Source of the DNA: an uncultured Dokdonia sp.
Lineage (GTDB): Bacteria > Bacteroidota > Bacteroidia > Flavobacteriales > Flavobacteriaceae
DNA length: 64,000 nucleotides
Direction: 5' to 3'
Assembly (NCBI GenBank): GCA_947503305.1
Contig: CANNDF010000007.1
Location: forward strand, 1-64,000
Below, piece after piece: positions 1 through 64,000 of this stretch. Made by a program: the position numbers and the translations under genes. How positions within the stretch are numbered: the stretch's first letter is position 1; each line of letters opens with the position of its first letter. The notes beneath the pieces were generated by a model. It saw only the letters and a list, made by a program, of their open reading frames with translations. It was not told the origin of the DNA and did no database searches.

Positions 1-306
1 GGAGATACAGGACCACAAGGACCTGCTGGAGCAGATGGTGCCGACGGAGCACAAGGACCGCAAGGAGATACAGGACCGCAAGGACCACAAGGACCTGCTG
101 GAGCTGACGGAGCACAAGGACCTGCTGGTGCCGATGGAGCACAAGGACCTCAGGGAGATACAGGACCACAAGGACCTGCTGGTGCCGATGGAGCACAAGG
201 TCCGCAAGGAGATACAGGACCGCAAGGACCCGCTGGTGCTGATGGAGCACAAGGACCGCAAGGAGATACAGGACCCCAAGGAGCCGATGGACCACAAGGA
301 CCAGTA
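1..306 (+). repeat. Tandem collagen-coding repeats
   Basis: The DNA is built from permutations of 9- and 18-base units resembling GGACCGCAAGGA and GCTGGTGCCGATGGAGCA, each coding Gly-X-Y triplets. Copies differ mainly at third codon positions. Unit number could change by slipped-strand pairing or recombination without shifting the frame, because every unit is a multiple of three. Confidence 0.85.
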
Positions 307-738
307 GGACCTTCAGGCACCTACTTAGGACACCTTATAATTACTGGCACTGGAGATATTACGATTACTGGGATTCCATTTCGACCATCGCAAATTAGCT
401 TTGTAGCACATGCAAATGTGGAGTCATTAACCCTTAATAATGATAACCAAGCTGGAAATAACAATAGTGGAATAGCAAATTCTTTTGGAACAATGAATGG
501 ATATGTAAGAGGTACTACGCAACAAGTTATATATGTAGGAGGTAGTGGAAATTCTATAAATGATATATCAAGATTTGCATCTCCCTTACATTGCATTGGA
601 ATTCGTTATGGAAATCAAAATGGAGACAACTTAGGAATTACCTCTGCCCGTTTTCTTAATTTCACTGCAGATGGTTTTACAATAAATGTAGATAGAAGAG
701 CAGATAATTTAGTTGTATTGTTTCAAGCATATGAATAA
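1..738 (+). CDS. Collagen-like repeat protein, 5' truncated by window edge
   Basis: Reading frame 1 is open from the window edge to the TAA at 736-738. About the first 100 residues are Gly-X-Y triplets of the kind [12 protein letters not shown] and GDTGPQ, the pattern of bacterial collagen-like proteins that form extended triple helices. The remaining ~140 residues, from about base 310, are a non-repetitive beta-rich tail ([19 protein letters not shown], then Asn- and Gly-rich) with no cysteine-rich or sorting motif I recognise; it could be a C-terminal trimerisation head. The true start and any signal peptide lie outside the window. The next gene starts inside its last codons, so the two are probably translated together. 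Surface location is inferred from that neighbour. Confidence 0.8.
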
Positions 739-1885
739 GTGTAAAACAACATACATAGTTATTGCTATTTTTATAAATAGTTTAGTCATAGGACAAGAAG
801 CCTTTCATAATTTTGGCAATGTTCAAATACATGAAGAAGGTCAGGTAGGATTCCATATCGACCTGATTAATAACGGTTCATTTACAAATAACCTAGGCCT
901 CGCTGGGTTTTATAATCAAAATAATCAGCTCTTTATTTCTGGGGCCAATCAACCCGTTTTCTTTGATGTAGAAGTAGACACTCCCTTTGACCTTACATTA
1001 GAAGTACCTGTAGGTATTACAAACTTTTTGGACTACGTAAATGGTCGAATTATAACACCAAGAACGGATCCTGGCATTTTTCTGGATTTTACGAATAATG
1101 GATTATATCAAGGAGAAATCGATGCAGATCATACCGATGGATATGTGAACAATAATGGAGATCTCGATTTTACATTTCCTATAGGTGATGATTTTAGATT
1201 AAGGACCATGAGTGTTCTCCCAGCTGATAATACATTTACCTCCTATAAAGCCGCTTATTTCTTTGAAGATCCCAACGACCCAAGTACTTTGATAGGTTCA
1301 TTTAACACCGACTTATTCCAGAACTCATTATCTATTATTAGTACAAAAGAGTATTGGGATTTAGATGGTACATTACCCACCAGAGTTCGATTGACATGGG
1401 ATGAGCAAAGTGATATCGAGTTACTTGCGGATGACCTGTCATTTTTAAGAGTTGTAGGCTTCTCTCCTGTTTTAAATCGATGGGTAAACCTAGGTAATAG
1501 TTCTTTTTCAGGAACGATGAATCAGGGAGACATCACTTCGGATATTATAGAACCTAATCAATTTAGTGCATTAACCATTGGATCTGTACTCAGAGGGAAT
1601 GGAGCTATAACGGTCTACACAGCTATTAGCCCTAACGGAGATGGTATTAATGACACCTTCGTCATTGAAGGGCTGGAAACCAGCCCTAACAATGAATTAA
1701 TCATATTTAACAGATGGGGTGTTGAAGTATTCAGAAAACGGAATTATGACAACTCTTTTGATGGGAGATCCAATGGAAGAGCGACAATACGGGAAGACGA
1801 ACAATTACCTGTGGGCACCTATTATTACGTATTAAAACTTGAAGATCAAAAAGACTTGGCAGGCGCTTTCTATATAAATAGATAA
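731..1885 (+). CDS. Secreted protein with type B T9SS sorting domain
   Basis: The ATG at 731 is preferred over the upstream TTG at 713: it opens a signal peptide ([22 protein letters not shown]) and overlaps the stop of the collagen-like gene (ATGAATAA). The product is about 384 residues. The middle is a beta-rich extracellular region without a named domain that I recognise. The last ~90 residues are the gliding-motility-associated C-terminal (type B) domain: [12 protein letters not shown], then [12 protein letters not shown], and [12 protein letters not shown], ending AGAFYINR. Proteins with this domain are exported by the type IX system and kept on the cell surface or released, often with a SprF-like partner; none is visible here. 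Overlap with the collagen-like gene suggests the two products work together at the surface. Confidence 0.85.
1669..1687. other. GC-rich hairpin inside sorting-domain coding region
   Basis: AGGGCTGG and CCAGCCCT are perfect complements separated by AAA. The hairpin encodes the loop between the NGDGIND and IFNRWG motifs, a part of the domain that varies between proteins. Confidence 0.6.
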
Positions 1886-1944
1886 TACGAGATTTCTTGC
1901 TTTGTTTATACTGGCTTTATGTTTATTTTTAATAAAAAATAAAC

Positions 1945-2229
1945 ATGCATATACAGCATAATGAACTTGAAGATAGAGGTGTTTTTTACATAAAAGGCCC
2001 TAATGGTGTTATCTCTGAACTGAATTACAGTAAAGATAACGAACAACAAATCACCATACATCACACAGAGACTAAAATCCCTCAAGAAGGTAAAGGTCTA
2101 GCATCAAAACTTGTAGAACATACCGTTTTACATGCTCGAAAAAATAAATTAAAAGTTCACCCCCTATGTCCATTTGCTGAAGTTCAGTTTGATAGAAATC
2201 CCTCTTATAAAGATGTTTTATCCCTATGA
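1945..2229 (+). CDS. NATD1-like small GNAT-type acetyltransferase
   Basis: The product is 94 residues, the usual size of the Acetyltransf_CG (NATD1-like) family, a minimal N-acetyltransferase fold. Visible hallmarks are the acetyl-CoA loop EGKGLASKLVEH (about residues 48-59) and the family ending LKVHPLCPFAEVQFDRNPSY. The N-terminal strand pattern GVFYIKGPNGVISELNY also fits. The substrate is unknown. The gene ends in an ATGA overlap with the next acetyltransferase gene, so the two are co-translated and may act in one pathway. The upstream gap of 59 bases contains no clear promoter. Confidence 0.75.
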   Translation: MHIQHNELEDRGVFYIKGPNGVISELNYSKDNEQQITIHHTETKIPQEGKGLASKLVEHTVLHARKNKLKVHPLCPFAEVQFDRNPSYKDVLSL

Positions 2230-3161
2230 ATGTAATTTTGGAAACGGAACGATTATATCTTAGAGAATTTATTCCTGAAGATGGTGAACATTTTTTTCGA
2301 ATGAATAATGATCCTGAGGTGATTAAATATACAGGGGATGCTCCTTTTTCAAACAAAGATGCCGCCGATGTTTTTATTCAAAATTATGATGCTTATTCTC
2401 GAACGGGTATCGGACGATGGGCAGTCATTAGAAAATCAGATAAGGAGTTTATCGGATGGTGTGGTTTAAAATACAATGTTAAAGAACGTGTGGTAGATGT
2501 GGGGTATCGGCTCTACAAACATTATTGGGGAAATGGATATGCTACCGAAAGTGCAAAAGCCACAATTCACTATGCATTTGAAACCTTGAAATATCCGTTT
2601 CTCGTAGCACATGCGCATAGAGACAATGACGCATCGCATAGCGTGATTCGTAAATCTGGAATGACGTTTATAAAATCATTTGTCTATGACAAATTACCAG
2701 CCAGACTCTATCGAATTGAAAACCCTGATTATACAATAAAAGAGATTACTGCCGAAGAAACATGGCCTGTTCGCCACCCTGTTTTAAGGAAAGGACGCCC
2801 TTTAAAGGATGTATATATGGAAGCCGATGAAAAAGAAAGTACTTTTCATATTGGTATCTATTATAAAGATCATATCGTAGGTGTAGCTTCTTTTATGGAA
2901 GATATCAACTCCCATTTTTCAGGGATTCAAAGCAGATTAAGAGGGATGGCTGTTCTTCCTGAATATCGTAAACTTGGCTTGGCTAGATTAATTTTACAGA
3001 AAGGAGAGGCGATTCTTAAAAATAGAGGTCGTACTTTGCTATGGTTTAACGCCCGTTTGGTCGCTGTAAATTTCTATAGCGAATCTGGATATGAAACTTT
3101 TGGGGATGAATTTGACATCCCTTTGATTGGCCCACATTATCTTATGTACAAATCATTATGA
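2226..3161 (+). CDS. Tandem GNAT-domain acetyltransferase
   Basis: The 311-residue product appears to hold two GNAT folds. Residues 1-~165 are of the RimJ/RimL type (TERLYLREFIPEDGEHFFRMNNDPEV, YWGNGYATESAKA, then NDASHSVIRKSGM). Residues ~175-311 form a second GNAT with RGMAVLPEYRKLGLARLIL as the acetyl-CoA binding stretch and a C-terminal NFYSESGYETFGDEFDIP. The first half resembles ribosomal-protein or small-molecule acetyltransferases; the second resembles small YitI/ElaA-like acetyltransferases. It overlaps its upstream and downstream neighbours by four bases each (ATGA), indicating a translationally coupled operon. Substrates cannot be read from sequence. Confidence 0.8.
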   Translation: MNVILETERLYLREFIPEDGEHFFRMNNDPEVIKYTGDAPFSNKDAADVFIQNYDAYSRTGIGRWAVIRKSDKEFIGWCGLKYNVKERVVDVGYRLYKHYWGNGYATESAKATIHYAFETLKYPFLVAHAHRDNDASHSVIRKSGMTFIKSFVYDKLPARLYRIENPDYTIKEITAEETWPVRHPVLRKGRPLKDVYMEADEKESTFHIGIYYKDHIVGVASFMEDINSHFSGIQSRLRGMAVLPEYRKLGLARLILQKGEAILKNRGRTLLWFNARLVAVNFYSESGYETFGDEFDIPLIGPHYLMYKSL

Positions 3162-3898
3162 ATAGAAGATCCTTTACAAAAAAAGCAGTTTTAACTACTA
3201 TTGCGACAAGTTTGCCTTTCTGCCTATTTGCAAAGGGAATGTTACCACCCATAGATGAGGTGGAGCTTATAGGTAAAGGAAATCCGACATTAAGCAAAGG
3301 AATTGATTATCAAGTACGTCCTAAAGTAGCAATTGCTTTTAAAGCAATGAAAGCAAAAGCATTAGAAGATGGGATCCAGATAAAAGTTGTGTCTAGTTAT
3401 CGCGATTATAATCATCAAAATCGTATTTGGGAACATAAGTTTAAACGCTTTCGCGAAAGCGGACTCTCCCCTATTCAAAGTATTAAAAAAATTATAGAGT
3501 ACTCTACAATTCCTGGTACTTCAAGGCATCACTGGGGGACGGATTTAGATCTCATAGACGGTGCAAAACAAGTGACAGGAGATGTTTTGGTTCCTTCAAA
3601 ATTTCACGGCACTGGTCCTTTTTGTAAGTTCAAAGAGTGGATGGATATACATGCACAATCTTTTGGTTTTTATCTAGTCTATACAGATGTCCCTAATAGA
3701 AAAGGGTTTAATTACGAACCCTGGCATTATAGTTATAAAGCTCTCTCCAAGGGGTATCTTGACTTGTATAGAGAATTAGATATCAAATCGATTTTACAAA
3801 AAAACGAATTGGTAGGAAGTGATTCTTTTTCTGATGAATTCATCACAGCATATATCACAGAAAATATTCTGGATATCAATCCAGATTTACTAACTTAA
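3158..3898 (+). CDS. VanY-type D-alanyl-D-alanine carboxypeptidase (M15B)
   Basis: The product is 246 residues. The N-terminus (NRRSFTKKAVLTTIATSLP) has a twin-arginine pattern followed by a hydrophobic stretch, so export by Tat is plausible. The M15 zinc site is intact: SRHHWGTDLDL (His124 and Asp131 of the SxHxxGxxxD motif) and EPWHYSY (His190), with the upstream substrate loop SSYRDYNHQNRIW. Such enzymes trim the terminal D-Ala of peptidoglycan stems in the periplasm. One exact copy of the dispersed palindrome lies inside the gene and encodes RFRES at residues 98-102. Its stop codon overlaps that of the convergent TPR gene. Pairing with acetyltransferases is not explained. Confidence 0.88.
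   Translation: MNRRSFTKKAVLTTIATSLPFCLFAKGMLPPIDEVELIGKGNPTLSKGIDYQVRPKVAIAFKAMKAKALEDGIQIKVVSSYRDYNHQNRIWEHKFKRFRESGLSPIQSIKKIIEYSTIPGTSRHHWGTDLDLIDGAKQVTGDVLVPSKFHGTGPFCKFKEWMDIHAQSFGFYLVYTDVPNRKGFNYEPWHYSYKALSKGYLDLYRELDIKSILQKNELVGSDSFSDEFITAYITENILDINPDLLT
3447..3460. repeat. Dispersed palindrome, exact copy 1
   Basis: GCTTTCGCGAAAGC, extended to 16 bp by flanking C and G. It lies in the VanY gene in the frame that reads Arg-Phe-Arg-Glu-Ser, unlike the Ala-Phe-Ala-Lys-Ala frame of most coding copies. Confidence 0.95.
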
Positions 3899-4881
3899 AG
3901 AGAGTCTATAATTTCTTTTTCTTTGAGTGCTTCCTTAAAATCGGGACGATCTTCCAGAGCTTTTGTAATCCATGCAGTTGCTTTTTGTTTTTCCCCTTTG
4001 TGCTTATAAATTTGAGCAAGTCTATAATACGCCCAATCTTTAGGAACTCCATCTTCTGCAGAATGTCTTTCAATATATTTATCTAGACATGCGATTCCTT
4101 GATCAAGTCCTATCCCATACTGCCCGGCTATCTTCCCTAACTGATAATGCAATCTGTTATCTGAATCGTGTTTTTCTTGAGCTACTTTGAGCGTTTCTAT
4201 TGCTTTTTCAGGGGCGTTATTTTTTTCGTAATGTTCGTATAATTTTGTGTAACATGTAACAGATCCTCCTACTTCTACAGCTTTAAGATAGTTACGTTCT
4301 GCATCTTCTGGGCGGTCATTATACTCGGCTATATATCCATGTGCAAGATATCCATCTACAGGAGAAATTTTTGCGAGTTGATCGGCATATCGTTTAGCTT
4401 TATTTTCACTACCACCTACAATACCAGGGAGTTGAATATAAAATTCAACTAGCGCCCATCGGGTTTCTATATGATTGGGATCTAAGCTTGCTGCTGTTGA
4501 AAATGCTTTTTTAATATCACCTATAAGCCCTAGCGCCCGTAATCTATTAATAGTAAGGGCTTTCATTCCTAAAGCTCCGCCATACTTATAGTGATAGTTT
4601 GCTACTTTTGGTTGTAATTCTACTAAACGTTCATAATAATCAATTGCCAAATCCCAGTCTTTTGCATAACCGTATGCATCACCTATATATTCTAACGTTT
4701 GTAAATGGTTAGGGTTACTAGTCAAGTAGTCTTTAAAATAGGGTAATGACTTTTGATATTCTTCTTGTTTGAAAAGTGTTTCTGCTTTCGCGAAAGCGTT
4801 ATAATCTACACCTCCATCATCTTCTGAAGATTGTGCATAACACATCACAGGAAAAAGTAAGATTAAAAGCCATTTTACCAT
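3895..4881 (-). CDS. Secreted tetratricopeptide-repeat protein
   Basis: The start is placed at 4881, where MVKWLLILLFPVMCYAQ forms a clean signal peptide; the longer upstream frame adds a poor, charged leader. The mature protein is almost entirely TPR helices: FKQEEYQKSLPYFKDYLTSNP, then AKDWDLAIDYYERLVELQP and so on to KGEKQKATAWITKALEDRP near the C-terminus. TPR arrays mediate protein contacts, here probably in the periplasm. A palindrome copy encodes AFAKA just after the signal peptide. The next gene (DUF4136 lipoprotein) lies 59 bases upstream on the same strand. The stop overlaps the convergent VanY stop by a few bases. A TATATTTG-like -7 box is present at 4896-4903, without a matching -33 element. 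Confidence 0.85.
   Translation of the reverse strand: MVKWLLILLFPVMCYAQSSEDDGGVDYNAFAKAETLFKQEEYQKSLPYFKDYLTSNPNHLQTLEYIGDAYGYAKDWDLAIDYYERLVELQPKVANYHYKYGGALGMKALTINRLRALGLIGDIKKAFSTAASLDPNHIETRWALVEFYIQLPGIVGGSENKAKRYADQLAKISPVDGYLAHGYIAEYNDRPEDAERNYLKAVEVGGSVTCYTKLYEHYEKNNAPEKAIETLKVAQEKHDSDNRLHYQLGKIAGQYGIGLDQGIACLDKYIERHSAEDGVPKDWAYYRLAQIYKHKGEKQKATAWITKALEDRPDFKEALKEKEIIDSL
4784..4797. repeat. Dispersed palindrome, exact copy 2
   Basis: Encodes Ala-Phe-Ala-Lys-Ala in the TPR protein, about ten residues after the predicted signal peptide cleavage point, a position tolerant of insertion. Confidence 0.95.
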
Positions 4882-4940
4882 AGGATTTTTTTTTGCAAAT
4901 ATATACGAAAATAGTACCAAAGAAGATTTTACGAATACCC

Positions 4941-5462
4941 TTATTGTGGAGGATATTTTTTAAAGATTTTTTCTACGAGTCTCTTAAAATACTGATCACG
5001 TTGATCTGGAGTAGCTTTTATTTTTACATCACTCTCACTTACGGCTTCCCATATCTGAGTACCTTCTTGATCCATATCATAAAACCCTATGGTAATTACT
5101 TGATGTTGCTCCCTTCCTCCTATAGGAATACCTCCATTTACGCCAACACCTACATTACCGCCACCGCCACCTATGCCTACTCCTAGCGTATTACGTGATG
5201 TCGTCTCATACTCGGAAGCTGTAATTTCTATCGAAATAGTATTGGAATTTGTACGTGTATACCCTTTACTTTGTAGTACGCTATCTGTGAATCTAATAAA
5301 ACGACGTTCATCAAAATCAGATAGTCCCGTAGGTTGTGTTAAATCGTATTGATAGGTCGTATAGGTGTCAAAAGCTGCTTTCTTATCATAATCGTACTCT
5401 ACAAAAGTGCTCCCACAACTGATACAACAAATCATTAGAAAAAATAGCAAAATGAATCGCAT
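4941..5462 (-). CDS. DUF4136 family lipoprotein
   Basis: The 173-residue product begins with a lipoprotein signal whose lipobox ends CISC, so the mature protein starts at a lipidated cysteine. The rest matches DUF4136: FDTYTTYQYD near the start, RFTDSVLQSKGYT, ISIEITASEYETTSRN, a Gly/Val-rich segment (GVGIGGGGGNVGVGVNGG), then ITIGFYDMDQEGTQIWEAVSESDV and a C-terminal helix ending KKYPPQ. The family is periplasmic or outer-membrane associated; its function is not known. The 230-base stretch upstream (5463-5692) has no gene; I see only a short AAATTCT/AGAATTT inverted repeat in it near 5590. Confidence 0.85.
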   Translation of the reverse strand: MRFILLFFLMICCISCGSTFVEYDYDKKAAFDTYTTYQYDLTQPTGLSDFDERRFIRFTDSVLQSKGYTRTNSNTISIEITASEYETTSRNTLGVGIGGGGGNVGVGVNGGIPIGGREQHQVITIGFYDMDQEGTQIWEAVSESDVKIKATPDQRDQYFKRLVEKIFKKYPPQ

Positions 5463-5692
5463 CTGTAGTTTTTTGTTTAAATATAAACAAAAGCCTGCCT
5501 ACAATAGTGTGCTTTTACTATTTCTTAACGAATCTTTTGATTGCAGTTCTTTTGACCTGATTGCATTGTTAAAAGATACTTTTGCTTTAAATTCTTTAAG
5601 ATTGAGAATTTGTTGTGGCCTATAATGATTTTACCAAACATAGAATTTACGGCAATAGATTCTAATCCAATGTTCAGCGCATAGAACACAAA

Positions 5693-6691
5693 TTAACTAT
5701 TTAACATTTTCCAAAGAGCATCCTTTAACTCTACAAGTCCCTGTTGTGCTACTGAAGAAATAAATAAGTATGGGATAGGGAGTTCACGATCTAACTCTTC
5801 TGACAGCTCAGTTTTGAGCTCATCATCTAGCATATCACTTTTTGTAATGGCTATTAAACGTGATTTATCCAGCATTTCTGGATTGTATTTTTGCAATTCA
5901 TGTAGCAATACATCGTATTGACCTGCAATACTATCTGCATCTGCAGGGATCATAAAAAGTAAGCTGGAATTACGTTCTATATGTCGCAAAAACCGATGCC
6001 CTATTCCCTTACCTTCGGAAGCACCTTCTATAATCCCTGGAATATCGGCCATAACAAAAGATTTATAATCTCTATATTTTACAATCCCAAGGTTAGGTTT
6101 AAGTGTGGTAAACTCGTAGTTTGCTATTTTAGGTTTTGCTGCTGTAATTGCTGCCAGGAGTGTGGACTTCCCAACATTAGGGTACCCTACTAATCCTACA
6201 TCTGCAAGTACTTTGAGTTCGAGTGTAAGATGCATCTCGTACCCATCAATTCCAGGTTGTGAATAGCGAGGTGTTTGGTTTGTGCTACTTTTAAAATGCC
6301 AGTTTCCTCGACCTCCCATACCTCCTTCTGCAGCGATAAACTCTTGTCCATCTTCTGTAATTTCAAAAATAACTTTGTCTGTCTCCGTATCTCTAATTGT
6401 AGTTCCTAATGGAACTTCTATGTACAAATCTTCGCCGTCATGTCCTGTAGACCTAGATTTTGCTCCATTTCCTCCATGCCCAGCGCGTAAGTGTTTTTTA
6501 AACTTAAGGTGTAATAATGTCCAAAGATTCGAATTTCCTTTAATGATCACATGACCTCCTCGACCCCCATCGCCTCCATCTGGTCCTCCTTTTTCAATAA
6601 ATTTCTCACGATGTAAATGTGCAGATCCTGACCCTCCATTTCCAGAAGTCACATGCATCTTTACATAATCTACAAAATTACCCTCTGTCAT
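5693..6691 (-). CDS. obgE: Obg family GTPase
   Basis: The 332-residue product has the glycine-rich Obg fold (residues 1-~158, with [10 protein letters not shown] and [18 protein letters not shown]) and a G domain with P-loop GYPNVGKST (about 169-177), switch [14 protein letters not shown] and the NKxD position as TKSD. The long C-terminal OCT domain of some Obg proteins is absent; the protein ends soon after the G domain, which is usual for this phylum. Obg acts in 50S ribosome assembly and stress signalling. It lies 21 bases downstream of the hpt-adk fusion on the same strand, a likely operon linking GTPase function and purine salvage. Confidence 0.95.
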
Positions 6692-6712
6692 ATGTATCGG
6701 TTTTCTACCCTT

Positions 6713-7831
6713 TTAAAGTGTATCAATCACTGAGCTCAATCGCTCTGTAATTTCTGAGATACTACCTACTCCATCTACGCCAAAATATTTTCCTTGTCGT
6801 TCGTAAAACTTTTTAAGAATAGCCGTTTCTGAATAATACACACTAATACGATTACGTATTACAGCTTCATCGGCATCATCTGCACGTCCAGATGTTTTTC
6901 CTCGTTCTAAAAGTCGTTCTACCAACACCTCATCATCTACCTCAAGAGCTACCATAGCAGCTACCTCAGTTCCCTTAGATGTTAATAATACGGCTAGTGC
7001 TTCAGCTTGTGCTTCTGTACGTGGGAATCCATCAAAAATAAATCCTTTCGCCTTTGGATTCTTATCTACTTCTGCATTAAGCATCTCTATAGTGACCGCA
7101 TCAGGAACAAGTTGTCCTTTATCCATGTATGACTTGGCTAGCGTCCCTAGCTCAGTAGCGTTTTTAATATTGTATCTAAAAACATCTCCTGTAGAAATAT
7201 GTACAAGATCATATTTATCTTTTAAAACGGTTGCTTGCGTCCCTTTTCCAGCACCTGGAGGGCCAAACAAAACAAGGTTCTTCATCTGTATCTGTGTTTC
7301 TTTTAATTTATAAATAGAGGTAAAATTACGTCCTAACCCTTTATAATCAAGACCAAAACCTACAACAAAATCATTTGGAATTTCAAGACCAATATAATCT
7401 ATTGTGTAAGGTTTTGTATAGGCTTGGGGTTTATAAAATAAGGTAGCAATTCTAAAAGAAGCTACTTCTTCTTGTTCTAAAATTTGAATAATTGTTTCGA
7501 TGGTATTGCCCGAATCTACAATATCTTCTATCACAACGACATCCCTTCCTTTTAAGGAAGGCTCTGCACCCATAACAGTAAAAACCTCATCTGTCTGTTT
7601 TAAACCATCATAGCTAGCTACTTTTATAAAACTCATCTCACATTCACAATCAAACTTTTTTATAAGTTCTGCAGCAAATAAGAAAGCACCATTTAAAACG
7701 GTCAAAAAAACGGGCCGGCGTTGTTTATAATCATCATTTATTTTTACGGCTACTCCATTAACCGCTTGTAGTACTTCTGTATTTGAAATACATTGTTCAA
7801 AAGTAAGGTCGTGTAATTGTATTGTTTTCAT
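6713..7831 (-). CDS. Hypoxanthine phosphoribosyltransferase-adenylate kinase fusion
   Basis: The start at 7831 (MKTIQLHDLTFEQ) is chosen over an upstream ATG that adds 16 unrelated residues. Residues 1-~180 are hypoxanthine/guanine phosphoribosyltransferase, with the PRPP loop VVVIEDIVDSGNT at 98-110 and FLTVLNGAFLFAAEL. Residues ~183-372 are adenylate kinase: MKNLVLFGPPGAGKGT (P-loop 190-198), FDGFPRTEAQAEAL, and the short LID LLERGKTSGRADDADE without zinc cysteines. The reading frame runs through the junction without stop. An internal ATG at 7285 could also give free adenylate kinase. One enzyme makes IMP or GMP from free base and PRPP; the other balances ATP, ADP and AMP. It is divergent from purK-purE. 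Confidence 0.92.
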   Translation of the reverse strand: MKTIQLHDLTFEQCISNTEVLQAVNGVAVKINDDYKQRRPVFLTVLNGAFLFAAELIKKFDCECEMSFIKVASYDGLKQTDEVFTVMGAEPSLKGRDVVVIEDIVDSGNTIETIIQILEQEEVASFRIATLFYKPQAYTKPYTIDYIGLEIPNDFVVGFGLDYKGLGRNFTSIYKLKETQIQMKNLVLFGPPGAGKGTQATVLKDKYDLVHISTGDVFRYNIKNATELGTLAKSYMDKGQLVPDAVTIEMLNAEVDKNPKAKGFIFDGFPRTEAQAEALAVLLTSKGTEVAAMVALEVDDEVLVERLLERGKTSGRADDADEAVIRNRISVYYSETAILKKFYERQGKYFGVDGVGSISEITERLSSVIDTL

Positions 7832-7888
7832 GGGTTGTCCAAATGCGCAAAGATACCTATTTTTCATTTCTGAATTCACTATTGATAA

Positions 7889-7922
7889 TTGAGAATTAAC
7901 ACAGGTCTTTTTTGTACTTTTG
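7889..7922 (+). promoter_or_regulatory. Putative purK promoter
   Basis: TTG at 7889-7891 and TACTTTTG at 7915-7922 fit the Bacteroidota TTG/TAnnTTTG promoter, with a long but acceptable 23-base spacer. Transcription would start near 7928, so the palindrome at 7938-7951 would lie in a short leader. Confidence 0.5.
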
Positions 7923-7937
7923 AATTTTAAATTTTAC

Positions 7938-7951
7938 GCTTTCGCGAAAGC
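7938..7951. repeat. Dispersed palindrome, exact copy 3
   Basis: Intergenic copy ending eight bases before the purK ATG, extended to 16 bp by C and G. In RNA it could form a 6-bp hairpin over the ribosome landing site. Confidence 0.95.
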
Positions 7952-7959
7952 GAACTCCT

Positions 7960-9105
7960 ATGAAAAACTATTTTTCTTCTCCATTTAAGTTAGGCATTTT
8001 AGGCGGGGGTCAATTGGGCAAAATGATGCTTTATGACACCCGTAAATATGATATTCAAACATACGTACTCGATCCAAGTCCTGAAGCTCCATGCCGTATT
8101 GCATGCGATCATTTTGAACAAGGTAGTCTTATGGATTATGAGACGGTATATAATTTTGGCAAACAAGTAGATGTTCTTACTTTTGAGATCGAGACTGTAA
8201 ATATTGAGGCATTAGAAGCCCTAGAGAAAGAAGGAGTTGATATATTTCCTTCGGCAAATACTCTTCGTAAAATTCAAGACAAAGGGGTTCAAAAACAATT
8301 TTATGTAGATCAAGATATCCCTACTGCTTCTTTTAAAATATATACAAACGCTCTTGCTATAAAGGAAGATGCTCCTGTATATCCATTTATATGGAAATCT
8401 TGTCAAGGGGGATACGATGGTAAAGGGGTTGCTGTCATTCGCTCAGCACAGGATCTAGAGAGCCTGGCACAAGTACCGTGTATCAAGGAAACGATGATTC
8501 CTTTTAAAAATGAACTTGCTGTTATTGTAGCTCGCAATGTATCTGGAGAAGTAAAAACATACCCTGTTGTAGAAATGGAATTTCACCCGGAGGCAAATCA
8601 AGTAGAGTATGTAATATGCCCAGCTAGAATAGATGAAGGTGTAGCTCAAAAAGCGCGAGATGTAGCTGCCAGGGTTTCGAAAGCATTTGAACATGTAGGG
8701 TTACTTGCCGTCGAAATGTTTCAGACTCAGGATGATGAAATCTTGGTTAATGAAGTTGCTCCTAGACCACACAACAGTGGTCATTATAGTATTGAAGGAA
8801 GTTATACCAATCAATTTGAGCAGCAATTACGAGCTATCTTAAACCTTCCGCTAGGAAAAACAGAGAGCAAAGTAGGTGCTGTGATGGTCAATCTTGTAGG
8901 TGAAGAACAGTATCAAGGGGCTGTGCTCTATAAAAACATAGATAAGATTATGCAAATGGAGGGAGTAACCCCTCATATATATGGAAAAAAAGAAACGCGA
9001 CCTTTCCGAAAAATGGGTCATGTGACTATTGTACATAAAGATATCAGTAAGGCAAGAAAAATAGCCGAAGAAGTAAAGAAAACAATTCGAGTAATTGCTA
9101 TATAA
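7960..9105 (+). CDS. purK: N5-carboxyaminoimidazole ribonucleotide synthase
   Basis: The 381-residue product is an ATP-grasp enzyme of purine synthesis: it uses ATP and bicarbonate to carboxylate aminoimidazole ribonucleotide at N5. Diagnostic parts are LGILGGGQLGKMM near the N-terminus, YPFIWKSCQGGYDGKGV (ATP-binding strand), LLAVEMFQTQDDEILVNEVAPRPHNSGHYS (metal-binding Glu and Asn) and HIYGKKETRPFRKMGHVT at the C-terminus. Length matches the family. purE follows after 17 bases, so the two form the usual operon and pass the unstable N5-CAIR to each other. Confidence 0.97.
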   Translation: MKNYFSSPFKLGILGGGQLGKMMLYDTRKYDIQTYVLDPSPEAPCRIACDHFEQGSLMDYETVYNFGKQVDVLTFEIETVNIEALEALEKEGVDIFPSANTLRKIQDKGVQKQFYVDQDIPTASFKIYTNALAIKEDAPVYPFIWKSCQGGYDGKGVAVIRSAQDLESLAQVPCIKETMIPFKNELAVIVARNVSGEVKTYPVVEMEFHPEANQVEYVICPARIDEGVAQKARDVAARVSKAFEHVGLLAVEMFQTQDDEILVNEVAPRPHNSGHYSIEGSYTNQFEQQLRAILNLPLGKTESKVGAVMVNLVGEEQYQGAVLYKNIDKIMQMEGVTPHIYGKKETRPFRKMGHVTIVHKDISKARKIAEEVKKTIRVIAI

Positions 9106-9122
9106 ATTTAAACCACTCTAAA

Positions 9123-9605
9123 ATGAAAGTAGGGATTATAATGGGAAGCACAAGTGACCTTCCCGTCATGCAAAAAGCGATAGATGTTTTAGCTCAATTA
9201 CATATTGAAACAGAGGTAGACATTGTGAGTGCACATCGTACACCAGACAAGCTTTTCGATTATGGGAAAAATGCACATATGCGAGGTATTAATGTAATTA
9301 TTGCTGGAGCTGGAGGCGCAGCACATTTACCCGGTATGATTGCATCATTATCCCCGCTACCTGTAATAGGTGTCCCTGTAAAATCTCGTAATTCTATAGA
9401 TGGATGGGATTCTATTCTATCCATTTTACAAATGCCAGGAGGTGTCCCTGTAGCCACCGTTGCACTAGATGGAGCACAAAATGCAGGAATCCTAGCAGCT
9501 CAAATCTTAGGAGCTACGAATACTCAAATTCAAGAAAATATTCTTTCATTCAAAGAGCGTCTAAAAGAAAAAGTAATTGAAGGAGCAAAAAGTATTAAAA
9601 AATAA
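9123..9605 (+). CDS. purE: N5-carboxyaminoimidazole ribonucleotide mutase
   Basis: The 160-residue product matches class I PurE. Visible motifs are the phosphate loop VGIIMGSTSDLPVM, SAHRTPDKLFDY with the substrate-binding His, IAGAGGAAHLPGMIASLSPLPVIGVPV, and SILQMPGGVPVATVA. It moves the carboxyl group of N5-CAIR to C4 of the imidazole ring. It is the last gene of the purK-purE unit, with a hairpin terminator directly after the stop codon. Confidence 0.97.
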   Translation: MKVGIIMGSTSDLPVMQKAIDVLAQLHIETEVDIVSAHRTPDKLFDYGKNAHMRGINVIIAGAGGAAHLPGMIASLSPLPVIGVPVKSRNSIDGWDSILSILQMPGGVPVATVALDGAQNAGILAAQILGATNTQIQENILSFKERLKEKVIEGAKSIKK

Positions 9606-9636
9606 AAAGACCACTTCGGTCTGGAAGCGGTCTTTT
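9605..9636 (+). terminator. purE terminator
   Basis: Stem AAAAGACC/GGTCTTTT, continued after one mismatch by CTTC/GAAG, loop of six bases. It starts at the purE stop codon. Confidence 0.85.
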
Positions 9637-9768
9637 AAAACAATGTAGTGTTTTGATATTGTATTTATTAACCATTCTAAATATTAATCAAACCTTGCTT
9701 CTACATTGAGTGGGGGAAATTCACTAAAACTCAAGTTAAAATATATTAACTCGAATTATATTTATACA

Positions 9769-9793
9769 ATGTTAGCAATTTTATCGCTAACAT
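9769..9793. other. Intergenic inverted repeat upstream of dcp
   Basis: ATGTTAGC and GCTAACAT flank a 9-base loop, 65 bases before the dcp start. This is the only structure I see in the 220-base gap after the purE terminator; it could be an operator or a leader hairpin. Confidence 0.45.
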
Positions 9794-9857
9794 CGTTTTA
9801 TAACTCAATATAATCGATGAAATACACAAAAATTACATATTTCATCATCAATTTACT

Positions 9858-11900
9858 ATGGAAAAAATTAATAATCCGCTTCTTAAAGCATTTAATACAG
9901 CTCCGTTTTCTCAAATAAAGAATGAGCATTATATGCCTGCTTTTAAAGAAGCTATAGCATTAAGTCGCAAAGAAATTAATATCATTACAAATAACTCAGA
10001 AAAGCCAACTTTTGAAAATACAATTGTAGCTCTGGATTATTCTGGATCGCAGTTAGATAGAATTTCCAGTATATTTTTCAACTTAAATAGTGCAGAAACT
10101 AATGAACATATCCAGAAAATAGCTCAAAAAGTATCTCCATTACTCTCAGAATTAAGTAATGACATCACGCTTAATAAACAGTTATTTGCTCGTATTAAAG
10201 AAGTATATGCTCAAAAAGAGTCTTTAGATCTCTCTCAAGAAGAACATACTTTATTAGAAAAAAGTTATAAGAGTTTTTCTAGAAATGGTGCTAATTTACC
10301 TGACATCAAAAAATCCCGTCTACGCGAAATTGATGCTTCTCTAGCAAAACTCAAACTTACTTTTGGCGAAAATGTTCTAGAGGCTACTAACTCTTTTGAA
10401 CTTCATCTCACCAATAAAAAGGATCTTGATGGACTTCCAGATAGTGCTATAGAAGCTGCTCATGCAGAAGCAAAAAGCAGAAATAAAGAAGGATGGATAA
10501 TTACCTTAGACTACCCTAGCTATATTCCATTTATGAAATATGCTTCTAATCGCGAACTTCGTAAAAAATTATCGTTGGCATTTGGTAGTAAGGCATTTAA
10601 AGGAGATGCCATAGATAACCAATCAAATGTATTAGAAATTGCACAACTTCGCCATGAGCGTGCTCAGTTATTAGGCTATAAAACACATGCGCACTTTGTA
10701 CTTGAAGAACGTATGGCAGAAACTCCAGAGAAAGTGATTGATTTTCTTAATGAACTTTTGGAAAAAGCAAAACCTGCAGCTCAAAGAGAATTTAAACAAC
10801 TAGAAAAATTTGCAAAACAAGAAGATTCTATCTCTAAGCTTCAAAAATGGGATAGCGCTTATTATTCTGAAAAACTAAAGAAAAAACTCTTTAACCTAGA
10901 TGACGAGCAACTCAAACCCTATTTTAAACTTGAAAATGTGATCTCTGGTGTTTTTCAAGTAGCACAAAAACTATTTGGACTTCAATTTGAAGAGGTTTTT
11001 ACTATAGATACCTATCATGAAGAAGTAAAAACCTATAATGTACTAGATAAAGATGGGCATTTCATTTCATTATTTTATGCAGATTTTCATCCTCGTAAGG
11101 GTAAACGTGGTGGCGCATGGATGACCTCTTTTAAATCTCAATATATAAAAGACGGGATTAATGAACGCCCTCATATATCAAATGTATGTAACTTTACTCC
11201 ATCCACTCCTAGTAAACCATCATTGCTTACTTTTAATGAAGTTACAACACTCTTTCATGAATTTGGTCATGGTTTACATGGCATGCTTGCAAACACAACC
11301 TATCCTAGTTTATCTGGCACTTCTGTGTACTGGGATTTTGTAGAATTACCTAGTCAAATGCTTGAAAATTGGTGTTATGAAAAAGAAGCATTAGAGCTTT
11401 TTGCCAGACATTATGAGACGGGAGAAATAATTCCTATGGAGCTTATTCAAAAAATCAAAGATTCTGCAACATTCCAGGAAGGAATGCAGACCTTACGTCA
11501 ACTTAGTTTTGGTCTTTTAGATATGGCATGGCATGGCAAAAACCCTAATCAAATTACTGATGTAAAAAGCTATGAGAATGAAGCCTTTTCGGATACTTCT
11601 TTGTATCCGGACACGCCAGAAACATGTATGAGTACTTCTTTTTCACATATCTTTCAAGGGGGTTATTCTTCTGGATATTATAGTTATAAATGGGCCGAAG
11701 TACTGGACGCAGATGCATTTGCATATTTTAAAGAAAATGGTATTTTCAATAAAGAAATTGCAGAAAAATTTAAAGACCATATCCTATCAAAAGGGGGGAC
11801 AGAAAACCCTATGATATTGTACAAGCGTTTTAGAGGACAAGAACCAAAGCCTGATGCACTTTTAAGAAGAGCAGGGTTGATTACTAATCAAAATAATTAA
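9858..11900 (+). CDS. dcp: M3 family peptidyl-dipeptidase
   Basis: The 680-residue product is a zinc metallopeptidase of family M3 (thimet oligopeptidase/Dcp type). The metal site is LFHEFGHGLHG, with His467, Glu468 and His471, followed by the third-ligand region SGTSVYWDFVELPSQMLENW. The C-terminus has the substrate-closing segment FSHIFQGGYSSGYYSYKWAEVLDADAF. No signal peptide is visible, so it probably acts in the cytoplasm on short peptides, as Dcp and oligopeptidase A do. A lipoprotein gene starts one base after its stop codon. Assignment as Dcp rather than PrlC rests on overall pattern and is less certain than the family. Confidence 0.9.
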   Translation: MEKINNPLLKAFNTAPFSQIKNEHYMPAFKEAIALSRKEINIITNNSEKPTFENTIVALDYSGSQLDRISSIFFNLNSAETNEHIQKIAQKVSPLLSELSNDITLNKQLFARIKEVYAQKESLDLSQEEHTLLEKSYKSFSRNGANLPDIKKSRLREIDASLAKLKLTFGENVLEATNSFELHLTNKKDLDGLPDSAIEAAHAEAKSRNKEGWIITLDYPSYIPFMKYASNRELRKKLSLAFGSKAFKGDAIDNQSNVLEIAQLRHERAQLLGYKTHAHFVLEERMAETPEKVIDFLNELLEKAKPAAQREFKQLEKFAKQEDSISKLQKWDSAYYSEKLKKKLFNLDDEQLKPYFKLENVISGVFQVAQKLFGLQFEEVFTIDTYHEEVKTYNVLDKDGHFISLFYADFHPRKGKRGGAWMTSFKSQYIKDGINERPHISNVCNFTPSTPSKPSLLTFNEVTTLFHEFGHGLHGMLANTTYPSLSGTSVYWDFVELPSQMLENWCYEKEALELFARHYETGEIIPMELIQKIKDSATFQEGMQTLRQLSFGLLDMAWHGKNPNQITDVKSYENEAFSDTSLYPDTPETCMSTSFSHIFQGGYSSGYYSYKWAEVLDADAFAYFKENGIFNKEIAEKFKDHILSKGGTENPMILYKRFRGQEPKPDALLRRAGLITNQNN

Positions 11901-11901
11901 G

Positions 11902-12549
11902 ATGAAAAAAGGAGTACTGCTACTCATTATAGTATTTACAATTATACGTTGCGTTTCTGATAAAAAGAAAGATCTTCCAGAAGCATTTGACTATGGGAAC
12001 ACCGTAGACAATATATATTCAAATGCGTATTTTGACATGAAAATCCCACTCAATAAAGGTTGGTATATTACTCCAAAGGCACAAATGGATGCTTTAAACA
12101 AACAAGGACAATCTATGGTTGCTGGTGATAATAGTAATTTAGAAAAAGCGCTAGAAGCCAATTCTGTTCGTTCAGCATCCTTACTTTACCTTTACAAGTA
12201 TGAGTTAGGTGCAGCAGTTACTTTTAATCCTTCTTTGCTAGTTATTGCAGAAAATGTAAAACAGTTTCCTGATGTTAAATCTGGAAAAGATTACCTTTTT
12301 CATACAGAGAACCTACTTACACAAACAACCATGGATTTTAATGTTATTGATAGGTCAAAAAGTAGAACACTAGGGGGTAATACATTTTCATCCATGCATA
12401 TGGATATGGTCGCAACAAATGATTTGATAGTAAAGCAAGAATATATGAGTAGAATAGAAAAAGGGTTTGCTCTTAATTTTATTATCTCATACATAAATGA
12501 AGAACAAAAGCTGGAGTTAGAACAAATGTTAGAAAGAATTGAGTTCTAA
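11902..12549 (+). CDS. Lipoprotein of unknown function
   Basis: The 215-residue product starts with a lipoprotein-type signal (KKGVLLLIIVFTIIRC), with the cysteine at residue 17. The mature part is a mixed alpha/beta domain, starting FDYGNTVDNIYSNAYFDMKIPLNKGW, which recalls photosystem PsbP-like or small periplasmic domains that handle strand-rich ligands, but I cannot assign a family. It follows the dipeptidase gene by one base and is co-transcribed with it. Confidence 0.7.
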   Translation: MKKGVLLLIIVFTIIRCVSDKKKDLPEAFDYGNTVDNIYSNAYFDMKIPLNKGWYITPKAQMDALNKQGQSMVAGDNSNLEKALEANSVRSASLLYLYKYELGAAVTFNPSLLVIAENVKQFPDVKSGKDYLFHTENLLTQTTMDFNVIDRSKSRTLGGNTFSSMHMDMVATNDLIVKQEYMSRIEKGFALNFIISYINEEQKLELEQMLERIEF

Positions 12550-12550
12550 T

Positions 12551-13765
12551 TTATTTATTTTTAAGAGCTATCCATCTGGACATATATTTTGTACTCTGCA
12601 TTGTATGATGTTGCAATAATTGCCCCGTAAAGTTTGACAAGCGGTGTTCTTTTAAATTCCTATAACAATCTTCTATTGTAGTTATAAAGGGTTGTGTAAA
12701 ATTGCTTTTCTGAAAATGTGTACGGATAATTACTTCTCCATTTTTTTGGGAGATGGTCCAGTGTTTTTCGTCTTGATATAGATGTATCGCAGCTTTAGCA
12801 AAAGCAAAAAAATCATCTTCTATACAACCACTCCAAGGTAGCGAATCATGCATAGCTTCGGCACCTATAGTAGTAGTTACACTAGGAGTTCCATATAACA
12901 TCGAATCAATAAATTTTCCTTTAAGACCTGCGCCAAATCGTAAAGGTGCCAGAAGCACACGTGCATTTTTAAGAACTCCAGAAGCAGTATGAGCTCTCCC
13001 TTTGATTATAAACCCATCCTTTTCTGCATGTAATTGCCACACTTTAGGAGATGGGTATGCTCCATAAATATATAATTGGGCTTCAGGTAATTCTTTTCGT
13101 ATTAGAGGCCATATTTTTTCTTTTAAAATACAAACCGCATCCCAATTAGGCGGGTGCAAAAAATTTCCAATTGAAACAAAATGCCTACGCTCTTTAAAAG
13201 GGATAAAATTAGTATCCATGCTATCTATTAAGAAGGGAAGGTAATAAAGCAATGTATCTGGTATCTTAAAAAAATTACTAAGCAACTCCATCTCATATGA
13301 AGAAATAATTAACGTAAGATCAGATCTATAGATACTGGCTATTTCGCGTTTTGCAACATCAGATATAAGATCATCCACGTTAAAAGCACGTTTTTCTTTT
13401 AAAGCCTGATGACGAGCTTTGCGAAGGCAATGTAAATCTTCAGTATCCAATATACGTATTGCCTTAGGGCAGAATTCTGAAATACGCCAACCAAATTGCT
13501 CTTCGACCATAAATCGATCAAATAGCACAATTTGAGGTGATAATGCTTTTACGAATCTATCAAATCCATCATCATTTATAGCTACTGTTACAATAGTAAT
13601 CCCAAGAGACTCCAGATTATATGCATACTCACTTTCTGAGGCTGTGGAGGCATATGTTATCCTATATCCATTGGCAAGAAATAAAGTAAGAATTTGTAAC
13701 ATACGTTCCCCTGCCGCCGAAGAATTAGGCTCTACCCATACATTAGAAATGACTAGTACTTGCAT
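12551..13765 (-). CDS. Glycosyltransferase, group 1 (GT4-like)
   Basis: The 404-residue product has a GT-B pattern. The N-terminal half starts VLVISNVWVEPNSSAAGERML and contains LFDRFMVEEQFGWRISEFCP. The C-terminal half has FVSIGNFLHPPNWDAVCILKE, AQLYIYGAYPSPKV, the nucleotide-sugar loop ARVLLAPLRFGAGLKGKFIDSM and TPSVTTTIGAEAM. The donor and acceptor cannot be assigned. It is transcribed divergently from the GbsR-type regulator, and a CAAAAATA (reverse TATTTTTG) -7 box at 13770-13777 sits just before its start. A degenerate palindrome copy encodes AFAKA at 12792-12805. Confidence 0.85.
   Translation of the reverse strand: MQVLVISNVWVEPNSSAAGERMLQILTLFLANGYRITYASTASESEYAYNLESLGITIVTVAINDDGFDRFVKALSPQIVLFDRFMVEEQFGWRISEFCPKAIRILDTEDLHCLRKARHQALKEKRAFNVDDLISDVAKREIASIYRSDLTLIISSYEMELLSNFFKIPDTLLYYLPFLIDSMDTNFIPFKERRHFVSIGNFLHPPNWDAVCILKEKIWPLIRKELPEAQLYIYGAYPSPKVWQLHAEKDGFIIKGRAHTASGVLKNARVLLAPLRFGAGLKGKFIDSMLYGTPSVTTTIGAEAMHDSLPWSGCIEDDFFAFAKAAIHLYQDEKHWTISQKNGEVIIRTHFQKSNFTQPFITTIEDCYRNLKEHRLSNFTGQLLQHHTMQSTKYMSRWIALKNK
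12792..12805. repeat. Dispersed palindrome, decayed copy (glycosyltransferase)
   Basis: GCTTTAGCAAAAGC differs from the exact palindrome at three positions but keeps the Ala-Phe-Ala-Lys-Ala coding on the minus strand, and it sits in the same kind of surface helix. Confidence 0.5.
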
Positions 13766-13831
13766 GCTGCAAAAATAGTATTTGAAAAACGGAATCTAAT
13801 ACTTGTCAAAAAATACATTTTCAATATTAAT

Positions 13832-13851
13832 GTTTCAATAATTTTTGAAAC
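13832..13851. promoter_or_regulatory. Inverted repeat, candidate GbsR operator 1
   Basis: GTTTCAA and TTGAAAC are perfect inverted arms with a 6-base spacer. The core TTTCA-N8-TGAAA recurs at 14403-14420. It overlaps the -33 region of the regulator promoter. Confidence 0.6.
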
Positions 13852-13873
13852 TTTAAAAAAATTATTATATTTG
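13844..13873 (+). promoter_or_regulatory. Promoter of the GbsR-type regulator
   Basis: TTTG at 13844-13847 and TATATTTG at 13866-13873 match the Bacteroidota -33/-7 pair with an 18-base spacer. The -7 box ends three bases before the ATG at 13877, so the transcript should start at or next to the start codon. Confidence 0.6.
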
Positions 13874-13876
13874 TAT

Positions 13877-14380
13877 ATGCAATTTGACGAAGCAAAAAAT
13901 AAATTTATCCAAACATGGGGCGCATTAGGCTCACAATGGGGTATTAACAAAACCATGGCTCAGATACATGCGTTATTAATGATCTCTCCAGATGCTTTAA
14001 GTATGGAAGAAATTATGGATGAATTGCGTATTTCTAGAGGTAACACAAGTATGAACCTGCGTTCTTTAATAGATTGGGGAATTGTTTTTAAAGAATATAA
14101 GGCAGGAGAACGTAAAGAATTTTTTGCTGCTGAGGGAAATATAGATGAGCTCGCTCGTAAAATTGCAAAAGAACGTAGTAAACGTGAGATCAAACCAACT
14201 TTGAGAGTCCTTAAAGATGTTAGTGGTATTGACACTAAAGATTCTACAAAAGCTGCTCATTTTAAAGCTAAGACAGAAGAGCTTTATGATTTTGTTTCTA
14301 GAGCAGATAATATGTTGGAAAAGATTACTGAGCAAAAAGAAAACTGGATAACAAAGACAATTTTTAAACTCATGAGCTAA
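13877..14380 (+). CDS. GbsR/MarR family transcriptional regulator
   Basis: The start at 13877 (MQFDEAKNKFIQTWGALGSQWG) is chosen because the upstream extension is AT-rich promoter DNA. The 167-residue product has a MarR-like winged helix: LSMEEIMDELRISRGNTSMNLRSLIDWGIVFKE (recognition helix RISRGNTSMNLRSL), followed by a wing with KAGERKEFF and a C-terminal dimerisation helix pair. GbsR relatives are usually repressors of a neighbouring operon. Here an inverted-repeat core precedes both this gene and the five-gene membrane operon that follows, which fits autoregulation and control of that operon. The ligand is unknown. Confidence 0.88.
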   Translation: MQFDEAKNKFIQTWGALGSQWGINKTMAQIHALLMISPDALSMEEIMDELRISRGNTSMNLRSLIDWGIVFKEYKAGERKEFFAAEGNIDELARKIAKERSKREIKPTLRVLKDVSGIDTKDSTKAAHFKAKTEELYDFVSRADNMLEKITEQKENWITKTIFKLMS

Positions 14381-14400
14381 TATTTATTTTTTTAAACAAT

Positions 14401-14422
14401 ACTTTCATTTTTTTCTGAAAGT
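14401..14422. promoter_or_regulatory. Inverted repeat, candidate GbsR operator 2
   Basis: ACTTTCA and TGAAAGT flank eight bases, 17 bases before the ATG of the following operon. The core TTTCA-N8-TGAAA has the same arms and spacing as the site before the regulator. Confidence 0.55.
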
Positions 14423-14438
14423 TCAAAATTATATAACC

Positions 14439-14759
14439 ATGAAAACACTTTTTTATTTGAATTCTATTTTTATTGGGCTCCCAATTGTACTATGTTTGAG
14501 CAGTTTTATACACTCAGATCTCTTATTTTGGGGACTTTACTCCATACTTCCTTTAGGAATATTTCAAAGTATATCAGGCATTATCGTATTTATAAAAAAC
14601 TATAATGAGATACAGTACCAACTATACATCTATGGTCTATTGTTATTTGGAATACTTTGTTTACTAGAATCTATACTTGCATTTATACTTCCTATTCCTC
14701 TTGCGCTTTACTATACGTTTATGGTTTATAATAACCCCAATAAAACACCATTGGTATGA
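14439..14759 (+). CDS. Small four-helix membrane protein
   Basis: The 106-residue product is mostly hydrophobic, with probably four membrane segments (about residues 5-25, 28-48, 62-80 and 82-100). I recognise no catalytic motif or named family. It is the first gene of an operon and ends in an ATGA overlap with the next membrane protein gene. The operator-like inverted repeat is just upstream. A role in the membrane alongside its neighbours is inference. Confidence 0.65.
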   Translation: MKTLFYLNSIFIGLPIVLCLSSFIHSDLLFWGLYSILPLGIFQSISGIIVFIKNYNEIQYQLYIYGLLLFGILCLLESILAFILPIPLALYYTFMVYNNPNKTPLV

Positions 14760-15109
14760 ACTATAACATCATCGCATATATAATATACATTATTATAATG
14801 TCTATCATCATCATTCAAGTAGGGTTGATCTGTTATCGTAACGGTACTATATGGGTAAGTTATTTAATTCCAGAAAATCCGTCCTTATGTAGATATACAA
14901 ATAATATATTATTGACGGGTTACTATCTGGTAAATATTGGCTATTCCATTTTTAGGATATCAACTTGGGAAAACATATCAAATGCAACATCTATTATAGC
15001 GACTATAGCATCTATATCGGGAAATATAATTCTACTACTCGCAATGCTTCATTATTTTAATATAATCATCATACGGTTATTTATTTCATCTAAAAATCAA
15101 CTATTATAA
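14756..15109 (+). CDS. Small membrane protein, paralogue of the next gene
   Basis: The 117-residue product has about three membrane segments. It shares a pattern with the following gene: a first helix, then a loop with (C/L)(Y/F)RNG, an acidic stretch, N-x-(I/L)-L/F, a helix G(Y/F)YL(V/L)N(I/L)G(Y/F), RIST, and a last helix. The shared pattern suggests tandem duplication followed by divergence. No catalytic residues are evident. It overlaps the gene before by four bases and is ten bases from the next. Confidence 0.65.
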   Translation: MNYNIIAYIIYIIIMSIIIIQVGLICYRNGTIWVSYLIPENPSLCRYTNNILLTGYYLVNIGYSIFRISTWENISNATSIIATIASISGNIILLLAMLHYFNIIIIRLFISSKNQLL

Positions 15110-15119
15110 ATTAATTATT

Positions 15120-15515
15120 ATGGAAACTTCAAAAATTATTATTGGTTACTTTATTTATCTCCCAGTGATTACACTCCTCACCTATTTTGTATCAAAAACA
15201 TTATTTAGAAATGGGAAAATCTTTATGATGGAAATCTTCAAAGGAAAAGAAGATATTGCTTTATCTACAAATCGTTTATTTGAAGTTGGATTTTATCTAC
15301 TCAATCTTGGCTTTGGTCTTACTATTTTAAGAATCTCTACCTATGGATTTAACGAGACCTATCAAGAATTAATAGAAATTTTAAGTACGAAAATAGGTGG
15401 GTTTTCAATATACCTAGGTATCATGCTATTTGTGAACTTATTTTTATTTTTTAGAGGACGTAGAAAATCTAAACTAGGTAATACACCACAAGTAATAAAG
15501 AATCAAAAATCATGA
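15120..15515 (+). CDS. Small membrane protein, paralogue of the previous gene
   Basis: The 131-residue product has a first helix (FIYLPVITLLTYFVSKTLF), the loop LFRNGKIFMMEIF, then NRLFEVGFYLLNLGFGLTILRIST and a last helix (FSIYLGIMLFVNLFLFF) with a basic tail RGRRKSK. The tail suggests that end faces the cytoplasm. Function is unknown; tandem relatives may form a hetero-oligomer. Its TGA overlaps the ATG of the epimerase gene (ATGA). Confidence 0.65.
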   Translation: METSKIIIGYFIYLPVITLLTYFVSKTLFRNGKIFMMEIFKGKEDIALSTNRLFEVGFYLLNLGFGLTILRISTYGFNETYQELIEILSTKIGGFSIYLGIMLFVNLFLFFRGRRKSKLGNTPQVIKNQKS

Positions 15516-16423
15516 AAAAATTAATAATAGCAGGAGGTACTGGGTTTTTAGGGTCTGTTCTGATAGACTATTTTAAAAATCAATATAATGAGATTGTTTT
15601 GCTTTCTAGAAAGCAAAACAATCTCATTACAAACATAAAAACTGTCACTTGGGATGCAAAAACATTAGGTGATTGGGTTCAAGAACTAGAAGGCGCAGAT
15701 GTGTTAATAAATATGACAGGTCGCTCTGTAGATTGTAGGTATACATCAAAAAACAAGGCGCTTATTTTAAATTCTAGAATAGATAGCACTGCTGTCCTTG
15801 GGAAAGCAATTTCTAATATGAAAAATCCACCCAAAATATGGCTTAATTCATCTACAGCTACAATATATAGACATTCATTAAAAGTAGAAATGGATGAAAA
15901 CTCTGGAGAACTGGGTAATGGATTCTCTGTAAATGTCGCAAAAGCATGGGAAGCTACTTTTTTTTCATTTACAACTCCAAAAACCAGAAAAGTAGCATTA
16001 CGAACATCTATTGTTTTAGGAAAAAACGGAGGTGCTTTACAGCCTATAAAAACGATTACAAAACTTGGCCTTGGAGGAAAACAAGGAAGAGGAAATCAAA
16101 AATTCAGTTGGATTCATGAGGTTGATTTTGCAAGAGCAATTCAATTTATTATAGATAATACATCCCTACATGGAGTAGTCAATCTTGCATCTGAACATCC
16201 TTCAGACAATAGAACATTAATGAATATTCTGCGTACTGAATTACAAATACCCTTTGGGTTATCAACGCCAAAATTCATGTTAGAAATTGGAGCTTTTATA
16301 ATCCAAACAGAAACAGAATTGATACTTAAAAGTAGAAATGTAATTCCAAAACGGCTGATACAACAAGGATTTTCTTTTAAATTCAAACAATTGGATTCTG
16401 CAATAAAAAACCTTCTAAAATGA
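15512..16423 (+). CDS. TIGR01777 family epimerase (extended SDR)
   Basis: The 303-residue product matches the YfcH/TIGR01777 branch of NAD(P)-dependent sugar-epimerase-like proteins. The N-terminus is IIAGGTGFLGSVLIDYF (GxxGxxG), followed by LLSRK, a NMTGRSVDCRY loop, NSSTATIY, and a C-terminal IPFGLSTPKFMLEIGAFIIQTETELILKSRNVIPKRLIQQGFSF, which is the family's DUF1731 region. The substrate is not known for the family. A perfect 44-bp palindrome lies in the coding sequence at codons for residues ~26-39, just after LLSRK. It is coupled by ATGA overlaps to both neighbours. Confidence 0.88.
   Translation: MKKLIIAGGTGFLGSVLIDYFKNQYNEIVLLSRKQNNLITNIKTVTWDAKTLGDWVQELEGADVLINMTGRSVDCRYTSKNKALILNSRIDSTAVLGKAISNMKNPPKIWLNSSTATIYRHSLKVEMDENSGELGNGFSVNVAKAWEATFFSFTTPKTRKVALRTSIVLGKNGGALQPIKTITKLGLGGKQGRGNQKFSWIHEVDFARAIQFIIDNTSLHGVVNLASEHPSDNRTLMNILRTELQIPFGLSTPKFMLEIGAFIIQTETELILKSRNVIPKRLIQQGFSFKFKQLDSAIKNLLK
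15586..15629. other. Perfect 44-bp palindrome inside a coding sequence
   Basis: Each arm is 22 bases and pairs without mismatch around the centre CTAG at 15606-15609; the match ends at 15586 and 15629. In the mRNA it would form one long hairpin. It encodes residues around EIVLLSRKQNNLIT in the epimerase gene. Confidence 0.95.
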
Positions 16424-16869
16424 CCAAAATCGTTCTAACAACAATAATTAATGCACATATTACAAAAGTTTTTGATCTATCTAGAGATATTGATTTTCAT
16501 GTCATTTCTACCTCAAAAACAAACGAAAAAGCCATTTCAGGAAAAACATCAGGTAAAATAAATTTAGGAGAAATAGTCCAATGGAGAGGAAAACATTTTG
16601 GAATCTTTTTAAGACACACTAGTAAGATAACTGTATATAAAAAGCCTGTATTATTTATAGATGAGATGATTCGTGGAAATTTCAGAACTTTTGTGCACAC
16701 GCATAAATTCAAGGATAATCATAATCATACAGTAATGACAGATTATCTTGAATATACAGTTCCTTATCATTTTATCGGAAATCTTTTTAACCAATTATTC
16801 CTCAAACGACACTTAACCAACTTCCTAATACACAGAAATTATATTCTAAAGAAATCATTAGAAGCATAA
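16420..16869 (+). CDS. SRPBCC-family ligand-binding protein
   Basis: The 149-residue product fits the START-like SRPBCC fold (polyketide cyclase/CoxG-like): an opening strand IVLTTIINAHITKVFDLSRDIDFH, then GEIVQWRGKHFGIFLRHTSKI, FIDEMIRGNFRTFVHTHKF and the final helix FNQLFLKRHLTNFLIHRNYIL. Such proteins bind hydrophobic ligands or act as cell-fusion-inhibition-like proteins. Relatives are commonly encoded next to TIGR01777 epimerases, as here. It is the last gene of the operon, overlapped by four bases with the epimerase gene. Confidence 0.8.
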   Translation: MTKIVLTTIINAHITKVFDLSRDIDFHVISTSKTNEKAISGKTSGKINLGEIVQWRGKHFGIFLRHTSKITVYKKPVLFIDEMIRGNFRTFVHTHKFKDNHNHTVMTDYLEYTVPYHFIGNLFNQLFLKRHLTNFLIHRNYILKKSLEA

Positions 16870-16921
16870 AATTCTCTTACAAATCATTATTTTTGAAAAA
16901 ATCCCTAAGGAGAACTTAAAA

Positions 16922-17473
16922 ATGCCATCAAACCAAATAGACCCTACAAAGTGGGTAGACTCATATTCAGACTACCTGTTTAATTATACCATTGCTCGTG
17001 TCAATGATCGAGAAATGGCTCAAGATTTAATTTCTGAAACCTTTATGGCTGGACTGAAGTCCATGAAAAATTTTAAAGGGGATGCCAGTGAACGTACATG
17101 GCTTATTTCTATCCTTAAACGAAAAATAATAGATCATTATCGCAAATCAAATTCTAAAAAAGGAAAAGCAGAAGTACACATCAATTATAAAGATGAAGAA
17201 AGTGAAGGAGATTGGTTAGAAGAACGTGTAGCAGATCCTTATGATCGTACTGCAGAAGATGATATTCAAAATCAAGAACTCGGAGAGGCTATCTATTTAT
17301 GCCTCGGAAAACTTCCTGAAAAACAAGCTACCATTTTTAAAATGAAAACAATAGATGGGTTTGACACAGAAACTATTTGTAATGAATTTGATATTACTGC
17401 GTCTAACTTCTGGGTAATAATACATAGAGCGAGAACAGCGATGGCAGATTGTATGAAAAAAAGCTGGTTTTAA
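16922..17473 (+). CDS. ECF-type RNA polymerase sigma factor
   Basis: The 183-residue product has region 2 (FNYTIARVNDREMAQDLISETFMAGLKSMKNFKGDASERTWLISILKRKIIDHYRK) and region 4 (ELGEAIYLCLGKLPEKQATIFKMKTIDGFDTETICNEFDITASNFWVIIHRARTAMADCM). The spacer between them is long and acidic. Unusually for this phylum, an AAGGAG sequence precedes the ATG by about ten bases, and a TATTTTTG -7 box lies at 16888-16895. The next gene encodes a small zinc-binding protein that may be its anti-sigma factor. Confidence 0.9.
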   Translation: MPSNQIDPTKWVDSYSDYLFNYTIARVNDREMAQDLISETFMAGLKSMKNFKGDASERTWLISILKRKIIDHYRKSNSKKGKAEVHINYKDEESEGDWLEERVADPYDRTAEDDIQNQELGEAIYLCLGKLPEKQATIFKMKTIDGFDTETICNEFDITASNFWVIIHRARTAMADCMKKSWF

Positions 17474-17516
17474 TACCCAATTAAAAAATAAAATACGAAA
17501 GAAAGTATAATAAATA

Positions 17517-17765
17517 ATGAGTACAAAAGTAAAATTAGAATGTCACGAAGCAAATCATATTTGTGACAAAAACCAATATCAGGAGGCAACTTTATTGGAA
17601 AAGATAAGATTGTCTTTCCACCTACTATATTGTCGTGCTTGCAGAACATATACTGCAAACAACAATAAGCTTACTAAAGCAATAAATAGCCCAAAAGTAC
17701 ATACCGTAAGTACTGACGAAAAAAATGCACTTAAAGAAAAGTTAGCACAGCAGTTAGGAAAATAA
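17517..17765 (+). CDS. Small zinc-binding anti-sigma factor candidate
   Basis: The 82-residue product carries Cys9, His10, His14, Cys16, then a helix and His35, Cys39, Cys42 (FHLLYCRACR). This H-x3-C-x2-C arrangement is the zinc anti-sigma (ZAS) signature of soluble anti-sigma factors. The C-terminus is a polar helix without a membrane segment. It lies 43 bases after the ECF sigma gene and would be co-transcribed. A strong bidirectional terminator hairpin sits about 190 bases downstream, inside the opposing gene. The partnership with the upstream sigma factor is inference. Confidence 0.7.
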   Translation: MSTKVKLECHEANHICDKNQYQEATLLEKIRLSFHLLYCRACRTYTANNNKLTKAINSPKVHTVSTDEKNALKEKLAQQLGK

Positions 17766-17769
17766 AATT

Positions 17770-18579
17770 TTAAAAGAAATAAAGTAATAACCAAACTATA
17801 GGTAAACTTTCTATCCAAAAAGACGCAAAATATCTAGATTGTTTTTCATTAGAAAAATAAATACCAATAGTAGTAATCACACAAATACATAACGTTTTTA
17901 TAACCATATTATAAGAAAACGTATCTTTTAAAAATTCAATACATAAAAGAAATAGTAAAAAAAGCGCACCTAGTATTTGGGTGCGCTTTTTTCCTATTTT
18001 TTGAGGTATCGTTCCTAATGTCTCTGAATCAAATTGTATATCCCGTATTTCAAAAGGCAATATAATTGTAATTACAAATAAGAATCGCTGGATAAAAATC
18101 ATCCATACATCCCAATCTATCGCACCCCCTATCTGAAATAAAGGCAATAAAACAGTCACGCCAGACCAGACTAAAGCGACAATAAATATCTTAATGCCCT
18201 GTAATGATCTTAAATTACGCTTTCGCGAAAATATAGGCACCGCATAAAACAACGTTAACCCACCTAAAATTGCCAGAGTTAATAACACTTCTCTAGAAAG
18301 ATTAAATCCAAAAAAGCACATCAATAAAAAACACAAAAATGAAAAAATCTGAATCCACCTGAGAGAACTCGTTAAACTCCGATGGTGCAATCCAGCAACC
18401 TCTGCATATTTAACAAAATTATAACCTGTTATACTGCCAAAAAATACAAAAGCAATAAGGGTCTTATCTATAAAAATGTTTAACGATAGGTACGTGATAA
18501 GAGTAAGTGCAACCACTGCAAAGCTTACATGTATACTACTATTTATATAAAACTCAAAAAAGCGTTTAAAAAACTTCAT
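17770..18579 (-). CDS. UbiA-like integral membrane protein
   Basis: The start at 18579 (MKFFKRFFEFYINSS) is preferred over a six-codon extension. The 269-residue product has about eight membrane helices and the spacing of UbiA prenyltransferases. The second Asp motif region is recognisable (LPFEIRDIQFDSETLGTIPQKIGKKRTQ), but the first, normally NDxxDxxxD, is replaced by GYNFVKYAE, so it may not bind prenyl diphosphate in the usual way. A decayed palindrome copy (FSRKRN) and a terminator-like hairpin both lie in its coding sequence. It converges on the anti-sigma gene with five bases between. Confidence 0.75.
   Translation of the reverse strand: MKFFKRFFEFYINSSIHVSFAVVALTLITYLSLNIFIDKTLIAFVFFGSITGYNFVKYAEVAGLHHRSLTSSLRWIQIFSFLCFLLMCFFGFNLSREVLLTLAILGGLTLFYAVPIFSRKRNLRSLQGIKIFIVALVWSGVTVLLPLFQIGGAIDWDVWMIFIQRFLFVITIILPFEIRDIQFDSETLGTIPQKIGKKRTQILGALFLLFLLCIEFLKDTFSYNMVIKTLCICVITTIGIYFSNEKQSRYFASFWIESLPIVWLLLYFF
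17958..17992. terminator. Bidirectional terminator hairpin inside a coding sequence
   Basis: A-run plus GCGCACC pairs with GGTGCGC plus T-run: a 13-bp perfect stem with a 9-base loop and U-runs for either strand. It lies within the UbiA-like gene, about 190 bases past the convergent anti-sigma gene, for which it is the first terminator on the plus strand. Confidence 0.7.
18219..18230. repeat. Dispersed palindrome, truncated copy (UbiA-like gene)
   Basis: GCTTTCGCGAAA, 12 of 14 bases, lost at one end. On the minus strand it is read in the frame giving Phe-Ser-Arg-Lys-Arg, between two membrane helices. Confidence 0.7.
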
Positions 18580-18705
18580 TAGACAAAAATACGGCAACTG
18601 TTAATAAGCTCCCATTTTAGTGAAAAACTTATAGTCTCAAGTACTCCAAACTACCTTTTTTTACACTTTTAAGTCGTAATTTTGTTACCTATAAACTTTT
18701 GAAAA

Positions 18706-21555
18706 ATGAATACAGATTCGTTTGCAGCTCGCCATATAGGCCCGAGAAGAAGTGACCTCCCATCTATGCTCGAAATGGTAGGCGTCACCACTATGGAACA
18801 GCTTATATATGAAACTATTCCTGACAACATACGCTTAAAAGAAAAAATAGCTCTTGATGATGCCTTAAATGAGCAAGAATTTGCAGCACATATCCAAGAA
18901 TTAGCAGCCGAAAATCAAGTATTCAAGTCATATATAGGACTAGGGTATCACGAAGCAGTAACACCTGCAGTAATACAACGCAATATTCTAGAAAATCCAG
19001 GTTGGTATACAGCCTATACCCCTTATCAAGCAGAAATCGCTCAAGGACGTCTAGAAGCTTTACTCAATTATCAAACTATGATAACTGACCTTACAGGCAT
19101 GCAACTTGCAAATGCATCTCTTCTTGATGAGGCTACAGCAGCTGCCGAGGCTATGGCACTCCTTTTTGCGGTTCGTAGTAGGGATCAAAAGAAAGCAAAC
19201 ATCTGTAAATTTTTTGTTTCTGATGAAATATTACCGCAAACGTTATCTTTATTACAAACACGATCTACCCCAATAGGTGTAGAACTTGTAATAGGAAATC
19301 ATGAAACGTTTACATTTTCTGAAGATTTTTTTGGGGCTATTCTTCAATATCCAGGGAAATCAGGACAAATTATTAATCTCTCAGAATTTGTAACTCAGGC
19401 AATTAATGCTGGAATAAAAGTAGCCGTTGCAGCAGATATTTTAAGCCTTGTAAAATTACGTGCTCCCGGAGAAATGGGTGTTGATGTAGTTGTAGGAACT
19501 ACCCAGCGTTTTGGAATTCCATTAGGATATGGAGGCCCTCATGCTGCCTATTTTGCAACAAAAGAAGAATATAAACGTAATATCCCAGGACGTATCATAG
19601 GGGTCACAAAAGACACAAATGGTAATCGCGCATTACGAATGGCTCTTCAAACTCGTGAACAACATATAAAAAGAGACAAAGCAACTTCAAATATATGTAC
19701 CGCCCAAGTACTACTGGCGGTAATGGCTGGTATGTATGCAGTGTATCACGGACCAAACGGCCTTTCTCATATTGCAAATAAAGTACATAGAAGTGCTGTT
19801 ACACTTGCAGATACTCTTGAAAAATTAGGGCTATATCAAATCAACACATCTTATTTTGACACGATTACTATAAAAACAGATAGTAGTAGCGTTTCCGCTT
19901 TCGCGAAAGCAGAAAAAATAAACTTTCATTATCCAGATGAAAATACAGTATCTATTGCGCTCAATCAAGCTACAAACATAGCTGATCTAAATGCTATTGT
20001 GGCTGTCTTTGCAAAAGCGGTAGGTAAAGAAACCATTACTATTAATGCTATTCATGAAAATGATATTATTGATAGTACAGTTGCTAGAGATACAACTTTT
20101 CTAACGCATGAAGTGTTTAATCTATACCACTCAGAAACTGAGTTAATGCGTTATATAAAAAAACTAGAACGCAAAGATCTTTCATTAAATCATTCTATGA
20201 TTTCTTTAGGTTCGTGTACTATGAAACTCAATGCAGCTTCTGAGATGCTCCCTTTAAGCAATCCCCAATGGGGAAACATACATCCGTTTGTGCCTATAGA
20301 ACAAGCACAAGGATATCAAAAGATGCTTCATAAACTAGAAGATCAACTTACTAAAATCACAGGATTTTCTGGCACTTCCCTTCAACCCAACTCTGGTGCC
20401 CAAGGAGAGTATGCAGGCCTTATGGTTATACGTGCATATCATGAGTCTAGAGGAGATAATCATCGTAATATTTGCTTAATTCCATCATCTGCTCATGGCA
20501 CAAATCCAGCGAGTGCTGTAATGGCTGGAATGAAAGTAATTGTAACAAAGGCCTTGGAGAATGGAAATATTGACGTAGATGATCTTAGATCAAAAGCAGA
20601 GGCACATAAAGATCATCTAGCGGCCTTAATGGTAACATATCCTTCTACTCATGGAGTATATGAAAGTGCTATTAAAGAAATCACAGCGATCATACATGAC
20701 AATGGAGGTCAAGTCTATATGGACGGAGCAAATATGAATGCTCAAGTTGCGCTTACTAATCCAGGAGCAATTGGAGCAGATGTATGCCATCTCAACTTAC
20801 ACAAAACTTTTGCAATTCCACACGGAGGTGGAGGTCCTGGAGTAGGTCCTATTTGTGTAGCAAAACAATTGGTTCCTTTTTTACCTTCAAATCCTATAAT
20901 TAACACAGGAGGAGAACAGGCAATTTCTGCTATTTCAGCAGCTCCTTGGGGATCTGCGCTAGCCTGTTTGATTTCTTATGGTTATATTACAATGTTAGGT
21001 GAAAATGGATTACGTAAATCTACTGAATATGCTATCTTAAATGCTAACTACATCAAAGAACGACTAGATGGCCATTATCAATGCCTATATACAGGTGAAC
21101 GTAATCGAGCTGCTCATGAAATGATTATAGATTGCCGTCCATTTAAAGCAAATGGAGTTGAAGTAACAGATATAGCAAAGCGATTAATGGACTATGGTTT
21201 TCATGCGCCTACTGTATCTTTCCCTGTAGCAGGTACAATGATGATTGAACCTACAGAAAGTGAGAGTAAAGAGGAGCTAGATCGTTTTTGTGACGCTATG
21301 ATTAGTATCCGTAAAGAAATCGAAGTTGCCACTCCAGAAAATCGTAACGATGTACTTCGCAATGCTCCTCATACCTTAGCAATGCTTACAGATGATACGT
21401 GGGAGTTTCCATATAGTAGAGAGAAAGCTGCATACCCGCTTTCATATGTTGCCGAAAATAAGTTTTGGCCTACAGTACGTCGTGTAGATGATGCGTATGG
21501 AGATCGTAACTTAATCTGCACCTGTGCTCCTATTGAGGAATATATGGAAGCCTGA
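18706..21555 (+). CDS. gcvP: Glycine dehydrogenase (decarboxylating), P protein
   Basis: The 949-residue product is the single-chain P protein of the glycine cleavage system, which decarboxylates glycine with pyridoxal phosphate and passes the methylamine group to lipoyl-GcvH. The N-terminus (FAARHIGPRRSDLPSMLEMVG) and GYGGPHAAYFATKEEYKRNIPGRIIG are typical. The cofactor lysine is Lys700 in LNLHKTFAIPHGGGGPGVGP. Length is normal. An exact palindrome copy encodes SAFAKAE at about residues 397-403, in the linker between the two homologous halves. A TAATTTTG box at 18677-18684 could be its -7 element. gcvH and gcvT are not in the window. Confidence 0.97.
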   Translation: MNTDSFAARHIGPRRSDLPSMLEMVGVTTMEQLIYETIPDNIRLKEKIALDDALNEQEFAAHIQELAAENQVFKSYIGLGYHEAVTPAVIQRNILENPGWYTAYTPYQAEIAQGRLEALLNYQTMITDLTGMQLANASLLDEATAAAEAMALLFAVRSRDQKKANICKFFVSDEILPQTLSLLQTRSTPIGVELVIGNHETFTFSEDFFGAILQYPGKSGQIINLSEFVTQAINAGIKVAVAADILSLVKLRAPGEMGVDVVVGTTQRFGIPLGYGGPHAAYFATKEEYKRNIPGRIIGVTKDTNGNRALRMALQTREQHIKRDKATSNICTAQVLLAVMAGMYAVYHGPNGLSHIANKVHRSAVTLADTLEKLGLYQINTSYFDTITIKTDSSSVSAFAKAEKINFHYPDENTVSIALNQATNIADLNAIVAVFAKAVGKETITINAIHENDIIDSTVARDTTFLTHEVFNLYHSETELMRYIKKLERKDLSLNHSMISLGSCTMKLNAASEMLPLSNPQWGNIHPFVPIEQAQGYQKMLHKLEDQLTKITGFSGTSLQPNSGAQGEYAGLMVIRAYHESRGDNHRNICLIPSSAHGTNPASAVMAGMKVIVTKALENGNIDVDDLRSKAEAHKDHLAALMVTYPSTHGVYESAIKEITAIIHDNGGQVYMDGANMNAQVALTNPGAIGADVCHLNLHKTFAIPHGGGGPGVGPICVAKQLVPFLPSNPIINTGGEQAISAISAAPWGSALACLISYGYITMLGENGLRKSTEYAILNANYIKERLDGHYQCLYTGERNRAAHEMIIDCRPFKANGVEVTDIAKRLMDYGFHAPTVSFPVAGTMMIEPTESESKEELDRFCDAMISIRKEIEVATPENRNDVLRNAPHTLAMLTDDTWEFPYSREKAAYPLSYVAENKFWPTVRRVDDAYGDRNLICTCAPIEEYMEA
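19897..19910. repeat. Dispersed palindrome, exact copy 4
   Basis: Encodes Ala-Phe-Ala-Lys-Ala on the plus strand, in the linker between the N- and C-terminal halves of GcvP. Confidence 0.95.
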
Positions 21556-21568
21556 TATATTTTGATAC

Positions 21569-21600
21569 AATATACCGTTCTAATAAAGCGGTATATTTTT
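21569..21600 (+). terminator. gcvP terminator
   Basis: AATATACCG pairs with CGGTATATT across an 11-base loop, followed by a T-run, 14 bases after the gcvP stop codon. Confidence 0.8.
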
Positions 21601-21759
21601 AGATTATTAGTAAAAGTGCATTTTATCCCTATAAAATGTAATATTATTCTGATTTTCTATATAATATTTAACATATCGTAAAAACAGGGTATTATTCTTG
21701 TAATCATACTCTTAATTAGATATGTTTCATTTAAATTTACCCAATTATAAATTCCTTTT

Positions 21760-22818
21760 ATGGCTATTAAAATCTCAGGTATTGGAAGTTACATCCCTAG
21801 TGATGTATCTAAAAATGAACATTTTAACCAACATCAATTTTTAAATACTGATGGCTCAAGTATTAATTATGAGAATACTGTAATCATAGAAAAGTTTGAA
21901 GCCATTACAGGTATTGAAGAAAGACGTTATGCAAAAGACCATCTTACTTCTTCTGATTTGGGCTTCTTTGCTGCTGAGAAAGCAATAGCCGATGCCGATA
22001 TTGATCCAGAAACTATAGATTATATCATCGTTGCTCATAATTTTGGAGATGTTCAAAAAGGCAAGTCTCAGAGTGACCTACTGCCTAGCCTTGCTTCAAG
22101 AATTAAACATAGTCTTCGGATTAAAAATCCTAAATGTGTTGCTTATGATTTACTTTTTGGGTGCCCAGGATGGATAGAAGGTGTTATACAGGCGCAAGCA
22201 TTTATTAAGTCTGGAATGGCAAAACGTTGCCTAGTAATAGGAACTGAAACACTGTCACGTGTTGTAGATGATTATGATCGAGATAGTATGATATATAGTG
22301 ACGGTGCTGGTGCAACCATTATAGAACAAGATGACAGTGACACTGGTATTCTTGCTTTTGAAACGGCTACATATACTTATGATGAGGCTTACTATCTATT
22401 CTTTGGAAAATCAAATAATCCAGATAATTGCCAAGACACACGATATATTAAAATGCATGGCCGTAAGATTTATAATTTTGCATTAACACATGTCCCACAA
22501 GCAATGAAAGAATGCTTAGATAAGAGTGGAGAGCGTATAGAAAATGTCAAAAAAATATTCATTCATCAGGCAAATGAAAAAATGGATGAAGCTATCTGTG
22601 AACGTTTCTTTAAGTTATACGATTACCCAATGCCTGATAATGTTATGCCAATGAGTATCCGTAAATTAGGTAATAGTTCTGTCGCTACCGTTCCTACTGT
22701 TTTTGATTTAGTACGTAATGGTCAAATAGAAGATCAAGAAGTACATAAAGGAGACATTATTCTCTTTGCTAGTGTAGGCGCCGGGATGAATATTAATGCG
22801 ATAGTTTACAAATACTAA
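21760..22818 (+). CDS. 3-oxoacyl-ACP synthase III family protein
   Basis: The 352-residue product has the FabH-type thiolase fold with an intact triad: Cys135 in LLFGCPGWIEG, the His in KIFIHQANEKMDEA (about 268) and the Asn in KLGNSSVATVP (about 306). These enzymes start or extend acyl chains by Claisen condensation. It stands alone, without fab genes next to it, so it may be an auxiliary KAS III rather than the housekeeping FabH; FabH-like proteins also make beta-lactone or head-to-head condensation products. A methyltransferase gene follows after 79 bases. Confidence 0.88.
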   Translation: MAIKISGIGSYIPSDVSKNEHFNQHQFLNTDGSSINYENTVIIEKFEAITGIEERRYAKDHLTSSDLGFFAAEKAIADADIDPETIDYIIVAHNFGDVQKGKSQSDLLPSLASRIKHSLRIKNPKCVAYDLLFGCPGWIEGVIQAQAFIKSGMAKRCLVIGTETLSRVVDDYDRDSMIYSDGAGATIIEQDDSDTGILAFETATYTYDEAYYLFFGKSNNPDNCQDTRYIKMHGRKIYNFALTHVPQAMKECLDKSGERIENVKKIFIHQANEKMDEAICERFFKLYDYPMPDNVMPMSIRKLGNSSVATVPTVFDLVRNGQIEDQEVHKGDIILFASVGAGMNINAIVYKY

Positions 22819-22897
22819 ACATCTTTTCAACTCCTTTACTAAAACTCATTTTAAAAAGGTTTCTATCTTATATTTGCATGAACCTTTATAGCTCAAC

Positions 22898-23425
22898 GTG
22901 TACAAGAATACATTTCCCAATAAGCGGTATAAACATACAATAGCATTCCTAAAAGATGTTGTTCCCAATTCTGATACTAAAATTCTTGATTTGGGCGTAC
23001 GCAATCCTTTTGTTGAATATATGGAACGTGAAGGGTATACTGTACAGAATACTTCTGGTGAAGATCTAGATCTGGATACACGTATTGTTCAACATGCTAA
23101 TTATGATGTTGTAACTGCATTTGAAATTTTTGAACACCTACTATCACCATTTACTATATTAAGAGATATAAAAGGTAATCGAATTGTTGCAAGTGTACCT
23201 TTGAGGTTATGGTTTTCTACCGCTTATAAAAGCAAGACAGATCCTTGGGATAGGCATTACCATGAATTTGAAGACTGGCAATTTGATTGGTTATTTGAAA
23301 AAGCTGGTTGGATAATTAAAAAGAGGGAAAAATTCACAAACCCTGTAAAGAAATTTGGAATTCGTCCGTTACTCAGAAAATTTACTCCTAGATATTATCT
23401 TATTTACGCAGAAAGAATATCCTAA
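22898..23425 (+). CDS. Class I SAM-dependent methyltransferase-like protein
   Basis: The gene starts with GTG (encoding MYKNTFPNKRYKH); no ATG is available in frame. The 175-residue product has a shortened Rossmann core: KILDLGVRNPFVEYMEREGYTV where the glycine-rich SAM loop is usual, and YDVVTAFEIFEHLLSPFTILRDI, the motif of type 11/12 methyltransferases. The glycine-rich loop is reduced, so activity is uncertain. A TATATTTG -7 box lies at 22869-22876. Its TAA overlaps the ATG of the glycosyltransferase gene (TAATG), indicating coupled translation. Confidence 0.75.
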   Translation: MYKNTFPNKRYKHTIAFLKDVVPNSDTKILDLGVRNPFVEYMEREGYTVQNTSGEDLDLDTRIVQHANYDVVTAFEIFEHLLSPFTILRDIKGNRIVASVPLRLWFSTAYKSKTDPWDRHYHEFEDWQFDWLFEKAGWIIKKREKFTNPVKKFGIRPLLRKFTPRYYLIYAERIS

Positions 23426-24276
23426 TGGATCTTTACATTGTCATACCATGCCATAATGAAGCAACACTGATCGATCAGACATTAACTTCACTTGTCCAGC
23501 AGACAGTTCTTCCCAAAAAGATTGTCGTTGTAAACGATAATAGTACTGACAATTCTGAAGAAGTCATCACCACATTTACAAAAAAATATCCATATATTTC
23601 CATAGTAAATTCAAATGCGCAAGCAACACACCTACCAGGCAGTAAGGTTATTAATGCTTTTCAAAAGGGCTTAGACACGCTAGATGAGGAATATGATATC
23701 CTATGTAAATTTGATGCTGATCTTATTTTCCCTCCTGAATATATAGAAACAATTCTATCCCATTTCAAACAACATCCAGATGTAGGAATGGTAGGTGGAT
23801 TTTGTCATATTAAAAAAGGAGAGCAATGGGAACTTGAAAGCCTTACCAATAAAGATCATATTAGAGGTGCTCTAAAAGCATATCGTAAAGAATGTTTTAT
23901 TGATATAGGAGGGTTAAAGCCCGCTATGGGATGGGATACAATAGATGAGCTTTTGGCTAAATATCATAAATGGAAGATCATCACTGATGACCGTCTTGCC
24001 GTAAAACATTTAAAACCTACGGGCAACACCTATACAGCCGCAGCAAAATACAAACAAGGGGAAGCCTTTTATACAATGCGATATGGATTTATACTGACTT
24101 GTATCGCTTCATTAAAACTGGCTACACGCAAAAAAAGACTAGGATTCTTTTGGGATTATCTTCGAGGTTATTTTCGCGCAAAGCGAAATAAACAACATTA
24201 CTTAGTAAACAAAGAAGAAGGTATTTTCATAAGAAAGCTCCGCTGGAAAGGTATTGCTTCCAAAATAAAAGGCTAA
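23425..24276 (+). CDS. Glycosyltransferase family 2
   Basis: The 283-residue product has the GT-A fold of family 2: IVIPCHNEATLIDQTLTSL, KIVVVNDNSTDNSEEV, CKFDADLIFPPEYIETIL (DxD-type region), GGLKPAMGWDTIDELLAKYH and a basic C-terminus. It adds sugar from a nucleotide donor to a cell-surface or polysaccharide acceptor that cannot be named. It is translationally coupled to the methyltransferase-like gene. A loose relative of the palindrome (TTCGCGCAAAGCG) occurs near its end at about 24172-24184, encoding FRAKR. Confidence 0.88.
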   Translation: MDLYIVIPCHNEATLIDQTLTSLVQQTVLPKKIVVVNDNSTDNSEEVITTFTKKYPYISIVNSNAQATHLPGSKVINAFQKGLDTLDEEYDILCKFDADLIFPPEYIETILSHFKQHPDVGMVGGFCHIKKGEQWELESLTNKDHIRGALKAYRKECFIDIGGLKPAMGWDTIDELLAKYHKWKIITDDRLAVKHLKPTGNTYTAAAKYKQGEAFYTMRYGFILTCIASLKLATRKKRLGFFWDYLRGYFRAKRNKQHYLVNKEEGIFIRKLRWKGIASKIKG

Positions 24277-24343
24277 TAGTTAACGATATCCTTACACGAT
24301 CTCAATAGGATAATTAGTATTTTTACTGCGTTAAAATAAATCC

Positions 24344-25471
24344 ATGATGTTTAAAATAAGTTTTCGTTTTTTAGGAATAGCATTGTTGACAATGATGTAT
24401 GCTTGTACTTCTACAAATCAACCTTCTACTACTCAAAACATAGAGGAAAAATCGATAGATATACCTCAATCAAAACCTAAAAATATTATCTTATTGATTG
24501 CAGATGGTACTGGATTGAGTCAAATCTCTTCTACATTATACTATAGTGATCGGTCTTCTAATTATGAGCGTTTTAAACATATTGGATTAATCAAAACTTC
24601 TTCTGCTTCAGATTTGATTACAGATTCTGCTGCTGGAGCAACTTCCTTTGCAAGTGGTATAAAAACGTATAATGGCGCTATAGGTGTTACTACAGATACT
24701 ATTGCTGTTCCAACTATTTTAGAAGAGCTTTCTGATATAGGGTATGCTACTGGAGTTGTAGCCACCTCAACAATTACGCATGCTACTCCTGCTAGCTTTT
24801 ACTCACATGTCAAGTATAGAAGGATGGAAGAAGAAATTGCTGTTGACCTTACAAATTCTACTGTAGATTTTTTTGCAGGAGGAGGACTTAATTTTTTTAA
24901 TAAACGTTCTGATAAAAGAGATCTTCTAAAAGAACTTTCTTCTAATGGTTTTGAGGTATCTACATCTACTATTACTCCGACAATGGCTATTGATCTTTCT
25001 AAAAAATATGGTTTTCTTCTTGCCCCTGAAGGAATGCCTAAAGCAATTGAAGGGAGAGGGTCATTTCTTGAAGACGCTACTGTATTAGGCCTAAATTATT
25101 TATCAAAAGATAGTGATGGCTTTTTTATAATGGTAGAAGGGTCCCAAATTGATTGGGGTGGTCATGCAAATGATGCAGGGTATCTTATAGGAGAAATGTT
25201 AGATTTTGATCGAGCATTAGGAAAGGTATTGGATTTTGCAGAAGAAACTAAAAATACACTTGTTATCGTTACAGCAGATCATGAAACAGGTGGGTTTACA
25301 CTCTCTTCTGACGAAGGTAATTACAATAAAATCAAACCTACATTCTCTACGGGAGGTCATAGTGGTACTATGGTTCCTGTTTTTGCGTATGGGCCTGGTT
25401 CTGAAAATTTTATTGGTATATATGAGAATACAGCCATCTATCACAAAATAAAAGAATTACTGAATTTATAG
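24344..25471 (+). CDS. Alkaline phosphatase, lipoprotein
   Basis: The 375-residue product has a lipoprotein signal (LLTMMYAC), so it is probably anchored in a membrane facing the periplasm or the surface. Metal and nucleophile residues of the PhoA family are all present: Asp54 in LLIADGTG, Ser95 in TDSAAGA, the HATPASFYSH segment, EGSQIDWGGHAND, TADHETGG and TGGHSG. It releases phosphate from organic monoesters. Two adjacent ATG codons precede the signal; the first (24344) is used here. There is no pho box that I can identify. Confidence 0.92.
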   Translation: MMFKISFRFLGIALLTMMYACTSTNQPSTTQNIEEKSIDIPQSKPKNIILLIADGTGLSQISSTLYYSDRSSNYERFKHIGLIKTSSASDLITDSAAGATSFASGIKTYNGAIGVTTDTIAVPTILEELSDIGYATGVVATSTITHATPASFYSHVKYRRMEEEIAVDLTNSTVDFFAGGGLNFFNKRSDKRDLLKELSSNGFEVSTSTITPTMAIDLSKKYGFLLAPEGMPKAIEGRGSFLEDATVLGLNYLSKDSDGFFIMVEGSQIDWGGHANDAGYLIGEMLDFDRALGKVLDFAEETKNTLVIVTADHETGGFTLSSDEGNYNKIKPTFSTGGHSGTMVPVFAYGPGSENFIGIYENTAIYHKIKELLNL

Positions 25472-25537
25472 AGACCCAAAAGAAAATAACGACAACAGTA
25501 ATTTATTTCCTTAATTTAGCTATTCAAAGAAACTACA

Positions 25538-26275
25538 ATGTCCTACCTACATGATATAGGCAAATACTTCTTGATGATCAAAGAGACTTTTATGAAGCCT
25601 ACTAAAGGCAAAGTCTTGAAGGATCTGATTTTTAAAGAGATTAATGATCTAGTCATTGGTTCCATAGGTATTATTGCGTTTATATCATTTTTTGTAGGTG
25701 GTGTGGTAGCTATCCAAACTGCTCTTAATCTTACCAATCCTATTATTCCAAAACAATTGATAGGTTTTGCTTCTAGACAATCTGTTATTCTTGAATTTGC
25801 ACCAACTTTTCTTTCTATTATTATGGCTGGAAAAGTAGGGTCGTTTATTACCTCGAGTATAGGTACCATGCGTGTTACAGAACAAATAGATGCTCTGGAG
25901 GTTATGGGGATCAATTCTCTTAATTACCTTGTCTTTCCTAAGATTGTAGCCATGTGTTTTTATCCTTTTGTCATTGCAATTGCTATGTTTTTAGGGATAT
26001 TGGGGGCCTATATTGCTGCTGTATATGGAGGCTTTACAACCGCAGATCAGTTTTTAACAGGTCTTAAAGATGATTTTACTCCTTTTCATGTGGCATACGC
26101 TTTTATAAAAACATATCTTTTTGCTTTTATACTCGCTACGATTCCTTCTTTTCATGGATTTTACATGAAAGGAGGTGCTCTGGAAGTAGGAAAGGCAAGT
26201 ACAACTGCATTTGTATGGACGAGTGTCTCTATTATTGTAACTAATTATTTTGTCACTCAAATGTTATTAAGCTAA
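25538..26275 (+). CDS. mlaE: MlaE-type ABC transporter permease
   Basis: The 245-residue product matches MlaE permeases with a long N-terminal amphipathic helix, the FVGGVVAIQTALNL segment, AGKVGSFITSSIGTMRVTEQIDALEVMGINSLNYLVFPKIVAM (the MlaE EGIxAL-like loop) and GHFMYKGGA-like ending seen here as FHGFYMKGGALEVGKASTTAFVWTSV. The complex moves phospholipids between inner and outer membranes. The ATPase gene follows with an overlapping TAATG; the substrate-binding MCE protein is not encoded nearby. Confidence 0.93.
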   Translation: MSYLHDIGKYFLMIKETFMKPTKGKVLKDLIFKEINDLVIGSIGIIAFISFFVGGVVAIQTALNLTNPIIPKQLIGFASRQSVILEFAPTFLSIIMAGKVGSFITSSIGTMRVTEQIDALEVMGINSLNYLVFPKIVAMCFYPFVIAIAMFLGILGAYIAAVYGGFTTADQFLTGLKDDFTPFHVAYAFIKTYLFAFILATIPSFHGFYMKGGALEVGKASTTAFVWTSVSIIVTNYFVTQMLLS

Positions 26276-27036
26276 TGATAGAGGTTCAACAGTTAAAAAA
26301 AGGGTTTGGTGATATAGAAGTTCTTAAAGGACTCACAACTTCTTTTGATAAAGGCAAAACCAATCTTATCATAGGACAGTCTGGTTCTGGGAAAACAGTT
26401 TTTATAAAGTGCATGCTTGGTTTATTTAAACCAGATAGTGGCAAGATTTTATATGATGGTATTTGTTATTCTGATCTCACTTTTGAAGAACAACGTAACA
26501 TACGTGAAAAAATAGGAATGGTTTTTCAAGGAAGTGCTCTTTTTGATTCAATGACAGTAGAAGAAAACATTATGTTTCCATTACAGATGTTTACAAAGAT
26601 GAAAAAATCTGAAATGAAAGAGCGTGCAAATATTGTTATTGATCGTGTTAACCTAGAAAATGCAAACAACAAGCTTCCTTCCGAAATCTCTGGAGGAATG
26701 CAAAAGAGAGTTGCAATTGCACGTGCTATTGTAAATAATCCTAGATATCTTTTTTGTGACGAACCCAACTCTGGGTTAGATCCTCATACGGCAACTGTTA
26801 TTGACAATCTTATCAAAGAGATTACAGAAGAGTTTAATATCACCACTATTATAAATACTCATGATATGAACTCTGTTATGGAGATAGGTGAAAAAATTGT
26901 TTTCTTAAAAGAAGGGCGCCTCGCTTGGGAAGGTGACAAAACTCAGATCTTTCGTACGGATAACGAAGAGGTTACAAACTTTGTGTACTCTTCTAATCTT
27001 TTTAAGATGGTTAGGAAAGCTCAAAATGCAAAATAA
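26275..27036 (+). CDS. mlaF: MlaF-type ABC transporter ATP-binding protein
   Basis: The 253-residue product has Walker A GQSGSGKT (about 34-41), Q-loop MVFQGSALFDSMTV, signature EISGGMQKR, Walker B YLFCDEPNSGLDP and the switch His in NTHDM. SGGMQKRVAIARA and SGLDP are typical of Mla ATPases rather than importers. It overlaps mlaE by one base and forms the energy unit of the same lipid transporter. It converges on the DUF389 gene, with 14 bases between. Confidence 0.95.
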   Translation: MIEVQQLKKGFGDIEVLKGLTTSFDKGKTNLIIGQSGSGKTVFIKCMLGLFKPDSGKILYDGICYSDLTFEEQRNIREKIGMVFQGSALFDSMTVEENIMFPLQMFTKMKKSEMKERANIVIDRVNLENANNKLPSEISGGMQKRVAIARAIVNNPRYLFCDEPNSGLDPHTATVIDNLIKEITEEFNITTIINTHDMNSVMEIGEKIVFLKEGRLAWEGDKTQIFRTDNEEVTNFVYSSNLFKMVRKAQNAK

Positions 27037-27050
27037 TACCTTAAAAAAGC

Positions 27051-28469
27051 TTAATCTTTCTTTAGTACAATCGTATCTGCTTTTATTTGTTGTTTTAACC
27101 AGTTAATTAGCTGGATATCTCTTTCCTTAATTACACTATCATTTAAAGTCTCTTTCCATTGTACAGAGGCTACATTGATCGTATCTATAGTTCTAAAATC
27201 ATTAGACATTAACATCTTCGAAAATCCAAATGATTCTAATTCCTGAAACTGTATTTTAGCATCTTTTGAAATAATAGAAAATGAAAAGGAGTTATCTTTT
27301 TCATTCAGACTTGCGATTTCATTTTGTAAATTTTCGATTTCATTTTGTAAACCAGAAATGATATTGTCTTTTTCATCTAGATCATTTATAGCTCTATCAT
27401 AAGCATCAGATATTTTATCAAAACTTCGATTTTTATTGCCATTAACTTTCAAATCAAAATCACCTATATTATCATATCTTTTTACTTCATTTCGCAAGTC
27501 GGCTTCTGTAGCTTCGGCTATTTCACCATTAAAGTATAAAGTAATTGTTTTTTTATCAGCATCTAAAAGTCCTTTTTGAAACCATAGCTCATTATTAGGT
27601 TCGATTTCTGTTTTAAGAAAATTTGTATAATCTCTTTCAAAGCCACTATTTTTTAATACTCTTAAAAATGTAATTGTGGGGTAAATCATAACTACAATTG
27701 CAGCCAAAGAAGCTAGTTGAGCAACTCGTCTTCGTTTTTTAGAGTTGGCATATTTAATCATTGGAAAACGAAGTACTTTTAATACAATAAAAGTTGCTAA
27801 GGCAATGAATATTGTATTAATAGTAAAGAGATTCATTGCTCCTAAGAAATATTTAATATTCCCATTGGCCAACCCATATCCTGCTGTACAGAGTGGTGGC
27901 ATTAATGCAGTTGCAATTGCTACACCAAAAATCACACTTGCTATAGTTCCTTTTTTTGTTCGTGCAATAATCAATGCCAAACCTCCAAAAAAAGCGATAA
28001 GCACATCCCTAATATCAGGTTGTGTCCTTCCTAGTAACTCGGACGTTTCTTGACTTCCAAGCGGGAAGAATTTAAAAAACAAATACGCCGTAACTAAACT
28101 TAGTACAATCATTGTCGTTAAGTTGATCAATGATTTTTTTAATGTATCAATATCATTAATGGCAATAGACATTCCCATTCCTAATATGGGACCCATTAAA
28201 GGAGAAATAAGCATTGCTCCTATCACTACAGCTGTAGAGTTTGCGTTTAATCCTATAGAAGCCACAAAAATAGAGCATATTAAAATCCAAGCGGTAGCTC
28301 CTTTAAATGGAATATCATTCTTGATATGATCTATTGTGATTTCTCTATCCGTATCTGCTCTAAAATCCAGAAGTTCTACGACAAAAGATTTTAAACTTTG
28401 CCAAAGCCCTTTTGCATCCTGTTTTACTGCTTCCTTATTTTGTTGAATTTCTTTATCTGCTTCATCCAT
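27051..28469 (-). CDS. DUF389 (TIGR00341) membrane protein
   Basis: The 472-residue product has the DUF389 core of several membrane helices with the family stretches ILICSIFVASIGLNANSTAVVIGAMLISPLMGPILGMG and GVAIATALMPPLCTAGYGLANG. The C-terminal ~200 residues are soluble, with a coiled coil (NDLDEKDNIISGLQNEIENLQNEI) ahead of a small domain. DUF389 proteins occur widely; their function is unknown and transport has been proposed. It is separated by 35 bases from the guanylyltransferase gene upstream on the same strand. Confidence 0.88.
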   Translation of the reverse strand: MDEADKEIQQNKEAVKQDAKGLWQSLKSFVVELLDFRADTDREITIDHIKNDIPFKGATAWILICSIFVASIGLNANSTAVVIGAMLISPLMGPILGMGMSIAINDIDTLKKSLINLTTMIVLSLVTAYLFFKFFPLGSQETSELLGRTQPDIRDVLIAFFGGLALIIARTKKGTIASVIFGVAIATALMPPLCTAGYGLANGNIKYFLGAMNLFTINTIFIALATFIVLKVLRFPMIKYANSKKRRRVAQLASLAAIVVMIYPTITFLRVLKNSGFERDYTNFLKTEIEPNNELWFQKGLLDADKKTITLYFNGEIAEATEADLRNEVKRYDNIGDFDLKVNGNKNRSFDKISDAYDRAINDLDEKDNIISGLQNEIENLQNEIASLNEKDNSFSFSIISKDAKIQFQELESFGFSKMLMSNDFRTIDTINVASVQWKETLNDSVIKERDIQLINWLKQQIKADTIVLKKD

Positions 28470-28504
28470 AGTATTCCAAGACTATAATTTTATTTTACTA
28501 TCCA

Positions 28505-29593
28505 CTACCCTAAATTACTACCAAATTTTGATTGTACTGAATTCCGTATCTCTTTGATGTCTTGCTCTTTAGATTTTGGCACTATAACGAGTACATCTTC
28601 CTTTTCAACGATAATATAATCGTTAAGCCCATCAATAACTACAACTTTATCATTTTCTGTTCGAATAATATTTCCTGTAGCATCTGTAGTAATTACACGT
28701 GCATTAACTACCGCGTTATTTGTAACATCCTTTTCCAGTTTTTCATATAATGATCCCCATGTACCTAAATCATTCCAATCAAAGGTAGCAGGAACCACTT
28801 TTACATTTTCATGCTTCTCCATGATTCCATAATCAATACTTATATTCTCAGCTTTTGGATACTGTATGTCTATAAAATCTTGCTCTTTAGTTGTGTTATA
28901 TATCTCCATCCCTTTTGAAAACAAGGTATACATTTCTGGAAGATGCTTTTTAAATCCATTGAGAACTGTATTCACACTCCATATAAACATTCCGGCATTC
29001 CAAAGGTACTCTCCGCTTTGCACAAATTGTTTTGCTGTGTTATAATCTGGTTTTTCTGTAAAACGTTTTACCGCTTTCGCGAAAGCGGTATCTTCTTTAT
29101 CATAATTGATATATCCGTAGCCCGTATTAGGAAAACTAGGCTGTATTCCTAATGTGGCAATCACGTTTTCCTCCTGAGAAGCATCAAAGGCATGTTGCAA
29201 ATTTGCTATAAAAGCGTCTTCATCTTCTATCCATGCATCACTAGGAGCTACGATCATAACTGCATCTGGATTTTCTTTTTCTACTTTAAGAGCAGAAAGC
29301 AAAATACAAGGTGCTGTATTACGCATTGCGGGTTCTAACACGATATTTTTTTGAGTAATCTGGGGGATTTGCTCTTTTACCAGATCATTATATCGTGCAT
29401 TGGTTAATATCAAAATTTGATCTTCAGGGACTAGTTTTGATAATCTAGCAAAGGTTTTCTGTAGCAACGTTTGCCCCGTACCAAGCATATCATGGAATTG
29501 TTTTGGATAGGCTTCTGTGCTTACTGGCCAAAATCTAGATCCTACACCTCCTGCCATTAACAAGGCATAATAATTTTTATTTTTTATACTCAT
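28505..29593 (-). CDS. manC: Mannose-1-phosphate guanylyltransferase
   Basis: The 362-residue product has the nucleotidyltransferase signature MAGGVGSRFWPVSTEAYPKQF, then APSDAWIEDEDAF, FTEKPDYNTAKQF, and GYLWNAGMFIWSVN seen as EYLWNAGMFIW. It makes GDP-mannose from GTP and mannose-1-phosphate for polysaccharide, LPS and glycoprotein assembly. The isomerase domain of bifunctional enzymes is absent, as is usual for this length. An exact palindrome copy encodes TAFAKAV within the region after GYINYDKED. A SprT-like gene lies nine bases upstream on the same strand. Confidence 0.93.
   Translation of the reverse strand: MSIKNKNYYALLMAGGVGSRFWPVSTEAYPKQFHDMLGTGQTLLQKTFARLSKLVPEDQILILTNARYNDLVKEQIPQITQKNIVLEPAMRNTAPCILLSALKVEKENPDAVMIVAPSDAWIEDEDAFIANLQHAFDASQEENVIATLGIQPSFPNTGYGYINYDKEDTAFAKAVKRFTEKPDYNTAKQFVQSGEYLWNAGMFIWSVNTVLNGFKKHLPEMYTLFSKGMEIYNTTKEQDFIDIQYPKAENISIDYGIMEKHENVKVVPATFDWNDLGTWGSLYEKLEKDVTNNAVVNARVITTDATGNIIRTENDKVVVIDGLNDYIIVEKEDVLVIVPKSKEQDIKEIRNSVQSKFGSNLG
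29069..29090. repeat. Dispersed palindrome, exact copy 5
   Basis: The 14-bp core at 29073-29086 is extended to a 22-bp perfect palindrome by flanking TACC and GGTA, the longest copy in the window. It encodes Ala-Phe-Ala-Lys-Ala in the guanylyltransferase. Confidence 0.95.
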
Positions 29594-29601
29594 ACTGATC
29601 G

Positions 29602-30198
29602 TTATTCCAATTGTTCTACTTCGGCATTAGGCTGAAATAAATATACTTTTCCTGAAGAGATTTCTACACATTCATATCGTTTAACACGTTTATTCCCTTT
29701 TTTAAAAACTTTCCCATTATAGATTCTAAATGTCGCTCCTGGTGGAAGTTCAAATATATAATTTTTATCAGTCGCAGGATCGTATTTCTTAAGAGCTACC
29801 GAAAGATGCGCATCTGTATCACTACTCGCTTTAGGATTCTTAAAGTGTCTCGCTAAATATGGCAATACTTCTTGAGGAAAAATCTCTGGTCGGATAAAGG
29901 GAAGCATCAATACTTGGAATGTATGTTTCCATTCTTTTCCATGAGGTTTAATACGTCTTCCATATTTTTCAAAAGCTACCAAATGAGCAATTTCATGGAT
30001 TAATGTGATGAGGAACCTATATTTATTAAGACTTACATTCACTGTTATTTGATGCTGTCCATCTGGCATTCTTCTATAATCCCCATGACGTGTGACGCGT
30101 TCATTTACAATTTTAAGATATACTCCATGTATTTTGATAAGTTCAAAGACTGGAAGTACAGCGCGTTCAGGGATATATTTGGATAGGATTTCTTGCAT
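29602..30198 (-). CDS. SprT-like zinc metalloprotease-fold protein
   Basis: The 198-residue product has the SprT zinc motif LIHEIAHLVAFEKYGRRIKPHGKEW, with two His ligands and a Glu, and a downstream Gly/His pattern. The C-terminal part (YIFELPPGATFRIYNGKVFKKGNKRVKRYECVEISSGKVYLFQP) is a small beta-rich module in place of the usual zinc ribbon: no paired cysteines remain. Eukaryotic relatives (SPRTN) cut DNA-protein crosslinks; the bacterial role is unproven. It is the middle of a closely spaced minus-strand group. Confidence 0.85.
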   Translation of the reverse strand: MQEILSKYIPERAVLPVFELIKIHGVYLKIVNERVTRHGDYRRMPDGQHQITVNVSLNKYRFLITLIHEIAHLVAFEKYGRRIKPHGKEWKHTFQVLMLPFIRPEIFPQEVLPYLARHFKNPKASSDTDAHLSVALKKYDPATDKNYIFELPPGATFRIYNGKVFKKGNKRVKRYECVEISSGKVYLFQPNAEVEQLE

Positions 30199-30200
30199 AC

Positions 30201-30695
30201 TTACAAACGTATTACGTCACGAATAAATTCCTGTAATAAGGTATCATTATCATGTGTATGTATGTGAATATTGCCTATATAATTCATTCCTAAATATCCT
30301 GCCGTCTTTACAAAAGGGTGCCAAAAGACCTCATCTATATTACTATTTATAGAACAGCTTATAACTCCAACTTTTTTCCCCCTCAATGCACGCCCTAGTT
30401 CTTTTTCTATTGTAAGTATATCTGTAAATCGATCAAAAAATACTTTCATAATCCCACTCATTGTATACCAATATACAGGTGTTGCAAATATGATAGTCGT
30501 ATACTCATTGACAATGGTACGAATCAAGGGTATAAAATCGTCTGTTTTATTTAAATGCCTATAGTCATAATAACTGATTGAATATTTATTCAAATCAATA
30601 ATAGAACAACCAGATAATTCCTTAAGTTTTCGAACAACACGCGCCGTATCCCCATCTGATCTAGAACTCCCAAGTATACAAACTACCTTCTCCAA
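30201..30695 (-). CDS. NADPH-dependent FMN reductase-like flavoprotein
   Basis: The start is TTG at 30695, 12 bases after the SDR stop; the nearby ATG is out of frame, and no later Met would keep the phosphate loop. The 164-residue product has a flavodoxin-like fold: CILGSSRSDGDTARVVRKL (FMN phosphate loop), IIDLNKYSISYYDY, and ATPVYWYTMSGIMKVFFDRF (flavin edge loop). Such proteins reduce quinones, FMN or small molecules. It lies three bases upstream of the SprT gene in transcription order. Confidence 0.85.
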   Translation of the reverse strand: MEKVVCILGSSRSDGDTARVVRKLKELSGCSIIDLNKYSISYYDYRHLNKTDDFIPLIRTIVNEYTTIIFATPVYWYTMSGIMKVFFDRFTDILTIEKELGRALRGKKVGVISCSINSNIDEVFWHPFVKTAGYLGMNYIGNIHIHTHDNDTLLQEFIRDVIRL

Positions 30696-30707
30696 ATCAT
30701 ATCAGGT

Positions 30708-31388
30708 TTATGGAGTGCTTGAGGACACTTGTAATAGTTTTCCGTTATAAAACTGATTTCCTGTTAATGAAAAATTAGCAATATAATCGGCCATTTCTTT
30801 TGCAGTAAGTGGTGCTTTATAACCTGGAAAAGCTTCTTCTAGCATTTCTGTTTGTACTGCTCCTAATGCTAATACATTAAAAGCAATCCCTTTTTCTTTA
30901 TACTCTTCAGCGAGAAGTTCACTCCATGTAATAACTGCCCCTTTACTAGAACTATATGCTGATAGACCTGGAAATTTTAAGCTTCCTTGTACGCCTCCCA
31001 TACTACTTATGGTTATCACATGACTACCCTTAGTCATATAGGGCAATATTTTTTGTGTTAATGCAACTACGCCAAAAACATTGACTTTATATACAGCTTC
31101 AAACTCATCCATAGATGTTTCGGCAAATGGCTTATGAAGCAATGCTCCTGCATTATTAATAAGTATATCTACGCCTTCCCAATCACTTTCTATAAAGTCG
31201 ACCGCTTTTTGAACATTTGAAGCTTTTGTTATATCAAAAGAAAATGCAGTAATGTTTTGTTTGTTGAAGGATTTACAGGGTTCAGCATTTCGCGAAAGCG
31301 CAAGTACCTGATGCCCTTGACTTGCAAACAATTGTACTAGTTCTAATCCAATTCCTCTACTCGTACCGGTTATAATGATTCTTTTCAT
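30708..31388 (-). CDS. Short-chain dehydrogenase/reductase
   Basis: The 226-residue product is a classical SDR: TGTSRGIGLELVQLF (cofactor loop TGxxxGIG), NNAGALLHKPF, catalytic Ser in ISSMGG and the YxxxK pair in YSSSKGAVI. The substrate is not evident. A decayed palindrome copy encodes LSRNAEP just after beta strand 2, where NADP specificity is set. The gene overlaps the M28 peptidase stop by four bases (31385-31388), so it is translated together with it. Confidence 0.92.
   Translation of the reverse strand: MKRIIITGTSRGIGLELVQLFASQGHQVLALSRNAEPCKSFNKQNITAFSFDITKASNVQKAVDFIESDWEGVDILINNAGALLHKPFAETSMDEFEAVYKVNVFGVVALTQKILPYMTKGSHVITISSMGGVQGSLKFPGLSAYSSSKGAVITWSELLAEEYKEKGIAFNVLALGAVQTEMLEEAFPGYKAPLTAKEMADYIANFSLTGNQFYNGKLLQVSSSTP
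31288..31299. repeat. Dispersed palindrome, decayed copy (SDR gene)
   Basis: TTTCGCGAAAGC preceded by GCA rather than GC. On the minus strand it reads Ala-Leu-Ser-Arg-Asn-Ala, a frame different from the usual one. Confidence 0.7.
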
Positions 31389-32314
31389 TCTTGGGTTGGA
31401 TTCATTATGATTTCTTGTGTAGGTGTGCTAGCCATTTTTGTTAATCCTGGAATTATTTTATTGACTACTTGATTCATAAATGTTATATCTATTTTATCTA
31501 CTTCATCATCTACTCCATGATAATGATCAAAATTTGTAAAATCAAATGAAGATATTGTATGTGCAGGCACCTTAAATTCTAAATAAAAAGGATAATTATC
31601 ACTACGTTTAAATAGCTGAAATTCTTTGGCTTTAGGAAGAAATCCAATCACTTTCTCTCCAGAATATTCATTGAATTTTTCGGCCATATTAGATAATTCG
31701 TATCCAGAACAATAAACGGTATGGTCCTTATCTACCATAGGCACACCTACCATCTCTATATTGAACATCGTATATAAATTAATACTTTTTGTTTTGAGTT
31801 TTTCAGCTAGATGTTTTGAACCTAATAATCCTTTTTCCTCTGCCGAATATAATGTGAATAATAAGGTGCGTTTATTAGATTTTTCTTTTGCAAAATAATC
31901 TACCAAAGCAAGTACCGTAGTTGTCCCCGCCGCATTATCATTGGCGCCATTTGCTATAATATCACCATTTACTTCTTTTCCCTTTCCTATGTGATCATAA
32001 TGAGCTCCGATAATTATAATCTCATTTTTAAGTTTTGGATCTGTTCCTTCTACCATCCCAACGAGGTTAAAAGCTGTATCTTCTTTTACTTTAAAATTAT
32101 CTCTGTAAGTTTCAAAATACGGTTTGACTCCCGCGTTTTTAAAGCGTGTTTCAATATATTGAGCTGCTAGCTCAATCTCGGGACTTCCCGTATCCCTTCC
32201 TTGCATTTCGTCAGAAGCTAGGAATGTGATCGTTTCTTCTATTGTATATATTTTCTGCTTTGATGCACATGAAAACAGAAAGACTCCAACTAGGCAATAT
32301 AGTATTTTTCTCAT
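31385..32314 (-). CDS. M28 family aminopeptidase, lipoprotein
   Basis: The 309-residue product starts with a lipobox (LVGVFLFSC). Zinc ligands of M28 are visible: HYDHIG, NGANDNAAGT (bridging Asp), SAEEKGLLGS (catalytic Glu pair), NIEMVG and a late His in NFDHYHGVDDE. These enzymes remove N-terminal residues from peptides in the periplasm or at the outer surface. The following SDR gene overlaps its end. A terminator of the E2 gene lies just upstream of its start, so it has its own promoter or depends on readthrough. Confidence 0.9.
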   Translation of the reverse strand: MRKILYCLVGVFLFSCASKQKIYTIEETITFLASDEMQGRDTGSPEIELAAQYIETRFKNAGVKPYFETYRDNFKVKEDTAFNLVGMVEGTDPKLKNEIIIIGAHYDHIGKGKEVNGDIIANGANDNAAGTTTVLALVDYFAKEKSNKRTLLFTLYSAEEKGLLGSKHLAEKLKTKSINLYTMFNIEMVGVPMVDKDHTVYCSGYELSNMAEKFNEYSGEKVIGFLPKAKEFQLFKRSDNYPFYLEFKVPAHTISSFDFTNFDHYHGVDDEVDKIDITFMNQVVNKIIPGLTKMASTPTQEIIMNPTQE

Positions 32315-32329
32315 ATCGATAAAGATAAA

Positions 32330-32358
32330 AAAATCCCACCGTAGGACGATGGGATTTT
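32330..32358 (-). terminator. Terminator after pyruvate dehydrogenase E2
   Basis: AAAATCCCA pairs with TGGGATTTT across an 11-base loop. On the minus strand it is followed by a U-run, 30 bases after the E2 stop. Confidence 0.8.
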
Positions 32359-32387
32359 GGTGATGTTATGTTTTTTTAACGTATATA

Positions 32388-34037
32388 TTATGCCAGCATT
32401 AACACTGGATTTTCTATATATGTTTTTAAGGTTTGTAGAAACTGTGCTCCTGTAGCTCCATCTACCGTCCTATGATCACATGCCATGGTTAACTTCATAG
32501 TATGTCCAGGAACTACACGTCCATCTTTTACAACTGGTTTTTCAACAATAGCTCCTACAGAGAGTATTGCAGAGTTTGGTTGGTTAATAATAGATGTAAA
32601 ATCTGTAATTCCAAACATTCCTAAATTAGAAATAGTAAAAGTACTACCTTCCATTTCTGGAATCGTTAGTTTTTTATTACGTGCTTTTCCAGCGAGTTCT
32701 TTCACCTCGGCATTAATTTGTGGCAATGATTTTTCATTTGCAAAGTTTACTACTGGAACTACTAATCCGTCTGGTACTGCTACTGCAACTCCGATATGCA
32801 CATGATGATTTAATTTCATTTTATCATCAAACCATTGAGAGTTTACTTGTGGATGTTGTTTTAATGCAATTGCTGTTGCTTTTACGATCATATCATTGTA
32901 TGATATTTTTGTATCTGGCAATTGATTAAATTGTTTTCTAAATGCCATAGCATTCTCCATATTGAACTCTACGTTCAAGTAATAATGTGGCGCAGTAAAT
33001 TTAGAATTAGAAAGTGCTCTTGCAATTGCTTTACGCATTTGTGAGTTTGGAATTTCTTCTGAGCTTTCTTCTCCTGTTGCTACAAATTGTGCCATACCTG
33101 CTCCTGAAGATGCGCCAGGTGTAAAGTTTTCTACATCTGCTTTTACAATACGGCCATTCTCACCAGATCCTTGTACTTGTGCAAGATTAATTCCTTTCTC
33201 TTCTGCAATTTTCTTTGCCAGTGGTGATGCAAATACACGTCCTCCTGAAGGTGTTGATGTTTTTGCGATCGTTTCTTTAGGTGCTTTTTTTGTTTCGGTA
33301 GTTGAAGCTGCCGGCTTATGCGCTTCCATTTTTGGAGCTTCTGGAGTAGTATCTGCTTTTGCTGGAGCTCCTACTTTATAGTTTGCAACCACATCAGAAA
33401 CATCTGTTCCTTTAGGTCCTAATACCGCTAAAAGAGCATCTACATTTGCTGTAGCTCCCTCTTCAAGTCCTATATGCAACAAAGTCCCTTCATTAAAGGA
33501 CTCAAATTCCATTGTAGCCTTATCTGTTTCTATTTCTGCCAATATATCTCCTTCTGAAACTTCATCTCCTACTTTTTTAAGCCATGTGGCTACTGTTCCT
33601 TCTTCCATTGTATCTGACAAGCGAGGCATCGTCACTACAATAACCCCTTCTGGAATTTCGGCAGTAGTAGTTTCTGTTTCTGAAGCTACTGATACATCCT
33701 CTGCTGGAGCAGGAGTTTCTACCTCTTTAGAGTCGGCTGTTGTAGTTACAGGAGCGACAGTATCACCTCCTCCATTTAAAAGCGCCGAGATATCTTCTCC
33801 TTCTTCTCCTATAATGGCCAGTAATTTATCTACAAGAGCTGTTTCTCCTTCTTGAATTCCAATATGTAAAAGAGTTCCTTCATAAAAGGACTCAAATTCC
33901 ATAGTGGCTTTATCTGTTTCTATTTCTGCCAATATATCTCCTTCCGAAATACTGTCTCCTACTTTTTTTAACCAAGTAGCAACCGTACCTTCTTCCATTG
34001 TGTCGCTCAATCGCGGCATATTAATTACTTGTGCCAT
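32388..34037 (-). CDS. pdhC: Pyruvate dehydrogenase E2 (dihydrolipoyl acetyltransferase)
   Basis: The 549-residue product has two lipoyl domains (about 1-80 and 135-212, each with ETDKATMEFES where the Lys is lipoylated), Ala/Pro/Thr-rich linkers, an E1/E3 binding domain (FASPLAKKIAEEKGINLAQVQGSGENGRIVKADVE, about 265-300) and the acetyltransferase core ending with DHRTVDGATGAQFL. It transfers acetyl from lipoamide to CoA. The two lipoyl-coding DNA segments are clearly duplicates. It lies three bases after the E1-alpha gene; E1-beta and E3 are elsewhere. Confidence 0.95.
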   Translation of the reverse strand: MAQVINMPRLSDTMEEGTVATWLKKVGDSISEGDILAEIETDKATMEFESFYEGTLLHIGIQEGETALVDKLLAIIGEEGEDISALLNGGGDTVAPVTTTADSKEVETPAPAEDVSVASETETTTAEIPEGVIVVTMPRLSDTMEEGTVATWLKKVGDEVSEGDILAEIETDKATMEFESFNEGTLLHIGLEEGATANVDALLAVLGPKGTDVSDVVANYKVGAPAKADTTPEAPKMEAHKPAASTTETKKAPKETIAKTSTPSGGRVFASPLAKKIAEEKGINLAQVQGSGENGRIVKADVENFTPGASSGAGMAQFVATGEESSEEIPNSQMRKAIARALSNSKFTAPHYYLNVEFNMENAMAFRKQFNQLPDTKISYNDMIVKATAIALKQHPQVNSQWFDDKMKLNHHVHIGVAVAVPDGLVVPVVNFANEKSLPQINAEVKELAGKARNKKLTIPEMEGSTFTISNLGMFGITDFTSIINQPNSAILSVGAIVEKPVVKDGRVVPGHTMKLTMACDHRTVDGATGAQFLQTLKTYIENPVLMLA

Positions 34038-34040
34038 AGC

Positions 34041-35039
34041 TTATAATTTATGAGGTAAAAATGGATAGTCTTCTTGATCGTATACAATATCGTACATCAC
34101 GTTCTTATCTGGATATGGACTTTCTTCGGCAAATTTTTCACATTCAGCGACACGTTCTTTCACCCGAGCATCCATAACTTTAATCTCGTCTTCTGTAGCA
34201 TATCCTTTTTCTAAGAGAATATCTTTTACTTGTGTAATAGGATCTATTTTCTGGTATTCTGCTACTTCTTCTTTAGTCCTATAATGCTGTGCATCAGACA
34301 TAGAGTGTCCTCTATATCTATATGTTTTTAATTCTAAGAAAGTAGGTCCGTCACCTCTACGAGCACGATCAATGGCTTCATCCATTGCCTCAGCTACTGC
34401 TACGGGATTCATTGCATCTACAGGACCACAAGGCATCTCATATCCTAATCCTAATTTCCAAATATCTTCATGGTTTGCGGTACGAGCAACAGAAGTACCC
34501 ATTGCGTATCCATTATTTTCTACACAAAAAACAACTGGCAATTTCCAATTCATAGCCATATTAAAGGTTTCATGTAATGACCCTTGCCGTGCGGCTCCAT
34601 CTCCAAAGAAACATAATGTAACAGCCTCTCGTTTATGATATTTGTCACCAAAAGCCATTCCAGCTCCCAGAGGAATCTGCCCGCCTACAATTCCATGACC
34701 TCCGTAAAATCCTTTTTCTTTTGAAAAGATATGCATTGATCCTCCTAATCCTTTTGAAGTTCCCGTTGCTTTCCCATATAGTTCTGCCATTACACGCCTT
34801 GGATCTACACCCATACCTATAGGTTGTACATGATTACGATATGCAGTAATCATTTTGTCTTTACTCAAATCCATAGCATGTAATGATCCTGCAAGAATGG
34901 CTTCTTGACCATTATAGAGGTGTAGAAAACCTCTTACTTTTTGCTGGATATATACTTGAGCCAGTTTGTCTTCAAACTTGCGCCAGAAGAGCATTTCTTC
35001 GTACCAGTTTAGATACGTTTCTTTTGTTATTTTCTTCAT
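34041..35039 (-). CDS. pdhA: Pyruvate dehydrogenase E1 component, alpha subunit
   Basis: The ATG at 35039 is used; a TTG just before it adds one residue. The 332-residue product has the thiamine diphosphate motif GDGAARQGSLHETFNMAMNWKLPVVFCVENNGYA, GGSMHIFSKEKGFYGGHGIVGGQIPLGAG upstream and the phosphorylation-loop-like RYRGHSMSDAQHYRTKEE. E1 decarboxylates pyruvate and loads the acetyl group onto E2 lipoamide. It precedes pdhC in an operon; a TATTTTTG -7 box lies at 35083-35090 on the minus strand. Confidence 0.96.
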   Translation of the reverse strand: MKKITKETYLNWYEEMLFWRKFEDKLAQVYIQQKVRGFLHLYNGQEAILAGSLHAMDLSKDKMITAYRNHVQPIGMGVDPRRVMAELYGKATGTSKGLGGSMHIFSKEKGFYGGHGIVGGQIPLGAGMAFGDKYHKREAVTLCFFGDGAARQGSLHETFNMAMNWKLPVVFCVENNGYAMGTSVARTANHEDIWKLGLGYEMPCGPVDAMNPVAVAEAMDEAIDRARRGDGPTFLELKTYRYRGHSMSDAQHYRTKEEVAEYQKIDPITQVKDILLEKGYATEDEIKVMDARVKERVAECEKFAEESPYPDKNVMYDIVYDQEDYPFLPHKL

Positions 35040-35160
35040 CAATAATGCGGTATAAGAGGTAGCTTATTATAAAGGTGAATAACAAAAATAAGGTATTCAA
35101 TAGATACGATAAAATCGTTTTATAGAAAAATTACGAAATCGAAGTAGTTTATTGGGGTAT

Positions 35161-35174
35161 GCTTTCGCGAAAGC
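35161..35174. repeat. Dispersed palindrome, exact copy 6
   Basis: Intergenic copy nine bases past the cdd stop codon and upstream of the pdhA promoter box. Confidence 0.95.
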
Positions 35175-35183
35175 GTGTAATTT

Positions 35184-35666
35184 CTACAGATATTTTGAAG
35201 TAAAAAGTAAAGGCAGTAAGTTTTCTAAGGATTCACTTTTCCAGACTTCTCCTTCTTCTCCCATAAAATATATTGGAATAGGAGATTTTTGTTTGATCTC
35301 ATATTCGGCTATAGCTTGTCGACAGGCTCCGCAGGGAGGAATAGGTACAGTAGTAGGTTTATCCTTTGCTTTTGCGCTTATTGCCATTGCAGTTATTTGA
35401 GCTTGCGGAAACTTTGCTCCAGCATAATAAATTGCTGTACGCTCTGCACATAGCCCAGAAGGATAGGATGCATTTTCTTGATTACTACCTGTAATTGTCT
35501 CACCGTTATTCAATAAAATAGCCGCGCCTACAAAAAAATCGGAATAGGGAGCATATGCACTATCTCTGGCTTCACATGCGTCTTCCATCAAAGAAAAAAT
35601 CGTTTTTGGAAGTATATCCATTGAAGGGTATACTTCCAAAAACGATTCTATCTTAATTTTTTTCAT
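35184..35666 (-). CDS. cdd: Cytidine deaminase
   Basis: The 160-residue product matches the tetrameric-type cytidine deaminase: YAPYSDFFVGAAILLNNGETITGSNQENASYPSGLCAERTAIYYAGAKFP (first zinc Cys with the catalytic Glu in CAE) and PPCGACRQAIAEY (two zinc Cys). It converts cytidine and deoxycytidine to uridine forms in pyrimidine salvage. A hairpin with 19-bp perfect arms lies in its first 70 coding bases. It follows porV by eight bases and could be co-transcribed with it; cdd between porV and pdhA is a common flavobacterial order. Confidence 0.95.
   Translation of the reverse strand: MKKIKIESFLEVYPSMDILPKTIFSLMEDACEARDSAYAPYSDFFVGAAILLNNGETITGSNQENASYPSGLCAERTAIYYAGAKFPQAQITAMAISAKAKDKPTTVPIPPCGACRQAIAEYEIKQKSPIPIYFMGEEGEVWKSESLENLLPLLFTSKYL
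35598..35647. other. Hairpin with 19-bp perfect arms at the start of cdd
   Basis: Arms 35598-35616 and 35629-35647 are perfect complements around a 12-base loop. In cdd mRNA the hairpin begins about 20 bases after the start codon and encodes the N-terminal residues SFLEVYPSMDILPKTIF. Confidence 0.95.
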
Positions 35667-35674
35667 ACTATTTC

Positions 35675-36862
35675 CTAGTATTCATCATACTCATCTCCAA
35701 AGTGGAATGTAAGTCCAAAACGCAAAGTGTTCTCTAAAGGACTTCTAACGGATCCTGTTGAAAACAGGTACGATAAATCAATATCTATAGCGTTAAATTC
35801 AAATCCTGCTCCTAATGTTGCAAACTTACGTGCTCCCTTTATATCACTCTCATTAAAATATCCCGCACGTAATGAGAATACATCATCATAAGTATATTCA
35901 GTTGCCAATGACCATGTAACCTCTTTTACTTCTTCACTAAATCCATCTGGAGCGTCTCCAAAGGATTGGAAAATTCCTGAAAAGAAATTTACATTATCAT
36001 CTTCTCCTGCTATAATTAAATTACTTTCCCCTGGATCAACTTCTCCATTACCGTTAAGATCTATAAAACCTCTTCTTGGTGGCGTAGGCACTAATAACTT
36101 ATTAAACTCTACACCCACAAAAATTTTATTATAAGCATCTAGAATAAAATCAAACCCTCCACCTAATCTAAGATTTGTTGGTATAAAGTCATCATCATCA
36201 TCGGCATCACTATAAGATACCTCTGGTCCTATATTTGAAATATTGAATCCAGCTCTCCAACGGCCGTCAAAGCTATTATAAGGTATTTCTTCGGATTGAT
36301 AGTATCCCGAAATATCTACTCCAAAAGAACTTGCTGCCGAAGCATCAGGATCCAACTGCTGGATTCTCAAGTCACTTCTAATATAACGCCCAGAAACCGC
36401 CATGGAATAGCGCTCGCTTAGTTTTAAAGCATAGGTCCCATCTATCGTAAATTCATTAGGGTTAATATCTAATCCTGGGTCATTAGGACCTGTTGTTGTT
36501 GTAATGGTACCTAAACTAAAATATCTTAAACTCAATGCAAAAGCTCTTCTATCGTCAAATCTATTTGCATATACTGCTTGTATAATAGCTATATCATTAA
36601 CAAGATTTCCTAAATATGGTGTATAGTTTACACCTACATTATGCTTTGTATCTAAAAAAGCAATTTTTGCAGGGTTCCATTGTACAGCATAAGCATCGGG
36701 GCTAGTTGCAACACCTTGTTCACCCATACCAGCAGAACGTGCATCGGCAGCAATTCCTAGGAATGGAACAGCTGTGGTTATTGTATTAGGTTCATCTTGT
36801 GCATTTACAGTTGCGCCAAAAGCAAAACAAGCTCCTAAACACAGCATCATAACTTTCTTCAT
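35675..36862 (-). CDS. porV: T9SS outer membrane protein PorV (LptO)
   Basis: The start at 36862 (MKKVMMLCLGACFAFGATVNAQDE) gives a clean signal peptide; a seven-codon extension does not. The 395-residue mature part is a beta-barrel of the PorV/FadL-like type: AVPFLGIAADARSAGMGEQGVATSPDAYAVQWNPAK is the signature N-terminus, and it ends SPLENTLRFGLTFHFGDEY. PorV collects cargo released from the SprA translocon and passes it to the PorU protease. The TATATTTG box at 36881-36888 precedes the start. porU lies upstream in the same operon. Confidence 0.95.
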   Translation of the reverse strand: MKKVMMLCLGACFAFGATVNAQDEPNTITTAVPFLGIAADARSAGMGEQGVATSPDAYAVQWNPAKIAFLDTKHNVGVNYTPYLGNLVNDIAIIQAVYANRFDDRRAFALSLRYFSLGTITTTTGPNDPGLDINPNEFTIDGTYALKLSERYSMAVSGRYIRSDLRIQQLDPDASAASSFGVDISGYYQSEEIPYNSFDGRWRAGFNISNIGPEVSYSDADDDDDFIPTNLRLGGGFDFILDAYNKIFVGVEFNKLLVPTPPRRGFIDLNGNGEVDPGESNLIIAGEDDNVNFFSGIFQSFGDAPDGFSEEVKEVTWSLATEYTYDDVFSLRAGYFNESDIKGARKFATLGAGFEFNAIDIDLSYLFSTGSVRSPLENTLRFGLTFHFGDEYDEY

Positions 36863-36910
36863 AAAAATTTCAAATTTGAACAAATATAGACTTTTTATAC
36901 ATTTATAATA

Positions 36911-39900
36911 TCAGAGAATAACAAGCTTTTCAAACTTTTCTACCCGATTGTTAGTTAACGTAGATTTAACAGTAATCTTATATACATAGACGCCTTTTCC
37001 GATCGCATCCCCAAAATCATCCAATCCATCCCACACAATATCTCTTGAGAGGAACCCTTCATTTATAACTGTTTGATTAATGGTTTTTACCACTTTACCA
37101 CTTACTGTAAATATTTGAACCTGTACATCTAACGGTTCAAAAGGACGATTATGATTAAACCAAAATTCTGTATAATTAACAAAGGGATTGGGATAATTAA
37201 GTACGTTTTCTAGTTGCAATTCATCATCTCCTACAACCACAAATTGTAACTCAGCTCTTGAAGAATTATTATAAACATCCCATGCTATGAAAGTAAGTGT
37301 ATGCAATCCTTCTTCCAGATTACGTAATTTTCTGCTCGCTGTTCCTCGCATAAAATTATCCACTTCTGTTTCATAAAAATCATTCATAATGATAGGGTTA
37401 GTCTCATCCCCATCTAGTATTGCTAGTAAATCATGACCAATTCCTCCAGCCGTATTAATTCCATTTTCATCCTCTAATTTTGCTAGTATAATAGGAGAAT
37501 CGTCTGTGATCCCTCCATTCACAAAACTCTCATCATTCATAAATAAGCGAATCTGAGGACCTAGATTATCGGGAGGTGCATCTTCATTAAGTCCCCCTAT
37601 AATAATATCTCTATTAACTCCAGATTGATCTTCAAGCACATCTAACCTTTCTGAATAAAAGTTCATACGCCCTTGCCCAAATGGAATGGCTGTATCTCTA
37701 GGCATGACAAATTCAAATTCAAATTGTCCATTTACTACAGAAGCCTGGCCACGATATAGTATTGCTCCTAATTCTTTAAAATCAAGTAATAGCAAATTAC
37801 CATTAGAATCGGTAACTCCATCATTACCTAAGGTTTGACGATCTACATCTTTATCGTATAAGGTAACTGCTAAGGTTCCAGTGTAATTTGAGAGTACTTG
37901 ACCTAGTTCACTAGTAACAACGCCATTTACTTTAATACGATCTAAAGCTCTCAAAGGAGGCAAATCTGCTCCTACTGGAACATCATTAATAGCGGTAAGA
38001 CGTATATCAGGTTTTGGAAAAGCCAACTCCATTGCTGGATCTCCTAAGAAAAATATTACTCTTCTTAACTCATCATTATTCTGAATTTGATTTTTTGCAA
38101 TACGTACACTCTCTGCAATACTTACAATTTCTCTATCATCAAAAGCAAAAATCTCAGCTGCTATTACATTATTAAATTCTACTCCTAATCCTACAAATAT
38201 TTCACGAGTCGTAGCTATCATACCTACGACCCCTCCATCGGGACTCCATATAAACCCTTCTCCTCCTGTGGGACGCAATGGATTATCAAATTTTGTAAAT
38301 TCACACGTAACAGTAATAAGGATAGGCAATCGTTCATCATTGGCAAGTTCATCTACTACACTCTGTGTAATAATTGCTTCGGATGCCAATAATTCTTCCC
38401 CTCCATGCCCTAAATAAGTAACAACCAATGAACCTACTTCTAAAGCATTTGAAATAGCCTCATTTACTTGTGGGTAACGATCTCCTCCCGCAGATGACGT
38501 TTGTTGAAAAGCATCACTATGTATTTTTGTGACATTTACTGACGGTCTTTGGTTTTCAATCTCATCACCTAGCGCATCAAGATTTACTTGTAATCCAAAA
38601 CCAGCAGATCCTATTTCATCGGCATCATCAGAAATAATCACAAAATTATTTCTCCACCTTCCAAAAGATGAACGTGCATTATAATTGATAATCTTATTGA
38701 CAACTATCTGTGCAAGTACGGGGGTATCTGCTATAATTCTACCTACAGCAATATCGAGTTTATCATTTCTTCCTATTGACCCTTCAACCATACCTTCATT
38801 TTCGTCCATAAACCCGAAGAAATCATCAGACATATACGAATTTGCTAAGCTAAAACTCTGGAAGGTTTGAAATGTAGGCATAATATTATTATTGCCTTGC
38901 AGTCTGTCTTTATAGTCTACAGACGCATCCCCAAACATACAGAGGTATTTTACTCTATTCTCCTCTGATGAAGCATTTTCATATACATACCTCACAAAAT
39001 TTCGAATAGCACCTATATCTTGACGTCCTCCTCCAAACTCTTCATAAATCTGATTAAGACTTACGACTTTTACATTTAATCCCCTAAAAGAACGATTATG
39101 TTGAGCAAGCTGTTCTGCTTGTGAACGAAGAAGATCTCCTGTAATCATAAGGTAATCTATATCTTCAAAGTCTCCACTAGCATTCTGAAAAATAGTCCCT
39201 TTAAGATCTTGATTTGCAACACGTGTATCTCCACTTTCTCTTAAAGGTTCAAAATAATCACTTGGAGTTACCGCGACATATTGTCTTAAAACACCTAATT
39301 GGCTTTTAAAATTAATGGTATTTCCTCCTTGATTAATAACAGCACCTATAGCAGTAGGAGTTGTAACATCCCATATCTGAGTATATCCAGCGGCATTATT
39401 AAACACATATTCCCCTATACCACTTAATGTAGCAGCGGCATTATTTTTAAAATTTATTTGTTCTCCTGTACCTTGTAAAGCACGAGGTACATCTAGACTT
39501 ATAAAATCTAAATACCCTATACTCGAAGGGTTTCCACTATTATTGTAAGTAAGTGTTACTGTAACTTCTGGAGAATTTATAGGTATCGTTATATCTAAAC
39601 CTCCGCCTCGAGCAAGAAAAATATCACTGATATTTGTTATGTTAAAAGAGCCTACTGAAGCTCCATTGACAGAAACTTCAAAAGAAGTACCAGCATCAGA
39701 TTCTGAAATAGCGGCAGCTTCAACTATTAATCGTGCAGGTTGGCTTGCTACGACATTAGGAAAAACAAATTCAAAGCTTTGCTCATTTTCTACATTAAAA
39801 GACTCTCCAAACCATCTTCGACCTACTAAAACTATATTTTCTAAGTCTTCTTCATGGAATTGATAATCTTCAAAAGTTGTAATGGTAGTGGTAGCTGCCC

Positions 39901-40753
39901 CGGCAGGTTGAGATAAAGGCGCAACACGAAGTCCATTGCTTCCGCCTGAGGTAATATAATAGTAGGATCTTTCTGAATAAGGATTGATATTAGTCTGTAA
40001 TTCTTCATGAAACATCCGGGAACTTTCTCCATAAAATAATACATGATCATTTCCTGAAAAAGTACCATCTTCACCTCCTACGACTTGTATAGGTATTTCC
40101 TGTAAATCAAATACAGTATTATCACTGTTTAATAATGGCAATGGAGATCCCCCTATCCCATATACTTTAATAGTTTGAGGATTGATTCCATCTACTGGCA
40201 TTCCTATACTCTGTAGAAAACCTCTAGTGATTTGGTGTACTCCAGTATTTTCTACAAAAAACTTATAGAAATTTCCACTGGCAAGTAACGAATTTGTAAT
40301 AGGTGGTGGTGGGTTACGTGTAAATCCCGCTTTCGCGAAAGCGTACTTAGCAACTGCACTCGTTACTCTTTTATATTGTCCATTTTGAACAACATAGGGC
40401 GATAGACTTAAAACGGCATATTTTTTATCTCTAGCCTGAGCTGTTGCAATATTATAGGACACCGTTGAGGGAATTCCTTTCTTATCAAGCCTAGCTAATT
40501 CCTTACTTGGTATAGTCTCATAACGGATGTTTTCAAGACGAATAGAAGAAGCTACAATATCTTGGTTTACCTCCCATTGTTTTGTGTACTCCCACACACC
40601 AGAATCATTTTTATATACATAAGGAAGTGTATTAGGAGTTGTTTTGTTTTTTTTAGAAGTAGTAGCATTCCAATCCAGAGCGATGCGCACTTCTTGTGCA
40701 ATGCTAATAGAACAAAATAAAAATATAAGTATAGAGGAAAGTATTTTCATCAT
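36911..40753 (-). CDS. porU: T9SS C-terminal signal peptidase PorU
   Basis: The 1280-residue product starts with a signal peptide (MMKILSSILIFLFCSISIAQ) and contains a gingipain-type C25 cysteine peptidase core: His783 in VTYLGHGGEELLASE and Cys817 in ILITVTCEFTKFDNP, with TRNIATT-like and GGVVGMIATTREIF after. The end (YPNPFVNYTEFWFNHN, then VYVYKITVKSTL and a final KLVIL) is a type A T9SS sorting domain of its own. PorU removes sorting domains from cargo at the cell surface. An exact palindrome copy encodes YAFAKAG at about residues 138-143. An inverted repeat sits directly before the ATG. gldJ is divergent from it. Confidence 0.96.
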   Translation of the reverse strand: MMKILSSILIFLFCSISIAQEVRIALDWNATTSKKNKTTPNTLPYVYKNDSGVWEYTKQWEVNQDIVASSIRLENIRYETIPSKELARLDKKGIPSTVSYNIATAQARDKKYAVLSLSPYVVQNGQYKRVTSAVAKYAFAKAGFTRNPPPPITNSLLASGNFYKFFVENTGVHQITRGFLQSIGMPVDGINPQTIKVYGIGGSPLPLLNSDNTVFDLQEIPIQVVGGEDGTFSGNDHVLFYGESSRMFHEELQTNINPYSERSYYYITSGGSNGLRVAPLSQPAGAATTTITTFEDYQFHEEDLENIVLVGRRWFGESFNVENEQSFEFVFPNVVASQPARLIVEAAAISESDAGTSFEVSVNGASVGSFNITNISDIFLARGGGLDITIPINSPEVTVTLTYNNSGNPSSIGYLDFISLDVPRALQGTGEQINFKNNAAATLSGIGEYVFNNAAGYTQIWDVTTPTAIGAVINQGGNTINFKSQLGVLRQYVAVTPSDYFEPLRESGDTRVANQDLKGTIFQNASGDFEDIDYLMITGDLLRSQAEQLAQHNRSFRGLNVKVVSLNQIYEEFGGGRQDIGAIRNFVRYVYENASSEENRVKYLCMFGDASVDYKDRLQGNNNIMPTFQTFQSFSLANSYMSDDFFGFMDENEGMVEGSIGRNDKLDIAVGRIIADTPVLAQIVVNKIINYNARSSFGRWRNNFVIISDDADEIGSAGFGLQVNLDALGDEIENQRPSVNVTKIHSDAFQQTSSAGGDRYPQVNEAISNALEVGSLVVTYLGHGGEELLASEAIITQSVVDELANDERLPILITVTCEFTKFDNPLRPTGGEGFIWSPDGGVVGMIATTREIFVGLGVEFNNVIAAEIFAFDDREIVSIAESVRIAKNQIQNNDELRRVIFFLGDPAMELAFPKPDIRLTAINDVPVGADLPPLRALDRIKVNGVVTSELGQVLSNYTGTLAVTLYDKDVDRQTLGNDGVTDSNGNLLLLDFKELGAILYRGQASVVNGQFEFEFVMPRDTAIPFGQGRMNFYSERLDVLEDQSGVNRDIIIGGLNEDAPPDNLGPQIRLFMNDESFVNGGITDDSPIILAKLEDENGINTAGGIGHDLLAILDGDETNPIIMNDFYETEVDNFMRGTASRKLRNLEEGLHTLTFIAWDVYNNSSRAELQFVVVGDDELQLENVLNYPNPFVNYTEFWFNHNRPFEPLDVQVQIFTVSGKVVKTINQTVINEGFLSRDIVWDGLDDFGDAIGKGVYVYKITVKSTLTNNRVEKFEKLVIL
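40329..40342. repeat. Dispersed palindrome, exact copy 7
   Basis: Encodes Ala-Phe-Ala-Lys-Ala in the N-terminal part of PorU, between strand-rich segments KRVTSAVAKY and GFTRNPPPP. Confidence 0.95.
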
Positions 40754-40754
40754 A

Positions 40755-40767
40755 TATCGTAACGATA
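40755..40767. promoter_or_regulatory. Inverted repeat at the porU start
   Basis: TATCGT and ACGATA flank one base, two bases before the porU ATG on the minus strand. It may be an operator or a small 5' hairpin. Confidence 0.4.
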
Positions 40768-40972
40768 AACCGAAACCCTTAGTATTAAAAAAGCAAGATA
40801 TTCGTTATTTTTTTTTAGTCAGCAATAATAAAGAATAAATAACACCGTTACTAATGAGTTAACCAAAACCACTAAAAAACTATTTGATGTATCGCATTTA
40901 AAAAATTAATTGTTGTCATATATTACTCTTAATTATTATATTGCGATCCCAAATCTACTTAAGCAAATACCA

Positions 40973-42628
40973 ATGAAACTAAATCTTGCTCTAAAAATAC
41001 TAGCTATTGCTACTGTTTCCCTCACAGTTGCTAGTTGTAGTAAATCTAACAATTATAAAGACAGTTCGCGAGGTACTGGCTGGAAAATCGACGGTAAAGA
41101 CGGTGGTTTTAAAGCCAATACAGATTATACCGAACAAGCTACTGGACCTGGTCTGGTCTTTGTTGAGGGCGGAACTTTTACCATGGGTAAAGTTCAAGAT
41201 GATGTTATGCATGATTGGAATAACTCTCCAAATCAACAGCATGTTCAATCCTTTTATATGGATGAAACAGAAGTAACCAATGTAATGTATCTAGAATATT
41301 TAGATTGGTTAAAGAAAGTTTTTCCACCATCTGACGAAAGTTATCGTAATATATATGCAGGAGCATTACCAGATACACTTGTATGGAGAAACCGTTTAGG
41401 TTTTAATGAAACGATGACAGAAAACTATTTACGCCATCCAGCCTATGCAAACTACCCGGTAGTAGGTGTAAACTGGTTACAAGCCGTAGAATTTTCTAAC
41501 TGGAGATCAAATCGTGTAAACGAATTAATACTAGAAGAACAAGGATTTACAGCTCGTGGAGCTCGTAATGACGTAGATGCAGGTTCTACATTTGATACAG
41601 AAACCTACTTAAATGCTCCAACACTTGCATATGGAGGTGCAGATAGCCTTGCAAGAGGTGGAAGAGCTAGTGATTCTAGAATGAAAAGAAATGATAGTAC
41701 AAATATATTTGTGCAACGCAAAGATGGTATCCTTTTACCTAAATATAGACTCCCAACAGAAGCTGAATGGGAATATGCAGCATTAGGCCTTTCAGAATTG
41801 AGAAGTTATAATGTTTATAGAGGTAGAAAAAAATATCCATGGAATGGTTCATATACCAGATCTGCTTCTCGTCGTACTCGTGGAGATCATTTAGCAAACT
41901 TCAAACAAGCTGATGGAGATTATGGTGGAATCGCAGGATGGTCTGATGATAATGCAGATATCACTGCAGAAGTTCAAACCTATGAACCTAATGATTTCGG
42001 TTTATATGATATGGCTGGAAACGTATCCGAATGGGTAGCCGATGTATATCGTCCTATTGTAGATGATGAATTTAATGATTTTAACTATTATAGAGGAAAT
42101 GTATACACAAAGAACTCTATAGATGAAGAAGGAAAAGTAAGAGTAGTTACTATAGATTCTATTGTATATGATACTCTTGCAAATGGTAAGATCGTTGCAA
42201 GAGATTTACCAGGAGAAATTCTTCAGGTACCTGTAGATGAAGATGAGACATATCTTCGTACACAATTCTCTACTAGTGACAACCGTAACTTTAGAGATGG
42301 TGATCGTAGATCTACGCGTTACTTTGAGTCTTTTGATGATACAGAAGACCCTGCAGATAGCAAACCTATGTATGATGCACCTAGACATTCTGTTATAGCA
42401 GATAGTACAGGATTAAATCGCCAGTTTGATGAATCTAATAGTCGTACAACGCTTATCAATGATGAAGTACGAGTATATAAAGGAGGATCATGGAGAGATA
42501 GAGCCTATTGGTTAGACCCAGCACAACGTCGCTTCTTACCACAAGGTATGGCTACAGATGATATCGGTTTCAGATGTGCAATGTCTCGTGTAGGATCCAA
42601 ATCAAAAACATCAAAAAGAGCTAGATAA
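40973..42628 (+). CDS. gldJ: Gliding motility lipoprotein GldJ
   Basis: The start at 40973 (MKLNLALKILAIATVSLTVASC) gives a lipoprotein signal with lipobox VASC; the frame extends upstream only with non-ATG codons. The 551-residue product has the formylglycine-enzyme (FGE-sulfatase) fold seen in GldJ and GldK: FVEGGTFTMGKVQDD, FYMDETEVTNVMYLEYL, YPVVGVNWLQAVEFSNWRSNRVNE, LPTEAEWEYAALG, YDMAGNVSEWVADVYRP and VYKGGSWRDRAYWLDPAQRRFLP. GldJ is needed for gliding and for stability of the T9SS motor proteins. It is divergent from porU and precedes murF, the usual order in the family. Confidence 0.96.
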   Translation: MKLNLALKILAIATVSLTVASCSKSNNYKDSSRGTGWKIDGKDGGFKANTDYTEQATGPGLVFVEGGTFTMGKVQDDVMHDWNNSPNQQHVQSFYMDETEVTNVMYLEYLDWLKKVFPPSDESYRNIYAGALPDTLVWRNRLGFNETMTENYLRHPAYANYPVVGVNWLQAVEFSNWRSNRVNELILEEQGFTARGARNDVDAGSTFDTETYLNAPTLAYGGADSLARGGRASDSRMKRNDSTNIFVQRKDGILLPKYRLPTEAEWEYAALGLSELRSYNVYRGRKKYPWNGSYTRSASRRTRGDHLANFKQADGDYGGIAGWSDDNADITAEVQTYEPNDFGLYDMAGNVSEWVADVYRPIVDDEFNDFNYYRGNVYTKNSIDEEGKVRVVTIDSIVYDTLANGKIVARDLPGEILQVPVDEDETYLRTQFSTSDNRNFRDGDRRSTRYFESFDDTEDPADSKPMYDAPRHSVIADSTGLNRQFDESNSRTTLINDEVRVYKGGSWRDRAYWLDPAQRRFLPQGMATDDIGFRCAMSRVGSKSKTSKRAR

Positions 42629-42647
42629 TTACTAGCACTATATAATA

Positions 42648-42674
42648 AAAAAAGCCCTCTTGGAGGGCTTTTTT
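42648..42674. terminator. Terminator between gldJ and murF
   Basis: AAAAAAGCCCTC pairs with GAGGGCTTTTTT around a 3-base loop, 20 bases past the gldJ stop. murF starts 14 bases later, so murF needs readthrough or a promoter overlapping the hairpin. Confidence 0.9.
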
Positions 42675-42687
42675 AGTATTACACCAA

Positions 42688-43965
42688 ATGAGTATAGAAG
42701 AATTACATCAGTATTTCCTTAAAAGTAGTGGCATTACCACTGACACGCGCAAACTTCAAAAAGACTCTATTTATGTTGCATTAAATGGTGAAAACTTTAA
42801 TGGGAATGCATATGCAAAATCGGCAATAGAAAAAGGAGCATCTCTCGCTATTGTTGATGAAGAAAAATACATGGATGGAGACAAAATCATAATCGTTTCT
42901 GACGCCTTAAAAACCTTACAACAACTAGCCACATATCACCGCAATTATTTAGGCATTCCAATTATAGGACTAACTGGGAGCAATGGAAAAACAACGACAA
43001 AAGAACTTATCAATGCCGTACTTTCTAAAAAATATACAACTACTGCCACACTCGGTAACTTGAATAATCATATCGGAGTGCCTCTCACCCTTTTATCTAT
43101 GGATTCTGACACAGAAATTGGGATCGTAGAAATGGGAGCAAATCATCAGGGAGAGATTGCAATGCTCTCTGAAATTGCACAACCTGATTATGGATATATT
43201 ACCAACTTTGGAAAAGCACATCTAGAAGGTTTTGGGGGTATACAAGGAGTAATAAAGGGCAAAAGTGAGTTGTATAAATACCTCAAAAAAAAGAACGGCA
43301 CTGTATTTATAAATAAAGAAGATCCTATTCAAGTACAACAATCTCAACACAATCGTATAAAAACATTTGCCTCTTCCCAAGCAGATTATACAATCACAAT
43401 ACATGATGCAAAACCTTGGGCGAGTATCACCTATGATCACACCCATATTACAAGTCAACTCACAGGCAATTACAATGCCTTAAATATCGCCGCAGCAGTG
43501 GCAATAGGTAGTTATTTTGAAGTAGACAAACTCGTCATAAAAGATGCTATAGAAACCTATACCCCTACAAACAATAGATCGCAAATTATTCAGAAGGGGA
43601 AAATTACAATTATTCTTGATGCATACAATGCAAATCCTACAAGTATGGAAGCTGCTTTGTATAATTTAAGTATGCAAAAAACACCTATAAAAATTGCATT
43701 TTTAGGAGATATGTTTGAAGTAGGAGAAACAGCTATGGAGGAGCATCAAAAAATGCTAAAGCTTGCCCATGATTTAGATATAACCACTGTCTATGCTGTA
43801 GGGCCAAGTTTTGGAAATTCAAAGCCCGTAAATAAAAATCAACATGTATTTGAATCTTTCAATGCTTTTGCAAAAGCATACCAAAAATCCACTATAGAAA
43901 ACGCTACATTTCTTATAAAAGGGTCACGCGGGATGGCTATGGAACGTGTATTAGATATTATCTAA
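42688..43965 (+). CDS. murF: UDP-MurNAc-tripeptide--D-Ala-D-Ala ligase
   Basis: The 425-residue product has the Mur ligase order: substrate-binding N-terminus (SSGITTDTRKLQKDSIYVALNGENFNGN), P-loop IIGLTGSNGKTTTKELI (about 92-108), TLGNLNNHIGVPLTLL, IVEMGANHQGEIAMLSEIAQPDYGYITNFGKAHLEGFGG, and the C-terminal DAYNANPTSMEAAL, LGDMFEVG and GSRGMAMERVL. It adds D-Ala-D-Ala to the peptidoglycan precursor in the cytoplasm. A symmetric variant of the palindrome (GCTTTTGCAAAAGC) encodes AFAKA near the C-terminus. Confidence 0.96.
   Translation: MSIEELHQYFLKSSGITTDTRKLQKDSIYVALNGENFNGNAYAKSAIEKGASLAIVDEEKYMDGDKIIIVSDALKTLQQLATYHRNYLGIPIIGLTGSNGKTTTKELINAVLSKKYTTTATLGNLNNHIGVPLTLLSMDSDTEIGIVEMGANHQGEIAMLSEIAQPDYGYITNFGKAHLEGFGGIQGVIKGKSELYKYLKKKNGTVFINKEDPIQVQQSQHNRIKTFASSQADYTITIHDAKPWASITYDHTHITSQLTGNYNALNIAAAVAIGSYFEVDKLVIKDAIETYTPTNNRSQIIQKGKITIILDAYNANPTSMEAALYNLSMQKTPIKIAFLGDMFEVGETAMEEHQKMLKLAHDLDITTVYAVGPSFGNSKPVNKNQHVFESFNAFAKAYQKSTIENATFLIKGSRGMAMERVLDII
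43864..43877. repeat. Dispersed palindrome, symmetric variant (murF)
   Basis: GCTTTTGCAAAAGC differs from the exact copy by C to T and the matching G to A, so it is still a perfect palindrome and still encodes Ala-Phe-Ala-Lys-Ala. Confidence 0.6.
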
Positions 43966-44005
43966 AAAAATATCCTCTCTAGCAAAACCTAAAGAGGATG
44001 AAATG

Positions 44006-44080
44006 TGGGTCATACTGGATTCGAACCAGTGACTTCTACCCTGTCAAGGTAACACTCTGAACCAACTGAGTTAATGACCC
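44006..44080 (-). tRNA. tRNA-Val (anticodon GAC)
   Basis: On the minus strand the 75-base gene folds into a full cloverleaf: acceptor GGGTCAT/ATGACCC with discriminator A, D-stem ACTC/GAGT, anticodon stem TTACC/GGTAG with loop TTGACAG (anticodon GAC), and T-loop GGTTCGAATCC. CCA is not encoded. It lies between murF and the glycerol gene, both on the other strand. Confidence 0.93.
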
Positions 44081-44195
44081 AATTACTATTATTCAAAGAT
44101 AAGCATTACTCCCTATAAAGTATCATATACTCTTATACAAAACTTCCTTATCCTAGATACCTATAAACTCTTTTAAAATTTTTAACTTTAGCGTT

Positions 44196-44211
44196 GCTAT
44201 TTAAAAATAGC
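44196..44211. promoter_or_regulatory. Inverted repeat before the glycerol fusion gene
   Basis: GCTATTT and AAATAGC flank two bases, ten bases before the ATG, and just after a TAACTTTA sequence that is one base from the -7 consensus. It may be an operator or leader hairpin. Confidence 0.4.
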
Positions 44212-44221
44212 TGCTACATCT

Positions 44222-47200
44222 ATGAAAAAAAAATACATCGTTGCCTTTGATCAAGGCACCACAAGTACACGTGCAATTATTTTTGACAATAAAGGAACCA
44301 TTTGTGGCATCTCTCAAAAAGAACTCACTCAACATTACCCCAAATCTGGATGGGTAGAACATGACCCCTTAGAAATTTTCAAACACCAGCAAGATGTTTT
44401 TAGAGATGTTATAGAAAACTCCAATATACATATAGATGAGATTGCTGGAATTGGGATTACTAACCAACGTGAAACTACTGTAGTTTGGGATAAAACTACT
44501 GGAGAACCTATACACAATGCAATTGTGTGGTTAGACAAAAGAACGGCGGGTATTTGTGAAAACCTTAAAGCGCAAGGACTCGAAGAATATGTATCTAAAA
44601 ATACGGGACTAGTCATCGATTCTTATTTTTCAGGAACAAAAGCAAGATGGATATTAGACCATGTAGAAGGAGCACAAGAAAAAGCAAATCGAGGAGAACT
44701 TCTTTTTGGGACTATAGACACTTGGCTAGTTTGGAAATTTACAAATGGCAAAAAACATGTCACAGATCACTCTAATGCTTCACGTACATTACTCTATAAT
44801 ATTGTCTCTTTACAGTGGGATAAAAAAATGTTACAGGCATTAGATATTCCACAAGAAATGTTACCCGAAGTCCAAAACTCTTCTTCTGATTTTGGGAGCC
44901 TCACCTATAAAGGCACTCAAATTCCTATATATGGAATTGCCGGAGACCAACAAGCATCCTTATTTGGGCAAGGTGGTTATAAATCCGGAATGGCAAAAAA
45001 CACGTATGGAACTGGATGTTTTATGCTCATGAATACAGGAAAAAAACCCTATCATTCTAAAAATGGGCTATTAACTACACTATGTGCAAGTTTACCTGGA
45101 GATAATATAAAATATGCATTGGAAGGAAGTGTTTTTGTAGGAGGTGCGTCCGTACAATGGTTACGTGATAAGTTACAGGTCATAGACCATGCAAAGGAAA
45201 CTGAAGCCATATGTCAATCTACAGACACTCCAAAAGACCTTTATGTTGTCCCTGCTTTTGCCGGTTTAGGAGCACCTCATTGGGATATGAGCGCAAAAGG
45301 CGCTATCTATGGATTGACATTAGATTCAGGGAAAAATGAGATTATAAAAGCAACCGTAGATGCTCTTGCCTATCAAACACGAGATGTTCTGGAAGCTATG
45401 ATTGAAGATAGTGGCAAGCAAATGAAAACCCTTAAAGTAGATGGTGGCGCTACAGCAAATAATTATTTAATGCAGTTTCAGTCGGACATTCTTAATGTAG
45501 AGGTAGATCGACCCAAAATGCTTGAAGTCACAGCACTAGGGGCTGCTTTTCTAGCAGGAATACAAGCAGGCATATGGAATAAAAAAGATATTTCAGAAAT
45601 TCGTGAGATAGACACCATATTTACACCTAAAATTTCTGAATACGATCGTGGAAGAAAATATACTGGCTGGAAACATGCTGTAGAACGCACGAAATCTGTC
45701 AATCAGAATATGCTAGCTACAAAAGAGGAAGGTCCAATACGATTTTCTGTATTAGACAGGCAAACTCAAATAAATAGAGCACAAAAACAAAAATTTGATC
45801 TTATCATTATAGGCGGAGGTGTTACAGGTGCAGGTATTGCATTAGATGCTTCATCCAGAGGAATGAGTGTATGTCTTATTGAAAAAAATGATTTTGCTTC
45901 AGGTACAAGTAACAAATCGACAAAGCTTATTCATGGCGGACTTCGGTATTTAAAACAAATGGAAATAGCCCTTGTTAAAGAATCTGGTAGCGAACGCGCT
46001 ATGGTACATAAACTAGCACCACATCTAGTAGTACCAGAAAAGATGCTTTTACCCTTAATTGAAGGAGGTACTTATGGTAAAATGATGACAGCCATAGGAC
46101 TTAAAGTCTATGACTTCTTAGCAAATGTAGAAGGAAGCGACAAACGTAAAATGCTTACTACTAAAGAGACTGCAGCCAAAGAACCATTACTTAATAAAGA
46201 CATCCTTTTAGGTGGGGGTTATTATGCTGAGTATCGTACTGATGATGCACGACTTACTATAGAACTATTGAAAAAAGCAGCTTCATATGGAGCATGTATT
46301 ATCAATTATAGTGAGATGAAATCATTTAATTATGATGATGATGGAAAAATTAAAAGCCTTAATTGCTTTGATTATAACACTAAGAAGAGTTTTAAACTCA
46401 AAGCATCAAACTATGTATCTGCTGCAGGTCCATGGGTAGATCTTTTAAGAGAGAAGGACGACTCCATGAATAACAAACACTTACATCTCACAAAAGGCGT
46501 TCATATCGTTTTTTCTAGAGAGCGTTTTCCACTTACACAATCCATCTATTTTGATGTTCCAGATGGACGTATGATATTTGCAATTCCGCGAGGAAGATCT
46601 ACCTATGTAGGTACCACAGACACTAACTATAGTGCAAATATAAATAGAGTCGTTGCTACTCAAGAAGATGCATACTACCTCCTTGATGCCGTCAATAATA
46701 TGTTTCCTAGCCTAGATTTGACTATAGAAGATATAGAGTCTAATTGGGCTGGGCTCCGACCTTTGATCCATGAGGATGGTAAAGATCCATCAGAATTATC
46801 AAGGAAAGATGAGATTTTTGTTTCAAAAACGGGTCTAATTTCGATTGCTGGCGGAAAATTAACAGGATATCGAAAAATGGCACAACGTGTAATAGACACT
46901 GTTTTAAAAACAGTGAGTGATAAGAAAAAAGCAAATTACACAAAATCTCATACCGATCGTATTCCTCTAACGCCTTGTCCACTTCCTGATACTGCAGCTG
47001 TAGATGCATACCAAATAGAGATCACCCATCAGCTTAAAAACATAGGAATAGATGACCCTAATCAGGCATGGTATCTAGCCACTACTTATGGAAAGCAAGC
47101 TGATGGAATTATTCAGAAAATTGATTTTTTCTTAAATGAAAATGTAGAAGAACGACTTATACGAGCTGAAGTTTGGTATAGCGTACATCATGAAATGACC

Positions 47201-47404
47201 AATTCTCTTGCCGATTTTTTTGTAAGAAGAACAGGAAGATTATATTTTGACATTCATAGTGTACATAAATATAGACAACTTGTACAGGAAGATCTTATAA
47301 CCTATTTAGGTTGGGACGAAGCGCGAGTTATGAGTGAAAATAGATGGCTAGATGAACTGCTAAAAGATGCATCTCATTATTATCAAGAAGAAATTCAAAT
47401 ATGA
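44222..47404 (+). CDS. Glycerol kinase-glycerol-3-phosphate dehydrogenase fusion
   Basis: The 1060-residue product is one open frame. Residues 1-~497 are glycerol kinase (FGGY): IVAFDQGTTSTRAIIFD, the GlpK signature GGYKSGMAKNTYGTGCFMLMNTG, and KVDGGATANNYLMQFQSDI. Residues ~510-1060 are FAD-dependent glycerol-3-phosphate dehydrogenase: FDLIIIGGGVTGAGIALDASSRG (GGG at 531-533), GTSNKSTKLIHGGLRYLKQMEIALV, AAGPWVD, GRSTYVGTTDTNY, WAGLRPLIHEDGKDPSELSR and a DAO_C domain. The junction (TGWKHAVERTKSVNQNMLATKEEGPIRFSVLDR) keeps the normal GlpD N-terminus; an internal ATG there might allow separate GlpD. Together the halves take glycerol to dihydroxyacetone phosphate with quinone reduction. No glycerol facilitator is adjacent. 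Confidence 0.93.
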   Translation: MKKKYIVAFDQGTTSTRAIIFDNKGTICGISQKELTQHYPKSGWVEHDPLEIFKHQQDVFRDVIENSNIHIDEIAGIGITNQRETTVVWDKTTGEPIHNAIVWLDKRTAGICENLKAQGLEEYVSKNTGLVIDSYFSGTKARWILDHVEGAQEKANRGELLFGTIDTWLVWKFTNGKKHVTDHSNASRTLLYNIVSLQWDKKMLQALDIPQEMLPEVQNSSSDFGSLTYKGTQIPIYGIAGDQQASLFGQGGYKSGMAKNTYGTGCFMLMNTGKKPYHSKNGLLTTLCASLPGDNIKYALEGSVFVGGASVQWLRDKLQVIDHAKETEAICQSTDTPKDLYVVPAFAGLGAPHWDMSAKGAIYGLTLDSGKNEIIKATVDALAYQTRDVLEAMIEDSGKQMKTLKVDGGATANNYLMQFQSDILNVEVDRPKMLEVTALGAAFLAGIQAGIWNKKDISEIREIDTIFTPKISEYDRGRKYTGWKHAVERTKSVNQNMLATKEEGPIRFSVLDRQTQINRAQKQKFDLIIIGGGVTGAGIALDASSRGMSVCLIEKNDFASGTSNKSTKLIHGGLRYLKQMEIALVKESGSERAMVHKLAPHLVVPEKMLLPLIEGGTYGKMMTAIGLKVYDFLANVEGSDKRKMLTTKETAAKEPLLNKDILLGGGYYAEYRTDDARLTIELLKKAASYGACIINYSEMKSFNYDDDGKIKSLNCFDYNTKKSFKLKASNYVSAAGPWVDLLREKDDSMNNKHLHLTKGVHIVFSRERFPLTQSIYFDVPDGRMIFAIPRGRSTYVGTTDTNYSANINRVVATQEDAYYLLDAVNNMFPSLDLTIEDIESNWAGLRPLIHEDGKDPSELSRKDEIFVSKTGLISIAGGKLTGYRKMAQRVIDTVLKTVSDKKKANYTKSHTDRIPLTPCPLPDTAAVDAYQIEITHQLKNIGIDDPNQAWYLATTYGKQADGIIQKIDFFLNENVEERLIRAEVWYSVHHEMTNSLADFFVRRTGRLYFDIHSVHKYRQLVQEDLITYLGWDEARVMSENRWLDELLKDASHYYQEEIQI

Positions 47405-47540
47405 TTTTTTTAACAGATCAATAAAAAAATTATGAATATCATAAAAAAGGATACATATATTTTTGCAAAAGCAAATTACTAAAGTGTAACATAGATAAAA
47501 TTCATACATTACAGCAACATTTTAATTAACACAAAAGCAT

Positions 47541-49187
47541 ATGGGACTTATTTCTTTTATTGGATTTACACTTTTAGTAGCATTTTATGCATGGTGGAAA
47601 ACAAGAGGTACTGACGAAAAGTCTGCCGATGGTTATTATCTAGGAGGAAGAAGTCTTGGCGCAATTACAATAGCGGGCTCATTATTACTTACCAATCTCT
47701 CTGCTGAGCAAATTGTAGGGCTTAATGGCCAATCTTTTTCAGAAGGAGTGCTTGTAATGGCATGGGAAACCCTTGCTGCAATTGCAATGGTTATAACTGC
47801 AGTATGGTTATTACCTAAATACATGCGAGGAGGCATCACCACCATTCCCGAATTTATTGAAAAACGTTTTGACCAACAAACCAAAGCAATTTTATCTATA
47901 TTATTCCTTATAGCTTTTGGGGTTGTATTATTACCTACCATCTTATATTCTGGCTCTTTAGCCTTCAGCACCATGTTTGACTTACCAACTATGCTTGGCA
48001 TGTCTGAGAATACTGTAATATGGCTCTGTGTATGGAGTATAGGTTTGATAGGTATTGTTTATGCCATATTTGGAGGGTTGAAAGCGGTAGCAGTTTCAGA
48101 TCTAGTAAATGCTATAGGATTATTAATAGGTGGTTTATTAATCCCTTATTTTGGATTATCCCTTATTGGGGATGGAAGTATGGCAGATGGTCTCAGTGAA
48201 TTATGGACATCTAATCAAGATAAATTTGACGCAACTGGAGGTCCTACATCTTCCATACCTGTAGGTACTATTTTTACGGGAATGATGATTGCTCAAATTT
48301 ATTATTGGGGTACAAATCAATCTATTTTGCAACGTGTCTTTGGCGCTAAGAGTTTAAAAGAAGGGCAAAAAGGAATGATGCTTGCTGCTTTTGTAAAATT
48401 TTTAATACCTATCATTGTTGTTCTTCCAGGGATCATTGCTTGGCACATTTTTGAAGGCAATTTAGAACGCGCAGATCAAGCATATCCTCAATTAGTAAGA
48501 ACTGTATTACCAGCTGGTCTTTTAGGCTTTTTTGCGGCAGTATTATTTGGTGCTGTTTTAAGTTCATTTAATAGTTTATTAAATAGTAGTGCTACGCTTT
48601 TTGGTTTTGACTTATACAAGTATTATTTTAAAGAAGATGCCTCTGAACATCAAACCGTAAAAGCAGGTAAAATATTTGGGCTTGTTCTCGCATTAATATC
48701 TATGTCAATTGCCCCTTTTATTGCAAATGCACCAGATGGTTTATTTTCATATATCCAACAATCATTAGGAAGTCTAAGTGTTCCTATATTTGCAGTAGTA
48801 TTCATAGGAATATTAACAAAAAAAGTTCCTGCAATTGGAGCCAAGGTTGTTTTAATAGGAGGCGTTCTTATGTACTTATGTAGCCTTATTATATTAGGCC
48901 CATACTTTACAGAAAATGCAATGACAGAAGCCGCTGCTAATGGAATTACAGATCCTGAAGCATTAAACCTTATAAAAGCCGAAGCTTACCCACATTTTTT
49001 ACATGTTATGGGTATTTTATTCGTAGTAAACGTAGTCATTATGTTAGTCATAGGTGCTCTAAAACCAAAAACAGACATCTACGTTCCTACTGTCACCAAA
49101 CAAATCGATACAACTCCATGGAAATACGCATTTTTAGTCGGAGGAATTATCGTATTATTAGTACTTAGCACATACTTTATATTCTAA
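47541..49187 (+). CDS. SLC5-type sodium:solute symporter
   Basis: The 548-residue product has about 14 membrane helices of the SSS family, with SADGYYLGGRSLGAITIAGSLLLTNLSAEQIVGLNGQSF near the start, ITTIPEFIEKRFD, MMIAQIYYWGTNQSILQRVFGAKSLKEGQKGMM and GAVLSSFNSLLNSSATLF. The pattern is close to sugar transporters of the vSGLT type. galE and a mutarotase follow, so galactose or glucose is the likely substrate, by context only. A TATTTTTG -7 box lies at 47458-47465. An exact palindrome copy lies directly after its stop codon. Confidence 0.9.
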   Translation: MGLISFIGFTLLVAFYAWWKTRGTDEKSADGYYLGGRSLGAITIAGSLLLTNLSAEQIVGLNGQSFSEGVLVMAWETLAAIAMVITAVWLLPKYMRGGITTIPEFIEKRFDQQTKAILSILFLIAFGVVLLPTILYSGSLAFSTMFDLPTMLGMSENTVIWLCVWSIGLIGIVYAIFGGLKAVAVSDLVNAIGLLIGGLLIPYFGLSLIGDGSMADGLSELWTSNQDKFDATGGPTSSIPVGTIFTGMMIAQIYYWGTNQSILQRVFGAKSLKEGQKGMMLAAFVKFLIPIIVVLPGIIAWHIFEGNLERADQAYPQLVRTVLPAGLLGFFAAVLFGAVLSSFNSLLNSSATLFGFDLYKYYFKEDASEHQTVKAGKIFGLVLALISMSIAPFIANAPDGLFSYIQQSLGSLSVPIFAVVFIGILTKKVPAIGAKVVLIGGVLMYLCSLIILGPYFTENAMTEAAANGITDPEALNLIKAEAYPHFLHVMGILFVVNVVIMLVIGALKPKTDIYVPTVTKQIDTTPWKYAFLVGGIIVLLVLSTYFIF

Positions 49188-49191
49188 TGCT

Positions 49192-49211
49192 TATGCTTTC
49201 GCGAAAGCATA
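49192..49211. repeat. Dispersed palindrome, exact copy 8
   Basis: Core 49195-49208, extended to 20 bp by TAT and ATA. It lies five bases after the symporter stop and 54 bases before galE, where it could also act as a weak hairpin between the genes. Confidence 0.95.
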
Positions 49212-49265
49212 TAAATAACATTAAAAAGCTTATTTAAATTATATATCCTCTTAAGATAAATCAAA

Positions 49266-50285
49266 ATGAAAATAGCTGTTACTGGGGGGTTAGGGTTTAT
49301 TGGATCACATACGGTCGTAGAGCTACAGAATATTGGACATGAGGTTGTTATTATTGATAACTGCTCTAATGCATCTAAAGATGTTCTAATAGGCATTCAA
49401 AACATTACTGGGAAAAAACCAATTTTTGAAGAGTTTGATTTAAGAAAAAAAGTAAGTGTTCAAGATTTTTTTACGAGGCATGAAGATATTGATGGGATCA
49501 TTCATTTTGCAGCGTCTAAAGCTGTAGGAGAAAGTGTGGAGAATCCTTTATTGTATTATGAAAATAATGTCGCTTCTCTTATATACTTACTTCAAGAATT
49601 GCAAAAGAAGGAAACTACATGCTTTATTTTTAGCTCTTCATGTACTGTTTATGGTCAAGCAGATCAATTACCTGTCACAGAAAATGCTCCTGTAAAACCT
49701 GCTGAATCTCCGTATGGAAACACAAAACAGATAGGAGAAGAAATTATACGAGATACATGTAAAATAGCACCTAACCTCAATGCAATATCATTACGATATT
49801 TCAACCCTATAGGTGCCCATCCTTCAGCTGAAATAGGAGAATTACCTATAGGCGTCCCTCAAAACCTTGTACCTTTTATTACACAAACAGCAGTAGGCAT
49901 ACGAGAAGAGTTGTCTGTATACGGAAACACATATCCTACTCCAGATGGAACGGCTATACGTGATTATATACATGTAGTAGATCTTGCAAAAGCACATGTA
50001 AGCGCATTGGAACGTGTACTAAAAAAACAAAACACTTCAAATTATGAAGTCTACAATGTCGGAACGGGTAAAGGAAGTTCTGTTCTAGATGTCATAAAAT
50101 CATTTGAAAAAGTATCAAACATGTCTCTCAACTATAAAATTACTGAAAAGCGAGATGGAGATGTAATTGAAGCCTACGCAGATACAACTAAAGCAAAAGA
50201 CAAACTAGGATGGCATGCAAAAAGCACTCTAGATGAAGCGCTTGATTCTGCATGGAAGTGGGAACAAAAAGTACGAGGTAAGTAA
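49266..50285 (+). CDS. galE: UDP-glucose 4-epimerase
   Basis: The 339-residue product is an extended SDR with IAVTGGLGFIGSHTVVELQNIGHEVVIIDN (NAD loop), FAASKAVGESVENPLLYYENNV, SSSCTVYG, the catalytic YGNTK (Tyr and Lys) in SPYGNTKQIGEEI, LRYFNPIGAHPS and DGTAIRDYIHVVDLAKAH. It interconverts UDP-glucose and UDP-galactose. The mutarotase gene follows after eight bases, and the symporter is upstream, giving a sugar uptake and conversion set. Confidence 0.96.
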   Translation: MKIAVTGGLGFIGSHTVVELQNIGHEVVIIDNCSNASKDVLIGIQNITGKKPIFEEFDLRKKVSVQDFFTRHEDIDGIIHFAASKAVGESVENPLLYYENNVASLIYLLQELQKKETTCFIFSSSCTVYGQADQLPVTENAPVKPAESPYGNTKQIGEEIIRDTCKIAPNLNAISLRYFNPIGAHPSAEIGELPIGVPQNLVPFITQTAVGIREELSVYGNTYPTPDGTAIRDYIHVVDLAKAHVSALERVLKKQNTSNYEVYNVGTGKGSSVLDVIKSFEKVSNMSLNYKITEKRDGDVIEAYADTTKAKDKLGWHAKSTLDEALDSAWKWEQKVRGK

Positions 50286-50293
50286 TTTATTAC

Positions 50294-51250
50294 ATGTATA
50301 CAATCAAGCAACGGATTCTAGGAGACTATAAAGAAACTGTACTTAGTGATAGCGTGTCTGGAGCCTCTGTTAGTATTTTTCCTGAACTGGGTGCTGGACT
50401 TAATCAATTAGTACTAGAGAAAAAGGGGGCTGCCCATCATCTGCTCTTAAGTGCAAAAAATGAAAAAGATATTAAGGAGTTTTATATTCCCTATTATGCA
50501 GGAGCACATCTATTTCCATTTCCTAATCGTATCGCAAATGGATCCTATAAGCATGAAAATGTAACTTATCAGCTAGAACAAAATGATATTCCGCCTCTTA
50601 CTAATGCACTTCATGGCTTAGTTTTTAATAAAAAATTTATAGAAACAAAAAGGTTTGCTTCAACAGCTAGTGCCACTATAGAATACGTTTATTCTAATAA
50701 CACATTTTTAAAAGGGTTCCCCTTTCTATTTCAGATTTCTATACAATATACACTCACAAAAAATGAATTGGTAGTTACAACTACTATTATAAATACAGGA
50801 ACTACTACCTTCCCGTTTGGCATAGGAGCACATCCATATATTGCTACTGGAACCCCTATCGATGAGTTAAAAATTAAAATCCCACCTTCAAGTTATTATG
50901 ACATAGATGCATCATATATTCCAAGTGGTAGTCTAAAGAAGAACGTAGCTTTTGAGCAATTAAATACATTAAAACAAAAACGATTTGATCACTGTTTTAA
51001 GATTAAAGAACGTTCTTCAATAGCAGAAACCATAGTTTTTGACCAAAAAAAAGATTTAGAGATAACTATCTGGCAAGATAATACCAAAGATGCTTACAAC
51101 TATGTCCAGTATTATACGCTTGAAAACAGAAGTGGGATAGCCGTAGAACCTATGACTTGCCCTCCTGATGCATTTAATTCTAAAATAGGAATACATCACC
51201 TTCTTCCTAAAGAAAAGTATCAATGCTCCTTTGGCATTTCATTACTCTAA
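50294..51250 (+). CDS. galM: Aldose 1-epimerase (galactose mutarotase)
   Basis: The 318-residue product has the galactose mutarotase fold: HLFPFPNRIANGSYKHENVTYQL near the start, NALHGLVFNKKFI, FPFGIGAHPYIATG (catalytic His region), FDHCFKI and a final GIAVEPMTCPPDAFNS with the catalytic Glu. It converts beta- to alpha-aldoses. It is in an operon with galE. It lacks a signal peptide, so it acts in the cytoplasm. Substrate beyond hexoses is not fixed by sequence. Confidence 0.92.
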   Translation: MYTIKQRILGDYKETVLSDSVSGASVSIFPELGAGLNQLVLEKKGAAHHLLLSAKNEKDIKEFYIPYYAGAHLFPFPNRIANGSYKHENVTYQLEQNDIPPLTNALHGLVFNKKFIETKRFASTASATIEYVYSNNTFLKGFPFLFQISIQYTLTKNELVVTTTIINTGTTTFPFGIGAHPYIATGTPIDELKIKIPPSSYYDIDASYIPSGSLKKNVAFEQLNTLKQKRFDHCFKIKERSSIAETIVFDQKKDLEITIWQDNTKDAYNYVQYYTLENRSGIAVEPMTCPPDAFNSKIGIHHLLPKEKYQCSFGISLL

Positions 51251-51475
51251 GTAATATATACACTACAACATATAGTACAACATTTAATATTTAAAAAAAT
51301 ACGATAAAGATTTTTTATTTTTTTATGTTAAATATTACACATGTAATACATATATAGCCAATACACTACAAACCTCTCAAAACATGTTATTTTAAAGTTA
51401 ATTTGTGTCGGGGTTTACCAATTTTTAATGGCTGTTATTTATTTTTGGAACCTTTAAAAAACTAAATCAAATCCT

Positions 51476-52174
51476 ATGTCCAGAATTTTTTTCCTCGCCT
51501 TATTTATAATTTCTAGTATAACCTTAGGTCAAAGTGAAGGCGTAGATCCTAACAATAATACGCTACTGGGGATTGCTAACCTCGGTGCAAACAGTTCTGC
51601 CTTTGGATCAACTTCATTAATTAGAAACCCAAGAAAGCCTATAGACGGCACTGTATATCTTTTTGATACTTGGTCAAATAGTTCTATTGTAGTATCAGCA
51701 GATGACAAAAAAATAAGACTTAATAACATCAACTTTAATGCGCAACGCAATACATTTCAATCTAAAGTAAACTCTGACTCTATTTTTACTTTTAATTTCA
51801 GAAATTTAGAAAAGGTTATTATAAAAAACAAAACCTTTAAAAATGTATATTCCCCTATTCTCAAAAGATATAGAGTATATGAAATTGTAGCAGAAACAGA
51901 GGAATTTACTATATTAAAAGATTACACTATAGATATTAAAGAAGGGAATCCAAATCCTCAAAGAGGTTCTCTTAATGACAAATACGTAGTTCGTGATAAT
52001 TATTTTGTAAGCAAAGGAGAAACATTTGAAAAGTTCCAAAGAAAAAAATCAAAAGTTTTAAAACTCATGGGAGACAAAGCTTCTAAAGTTGGAGCCTATG
52101 CGAAAGCCAATAAATTGAGTTATAAGAAAGACACAGATTTTACAAAAATTATAGAATATTATAAAAATCTATAA
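51476..52174 (+). CDS. Secreted protein of unknown function
   Basis: The 232-residue product begins with a signal peptide (MSRIFFLALFIISSITLGQSEG). The mature protein is beta-rich in its first half (NTLLGIANLGANSSAFGSTSLIRNPRKPIDGTVYLFDTWSNSS) and ends in a basic helix (KFQRKKSKVLKLMGDKASKVGAYAKAN). I do not recognise the family. Its upstream gap of 225 bases is AT-rich and contains a TATTTTTG -7 box at 51440-51447. A terminator follows the gene. Confidence 0.75.
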   Translation: MSRIFFLALFIISSITLGQSEGVDPNNNTLLGIANLGANSSAFGSTSLIRNPRKPIDGTVYLFDTWSNSSIVVSADDKKIRLNNINFNAQRNTFQSKVNSDSIFTFNFRNLEKVIIKNKTFKNVYSPILKRYRVYEIVAETEEFTILKDYTIDIKEGNPNPQRGSLNDKYVVRDNYFVSKGETFEKFQRKKSKVLKLMGDKASKVGAYAKANKLSYKKDTDFTKIIEYYKNL

Positions 52175-52198
52175 AACAAAAATCTACTACACTTCACA

Positions 52199-52226
52199 AA
52201 AAAGCACACTCTACAGTGTGCTTTTT
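52199..52226. terminator. Terminator after the secreted protein gene
   Basis: A-run plus GCACACT pairs with AGTGTGC plus T-run: 12-bp stem, 4-base loop CTAC. Confidence 0.9.
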
Positions 52227-52364
52227 GTGTTTAAGAGTACTACTCTTTTTAGTTTTAACAGAATACTAACTCGTTAAAAATTATAACTTTTGTATCTTAT
52301 AGTATTGTATTTACTGTTATATCTAAATATATATCATCTATTCTATCCATTTAAAACGATACCG

Positions 52365-53690
52365 ATGCATACTAAAACGACAATACCTAAACGATATACA
52401 TCTAGTAGTTATATCGTATTTTTTATCATGATCATGGTAAGTATTCAAGGGTTTTCACAAATCCAAAATACATATAATGAAATTAAAGGAACTGTAGTTA
52501 ATGATGACTCAGGAACTTCTATAATTGCAGCCGCAATACAACTAGACAACAGCAATCTTACTACTGTTACTAATTCAGAAGGTGAGTTTACATTGAAAGT
52601 ACCTTCAGACAAAGAAATTATATTAAAAGTAGATGCTCTTGGATTTAAAACAAAAAAAACAACTATTCCTAATTCCAATAAAAAAAGCATCACAATTCGT
52701 CTTACCCCTTCTTCCATAGAACTAGACGAAATAAGTATCACTTCATACAAAGATGCCAGAGAACTTGTTGATAAAGTGTTTCAAAACAAGCAGTCTAATT
52801 ATCTAGAAGACAAGACCCTTATGACTGCATTTTATAGAGAGACTATAAAAAAGAGAAATAAAAATGCATCTCTAGCAGAGGCTGTAGTTAATGTTTATAA
52901 ACAACCATATGGAGACACCAATAAAGATGCGATCAAACTTATTAAATCTAGAAAAAACACAGATTACTCAAAACTAGACACCATCGCTTTAAAATTACAA
53001 GGAGGTCCTTTCAGTACATTATATATTGACTTAATGAAATATCCAGAATATATATTTACACCATACACCCTGGAAGGATATAACTTTAGTTTTGATACCT
53101 CATCAGAGATTAACGGAACTGCTGTATATGTAGTTGCATTTGCTCAAAAAGACAATGTAATAGATCCTTTATACAACGGAAAACTATACATTAATACAAA
53201 ATCTTTAGCCTTAGTTAAAGCAACATTTAGCCTTAATCTATCTAATCAAGAAGAAGTAAATAAACTACTTGTTAAGAAAAAGCCTAATAACGTTCGTATT
53301 AGAGCTAAAAACATAGATTACACAGTAGATTATCGTGAAAAAAACGGAAAATGGTATTATAGCTATAGCAAAGCAAATCTTTCTTTTGAGGTTAAAAAAA
53401 GGCGTAAGTTATTTAAGTCTATTTATTCTTTAACATGTGAAATGGCAGTTACTGACTGGGAATCATTTGATAACTCTCAAGATTGGAATAACGCGTCAAA
53501 TACTGTAAATACATCAATTATTATGTCTGATGCTGCCTCTGGTTTTTCAGATCCCACATTTTGGGGAGAGTATAATGTCATTGAACCAGAAAAATCTATA
53601 GAAAGCGCCATTCGAAAAATACAGAAAAAGCTTAAAAAATCAAATGGAGGTTCTGGTGCAGGTGCTTCAGCCTTTGGTCAAATTCCATAA
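52365..53690 (+). CDS. Carboxypeptidase-regulatory-like domain protein
   Basis: The start at 52365 (MHTKTTIPKRYTSSSYIVFFIMIMVSIQGFSQ) gives a signal peptide with a basic front; the upstream extension is hydrophobic and starts without ATG. Residues ~40-115 are a carboxypeptidase D regulatory-like beta sandwich (EIKGTVVNDDSGTSIIAAAIQLDNSNLTTVTNSEGEFTLKVP, then KSITIRLTPSSIELDEISIT), as in the plugs of SusC-type receptors. The remaining ~320 residues are an uncharacterised beta-rich domain seen in secreted flavobacterial proteins. No TonB-dependent barrel follows. The C-terminus is Gly- and Ser-rich (SNGGSGAGASAFGQIP). Role at the outer surface is inferred. Confidence 0.82.
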   Translation: MHTKTTIPKRYTSSSYIVFFIMIMVSIQGFSQIQNTYNEIKGTVVNDDSGTSIIAAAIQLDNSNLTTVTNSEGEFTLKVPSDKEIILKVDALGFKTKKTTIPNSNKKSITIRLTPSSIELDEISITSYKDARELVDKVFQNKQSNYLEDKTLMTAFYRETIKKRNKNASLAEAVVNVYKQPYGDTNKDAIKLIKSRKNTDYSKLDTIALKLQGGPFSTLYIDLMKYPEYIFTPYTLEGYNFSFDTSSEINGTAVYVVAFAQKDNVIDPLYNGKLYINTKSLALVKATFSLNLSNQEEVNKLLVKKKPNNVRIRAKNIDYTVDYREKNGKWYYSYSKANLSFEVKKRRKLFKSIYSLTCEMAVTDWESFDNSQDWNNASNTVNTSIIMSDAASGFSDPTFWGEYNVIEPEKSIESAIRKIQKKLKKSNGGSGAGASAFGQIP

Positions 53691-53697
53691 TTATAAA

Positions 53698-53729
53698 AAA
53701 AGCACTATAACATTTGCTATAGTGCTTTT
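53698..53729. terminator. Bidirectional terminator by tRNA-Val(TAC)
   Basis: A-run plus GCACTATA pairs with TATAGTGC plus T-run: 12-bp stem, 8-base loop. It serves the secreted-protein gene on plus and the tRNA on minus. Confidence 0.9.
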
Positions 53730-53735
53730 ATTCTG

Positions 53736-53810
53736 TGGGCGCAGAGGGATTCGAACCCCCGACCCCTTGGGTGTAAACCAAGTGCTCTGAACCAACTGAG
53801 CTATGCGCCC
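53736..53810 (-). tRNA. tRNA-Val (anticodon TAC)
   Basis: On the minus strand the 75-base gene folds fully: acceptor GGGCGCA/TGCGCCC with discriminator A, D-stem GCTC/GAGC, anticodon stem CTTGG/CCAAG with loop TTTACAC (anticodon TAC), T-arm GGGGGTTCGAATCCC. It is the second valine tRNA in the window, reading GUA/GUG-type codons, complementary to the GAC tRNA. Confidence 0.95.
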
Positions 53811-53917
53811 GAAATTTTTTAAAAGATATCGGTATCCTTTCTGCAATCCTTTATTGTGATTGCGGGTGCAAATATAGAGCAAAATCTATTTATGCCAAAC
53901 GTTTTATAAAGAAAAAA

Positions 53918-55135
53918 TTAAATTATTTCTGCAACTACAAATGTACTTCCACCTACAAAGATAAGATCCCTGAGAGTCGCTTCTTTTTTAGCACTCTCAT
54001 AGGCTTCTATCACACTTGGAAAACAATCTCCTTTAAGATCGTAACCACTAGCAATATCCATGAGTTTTTTACTATTCATACCCCTTGGAATATCAGGTTT
54101 ACAAAAATAGTAATGGGCATTTTCAGGAAAAAGAGGTAAGATACTTGACAGGTCTTTATCTGAAACCACTCCCAATACAATATGTAATCGTGTATATTTT
54201 TCTTTTTTAAGTTGCCGGATTACATAGAAAAGTCCTTCTTTATTATGCGCAGTATCACATATTACTTTAGGAGCCTCCTGTAATTGTTGCCATCTCCCCA
54301 ACAATCCTGTATTATTTACTACATTTTTCAACCCTTTAGCAATATGTTGTATTCCTATAACAAATCCTTTTTTCTGCAAAGTTGCTATAGTAACCTGTGC
54401 GGTACGAATATTATTTTTTTGATAATCCCCGATAAGATCTGATGATAAGGGCAAAGCATTAAATGCATATGCTTTCTCAAGTGGAGCATTACGTTTTTGC
54501 GAAAGCGTATCAAAAATCTCTTCTGTCTCTTTATGATATTCTCCTATTATTACTGGGATTTCTTCTTTTATAATACCTGCCTTTTCGGTAGCGATTTCTG
54601 ATAGTGTCGTTCCTAAAAATTGAGTATGATCTAAACCTATATTAGTAATCACAGATACTTCTGGCAGTATAATATTTGTAGCGTCTAAACGGCCACCAAG
54701 ACCCACTTCTATAACTGCAATATCTACCTGTTGCTTATGAAAGTATTCAAAAGCCATCCCTACAGTCATTTCAAAAAAAGAAAGCTTATGTTCTTCAAAA
54801 AACGACTTATGCTTTTTTACAAAACCCATCACAAACTGTTTACTTACAGGAGCTCCATTAATTCGAATACGCTCCCTAAAGTCTTTAAGATGTGGCGATG
54901 TGTATAACCCAACTTTATACCCCGCCTCATGAAGTATAGAAGCTAGCATATGACTAGTAGATCCTTTACCATTTGTACCACCAACATGTATTGTTTTATA
55001 GTTTACATGTGGGTTTTCTAAATATTCAGAAAGCAATTTAATATTGCTTAAATCTGTTTTATAGGCGGCTACTCCTTGCCGCTGATACATCGGTAGTTTA
55101 TTAAATAACCACGTTAAGGTCTCTTGATAATTAAT
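53918..55135 (-). CDS. folC: Folylpolyglutamate/dihydrofolate synthase, probable ATT start
   Basis: The product has the folate ligase order: PMYQRQGVAAYKTDL, P-loop IHVGGTNGKGSTSHMLASIL, LGGRLDATNI, TNIGLDHTQFLG, LLGRWQQLQEAPKVICDTAHN and VVSDKDLSSIL. The first ATG is at 55090, but the family N-terminus (NYQETLTWLFNKLPMYQRQG) continues in frame upstream, with no ATG, GTG or TTG before an in-frame TAA. The codon where the initiating Met belongs is ATT at 55133-55135, so I place the start there (405 residues); the conservative start is 55090. FolC adds glutamate to folates and makes dihydrofolate. A decayed palindrome copy encodes LSQKRN at 54493-54506. Confidence 0.9.
   Translation of the reverse strand: MNYQETLTWLFNKLPMYQRQGVAAYKTDLSNIKLLSEYLENPHVNYKTIHVGGTNGKGSTSHMLASILHEAGYKVGLYTSPHLKDFRERIRINGAPVSKQFVMGFVKKHKSFFEEHKLSFFEMTVGMAFEYFHKQQVDIAVIEVGLGGRLDATNIILPEVSVITNIGLDHTQFLGTTLSEIATEKAGIIKEEIPVIIGEYHKETEEIFDTLSQKRNAPLEKAYAFNALPLSSDLIGDYQKNNIRTAQVTIATLQKKGFVIGIQHIAKGLKNVVNNTGLLGRWQQLQEAPKVICDTAHNKEGLFYVIRQLKKEKYTRLHIVLGVVSDKDLSSILPLFPENAHYYFCKPDIPRGMNSKKLMDIASGYDLKGDCFPSVIEAYESAKKEATLRDLIFVGGSTFVVAEII
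54493..54506. repeat. Dispersed palindrome, decayed copy (folC)
   Basis: GTTTTTGCGAAAGC differs from the exact copy at two positions. It reads Leu-Ser-Gln-Lys-Arg in folC. Confidence 0.5.
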
Positions 55136-55147
55136 ACGGCAATAAAT

Positions 55148-55703
55148 TTAATTTTTAATAAGCTTCTGTGAAAATGAGATTTCACCATTATTTACCTGTA
55201 CAATATAAACTTCTTTAGATAAATCACTCACCGAAACTATTTGTTTTTTATCTTGAATTGGCACTATCTTTTGCAACTGCCCTAATAAAGTATATATACG
55301 CACTTCCCCTATTCCATTATAAGCTTTAAGATCAATAGTAAATTCTTCTGTCACTGGATTAGGGTAAAGGTTTATATTAATATCGCTTAAAGCGAGATCA
55401 TCTGTTGTTAATACATCAGTACTTATATCTAATCTATAACTAGATCTAACATAAGTCCCAAATATTAGATTGATTACGTTGTGTATTTTGTAGATCTTGA
55501 CGCCAAGCTGCTGCATTACAATATGCAGATGGTTTTATTTCCCCGGTTGGATACGCACGTTGCATAAACATAAGGTCAATAGGTGACTTTTCTTCTATTT
55601 CCATGCCCAGAGGAGCGGGGGTATTTTTCGTAGCAACATATTGAACTCCTATATAAATACCTAGACAACATATAATTAGAGTGAGTAAGATCTTTGATTT
55701 CAT
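55148..55703 (-). pseudogene. Remnant of a T9SS-secreted protein with internal deletion
   Basis: Two frames together look like the two ends of one large secreted protein. The first (55703 to about 55446) has a signal peptide (MKSKILLTLIICCLGIYIG) and a propeptide-like start (FMQRAYPTGEIKPSAYCNAAAWRQDL, then QSNIWDL) resembling N-termini of flavobacterial BNR/sortilin-repeat proteins. The second, in another frame (to 55148), holds only a type A T9SS sorting domain: LYPNPVTEEFTIDL, VRIYTLLGQLQ, LSKEVYIVQVNNGEISFSQKLIKN. The long repeat region between them is missing and the frame is broken near 55455, so it is read as an internal deletion. A genuine small secreted protein with a frameshift error is the alternative. 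Confidence 0.65.
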
Positions 55704-55800
55704 AGTATTTTCTTTAAGTATTAAAGATACGCATTAGGGCTGTGAATTTGAAACTACTCTGTATTTATACAAACTAGAACCTTATGATAACATGAGGCTA

Positions 55801-55842
55801 AAACAAAAAGAGTGGCATTACAATGCCACTCTTTTTGTTTTA
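55801..55842. terminator. Strong bidirectional terminator
   Basis: Arms 55801-55819 and 55824-55842 form a 19-bp perfect stem with a 4-base loop, with A- and T-runs at the ends. It lies 15 bases past the SnoaL-like gene's stop on the minus strand. Confidence 0.92.
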
Positions 55843-55857
55843 TATGAACTATTCTAT

Positions 55858-56211
55858 TTATGCATGAAAATAGCGTTCATTTATGATTTTTCCATCTCTC
55901 CAGATAGTTCTGTTGATTTGCTCAAATCTATGTGAGGTTCCATCATTTGTTGTAAATTCCATAACAGCCTCATAATAAGATGTATTTCCATTAATTGCAT
56001 AATGCTTGATATCATATCCTCCAAACTCGGTTACAGTTGCCAATAATTCCTTTTCAGCTGCTATTGCTACATCCTTTCCAACTTTAGGTTCATTATTTGC
56101 CTCTTGTAAGACAACATCATCTGCTAAGTATTTATCCATAGCTTCTAAAAATTGTCCTTTTCCCAGCATTTCCTTAAGGTCTAATAGTGCATTTTCAATT
56201 TGATTTTCCAT
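55858..56211 (-). CDS. SnoaL-like (NTF2 fold) protein
   Basis: The 117-residue product has the cone-shaped NTF2-like pattern: a helical N-terminus (ALLDLKEMLGKGQFLEAMDKYLADDVVLQE), GGYDIKHYAINGNTSYYEAVMEFTTNDG and the final strand RTIWRDGKIINERYFHA. Such proteins bind or isomerise small molecules; no catalytic Asp/His pair can be assigned with confidence. It stands between its own terminator and the tonB gene, 134 bases from the latter. Confidence 0.8.
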   Translation of the reverse strand: MENQIENALLDLKEMLGKGQFLEAMDKYLADDVVLQEANNEPKVGKDVAIAAEKELLATVTEFGGYDIKHYAINGNTSYYEAVMEFTTNDGTSHRFEQINRTIWRDGKIINERYFHA

Positions 56212-56345
56212 TTTCGTGTGATTTTAAGTTAATTATTTATCTGCCCATTGAGTCGGTTAATAAATAATCACTTACAAACTTTATGATGTCAATACGACAT
56301 AATGCTTGTCTATTTTCCTAAAATCCTTGAGAATTGGCTTTATTT

Positions 56346-57179
56346 TTAATTGGAAAGACTGAAACGGTATACAATTTTACCTATTTGTTTGGAAGGAGCC
56401 TTGCTATCTGCATTAAATTTTGTGGCAAGTGCAGCTGCTTTTGCAGGGTCAAGAAGACATTTAGAATTATTGGTTGTTCCTCTTACGCCAGGAACTGCTT
56501 TAATTACTTTTCCAGAGCGATCTACTTCAATGCTTACAACTACTGTTCCTGATTCATTGCATTCCTGAACACGTTTAGGCTTTCCTAATGCTTTGCGCCC
56601 ACCTAATAAATAGTTCCCATCGCCATCTAATCCTTTTCCAGTTCCGTAATAACTAGATGCATTGGGATCGCCATTAGGGTCACCCTTATCCCCTGCTTGA
56701 TTATCATCTCCTTCTCCTCCTTGCGCTATTCCATCTTTTTTAGGGCCATTAATCAGTGCATCAAGTGCGCTGGTTGTGCTCTTATCTGGTTTAGGATCTG
56801 GTTTTGCTTCTTCTACAGGTTTCTCTTCAGGAGTTTCTTTTGGTGTTTCTATTTTTGGCTTTGGAGTCTCTTTTGGTTTTTCTTCAATAACTGGAGCTTC
56901 TTCGGTATCCTGTGTAATTACCTCGTCCTTTATTTCAGGCTTAGGAGGTGTGGGTGTAGGTTGCGGTGCCGTATTCTTAGGTGCAGAGGCTACAGGTTTT
57001 GTAGGTTGTACATTTCCAGAGCCTACACTAGATGTTCCAAAATTGACAGCAATACCACCTTCCGGAGGTGGATCAAGATAGTCCATTCCTACCCAAAACA
57101 TAAGTAGCAATATAATAGTCATCAATAGTGTAGTAATTCTAAATGACTTTCGTTTATGTATGGTATCTAAGTAGGGCAA
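56346..57179 (-). CDS. TonB-type energy transducer
   Basis: The 277-residue product has a short cytoplasmic start, one membrane helix (about residues 15-33, TLLMTIILLLMFWVGMDYL), a long Pro/Lys/Glu-rich spacer (PTPTPPKPEIKDE to PDPKPDKSTTS), a Gly/Asp-rich part, and a C-terminal domain with CNESGTVVVSIEVDRSGKVIKAVPGVRGT and IVYRFSLSN. It carries proton-motive energy from ExbB-ExbD to outer membrane TonB-dependent receptors. It follows exbD in transcription, after a 66-base gap with an exact palindrome copy. Confidence 0.88.
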   Translation of the reverse strand: MPYLDTIHKRKSFRITTLLMTIILLLMFWVGMDYLDPPPEGGIAVNFGTSSVGSGNVQPTKPVASAPKNTAPQPTPTPPKPEIKDEVITQDTEEAPVIEEKPKETPKPKIETPKETPEEKPVEEAKPDPKPDKSTTSALDALINGPKKDGIAQGGEGDDNQAGDKGDPNGDPNASSYYGTGKGLDGDGNYLLGGRKALGKPKRVQECNESGTVVVSIEVDRSGKVIKAVPGVRGTTNNSKCLLDPAKAAALATKFNADSKAPSKQIGKIVYRFSLSN

Positions 57180-57221
57180 ATCTCTTTGTTGAGTTTAGTA
57201 TTATAAAGTTTATGTTATTTT

Positions 57222-57235
57222 GCTTTCGCGAAAGC
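57222..57235. repeat. Dispersed palindrome, exact copy 9
   Basis: Intergenic copy between exbD and tonB, 11 bases past the exbD stop and 43 bases before the tonB start; extended by flanking TT/AA to 18 bp. Confidence 0.95.
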
Positions 57236-57245
57236 AAACGTCTAA

Positions 57246-57638
57246 TTAATTAGGTCGTACTGCTAATACAATTTTATATCTATTTCTGTTTGCTATGTCC
57301 ATAATCTTCACTGCATTTTCTATAGGAACGCCTTCTTCAGCTCTTAATATAATCGTAGGTTCTTCTACACCTTCCAGTTCTTTATTAATGTATGCTTCAA
57401 TACCTCGCTCACTAACCCTTTCTTTGTTTACATAAAAATCCAGATCTTTTGTAATACTTACAGAAAGGTTTTGTTTATTACTGGTTTTCCCTTTTGCTTT
57501 AGGCAAAATAAGGTCTAATGCATCTGGTGTTATTGCAGGAGAGGTCAATAAAAAGAATACAAGTAGTAAAAAGACAATATCTGTCATCGAACTCATACTG
57601 AATTCTGGACTTACTTTATTTCTTCCTCGCAGATTCAT
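57246..57638 (-). CDS. exbD: Biopolymer transport protein ExbD/TolR
   Basis: The 130-residue product has one N-terminal membrane helix with the conserved Asp (SSMTDIVFLLLVFFLLTSPA) and a periplasmic domain (VSITKDLDFYVNKERV, TIILRAEEGVPIENAVKIMDIANRNRYKIVLAVRP). The Asp in the helix is part of the proton path with ExbB. It sits one base downstream of exbB and upstream of tonB. Confidence 0.93.
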   Translation of the reverse strand: MNLRGRNKVSPEFSMSSMTDIVFLLLVFFLLTSPAITPDALDLILPKAKGKTSNKQNLSVSITKDLDFYVNKERVSERGIEAYINKELEGVEEPTIILRAEEGVPIENAVKIMDIANRNRYKIVLAVRPN

Positions 57639-57639
57639 A

Positions 57640-58344
57640 CTAGATAGGTTCGTTTAATAAATCAAGAAAATCTACAGCATTAGCTTCCATAGCATGTACC
57701 ACTTTATCAGTACGTACTACAAGGTGATTATATCCCATGTAAGCTATAATCCCTACAATAAGACCTGCAACAGTTGTAGTCATTGCGGTATATATACCCT
57801 CAGCAAGTGTTCCCATTTCTGCCTGACCACTACTCGTAGCTAGGGTATGAAAGGCCAACACCATTCCGATAACAGTTCCTAAAAACCCTATCATAGGAGC
57901 CGCTCCTGCTATGGTAGCAAGGATACTTACATTCTTTTCAAGACGATACACTTCTAATCGTCCACTATTTTCAATAGCAGTATTTATATCTTCCAAAGGA
58001 CTACCTATACGACTCACCCCTTTTGCGGTAAGTCTAGCCACAGGAGAATTCGTTTGCGCACATAGTATCTTAGCTGCTTCTATATTACCTGAACTGACAT
58101 TATCTCGTATCTGATTCATAAAATTACTATCTATTTTTGATGCTGCTTTAATGGCAAACAAACGTTCAAAATAGATATATATCGCTACAAATAGCAACAC
58201 AAATAACACAGTGATAATGACAATACCTGCAGTTCCGCCTGTAAGTAATAAGTCTATAATAGAGAGTGTCTTTTCTACAGGTTCATCTGTAGCAAGAGGA
58301 TCAATAGCGTCTTGTACGCCATCTTGCAAAAGGGTCGTAAGCAT
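57640..58344 (-). CDS. exbB: MotA/TolQ/ExbB proton channel protein
   Basis: The 234-residue product has three membrane helices: GGTAGIVIITVLFVLLFVAIYIYFERLFA, then ILATIAGAAPMIGFLGTVIGMVLAFHTLA and TAMTTTVAGLIVGIIAYMGYNHLV, the MotA/ExbB channel signature. It forms the motor with ExbD that drives TonB. It is the first gene of the exbB-exbD-tonB set; nhaD lies 51 bases upstream. Confidence 0.94.
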   Translation of the reverse strand: MLTTLLQDGVQDAIDPLATDEPVEKTLSIIDLLLTGGTAGIVIITVLFVLLFVAIYIYFERLFAIKAASKIDSNFMNQIRDNVSSGNIEAAKILCAQTNSPVARLTAKGVSRIGSPLEDINTAIENSGRLEVYRLEKNVSILATIAGAAPMIGFLGTVIGMVLAFHTLATSSGQAEMGTLAEGIYTAMTTTVAGLIVGIIAYMGYNHLVVRTDKVVHAMEANAVDFLDLLNEPI

Positions 58345-58395
58345 AATTTTAGATTAGTTAGGTTGATAACGCAGATTACAGGGATTAATTATATC

Positions 58396-59769
58396 TTATA
58401 GAGAGAACATGATCACTAAATAGACATAACCTACAAGGAATCCTATCAAAGCTAACCAAGAGATTTTCTTTAAATACCAGATAAAATCGATCTTTTCCAT
58501 TCCCATTGCAGCAACTCCCGCTGCTGATCCTATAATTAACATACTTCCTCCAGTTCCTGCTGCAAAGGCAATAGCATGCCATAGATCTGCATCTAAAGCT
58601 ACATCTCCATACATCCCTATAGAAGCTGCTACTAAAGGCACATTATCTATAATTGCAGAGAACACACCAAGTAAGGCAACAACAATATCTTGATTAGGGA
58701 TTGCTGCTTGTAATGCTTCAGCCAGATAACGCAAGGTTCCTACTTCTTCTCCTCCTATAGTTCCATAGACTAATGTCTCCAAAGCACCTACAGCCATAAG
58801 TATTCCTAAGAAGAAAAGGATACTGCTTATTTCTATACGCGATAGTGCTTTATGTGCCGAATATAAATGGCGTTTTTCTTTACTAAAGTCTTCTTCAGGA
58901 TGAATATATTCTGATACTAACCAGACAACTCCTAAGGCTAACATCATTCCCATATATGGTGGTAAATGAGTTAATGTTTTAAATACAGGAACAGAAACTA
59001 TCATACCTAATCCTAAGAAAAGCATTGTTTTACTACTTAATAGTTTTCCGGTTTCTGCATCCATATCATCTTCATTTACCTCTATCTCTCCTCTAAAAGC
59101 TGGTAAATACATTGCGATAATAAATGGCACTGCAAAACAAAGAATAGAAGGAATAACAAGTGTTGTTATTAATCCTCCTACAGACACTTTATTTGCAATC
59201 CATAACATCGTAGTAGTTACATCTCCTATAGGTGACCAAGCGCCTCCTGCATTTGCAGCAATTACAACAAGTCCTGCAAACCATAGACGTTCATTTTTAT
59301 TACTTATTAACTTACGTAATAATGTGATTAATACTATAGTGGCCGTAAGGTTATCAATAATTGCAGAAAGAATAAATGCTAGTATTCCTATAAGCCATAA
59401 AAGCTTTCTTTTACTTCGTGTTCTAACAACAGATTTAAGTATTTCAAAACCACGATGGAGGTCTATAATTTCTACTATAGTCATTGCTCCTATAAGAAAT
59501 ACTAGTATTTCTGCTGTCTTACCTAAATGATGTAATAAGGTATTCTTAAATCCTTCATCGGCGACATGGTGATCTCCTGTCAATGCACTAAAAACGTTCT
59601 CATGGCCGTCTACTACATTAAACCATCCTTGACTAAATCCTACTGCTAGAAAGGCCCACATCAACGAAGCCATGATTAAAGCTGGTACTGTTTTATCCAG
59701 TCGCAACGGGTGTTCTAGTGTAATCGAAAGGTAGCCAATGACAAAAATTAAAATAATGACAGATTCCAT
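58396..59769 (-). CDS. nhaD: NhaD-type sodium:proton antiporter
   Basis: The 457-residue product has about 11-12 membrane helices of the ion transporter superfamily: LSAIIDNLTATIVLITLLRKLI, WFAGLVVIAANAGGAWSPIGDVTTTMLWI and FSAIIDNVPLVAASIGMYG, the NhaD hallmarks with paired IIDN motifs. It expels sodium in exchange for protons, expected in a marine cell. It lies between the amino acid dehydrogenase gene (24 bases upstream) and exbB on the same strand. Confidence 0.94.
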   Translation of the reverse strand: MESVIILIFVIGYLSITLEHPLRLDKTVPALIMASLMWAFLAVGFSQGWFNVVDGHENVFSALTGDHHVADEGFKNTLLHHLGKTAEILVFLIGAMTIVEIIDLHRGFEILKSVVRTRSKRKLLWLIGILAFILSAIIDNLTATIVLITLLRKLISNKNERLWFAGLVVIAANAGGAWSPIGDVTTTMLWIANKVSVGGLITTLVIPSILCFAVPFIIAMYLPAFRGEIEVNEDDMDAETGKLLSSKTMLFLGLGMIVSVPVFKTLTHLPPYMGMMLALGVVWLVSEYIHPEEDFSKEKRHLYSAHKALSRIEISSILFFLGILMAVGALETLVYGTIGGEEVGTLRYLAEALQAAIPNQDIVVALLGVFSAIIDNVPLVAASIGMYGDVALDADLWHAIAFAAGTGGSMLIIGSAAGVAAMGMEKIDFIWYLKKISWLALIGFLVGYVYLVIMFSL

Positions 59770-59793
59770 ATGTATTTAGTTATTTAGAGACTT

Positions 59794-61020
59794 TTAAAGT
59801 AATTCTTTTAATGCAATTTCAAAAGCAGTTTTACTGATATTTTTTTTATCTATGTTTTGATTAAAAATTTGTTGAATAGCATTACGTATTATTGAAGAGG
59901 TATCTTCAAAAATTGCATCATCCGTCATTTGCACTCTACGCTCCATAAAATAAGCAAAAACACGAGCCATTCCACAGTTTGAAATAAAGTCAGGAATCAA
60001 ACTTACTTGTGCATCTGTATGCTCCATAATTGATCCAAAAAATATCTCTGGATCTGCAAAAGGAACATTTGCACCACAAGAAATTACTTCAAGACCAGTA
60101 CCTATCAATTGATCTATTTGATCTTGAGTAATTAATCTAGATGCAGCACATGGTGCAAAAATCTCTGTTTCTAGAGACCAAATACGGTTGTTCATTTCTT
60201 GAAAGGGAATTAGGTCTCCTTTCCCTAAGGTATTACCGTCTTTTTTTAAGTATAGCTCTCGTATTTCTTCAAAAGAAAAACCATCTTCATTAATAAGACC
60301 TCCTACAATATCTATAATCCCTACTACTTTAGCTCCCATTTGAGCTAGATAAAAAGCAGCCGCTGCGCCTACATTTCCAAATCCCTGTACAACAGCACGT
60401 TTTCCTTTTACACTACCGCCATAAATATCATAATAATGTCTTACAGCTTCTGCTACTCCATATCCTGTGATCATATCGGCAACAGTATACTTACGACCTA
60501 CATCTGGAGAATATGTTGGGTTTTCTATTACTTTAATTACTCCTTGACGTAATTGACCTATCCTATTAATCTTATCTGCTTCAGTAGGTTTAAAATGTCC
60601 CGTAAAAACACCTTCTTGAGGATGCCATACTCCACTCTCTTCTGTAATAGGAATCACTTCATGAATTTCATCTACATTGAGATCACCTCCGGTTCCATAA
60701 TAACTTTTTAACAAAGGAGACACTGCGTTATACCAGCGTTCTAGCACCCCTTTTTTACGTGGATCTTTGGGGTCAAAGTTTATACCTGATTTTGCTCCAC
60801 CTATAGATGGGCCAGAAACAGTAAACTTAACTTCCATTGTTTTTGCTAAGGAAAGTACCTCATTTTTATCAAGTCCTTTACGCATTCGGGTTCCTCCTCC
60901 GGCAGCACCTCCTCGTAAAGAATTTATGACTACCCATCCTTCGGCTTCGGTTTCTGGGTCATTCCAGTGAAAAACAATTTCTGGAGATTTATTTTCGTAA
61001 CGTTTTAGTAATTCTCTCAT
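59794..61020 (-). CDS. Glu/Leu/Phe/Val-type amino acid dehydrogenase
   Basis: The 408-residue product has the amino acid dehydrogenase fold: GGGTRMRKGLDKNEVLSLAKTMEVKFTVSGPSIGGAKSGINFDPKD (substrate Lys in the GGAKSGI motif), YYGTGGDLNVDEIHEVIP, and the NAD loop VVQGFGNVGAAAAFYLAQMGAKVVGIID. It interconverts an amino acid with its 2-oxo acid and ammonia; glutamate or a branched-chain amino acid are both possible. On the minus strand a TATATTTG box at 61041-61048 precedes the start. Confidence 0.88.
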   Translation of the reverse strand: MRELLKRYENKSPEIVFHWNDPETEAEGWVVINSLRGGAAGGGTRMRKGLDKNEVLSLAKTMEVKFTVSGPSIGGAKSGINFDPKDPRKKGVLERWYNAVSPLLKSYYGTGGDLNVDEIHEVIPITEESGVWHPQEGVFTGHFKPTEADKINRIGQLRQGVIKVIENPTYSPDVGRKYTVADMITGYGVAEAVRHYYDIYGGSVKGKRAVVQGFGNVGAAAAFYLAQMGAKVVGIIDIVGGLINEDGFSFEEIRELYLKKDGNTLGKGDLIPFQEMNNRIWSLETEIFAPCAASRLITQDQIDQLIGTGLEVISCGANVPFADPEIFFGSIMEHTDAQVSLIPDFISNCGMARVFAYFMERRVQMTDDAIFEDTSSIIRNAIQQIFNQNIDKKNISKTAFEIALKELL

Positions 61021-61086
61021 TCGGTTAGTTTGAAGAGTAACAAATATAAGAAAATGGGCAGGGCAATGTATTGAATTAATCTAAAA

Positions 61087-62151
61087 TTACGGTTGCCACA
61101 CTACACCTGATGAATGATCACGTTCTGCTCCAGTAACACTGGATAGCGTATTGATTTTATTTTCAAGTCTGAGTACTCCTAATAATCCAAAGATCATAGC
61201 TTCTTTAAATTCTATAAGTTCTCTTGAAGCAGTTACTACCTGAATTTTCTTGTGACTCTTAAGACGTTCTATCAAAAACTCATTAAAGGCGCCTCCTCCT
61301 GTTACGAGTACTGTCTTATTTTCTTCAAACTGTATTGCAAGTTGTATTGCTATATGCTCTGTAAATGTCCTTAAGATATCGTAAGGAGGTAGATCATATT
61401 TTTCTAGTAATGGAAGAAGTGTTTGATGAACCCATTCGACACCTAGTGATTTTGGTGGTAGTTGCTCAAAAAACGGTAGTGCATTTAGCGCATCTAAAAG
61501 TGGAGCGTGAAGTTTTCCCATTTTTGCAAAAGCACCTCCTTCATCATATTCTTTCCCTAATTTATGTGCATATATATTGAGTATTGTATTTACAGCACAA
61601 ACGTCATATGCAATACGCATATCATTGATATTCATAGAAATATTTGCAAAACCTCCTAAATTCAAACAATAATCATAGGTTTCAAATAATAATTGATCTC
61701 CCATAGGAACCAGTGGAGCTCCTTGTCCTCCTAATTGCACATCCTGAATTCGGAAATCACATACTACTTTTTGATTTGTATACTTTGCTATCTCTGGGAG
61801 ATTCCCTATTTGTAGCGTATACCCTTGATCAGGTTGATGTAAAATGGTATGACCGTGTGAACATATAGCGTCTATGGTTTCTGGAAATATATGATACTCT
61901 CTAATAAAATTATTGATTACTGATGCTAGATATCTCGTATACTGTATATTGAGTTGCTGTAATTTTTCTTTAGAAAAATGAACAGCTTCTTTTAAGCTTT
62001 TTACCCAATCTGCAGTGTAGACAACTGTTGTTGACTCTTTAATGGCTACTGTATATGTAGGATAAGTAACTATTTGCACCCATGCCAGATCAATACCATC
62101 TAGACTGGTTCCACTCATAACTCCGATAACGTTATAGTTTTTTTGTTGCAT
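61087..62151 (-). CDS. anmK: Anhydro-N-acetylmuramic acid kinase
   Basis: The 354-residue product matches AnmK: VIGVMSGTSLDGIDLAWVQ (phosphate 1), HGHTILHQPDQGYTLQIGNLPEIAKYTNQKVVCDFRIQDVQLGGQGAPLVPMGDQLLF, NLGGFANIS, FDxGxxN-like CAVNTILN, and VTGGGAFNEFLIERLK. It phosphorylates and opens 1,6-anhydro-MurNAc, returning cell-wall sugar to the cell. Divergent from the acyl-CoA dehydrogenase, with 82 bases between. Confidence 0.95.
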   Translation of the reverse strand: MQQKNYNVIGVMSGTSLDGIDLAWVQIVTYPTYTVAIKESTTVVYTADWVKSLKEAVHFSKEKLQQLNIQYTRYLASVINNFIREYHIFPETIDAICSHGHTILHQPDQGYTLQIGNLPEIAKYTNQKVVCDFRIQDVQLGGQGAPLVPMGDQLLFETYDYCLNLGGFANISMNINDMRIAYDVCAVNTILNIYAHKLGKEYDEGGAFAKMGKLHAPLLDALNALPFFEQLPPKSLGVEWVHQTLLPLLEKYDLPPYDILRTFTEHIAIQLAIQFEENKTVLVTGGGAFNEFLIERLKSHKKIQVVTASRELIEFKEAMIFGLLGVLRLENKINTLSSVTGAERDHSSGVVWQP

Positions 62152-62164
62152 TACGTTAAAACTA

Positions 62165-62195
62165 TTGAGAAAAATGCAAGAAACCAGTATCTTTG
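62165..62195 (+). promoter_or_regulatory. Promoter of the acyl-CoA dehydrogenase gene
   Basis: TTG at 62165-62167 and TATCTTTG at 62188-62195 match the Bacteroidota promoter with a 20-base spacer; the start point would be near 62201, about 33 bases before the ATG. It is the best match in the window. Confidence 0.7.
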
Positions 62196-62233
62196 CGTAC
62201 TTTTTTTAGATAATTCTTAAACTAATCGATCTA

Positions 62234-63376
62234 ATGGATTTTAGCTTAACCGAAGAACACTTATTAATACGCGACGCAGCGCGTGATTTTGCAAGGACAG
62301 AACTACTACCTGGTGTTATAGAACGTGATGAAAAACAACATTTCCCAGATGAGCTCGTAAAAAAAATGGGCGAACTCGGATTCTTAGGTATTATGGTAGA
62401 CCCAAAATATGGAGGTAGTGGCATGGATGCTACATCTTATGTTTTGATTATGGAGGAATTATCAAAAGTAGATGCCTCTGCTTCTGTAATTGTTTCTGTA
62501 AATAACTCATTAGTATGTTATGGACTTGAAGCTTTTGGCACAGAAGCTCAGAAAGAAAAATACTTAACCAAACTTGCTACTGGAGAATTTGTAGGCGCTT
62601 TTTGTTTAAGTGAACCAGAAGCTGGTTCTGATGCTACATCTCAAGCGACTACTGCTATAGATCAAGGGGATCATTATATATTAAATGGTACAAAAAACTG
62701 GATTACCAATGGTGGTCGTTCTGACGTATATCTGGTAATCGCACAAACAGATAGATCAAAAGGACATCGTGGTATCAATGCTTTTATTGTAGAAAAAGGG
62801 ATGGAAGGTTTTGAAGTAGGCCCTAAAGAAGATAAGCTAGGTATACGGGGTAGTGATACACATACTTTACAATTTAATGATGTAAAAGTACCTAAAGAAA
62901 ATCGTATCGGCGAAGATGGATTTGGGTTTAAGTTTGCTATGAAAACTCTTTCTGGTGGGCGTATCGGTATTGCATCTCAAGCACTAGGTATTGCATCTGG
63001 AGCTTATGAACTTGCTCTTAAATATTCAAAAGAACGTAAAGCATTTGGTACAGAAATATGCAATCACCAAGCTATCGCCTTTAAACTGGCAGATATGTAT
63101 ACAGAGATTGAAGCTGCTCGTCACCTTGTAATGAAAGCCGCTTGGGATAAAGATCAAGGTAACAACTATGACCTATCTAGTGCTATGGCAAAATTGTATG
63201 CCTCAAAAGTCGCTATGGAACAAACTGTAGAAGCTGTGCAGATTCACGGAGGTAATGGTTTTGTAAAAGAATATCATGTTGAACGTTTAATGCGTGATGC
63301 AAAAATCACTCAAATTTATGAAGGCACTTCTGAAATCCAGAAAATTGTAATTTCAAGAAGCTTAATTAAAGGATAG
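62234..63376 (+). CDS. Acyl-CoA dehydrogenase
   Basis: The 380-residue product has the ACAD pattern: DFSLTEEHLLIRDAARDFARTEL, AFCLSEPEAGSDATSQATTA (FAD/substrate), NWITNGGRSDVYLVIAQTD, GIASQALGIASGAYELALKYSKERKAFG, VEAVQIHGGNGFVKEYHVERLMRDAKITQIYEGTSEIQKIVIS (catalytic Glu in YEGTSE). It introduces a 2,3 double bond into short-chain acyl-CoA, in fatty acid or amino acid breakdown; butyryl-CoA-type is the closest. It has its own promoter and terminator. Confidence 0.95.
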   Translation: MDFSLTEEHLLIRDAARDFARTELLPGVIERDEKQHFPDELVKKMGELGFLGIMVDPKYGGSGMDATSYVLIMEELSKVDASASVIVSVNNSLVCYGLEAFGTEAQKEKYLTKLATGEFVGAFCLSEPEAGSDATSQATTAIDQGDHYILNGTKNWITNGGRSDVYLVIAQTDRSKGHRGINAFIVEKGMEGFEVGPKEDKLGIRGSDTHTLQFNDVKVPKENRIGEDGFGFKFAMKTLSGGRIGIASQALGIASGAYELALKYSKERKAFGTEICNHQAIAFKLADMYTEIEAARHLVMKAAWDKDQGNNYDLSSAMAKLYASKVAMEQTVEAVQIHGGNGFVKEYHVERLMRDAKITQIYEGTSEIQKIVISRSLIKG

Positions 63377-63399
63377 AGTACTTCTATTATATTTTATAG

Positions 63400-63428
63400 A
63401 AAAGCGAGCTATTATGCTCGCTTTTTTT
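63400..63428 (+). terminator. Terminator after the acyl-CoA dehydrogenase
   Basis: AAAAGCGAGC pairs with GCTCGCTTTT around a 6-base loop, followed by further Ts, 24 bases past the stop. Confidence 0.92.
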
Positions 63429-63524
63429 ATAGTTCTATATTTTACACAAAAAAATAATTAAAAAACTGTAATTATACTATACATTATATAACCTATAGAA
63501 TATGAGTATAAAACTATATCCTCA

Positions 63525-64000
63525 TTGACAACAGAAAATAAAGAGTTAGAATTTACACAAAAAGTAACTGCTTCTCAGGGTATCATTCACAAAGTGTGTA
63601 GGATGTACTGTGATGATGATGAACACCGTAAAGATTTGTTTCAGGAAATTCTGATTCAATTATGGCGATCTTATGCATCATTTAGGGGAGACTCAAAATT
63701 TTCTACATGGATGTATCGCGTTGCTATCAATGTTGCTATCCAAGATTTTAGAAAAACTAAAAAGAAACAACAACTCTTCTTTCAAACCAATCAATTTAAA
63801 GAAAAACCTGATGATCTGGTAAATACCATAGATGATGAGCACCTACAACAAATGCATAAGGCCATTGCTCAACTCAACAAAATAGAGAAAGCTATTATCA
63901 TGCTTCATCTAGATGATACTCCTAATGAAGAGATTGCAAAAATCATTGGAATTACCCAAAACTATGTGAGGGTAAAGATGAATCGTATCAAAGTAAAACT
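63525..64000 (+). CDS. ECF RNA polymerase sigma factor, 3' end outside window
   Basis: The frame opens after a TAA at 63489-63491 and has no ATG before the conserved region, so TTG at 63525 (encoding MTTENKELEFTQKV) is the best start. The visible 158 residues hold region 2 (YCDDDEHRKDLFQEILIQLWRSYASFRGDSKFSTWMYRVAINVAIQDFRK) and most of region 4 (LNKIEKAIIMLHLDDTPNEEIAKIIGITQNYVRVKMNRIKVK). It directs RNA polymerase to specific promoters; target and anti-sigma lie outside the window. Confidence 0.9.
   Translation, partial: MTTENKELEFTQKVTASQGIIHKVCRMYCDDDEHRKDLFQEILIQLWRSYASFRGDSKFSTWMYRVAINVAIQDFRKTKKKQQLFFQTNQFKEKPDDLVNTIDDEHLQQMHKAIAQLNKIEKAIIMLHLDDTPNEEIAKIIGITQNYVRVKMNRIKVK

What the first reader, a model, noticed from the sequence alone, without database searches (positions are those of the whole stretch)
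3447..57235. Dispersed 14-bp palindrome GCTTTCGCGAAAGC, nine exact copies in 64 kb
Exact copies are at 3447, 4784, 7938, 19897, 29073, 35161, 40329, 49195 and 57222; decayed copies at 12792, 18219, 31288, 43864 and 54493. A given 14-mer is expected far less than once by chance in 64 kb. Four exact copies are intergenic, although intergenic DNA is a small part of the window. Five are inside unrelated genes (VanY, TPR protein, gcvP, guanylyltransferase, porU), four of them in the frame giving Ala-Phe-Ala-Lys-Ala, usually in linkers. The pattern recalls highly iterated palindromes such as cyanobacterial HIP1. It could be a protein-binding or methylation site for chromosome organisation or repair, or a tiny mobile palindrome. 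No system is shown here to recognise it.
Basis: partly seen in the sequence, partly recalled or inferred. Interest (0 to 1): 0.78.

Follow-up and report, generated by a model that had tools for sequence, protein, structure and literature searches.

The report
Evenly spaced genomic palindrome in Dokdonia
Marine bacteria of the genera Dokdonia and Nonlabens carry hundreds of exact copies of one 14-letter DNA palindrome, evenly spaced and conserved in place, which behaves like a 'self' tag of the kind some bacteria use to choose which DNA to take up, although its reader is unknown.

Summary
All nine copies are present, and the genome has 570 exact copies in 4.26 Mb. The 18 Dokdonia genomes held have 369-905, four Nonlabens 551-664 and one more genus 408. 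The other 234 of 237 family genera sampled have 0-19.

Single-mismatch copies are rare (11 against 62 exact in 464 kb; 5 against 103 in a relative). Flanks show a dyad-symmetric preference out to about 20 bp (C-poor, T/G-rich 5' side). Copies use all three reading frames, are over-dispersed, and leave some long gaps. They arise and decay by point substitution, not insertion. Between relatives 78% identical, 6 of 6 aligned copies stay intact.

Phage contigs, some with integrase or Mu-type transposition genes, carry several copies each; two Nonlabens phages without an annotated integrase lack it. A sister genus has another iterated motif, ATTTCCGAAG.

This matches hallmarks of DNA uptake sequences except that it is palindromic. 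I favour an uptake-type self tag kept by biased transformation (0.45) over an anchor or repair site for an unknown dimeric chromosomal protein (0.3). No reader protein was identified and uptake was not tested.

The parts
3447..3460 (.). exact palindrome inside a VanY-like D-Ala-D-Ala carboxypeptidase gene (3158-3898 +), frame reading RFRES
4784..4797 (.). exact palindrome inside a TPR protein gene (3895-4920 -), frame reading AFAKA
7938..7951 (.). exact palindrome, intergenic, 8 bp before a PurK-like ATP-grasp gene (7960-9105 +)
19897..19910 (.). exact palindrome inside gcvP (18706-21555 +), AFAKA; same place intact in G158, G151, G159; nine other relatives have theirs 108 bp further on
29073..29086 (.). 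exact palindrome inside a nucleotidyltransferase (ManC-like) gene (28505-29593 -), AFAKA; intact at the same place in G150, G164, G149, G158 (4 of the 4 relatives that align there, of 7 compared)
35161..35174 (.). exact palindrome, intergenic, 9 bp from a cytidine deaminase-like gene (35184-35666 -)
40329..40342 (.). exact palindrome inside a PorU-like peptidase C25 gene (36911-40753 -), AFAKA
49195..49208 (.). exact palindrome, intergenic, 7 bp after a sodium:solute symporter gene (47541-49187 +)
57222..57235 (.). exact palindrome, intergenic between 56346-57179 (-) and 57246-57638 (-)
12792..12805 (.). decayed copy (2 mismatches); intact at the aligned place in G150, G162, G159
18219..18232 (.). 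decayed copy (2 mismatches); intact in G164 and G150
31286..31299 (.). two-mismatch copy (reader gave 31288); outside the fetched relatives, ancestry unknown
43864..43877 (.). two-mismatch copy; ancestry not tested
54493..54506 (.). two-mismatch copy; ancestry not tested
23572..23585 (.). lost site: the window reads ACATTTACAAAAAA here; 15 of the 16 same-genus relatives in the alignment have the exact palindrome (the 16th, G163, has no sequence there; G161 was not fetched)

Best explanation
GCTTTCGCGAAAGC, better written tnYGCTTTCGCGAAAGCRna with C-poor, T/G-rich 5' flanks on both strands, is a self-DNA tag working like a DNA uptake sequence. Proposed mechanism: fragments of released DNA that carry one copy are preferentially bound by a dimeric receptor of the flavobacterial transformation machinery, taken up and recombined. 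Alleles that have or gain the motif by point mutation therefore replace those that lack it. A second copy within one fragment's length adds little, which spaces copies evenly; new islands have few; resident prophages and conjugative elements join in slowly; sister genera use another dialect. SHOWN: abundance, exactness, flank symmetry, spacing, substitution origin, conservation, patchy genus distribution, presence in phages, another iterated motif in a sister genus. INFERRED: a receptor, uptake bias, that transformation is what drives it, and that the long gaps are acquired islands.
For: 570 exact copies in the genome; 18 of 18 genomes of the genus; Nonlabens 4 of 4 and G208. Very strong consensus: 62 exact, 11 one-mismatch; 103 and 5. 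26 of 62 copies intergenic although about 12% of DNA is; 36 coding copies in all three frames. Dyad flank bias z 8.7 and 9.5, in coding and intergenic copies alike. Over-even spacing: G000, 93 of 99 gaps kept, CV 0.46 against 0.66-0.88 for random gaps cut the same way; G149, 210 of 217 gaps, 0.53 against 0.70-0.84. Gaps of 63 and 76 kb without a copy. Point-substitution origin. 6 of 6 and 6 of 7 aligned copies intact at 78% and 77% identity against 5% of control 14-mers. Phage contigs carry several copies with the same flank preference. Different iterated, directional motif in sister genera: ATTTCCGAAGNAANNA 164 copies in G076, 64 in G304, 58 in G301, 0 in two Dokdonia, one Nonlabens and G208. 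Literature parallels: USS evolve by point mutation, have very strong consensus, are under-represented in new segments, evenly spaced (passages of PMC7811141, PMC1939737, PMC1626085); DUS dialects within one family (abstract of PMC3630211). A relative, Riemerella columbina, prefers its own DNA (section 16 of PMC7965970). DUF5689, a domain of a protein essential for R. anatipestifer transformation (section 19 of PMC8459023), is in 19 of 19, and ComEC in 9 of 9, genomes searched.
Against: The uptake sequences described in the papers read are not palindromes; a palindrome with dyad-symmetric flanks suggests a cytoplasmic homodimer. DUF5689 and ComEC occur equally in motif-rich and motif-poor genera, so nothing found explains the specificity. 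No paper in the library holds both Dokdonia and 'naturally competent' or both Nonlabens and 'natural transformation', so competence is unproven. Prophage DNA should be an inefficient target of transformation drive, yet phage contigs carry many copies. Density (about one per 4-8 kb) is below the roughly one per kb of USS/DUS. With all 99 gaps kept, G000 spacing is not regular (CV 1.15). Three other sister-genus samples (G078, G087, G101) show no clear iterated motif of their own. Conservation weakens with distance: 3 of 6, 2 of 4 and 1 of 6 at about 72% identity.
Confidence: 0.45

Rival explanations
1. Anchor, loading or repair site for an unidentified homodimeric chromosomal protein (nucleoid organiser, condensin loader, topoisomerase or recombination factor) that needs about one site per few kb; selection on the cell, not drive, maintains it.
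For: Perfect palindrome with a roughly 50-bp dyad-symmetric preference and no base-by-base covariation of the two flanks, as for a dimer on duplex DNA; even spacing, with copies throughout the putative terminus; in the sparser genome G000 the copies are more regular than 3000 random thinnings of G149 (CV 0.46 against 0.56-0.80); resident phages would need sites too.
Confidence: 0.3
2. HIP1-type iterated palindrome maintained by DNA methyltransferase-linked repair or mutation bias.
For: Iterated palindrome, coding and non-coding, arising by substitution; 9 of the 11 one-mismatch copies differ by C-to-T or G-to-A.
Against: The 14-16 bp unit with about 20-bp flank preferences is far longer than a methyltransferase site; the inner core barely exceeds the full motif (TTTCGCGAAA 72 against 62 in 464 kb). 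HIP1 embeds GATC and CGATCG methyltransferase sites (passages of PMC4390886). A methyltransferase search was not done.
Confidence: 0.07
3. Licence against a nuclease or defence system: DNA without the motif is destroyed (Chi-like protection).
For: Density of one per few kb resembles E. coli Chi (recalled); phages carry it.
Against: Two Nonlabens phage records, 70.7 kb examined, have none within two mismatches; large motif-free stretches persist; Chi is short and directional (recalled).
Confidence: 0.08
4. A tiny mobile palindrome (REP/RAYT-like or MITE) spreading by insertion.
For: Exactness and dispersion; found in phages and in clusters in foreign genera.
Against: Among empty orthologous comparisons 379 are gap-free over the 14 bp, 203 have other gaps and 14 an insertion-like gap (non-independent); 14 bp would break reading frames; copies share flank preferences but not a flank sequence.
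Confidence: 0.02
5. Protein-level repeat (AFAKA peptide) or codon artefact.
For: 18 of 36 coding copies read AFAKA.
Against: 26 of 62 intergenic; three frames used; homologues without the DNA motif mostly encode other residues there.
Confidence: 0.01

Closest known systems
Uptake signal sequences of Pasteurellaceae (USS) and DNA uptake sequences of Neisseriaceae (DUS)
   Same: Hundreds of near-identical copies, very strong consensus, origin by point substitution, coding and non-coding, excess between genes, even spacing, long stretches without copies, weaker flanking preferences (USS), different motif in a sister genus, foreign motifs apparently marking horizontally moved elements
   Different: This motif is a perfect 14-bp palindrome with dyad-symmetric flanks, is about 4-8 times sparser, is in another phylum, and uptake bias is untested
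HIP1 (GCGATCGC) of cyanobacteria
   Same: Highly iterated palindrome, clade-specific, in genes and between them
   Different: 14 bp instead of 8, sparser (recalled for HIP1 density), no embedded methyltransferase site identified, long flank preference
Noc (NBS), SlmA and ParB (parS) sites
   Same: 12-16 bp palindromes scattered on a chromosome and read by a dimer (recalled)
   Different: Tens of copies and terminus or origin bias there (recalled); here hundreds, no clear terminus exclusion, no additional ParB
REP/BIME repeats with RAYT transposases
   Same: Short dispersed palindromes (recalled)
   Different: Not inserted here; RAYT genes were not searched

Membership tests
DNA uptake sequence (USS/DUS) | Hundreds to thousands of near-exact copies in the genome | tested here: met
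   570 in own genome; 369-905 in 18 of 18 genomes of the genus
DNA uptake sequence (USS/DUS) | Arises by point substitution, not insertion | tested here: met
DNA uptake sequence (USS/DUS) | Spacing more even than random | tested here: met
   for G000 only after setting aside 6 of 99 long gaps
DNA uptake sequence (USS/DUS) | Scarce in newly acquired DNA | tested here: inconclusive
   long gaps exist and two of the four poorest 20-kb stretches at 2.04-2.24 Mb of G149 have low GC, but that they are acquired islands is inferred; phage contigs carry copies
DNA uptake sequence (USS/DUS) | Clade-specific dialects | tested here: inconclusive
   G076, G304 and G301 have ATTTCCGAAGNAANNA, but no function is shown for it; 100-kb samples of G078, G087 and G101 show no comparable motif of their own
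DNA uptake sequence (USS/DUS) | Motif-bearing DNA is preferentially taken up by competent cells | not testable with these tools
   needs an uptake assay
DNA uptake sequence (USS/DUS) | Competence machinery present | tested here: met
   ComEC 9 of 9, DUF5689 19 of 19; equally present in motif-poor genomes, so not discriminating; other competence genes not searched
HIP1 | Sequence GCGATCGC containing GATC/CGATCG methyltransferase sites | tested here: not met
   motif is GCTTTCGCGAAAGC
HIP1 | Iterated palindrome far above expectation | tested here: met
Noc/SlmA nucleoid-occlusion sites | Depleted around the replication terminus | tested here: not met
   in G149, 4-8 copies per 20 kb in most stretches from 1.96 to 2.42 Mb, where GC skew changes sign near 2.3 Mb; dips to 1-3 are local. 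The terminus itself is placed by skew only
Noc/SlmA nucleoid-occlusion sites | A dedicated Noc-type ParB paralogue | tested here: not met
   one ParB_N match in each of 8 motif-rich genomes; TetR-type SlmA not searched
REP/RAYT or other mobile palindrome | Empty sites lack the element as a gap | tested here: not met

The most novel reading that the evidence does not exclude
Dokdonia and Nonlabens, and the phages resident in them, mark their DNA every few kb with an exact palindrome read by an undescribed dimeric protein, and the family has switched between such marks (palindromic in some genera, directional in others): a self-DNA marking system outside Pasteurellaceae and Neisseriaceae with a two-fold symmetric tag, serving uptake, chromosome upkeep or both.
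Probability: 0.5. Interest if true: 0.87.

Novelty: new variant of a known kind. Interest (0 to 1): 0.78.

Why it matters
Uptake sequences with proven function are known, as far as I recall, mainly in two proteobacterial families, and why genomes fill up with them is still argued (selection or drive). A sharp, palindromic, evenly spaced counterpart in marine Bacteroidota, with phages that follow it and a sister genus with another motif, would give an independent natural replicate, a good bait for the receptor (the site is exact), and a way to read gene flow in marine flavobacteria. If it is instead a chromosome site, it would point to an unknown nucleoid or repair protein. I found no paper that describes it: no paper in the library holds the 14-mer, and of the 5 papers with Dokdonia and 'palindrom' (all listed; titles and starts of abstracts seen) none is on this subject. 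Wider searches were seen only in part: Flavobacteri-/uptake (20 of 51 listed, 12 of 186) and ATTTCCGAAG or its complement (8 of 92 listed, no title on flavobacteria).

Tried and rejected
Rejected: insertion or mobility; protein repeat; terminus-excluded nucleoid occlusion site; Noc-type ParB paralogue; hairpin or terminator reading (flanks do not covary base by base; 36 of 62 copies lie inside genes); strict licence against degradation. Weak or led nowhere: DUF5689 and ComEC do not separate motif-rich from motif-poor genera; phage database searches gave only distant relatives, the nearest being Cellulophaga phage phi39:1 at 35% for one group's portal and Winogradskyella phage Peternella_1 at 54.5% for the other's terminase; k-mer screens of G078 and G101 gave CTTCGG/GAAG words that I read, without a test, as terminator hairpins, G101 also a dispersed repeat, and G087 nothing clear; canonical parS GTTTCACGTGAAAC is in none of the 300 loci then held, which says little because origins were not sampled. 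The named-genome scan used one longer form of the motif and shows no contig of G208's size, so it can miss motif-rich genomes. Against my reading: one-mismatch USS/DUS copies are, from recall, relatively commoner than here; ATTTCCGAAGNAANNA also has a few copies in eight other genomes (3-20 against 0-4 reversed controls).

Dropped rows: gaps of 20 kb or more for one G000 spacing figure (6 of 99), gaps over three times the median (7 of 217 G149, 6 of 99 G000), sites with fewer than 10 aligned columns, comparisons with unaligned flanks (133 outgroup, 395 ingroup); the comparisons kept there share species and sites and are not independent. Of 17 genus relatives, G161 was not fetched, and G153 was not in the tree because its gcvP is split by a stop. 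In the viral set, 8 of 30 records (one copy each, flanking GC 0.48-0.67) were set aside as probable chance; the 22 kept were found because they hold the 16-mer, so one copy each was subtracted for the corrected density. In the second phage, 35,000 of 35,652 bases and 56 of 58 features were seen.


Full report
Observation. The nine copies are exact and at the stated places; shuffles give none. Two-mismatch relatives are at the five stated places (one off by two bases) and at 15601. Three of the six decayed copies are intact at the aligned place in relatives.

Genome-wide count. The window is the start of contig 7 of a 4.26-Mb genome with 570 exact copies and none of the reversed control. In 464 kb of it (400 kb of contig 1 plus the window) there are 62 exact, 11 one-mismatch and 13 two-mismatch copies; 15 shuffled palindromes give means of 0.0, 0.0 and 1.2. 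A sample of 400 kb from a relative, G149, has 103 exact and 5 one-mismatch copies, 220 kb of G010 has 40 and 6, 120 kb of G208 has 15 and 2.

Who has it. All 18 genomes held of the genus have 369-905. In 397 family genomes from 237 genera (80 with any match) only three genera are rich: g1, g11 (four of four genomes, 551-664) and g191 (G208, 408); everything else has 0-19. A scan of 84,980 named species genomes with a longer form (91 stretches, 80 listed) returns Dokdonia and Nonlabens, the latter including strain BBFL7, whose placement I recall, in 75 of 80 listed loci; the other five are single hits in Clostridia, Crocinitomix and Cytophagaceae MAGs, Patiriisocius and Flagellimonas. Contig lengths tie g1 to Dokdonia (G165 contig 4 and NZ_CANMDS010000004.1, both 415,016) and g11 to Nonlabens (G010 contigs 2 and 6 and NZ_CANLXZ records, 166,721 and 133,206). 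In an order-level sample none of 104 genomes outside the family has more than one copy. A GcvP tree of 49 proteins puts G208 beside Dokdonia (support 84/91), Nonlabens elsewhere with G144 (84/88), and seven motif-poor genera as the sister of Dokdonia plus G208 (82/90), so the motif was gained twice, transferred, or lost in between; several supports are modest.

Anatomy. The palindrome extends weakly to tnYGCTTTCGCGAAAGCRna. From 4 to about 20 bp out, the 5' side on either strand is C-poor and T/G-rich (dyad GC-skew z 8.7 and 9.5), in coding and intergenic copies alike; 20-30 bp out z is 2.7, and beyond that it is gone. Left and right flanks do not covary base by base, so this is not an extended hairpin but looks like independent contacts of two half-sites. 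Nonlabens and phage copies share the preference; G208 shows a weaker form on 15 copies.

Distribution. 26 of 62 copies are intergenic although about 12% of the DNA is; the 36 coding copies use all three frames (18, 11 and 7) (a simple gene caller of mine). Spacing is over-dispersed: in G000, the 93 of 99 gaps under 20 kb have CV 0.46, with 2 short gaps against about 13 expected; with the six long gaps included CV is 1.15 and not unusual. Against random gaps truncated in the same way (0.66-0.88) 0.46 still stands out; G149 gives 0.53 on 210 of 217 gaps against 0.70-0.84, and 0.74 on its first 99 gaps untruncated (P 0.0004). G000 is more regular than 3000 random thinnings of G149 (0.56-0.80), as if losses are tolerated where a neighbour is near. 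In G149, 40 stretches of 20 kb around the chromosome hold 1-8 copies; the putative terminus near 2.3 Mb, placed by GC skew alone, is not empty; four poor stretches (2.04, 2.06, 2.20 and 2.22 Mb: 1, 2, 2, 3 copies) include the two of lowest GC.

Evolution. In a syntenic 10-kb block, copies sit at homologous places in clades: one in gcvP in nine species, another in 15 species and lost in the window's species. Empty sites carry ordinary coding sequence, often with different residues, so the DNA motif imposes on the protein. Comparing motif-bearing genomes with three motif-poor outgroups, 75 of 131 alignable empty sites are gap-free, 54 have other gaps and 2 are insertion-like; within the motif-bearing set 636 comparisons are shared intact, 304 empty and gap-free, 149 empty with other gaps, 12 insertion-like. 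Conservation is strong: at 78% identity 6 of 6 aligned copies are intact, at 77% 6 of 7, at 74% 5 of 6 and 4 of 6, against 2.5-5% of random 14-mers; at about 72% it is 3 of 6 and 2 of 4; at 81% one small comparison gives 1 of 2; the window's lineage has lost more (1 of 6 against G149).

Mobile DNA. Thirty viral records hold the longer form. Twenty-two carry 67 copies in 487 kb; subtracting the one that brought each record in leaves one per 10.8 kb, against one per roughly 4-8 kb in the hosts; gaps have mean 6.7 kb and CV 0.61. Portal, major head, tape-measure, terminase and head-protease genes identify members as phages; one group has an integrase and another Mu-type transposition genes, and the latter's terminase is nearest Winogradskyella phage Peternella_1, whose record annotates transposases. 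I ran families on 20 proteins only, so not every record is proven to be a phage. Related contigs share copies at the same places. Two Nonlabens phages with no integrase among the features seen have none within two mismatches in 70.7 kb. In motif-poor genera the few copies often, not always, cluster: in a gene that I read by eye as TolC-like, near a multicopper oxidase-like gene, with a 933-bp spacing that recurs in several genera, and on the same contig as a 616-aa ParB-type gene, nearest copy 5-13 kb away, in G012, G054, G073 and G101, which I read as conjugative elements from motif-rich hosts (inference). DUS dialects have been used in print to spot such elements in Neisseriaceae (title and start of abstract in the listing, PMC7371117).

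Another motif. In 100 kb of the motif-poor genus g77 (G076), every one of 21 TTTCCGAA occurrences is followed by G, against 0.4 expected for TTTCCGAAG; 12 are coding and 9 intergenic, with A-rich sequence downstream. The directional pattern ATTTCCGAAGNAANNA has 164 copies in G076, 64 in G304, 58 in G301, 3-20 in eight other genomes (G073 7, G078 12, G101 11, G039 8, G054 12, G012 20, G144 3, G007 12) and 0 in G000, G149, G010, G208 and G087; reversed controls 0-4, the 4 being G007. It shares TTTC..GAA with the palindrome and replaces it by lineage.

Interpretation. Point-mutation origin, very strong consensus, coding and non-coding copies, even spacing and dialects are published hallmarks of uptake sequences (passages read in PMC7811141, PMC1939737, PMC1626085; abstract and outline of PMC3630211). 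Flavobacteriaceae include transformable species with their own machinery (abstract and sections 19-20 of PMC8459023), and R. columbina transformation is competed by its own DNA but not by equal amounts of foreign DNA (section 16 of PMC7965970; that paper listed only A-rich words up to 10 bp as candidates). The DUF5689 and ComEC families are present here, but equally in motif-poor genera, and no paper in the library joins Dokdonia with 'naturally competent' or Nonlabens with 'natural transformation'. Symmetry argues the other way, toward a cytoplasmic dimer, and the two models are not separated by sequence alone. I commit to uptake at 0.45 and a chromosomal dimer site at 0.3.

Noticed in passing
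G076 (L307-L311): A second, directional iterated motif ATTTCCGAAGNAANNA (164 full matches) in a sister genus of unknown name, absent from the two Dokdonia, one Nonlabens and G208 genomes searched.
   Followed up: partly
G012:C18, G054:C4, G073:C1, G101:C1: Clusters of the Dokdonia/Nonlabens palindrome on the same contig as a 616-aa ParB-type gene, perhaps conjugative elements that came from motif-rich hosts.
   Followed up: partly
L032 (G101:C1:435088-438101): A gene that looks by eye like a TolC-type outer-membrane efflux protein carries two palindrome copies 933 bp apart; the same spacing recurs in G073, G078, G087, G178 and G232, suggesting one widely spread element; a multicopper oxidase-like gene lies near it.
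   Followed up: no
G000:C1:326200-389700 and 747500-823800: Palindrome-free stretches of 63 and 76 kb, candidate recently acquired islands of the window's genome; their gene content was not examined.
   Followed up: no
L257, L260, L266, L282 and L261, L268, L272, L289 (viral contigs): Two groups of apparently temperate phages of Dokdonia/Nonlabens-like hosts, one with an integrase, one Mu-like; their hosts can be guessed from the motif.
   Followed up: partly
G149, G151, G156, G000, G208: A second, divergent locus with DUF5689 domains, two domains in some (reading frames 565-1574 aa), besides the usual one; also in motif-poor G073 and G076, not found in three Nonlabens genomes searched.
   Followed up: no
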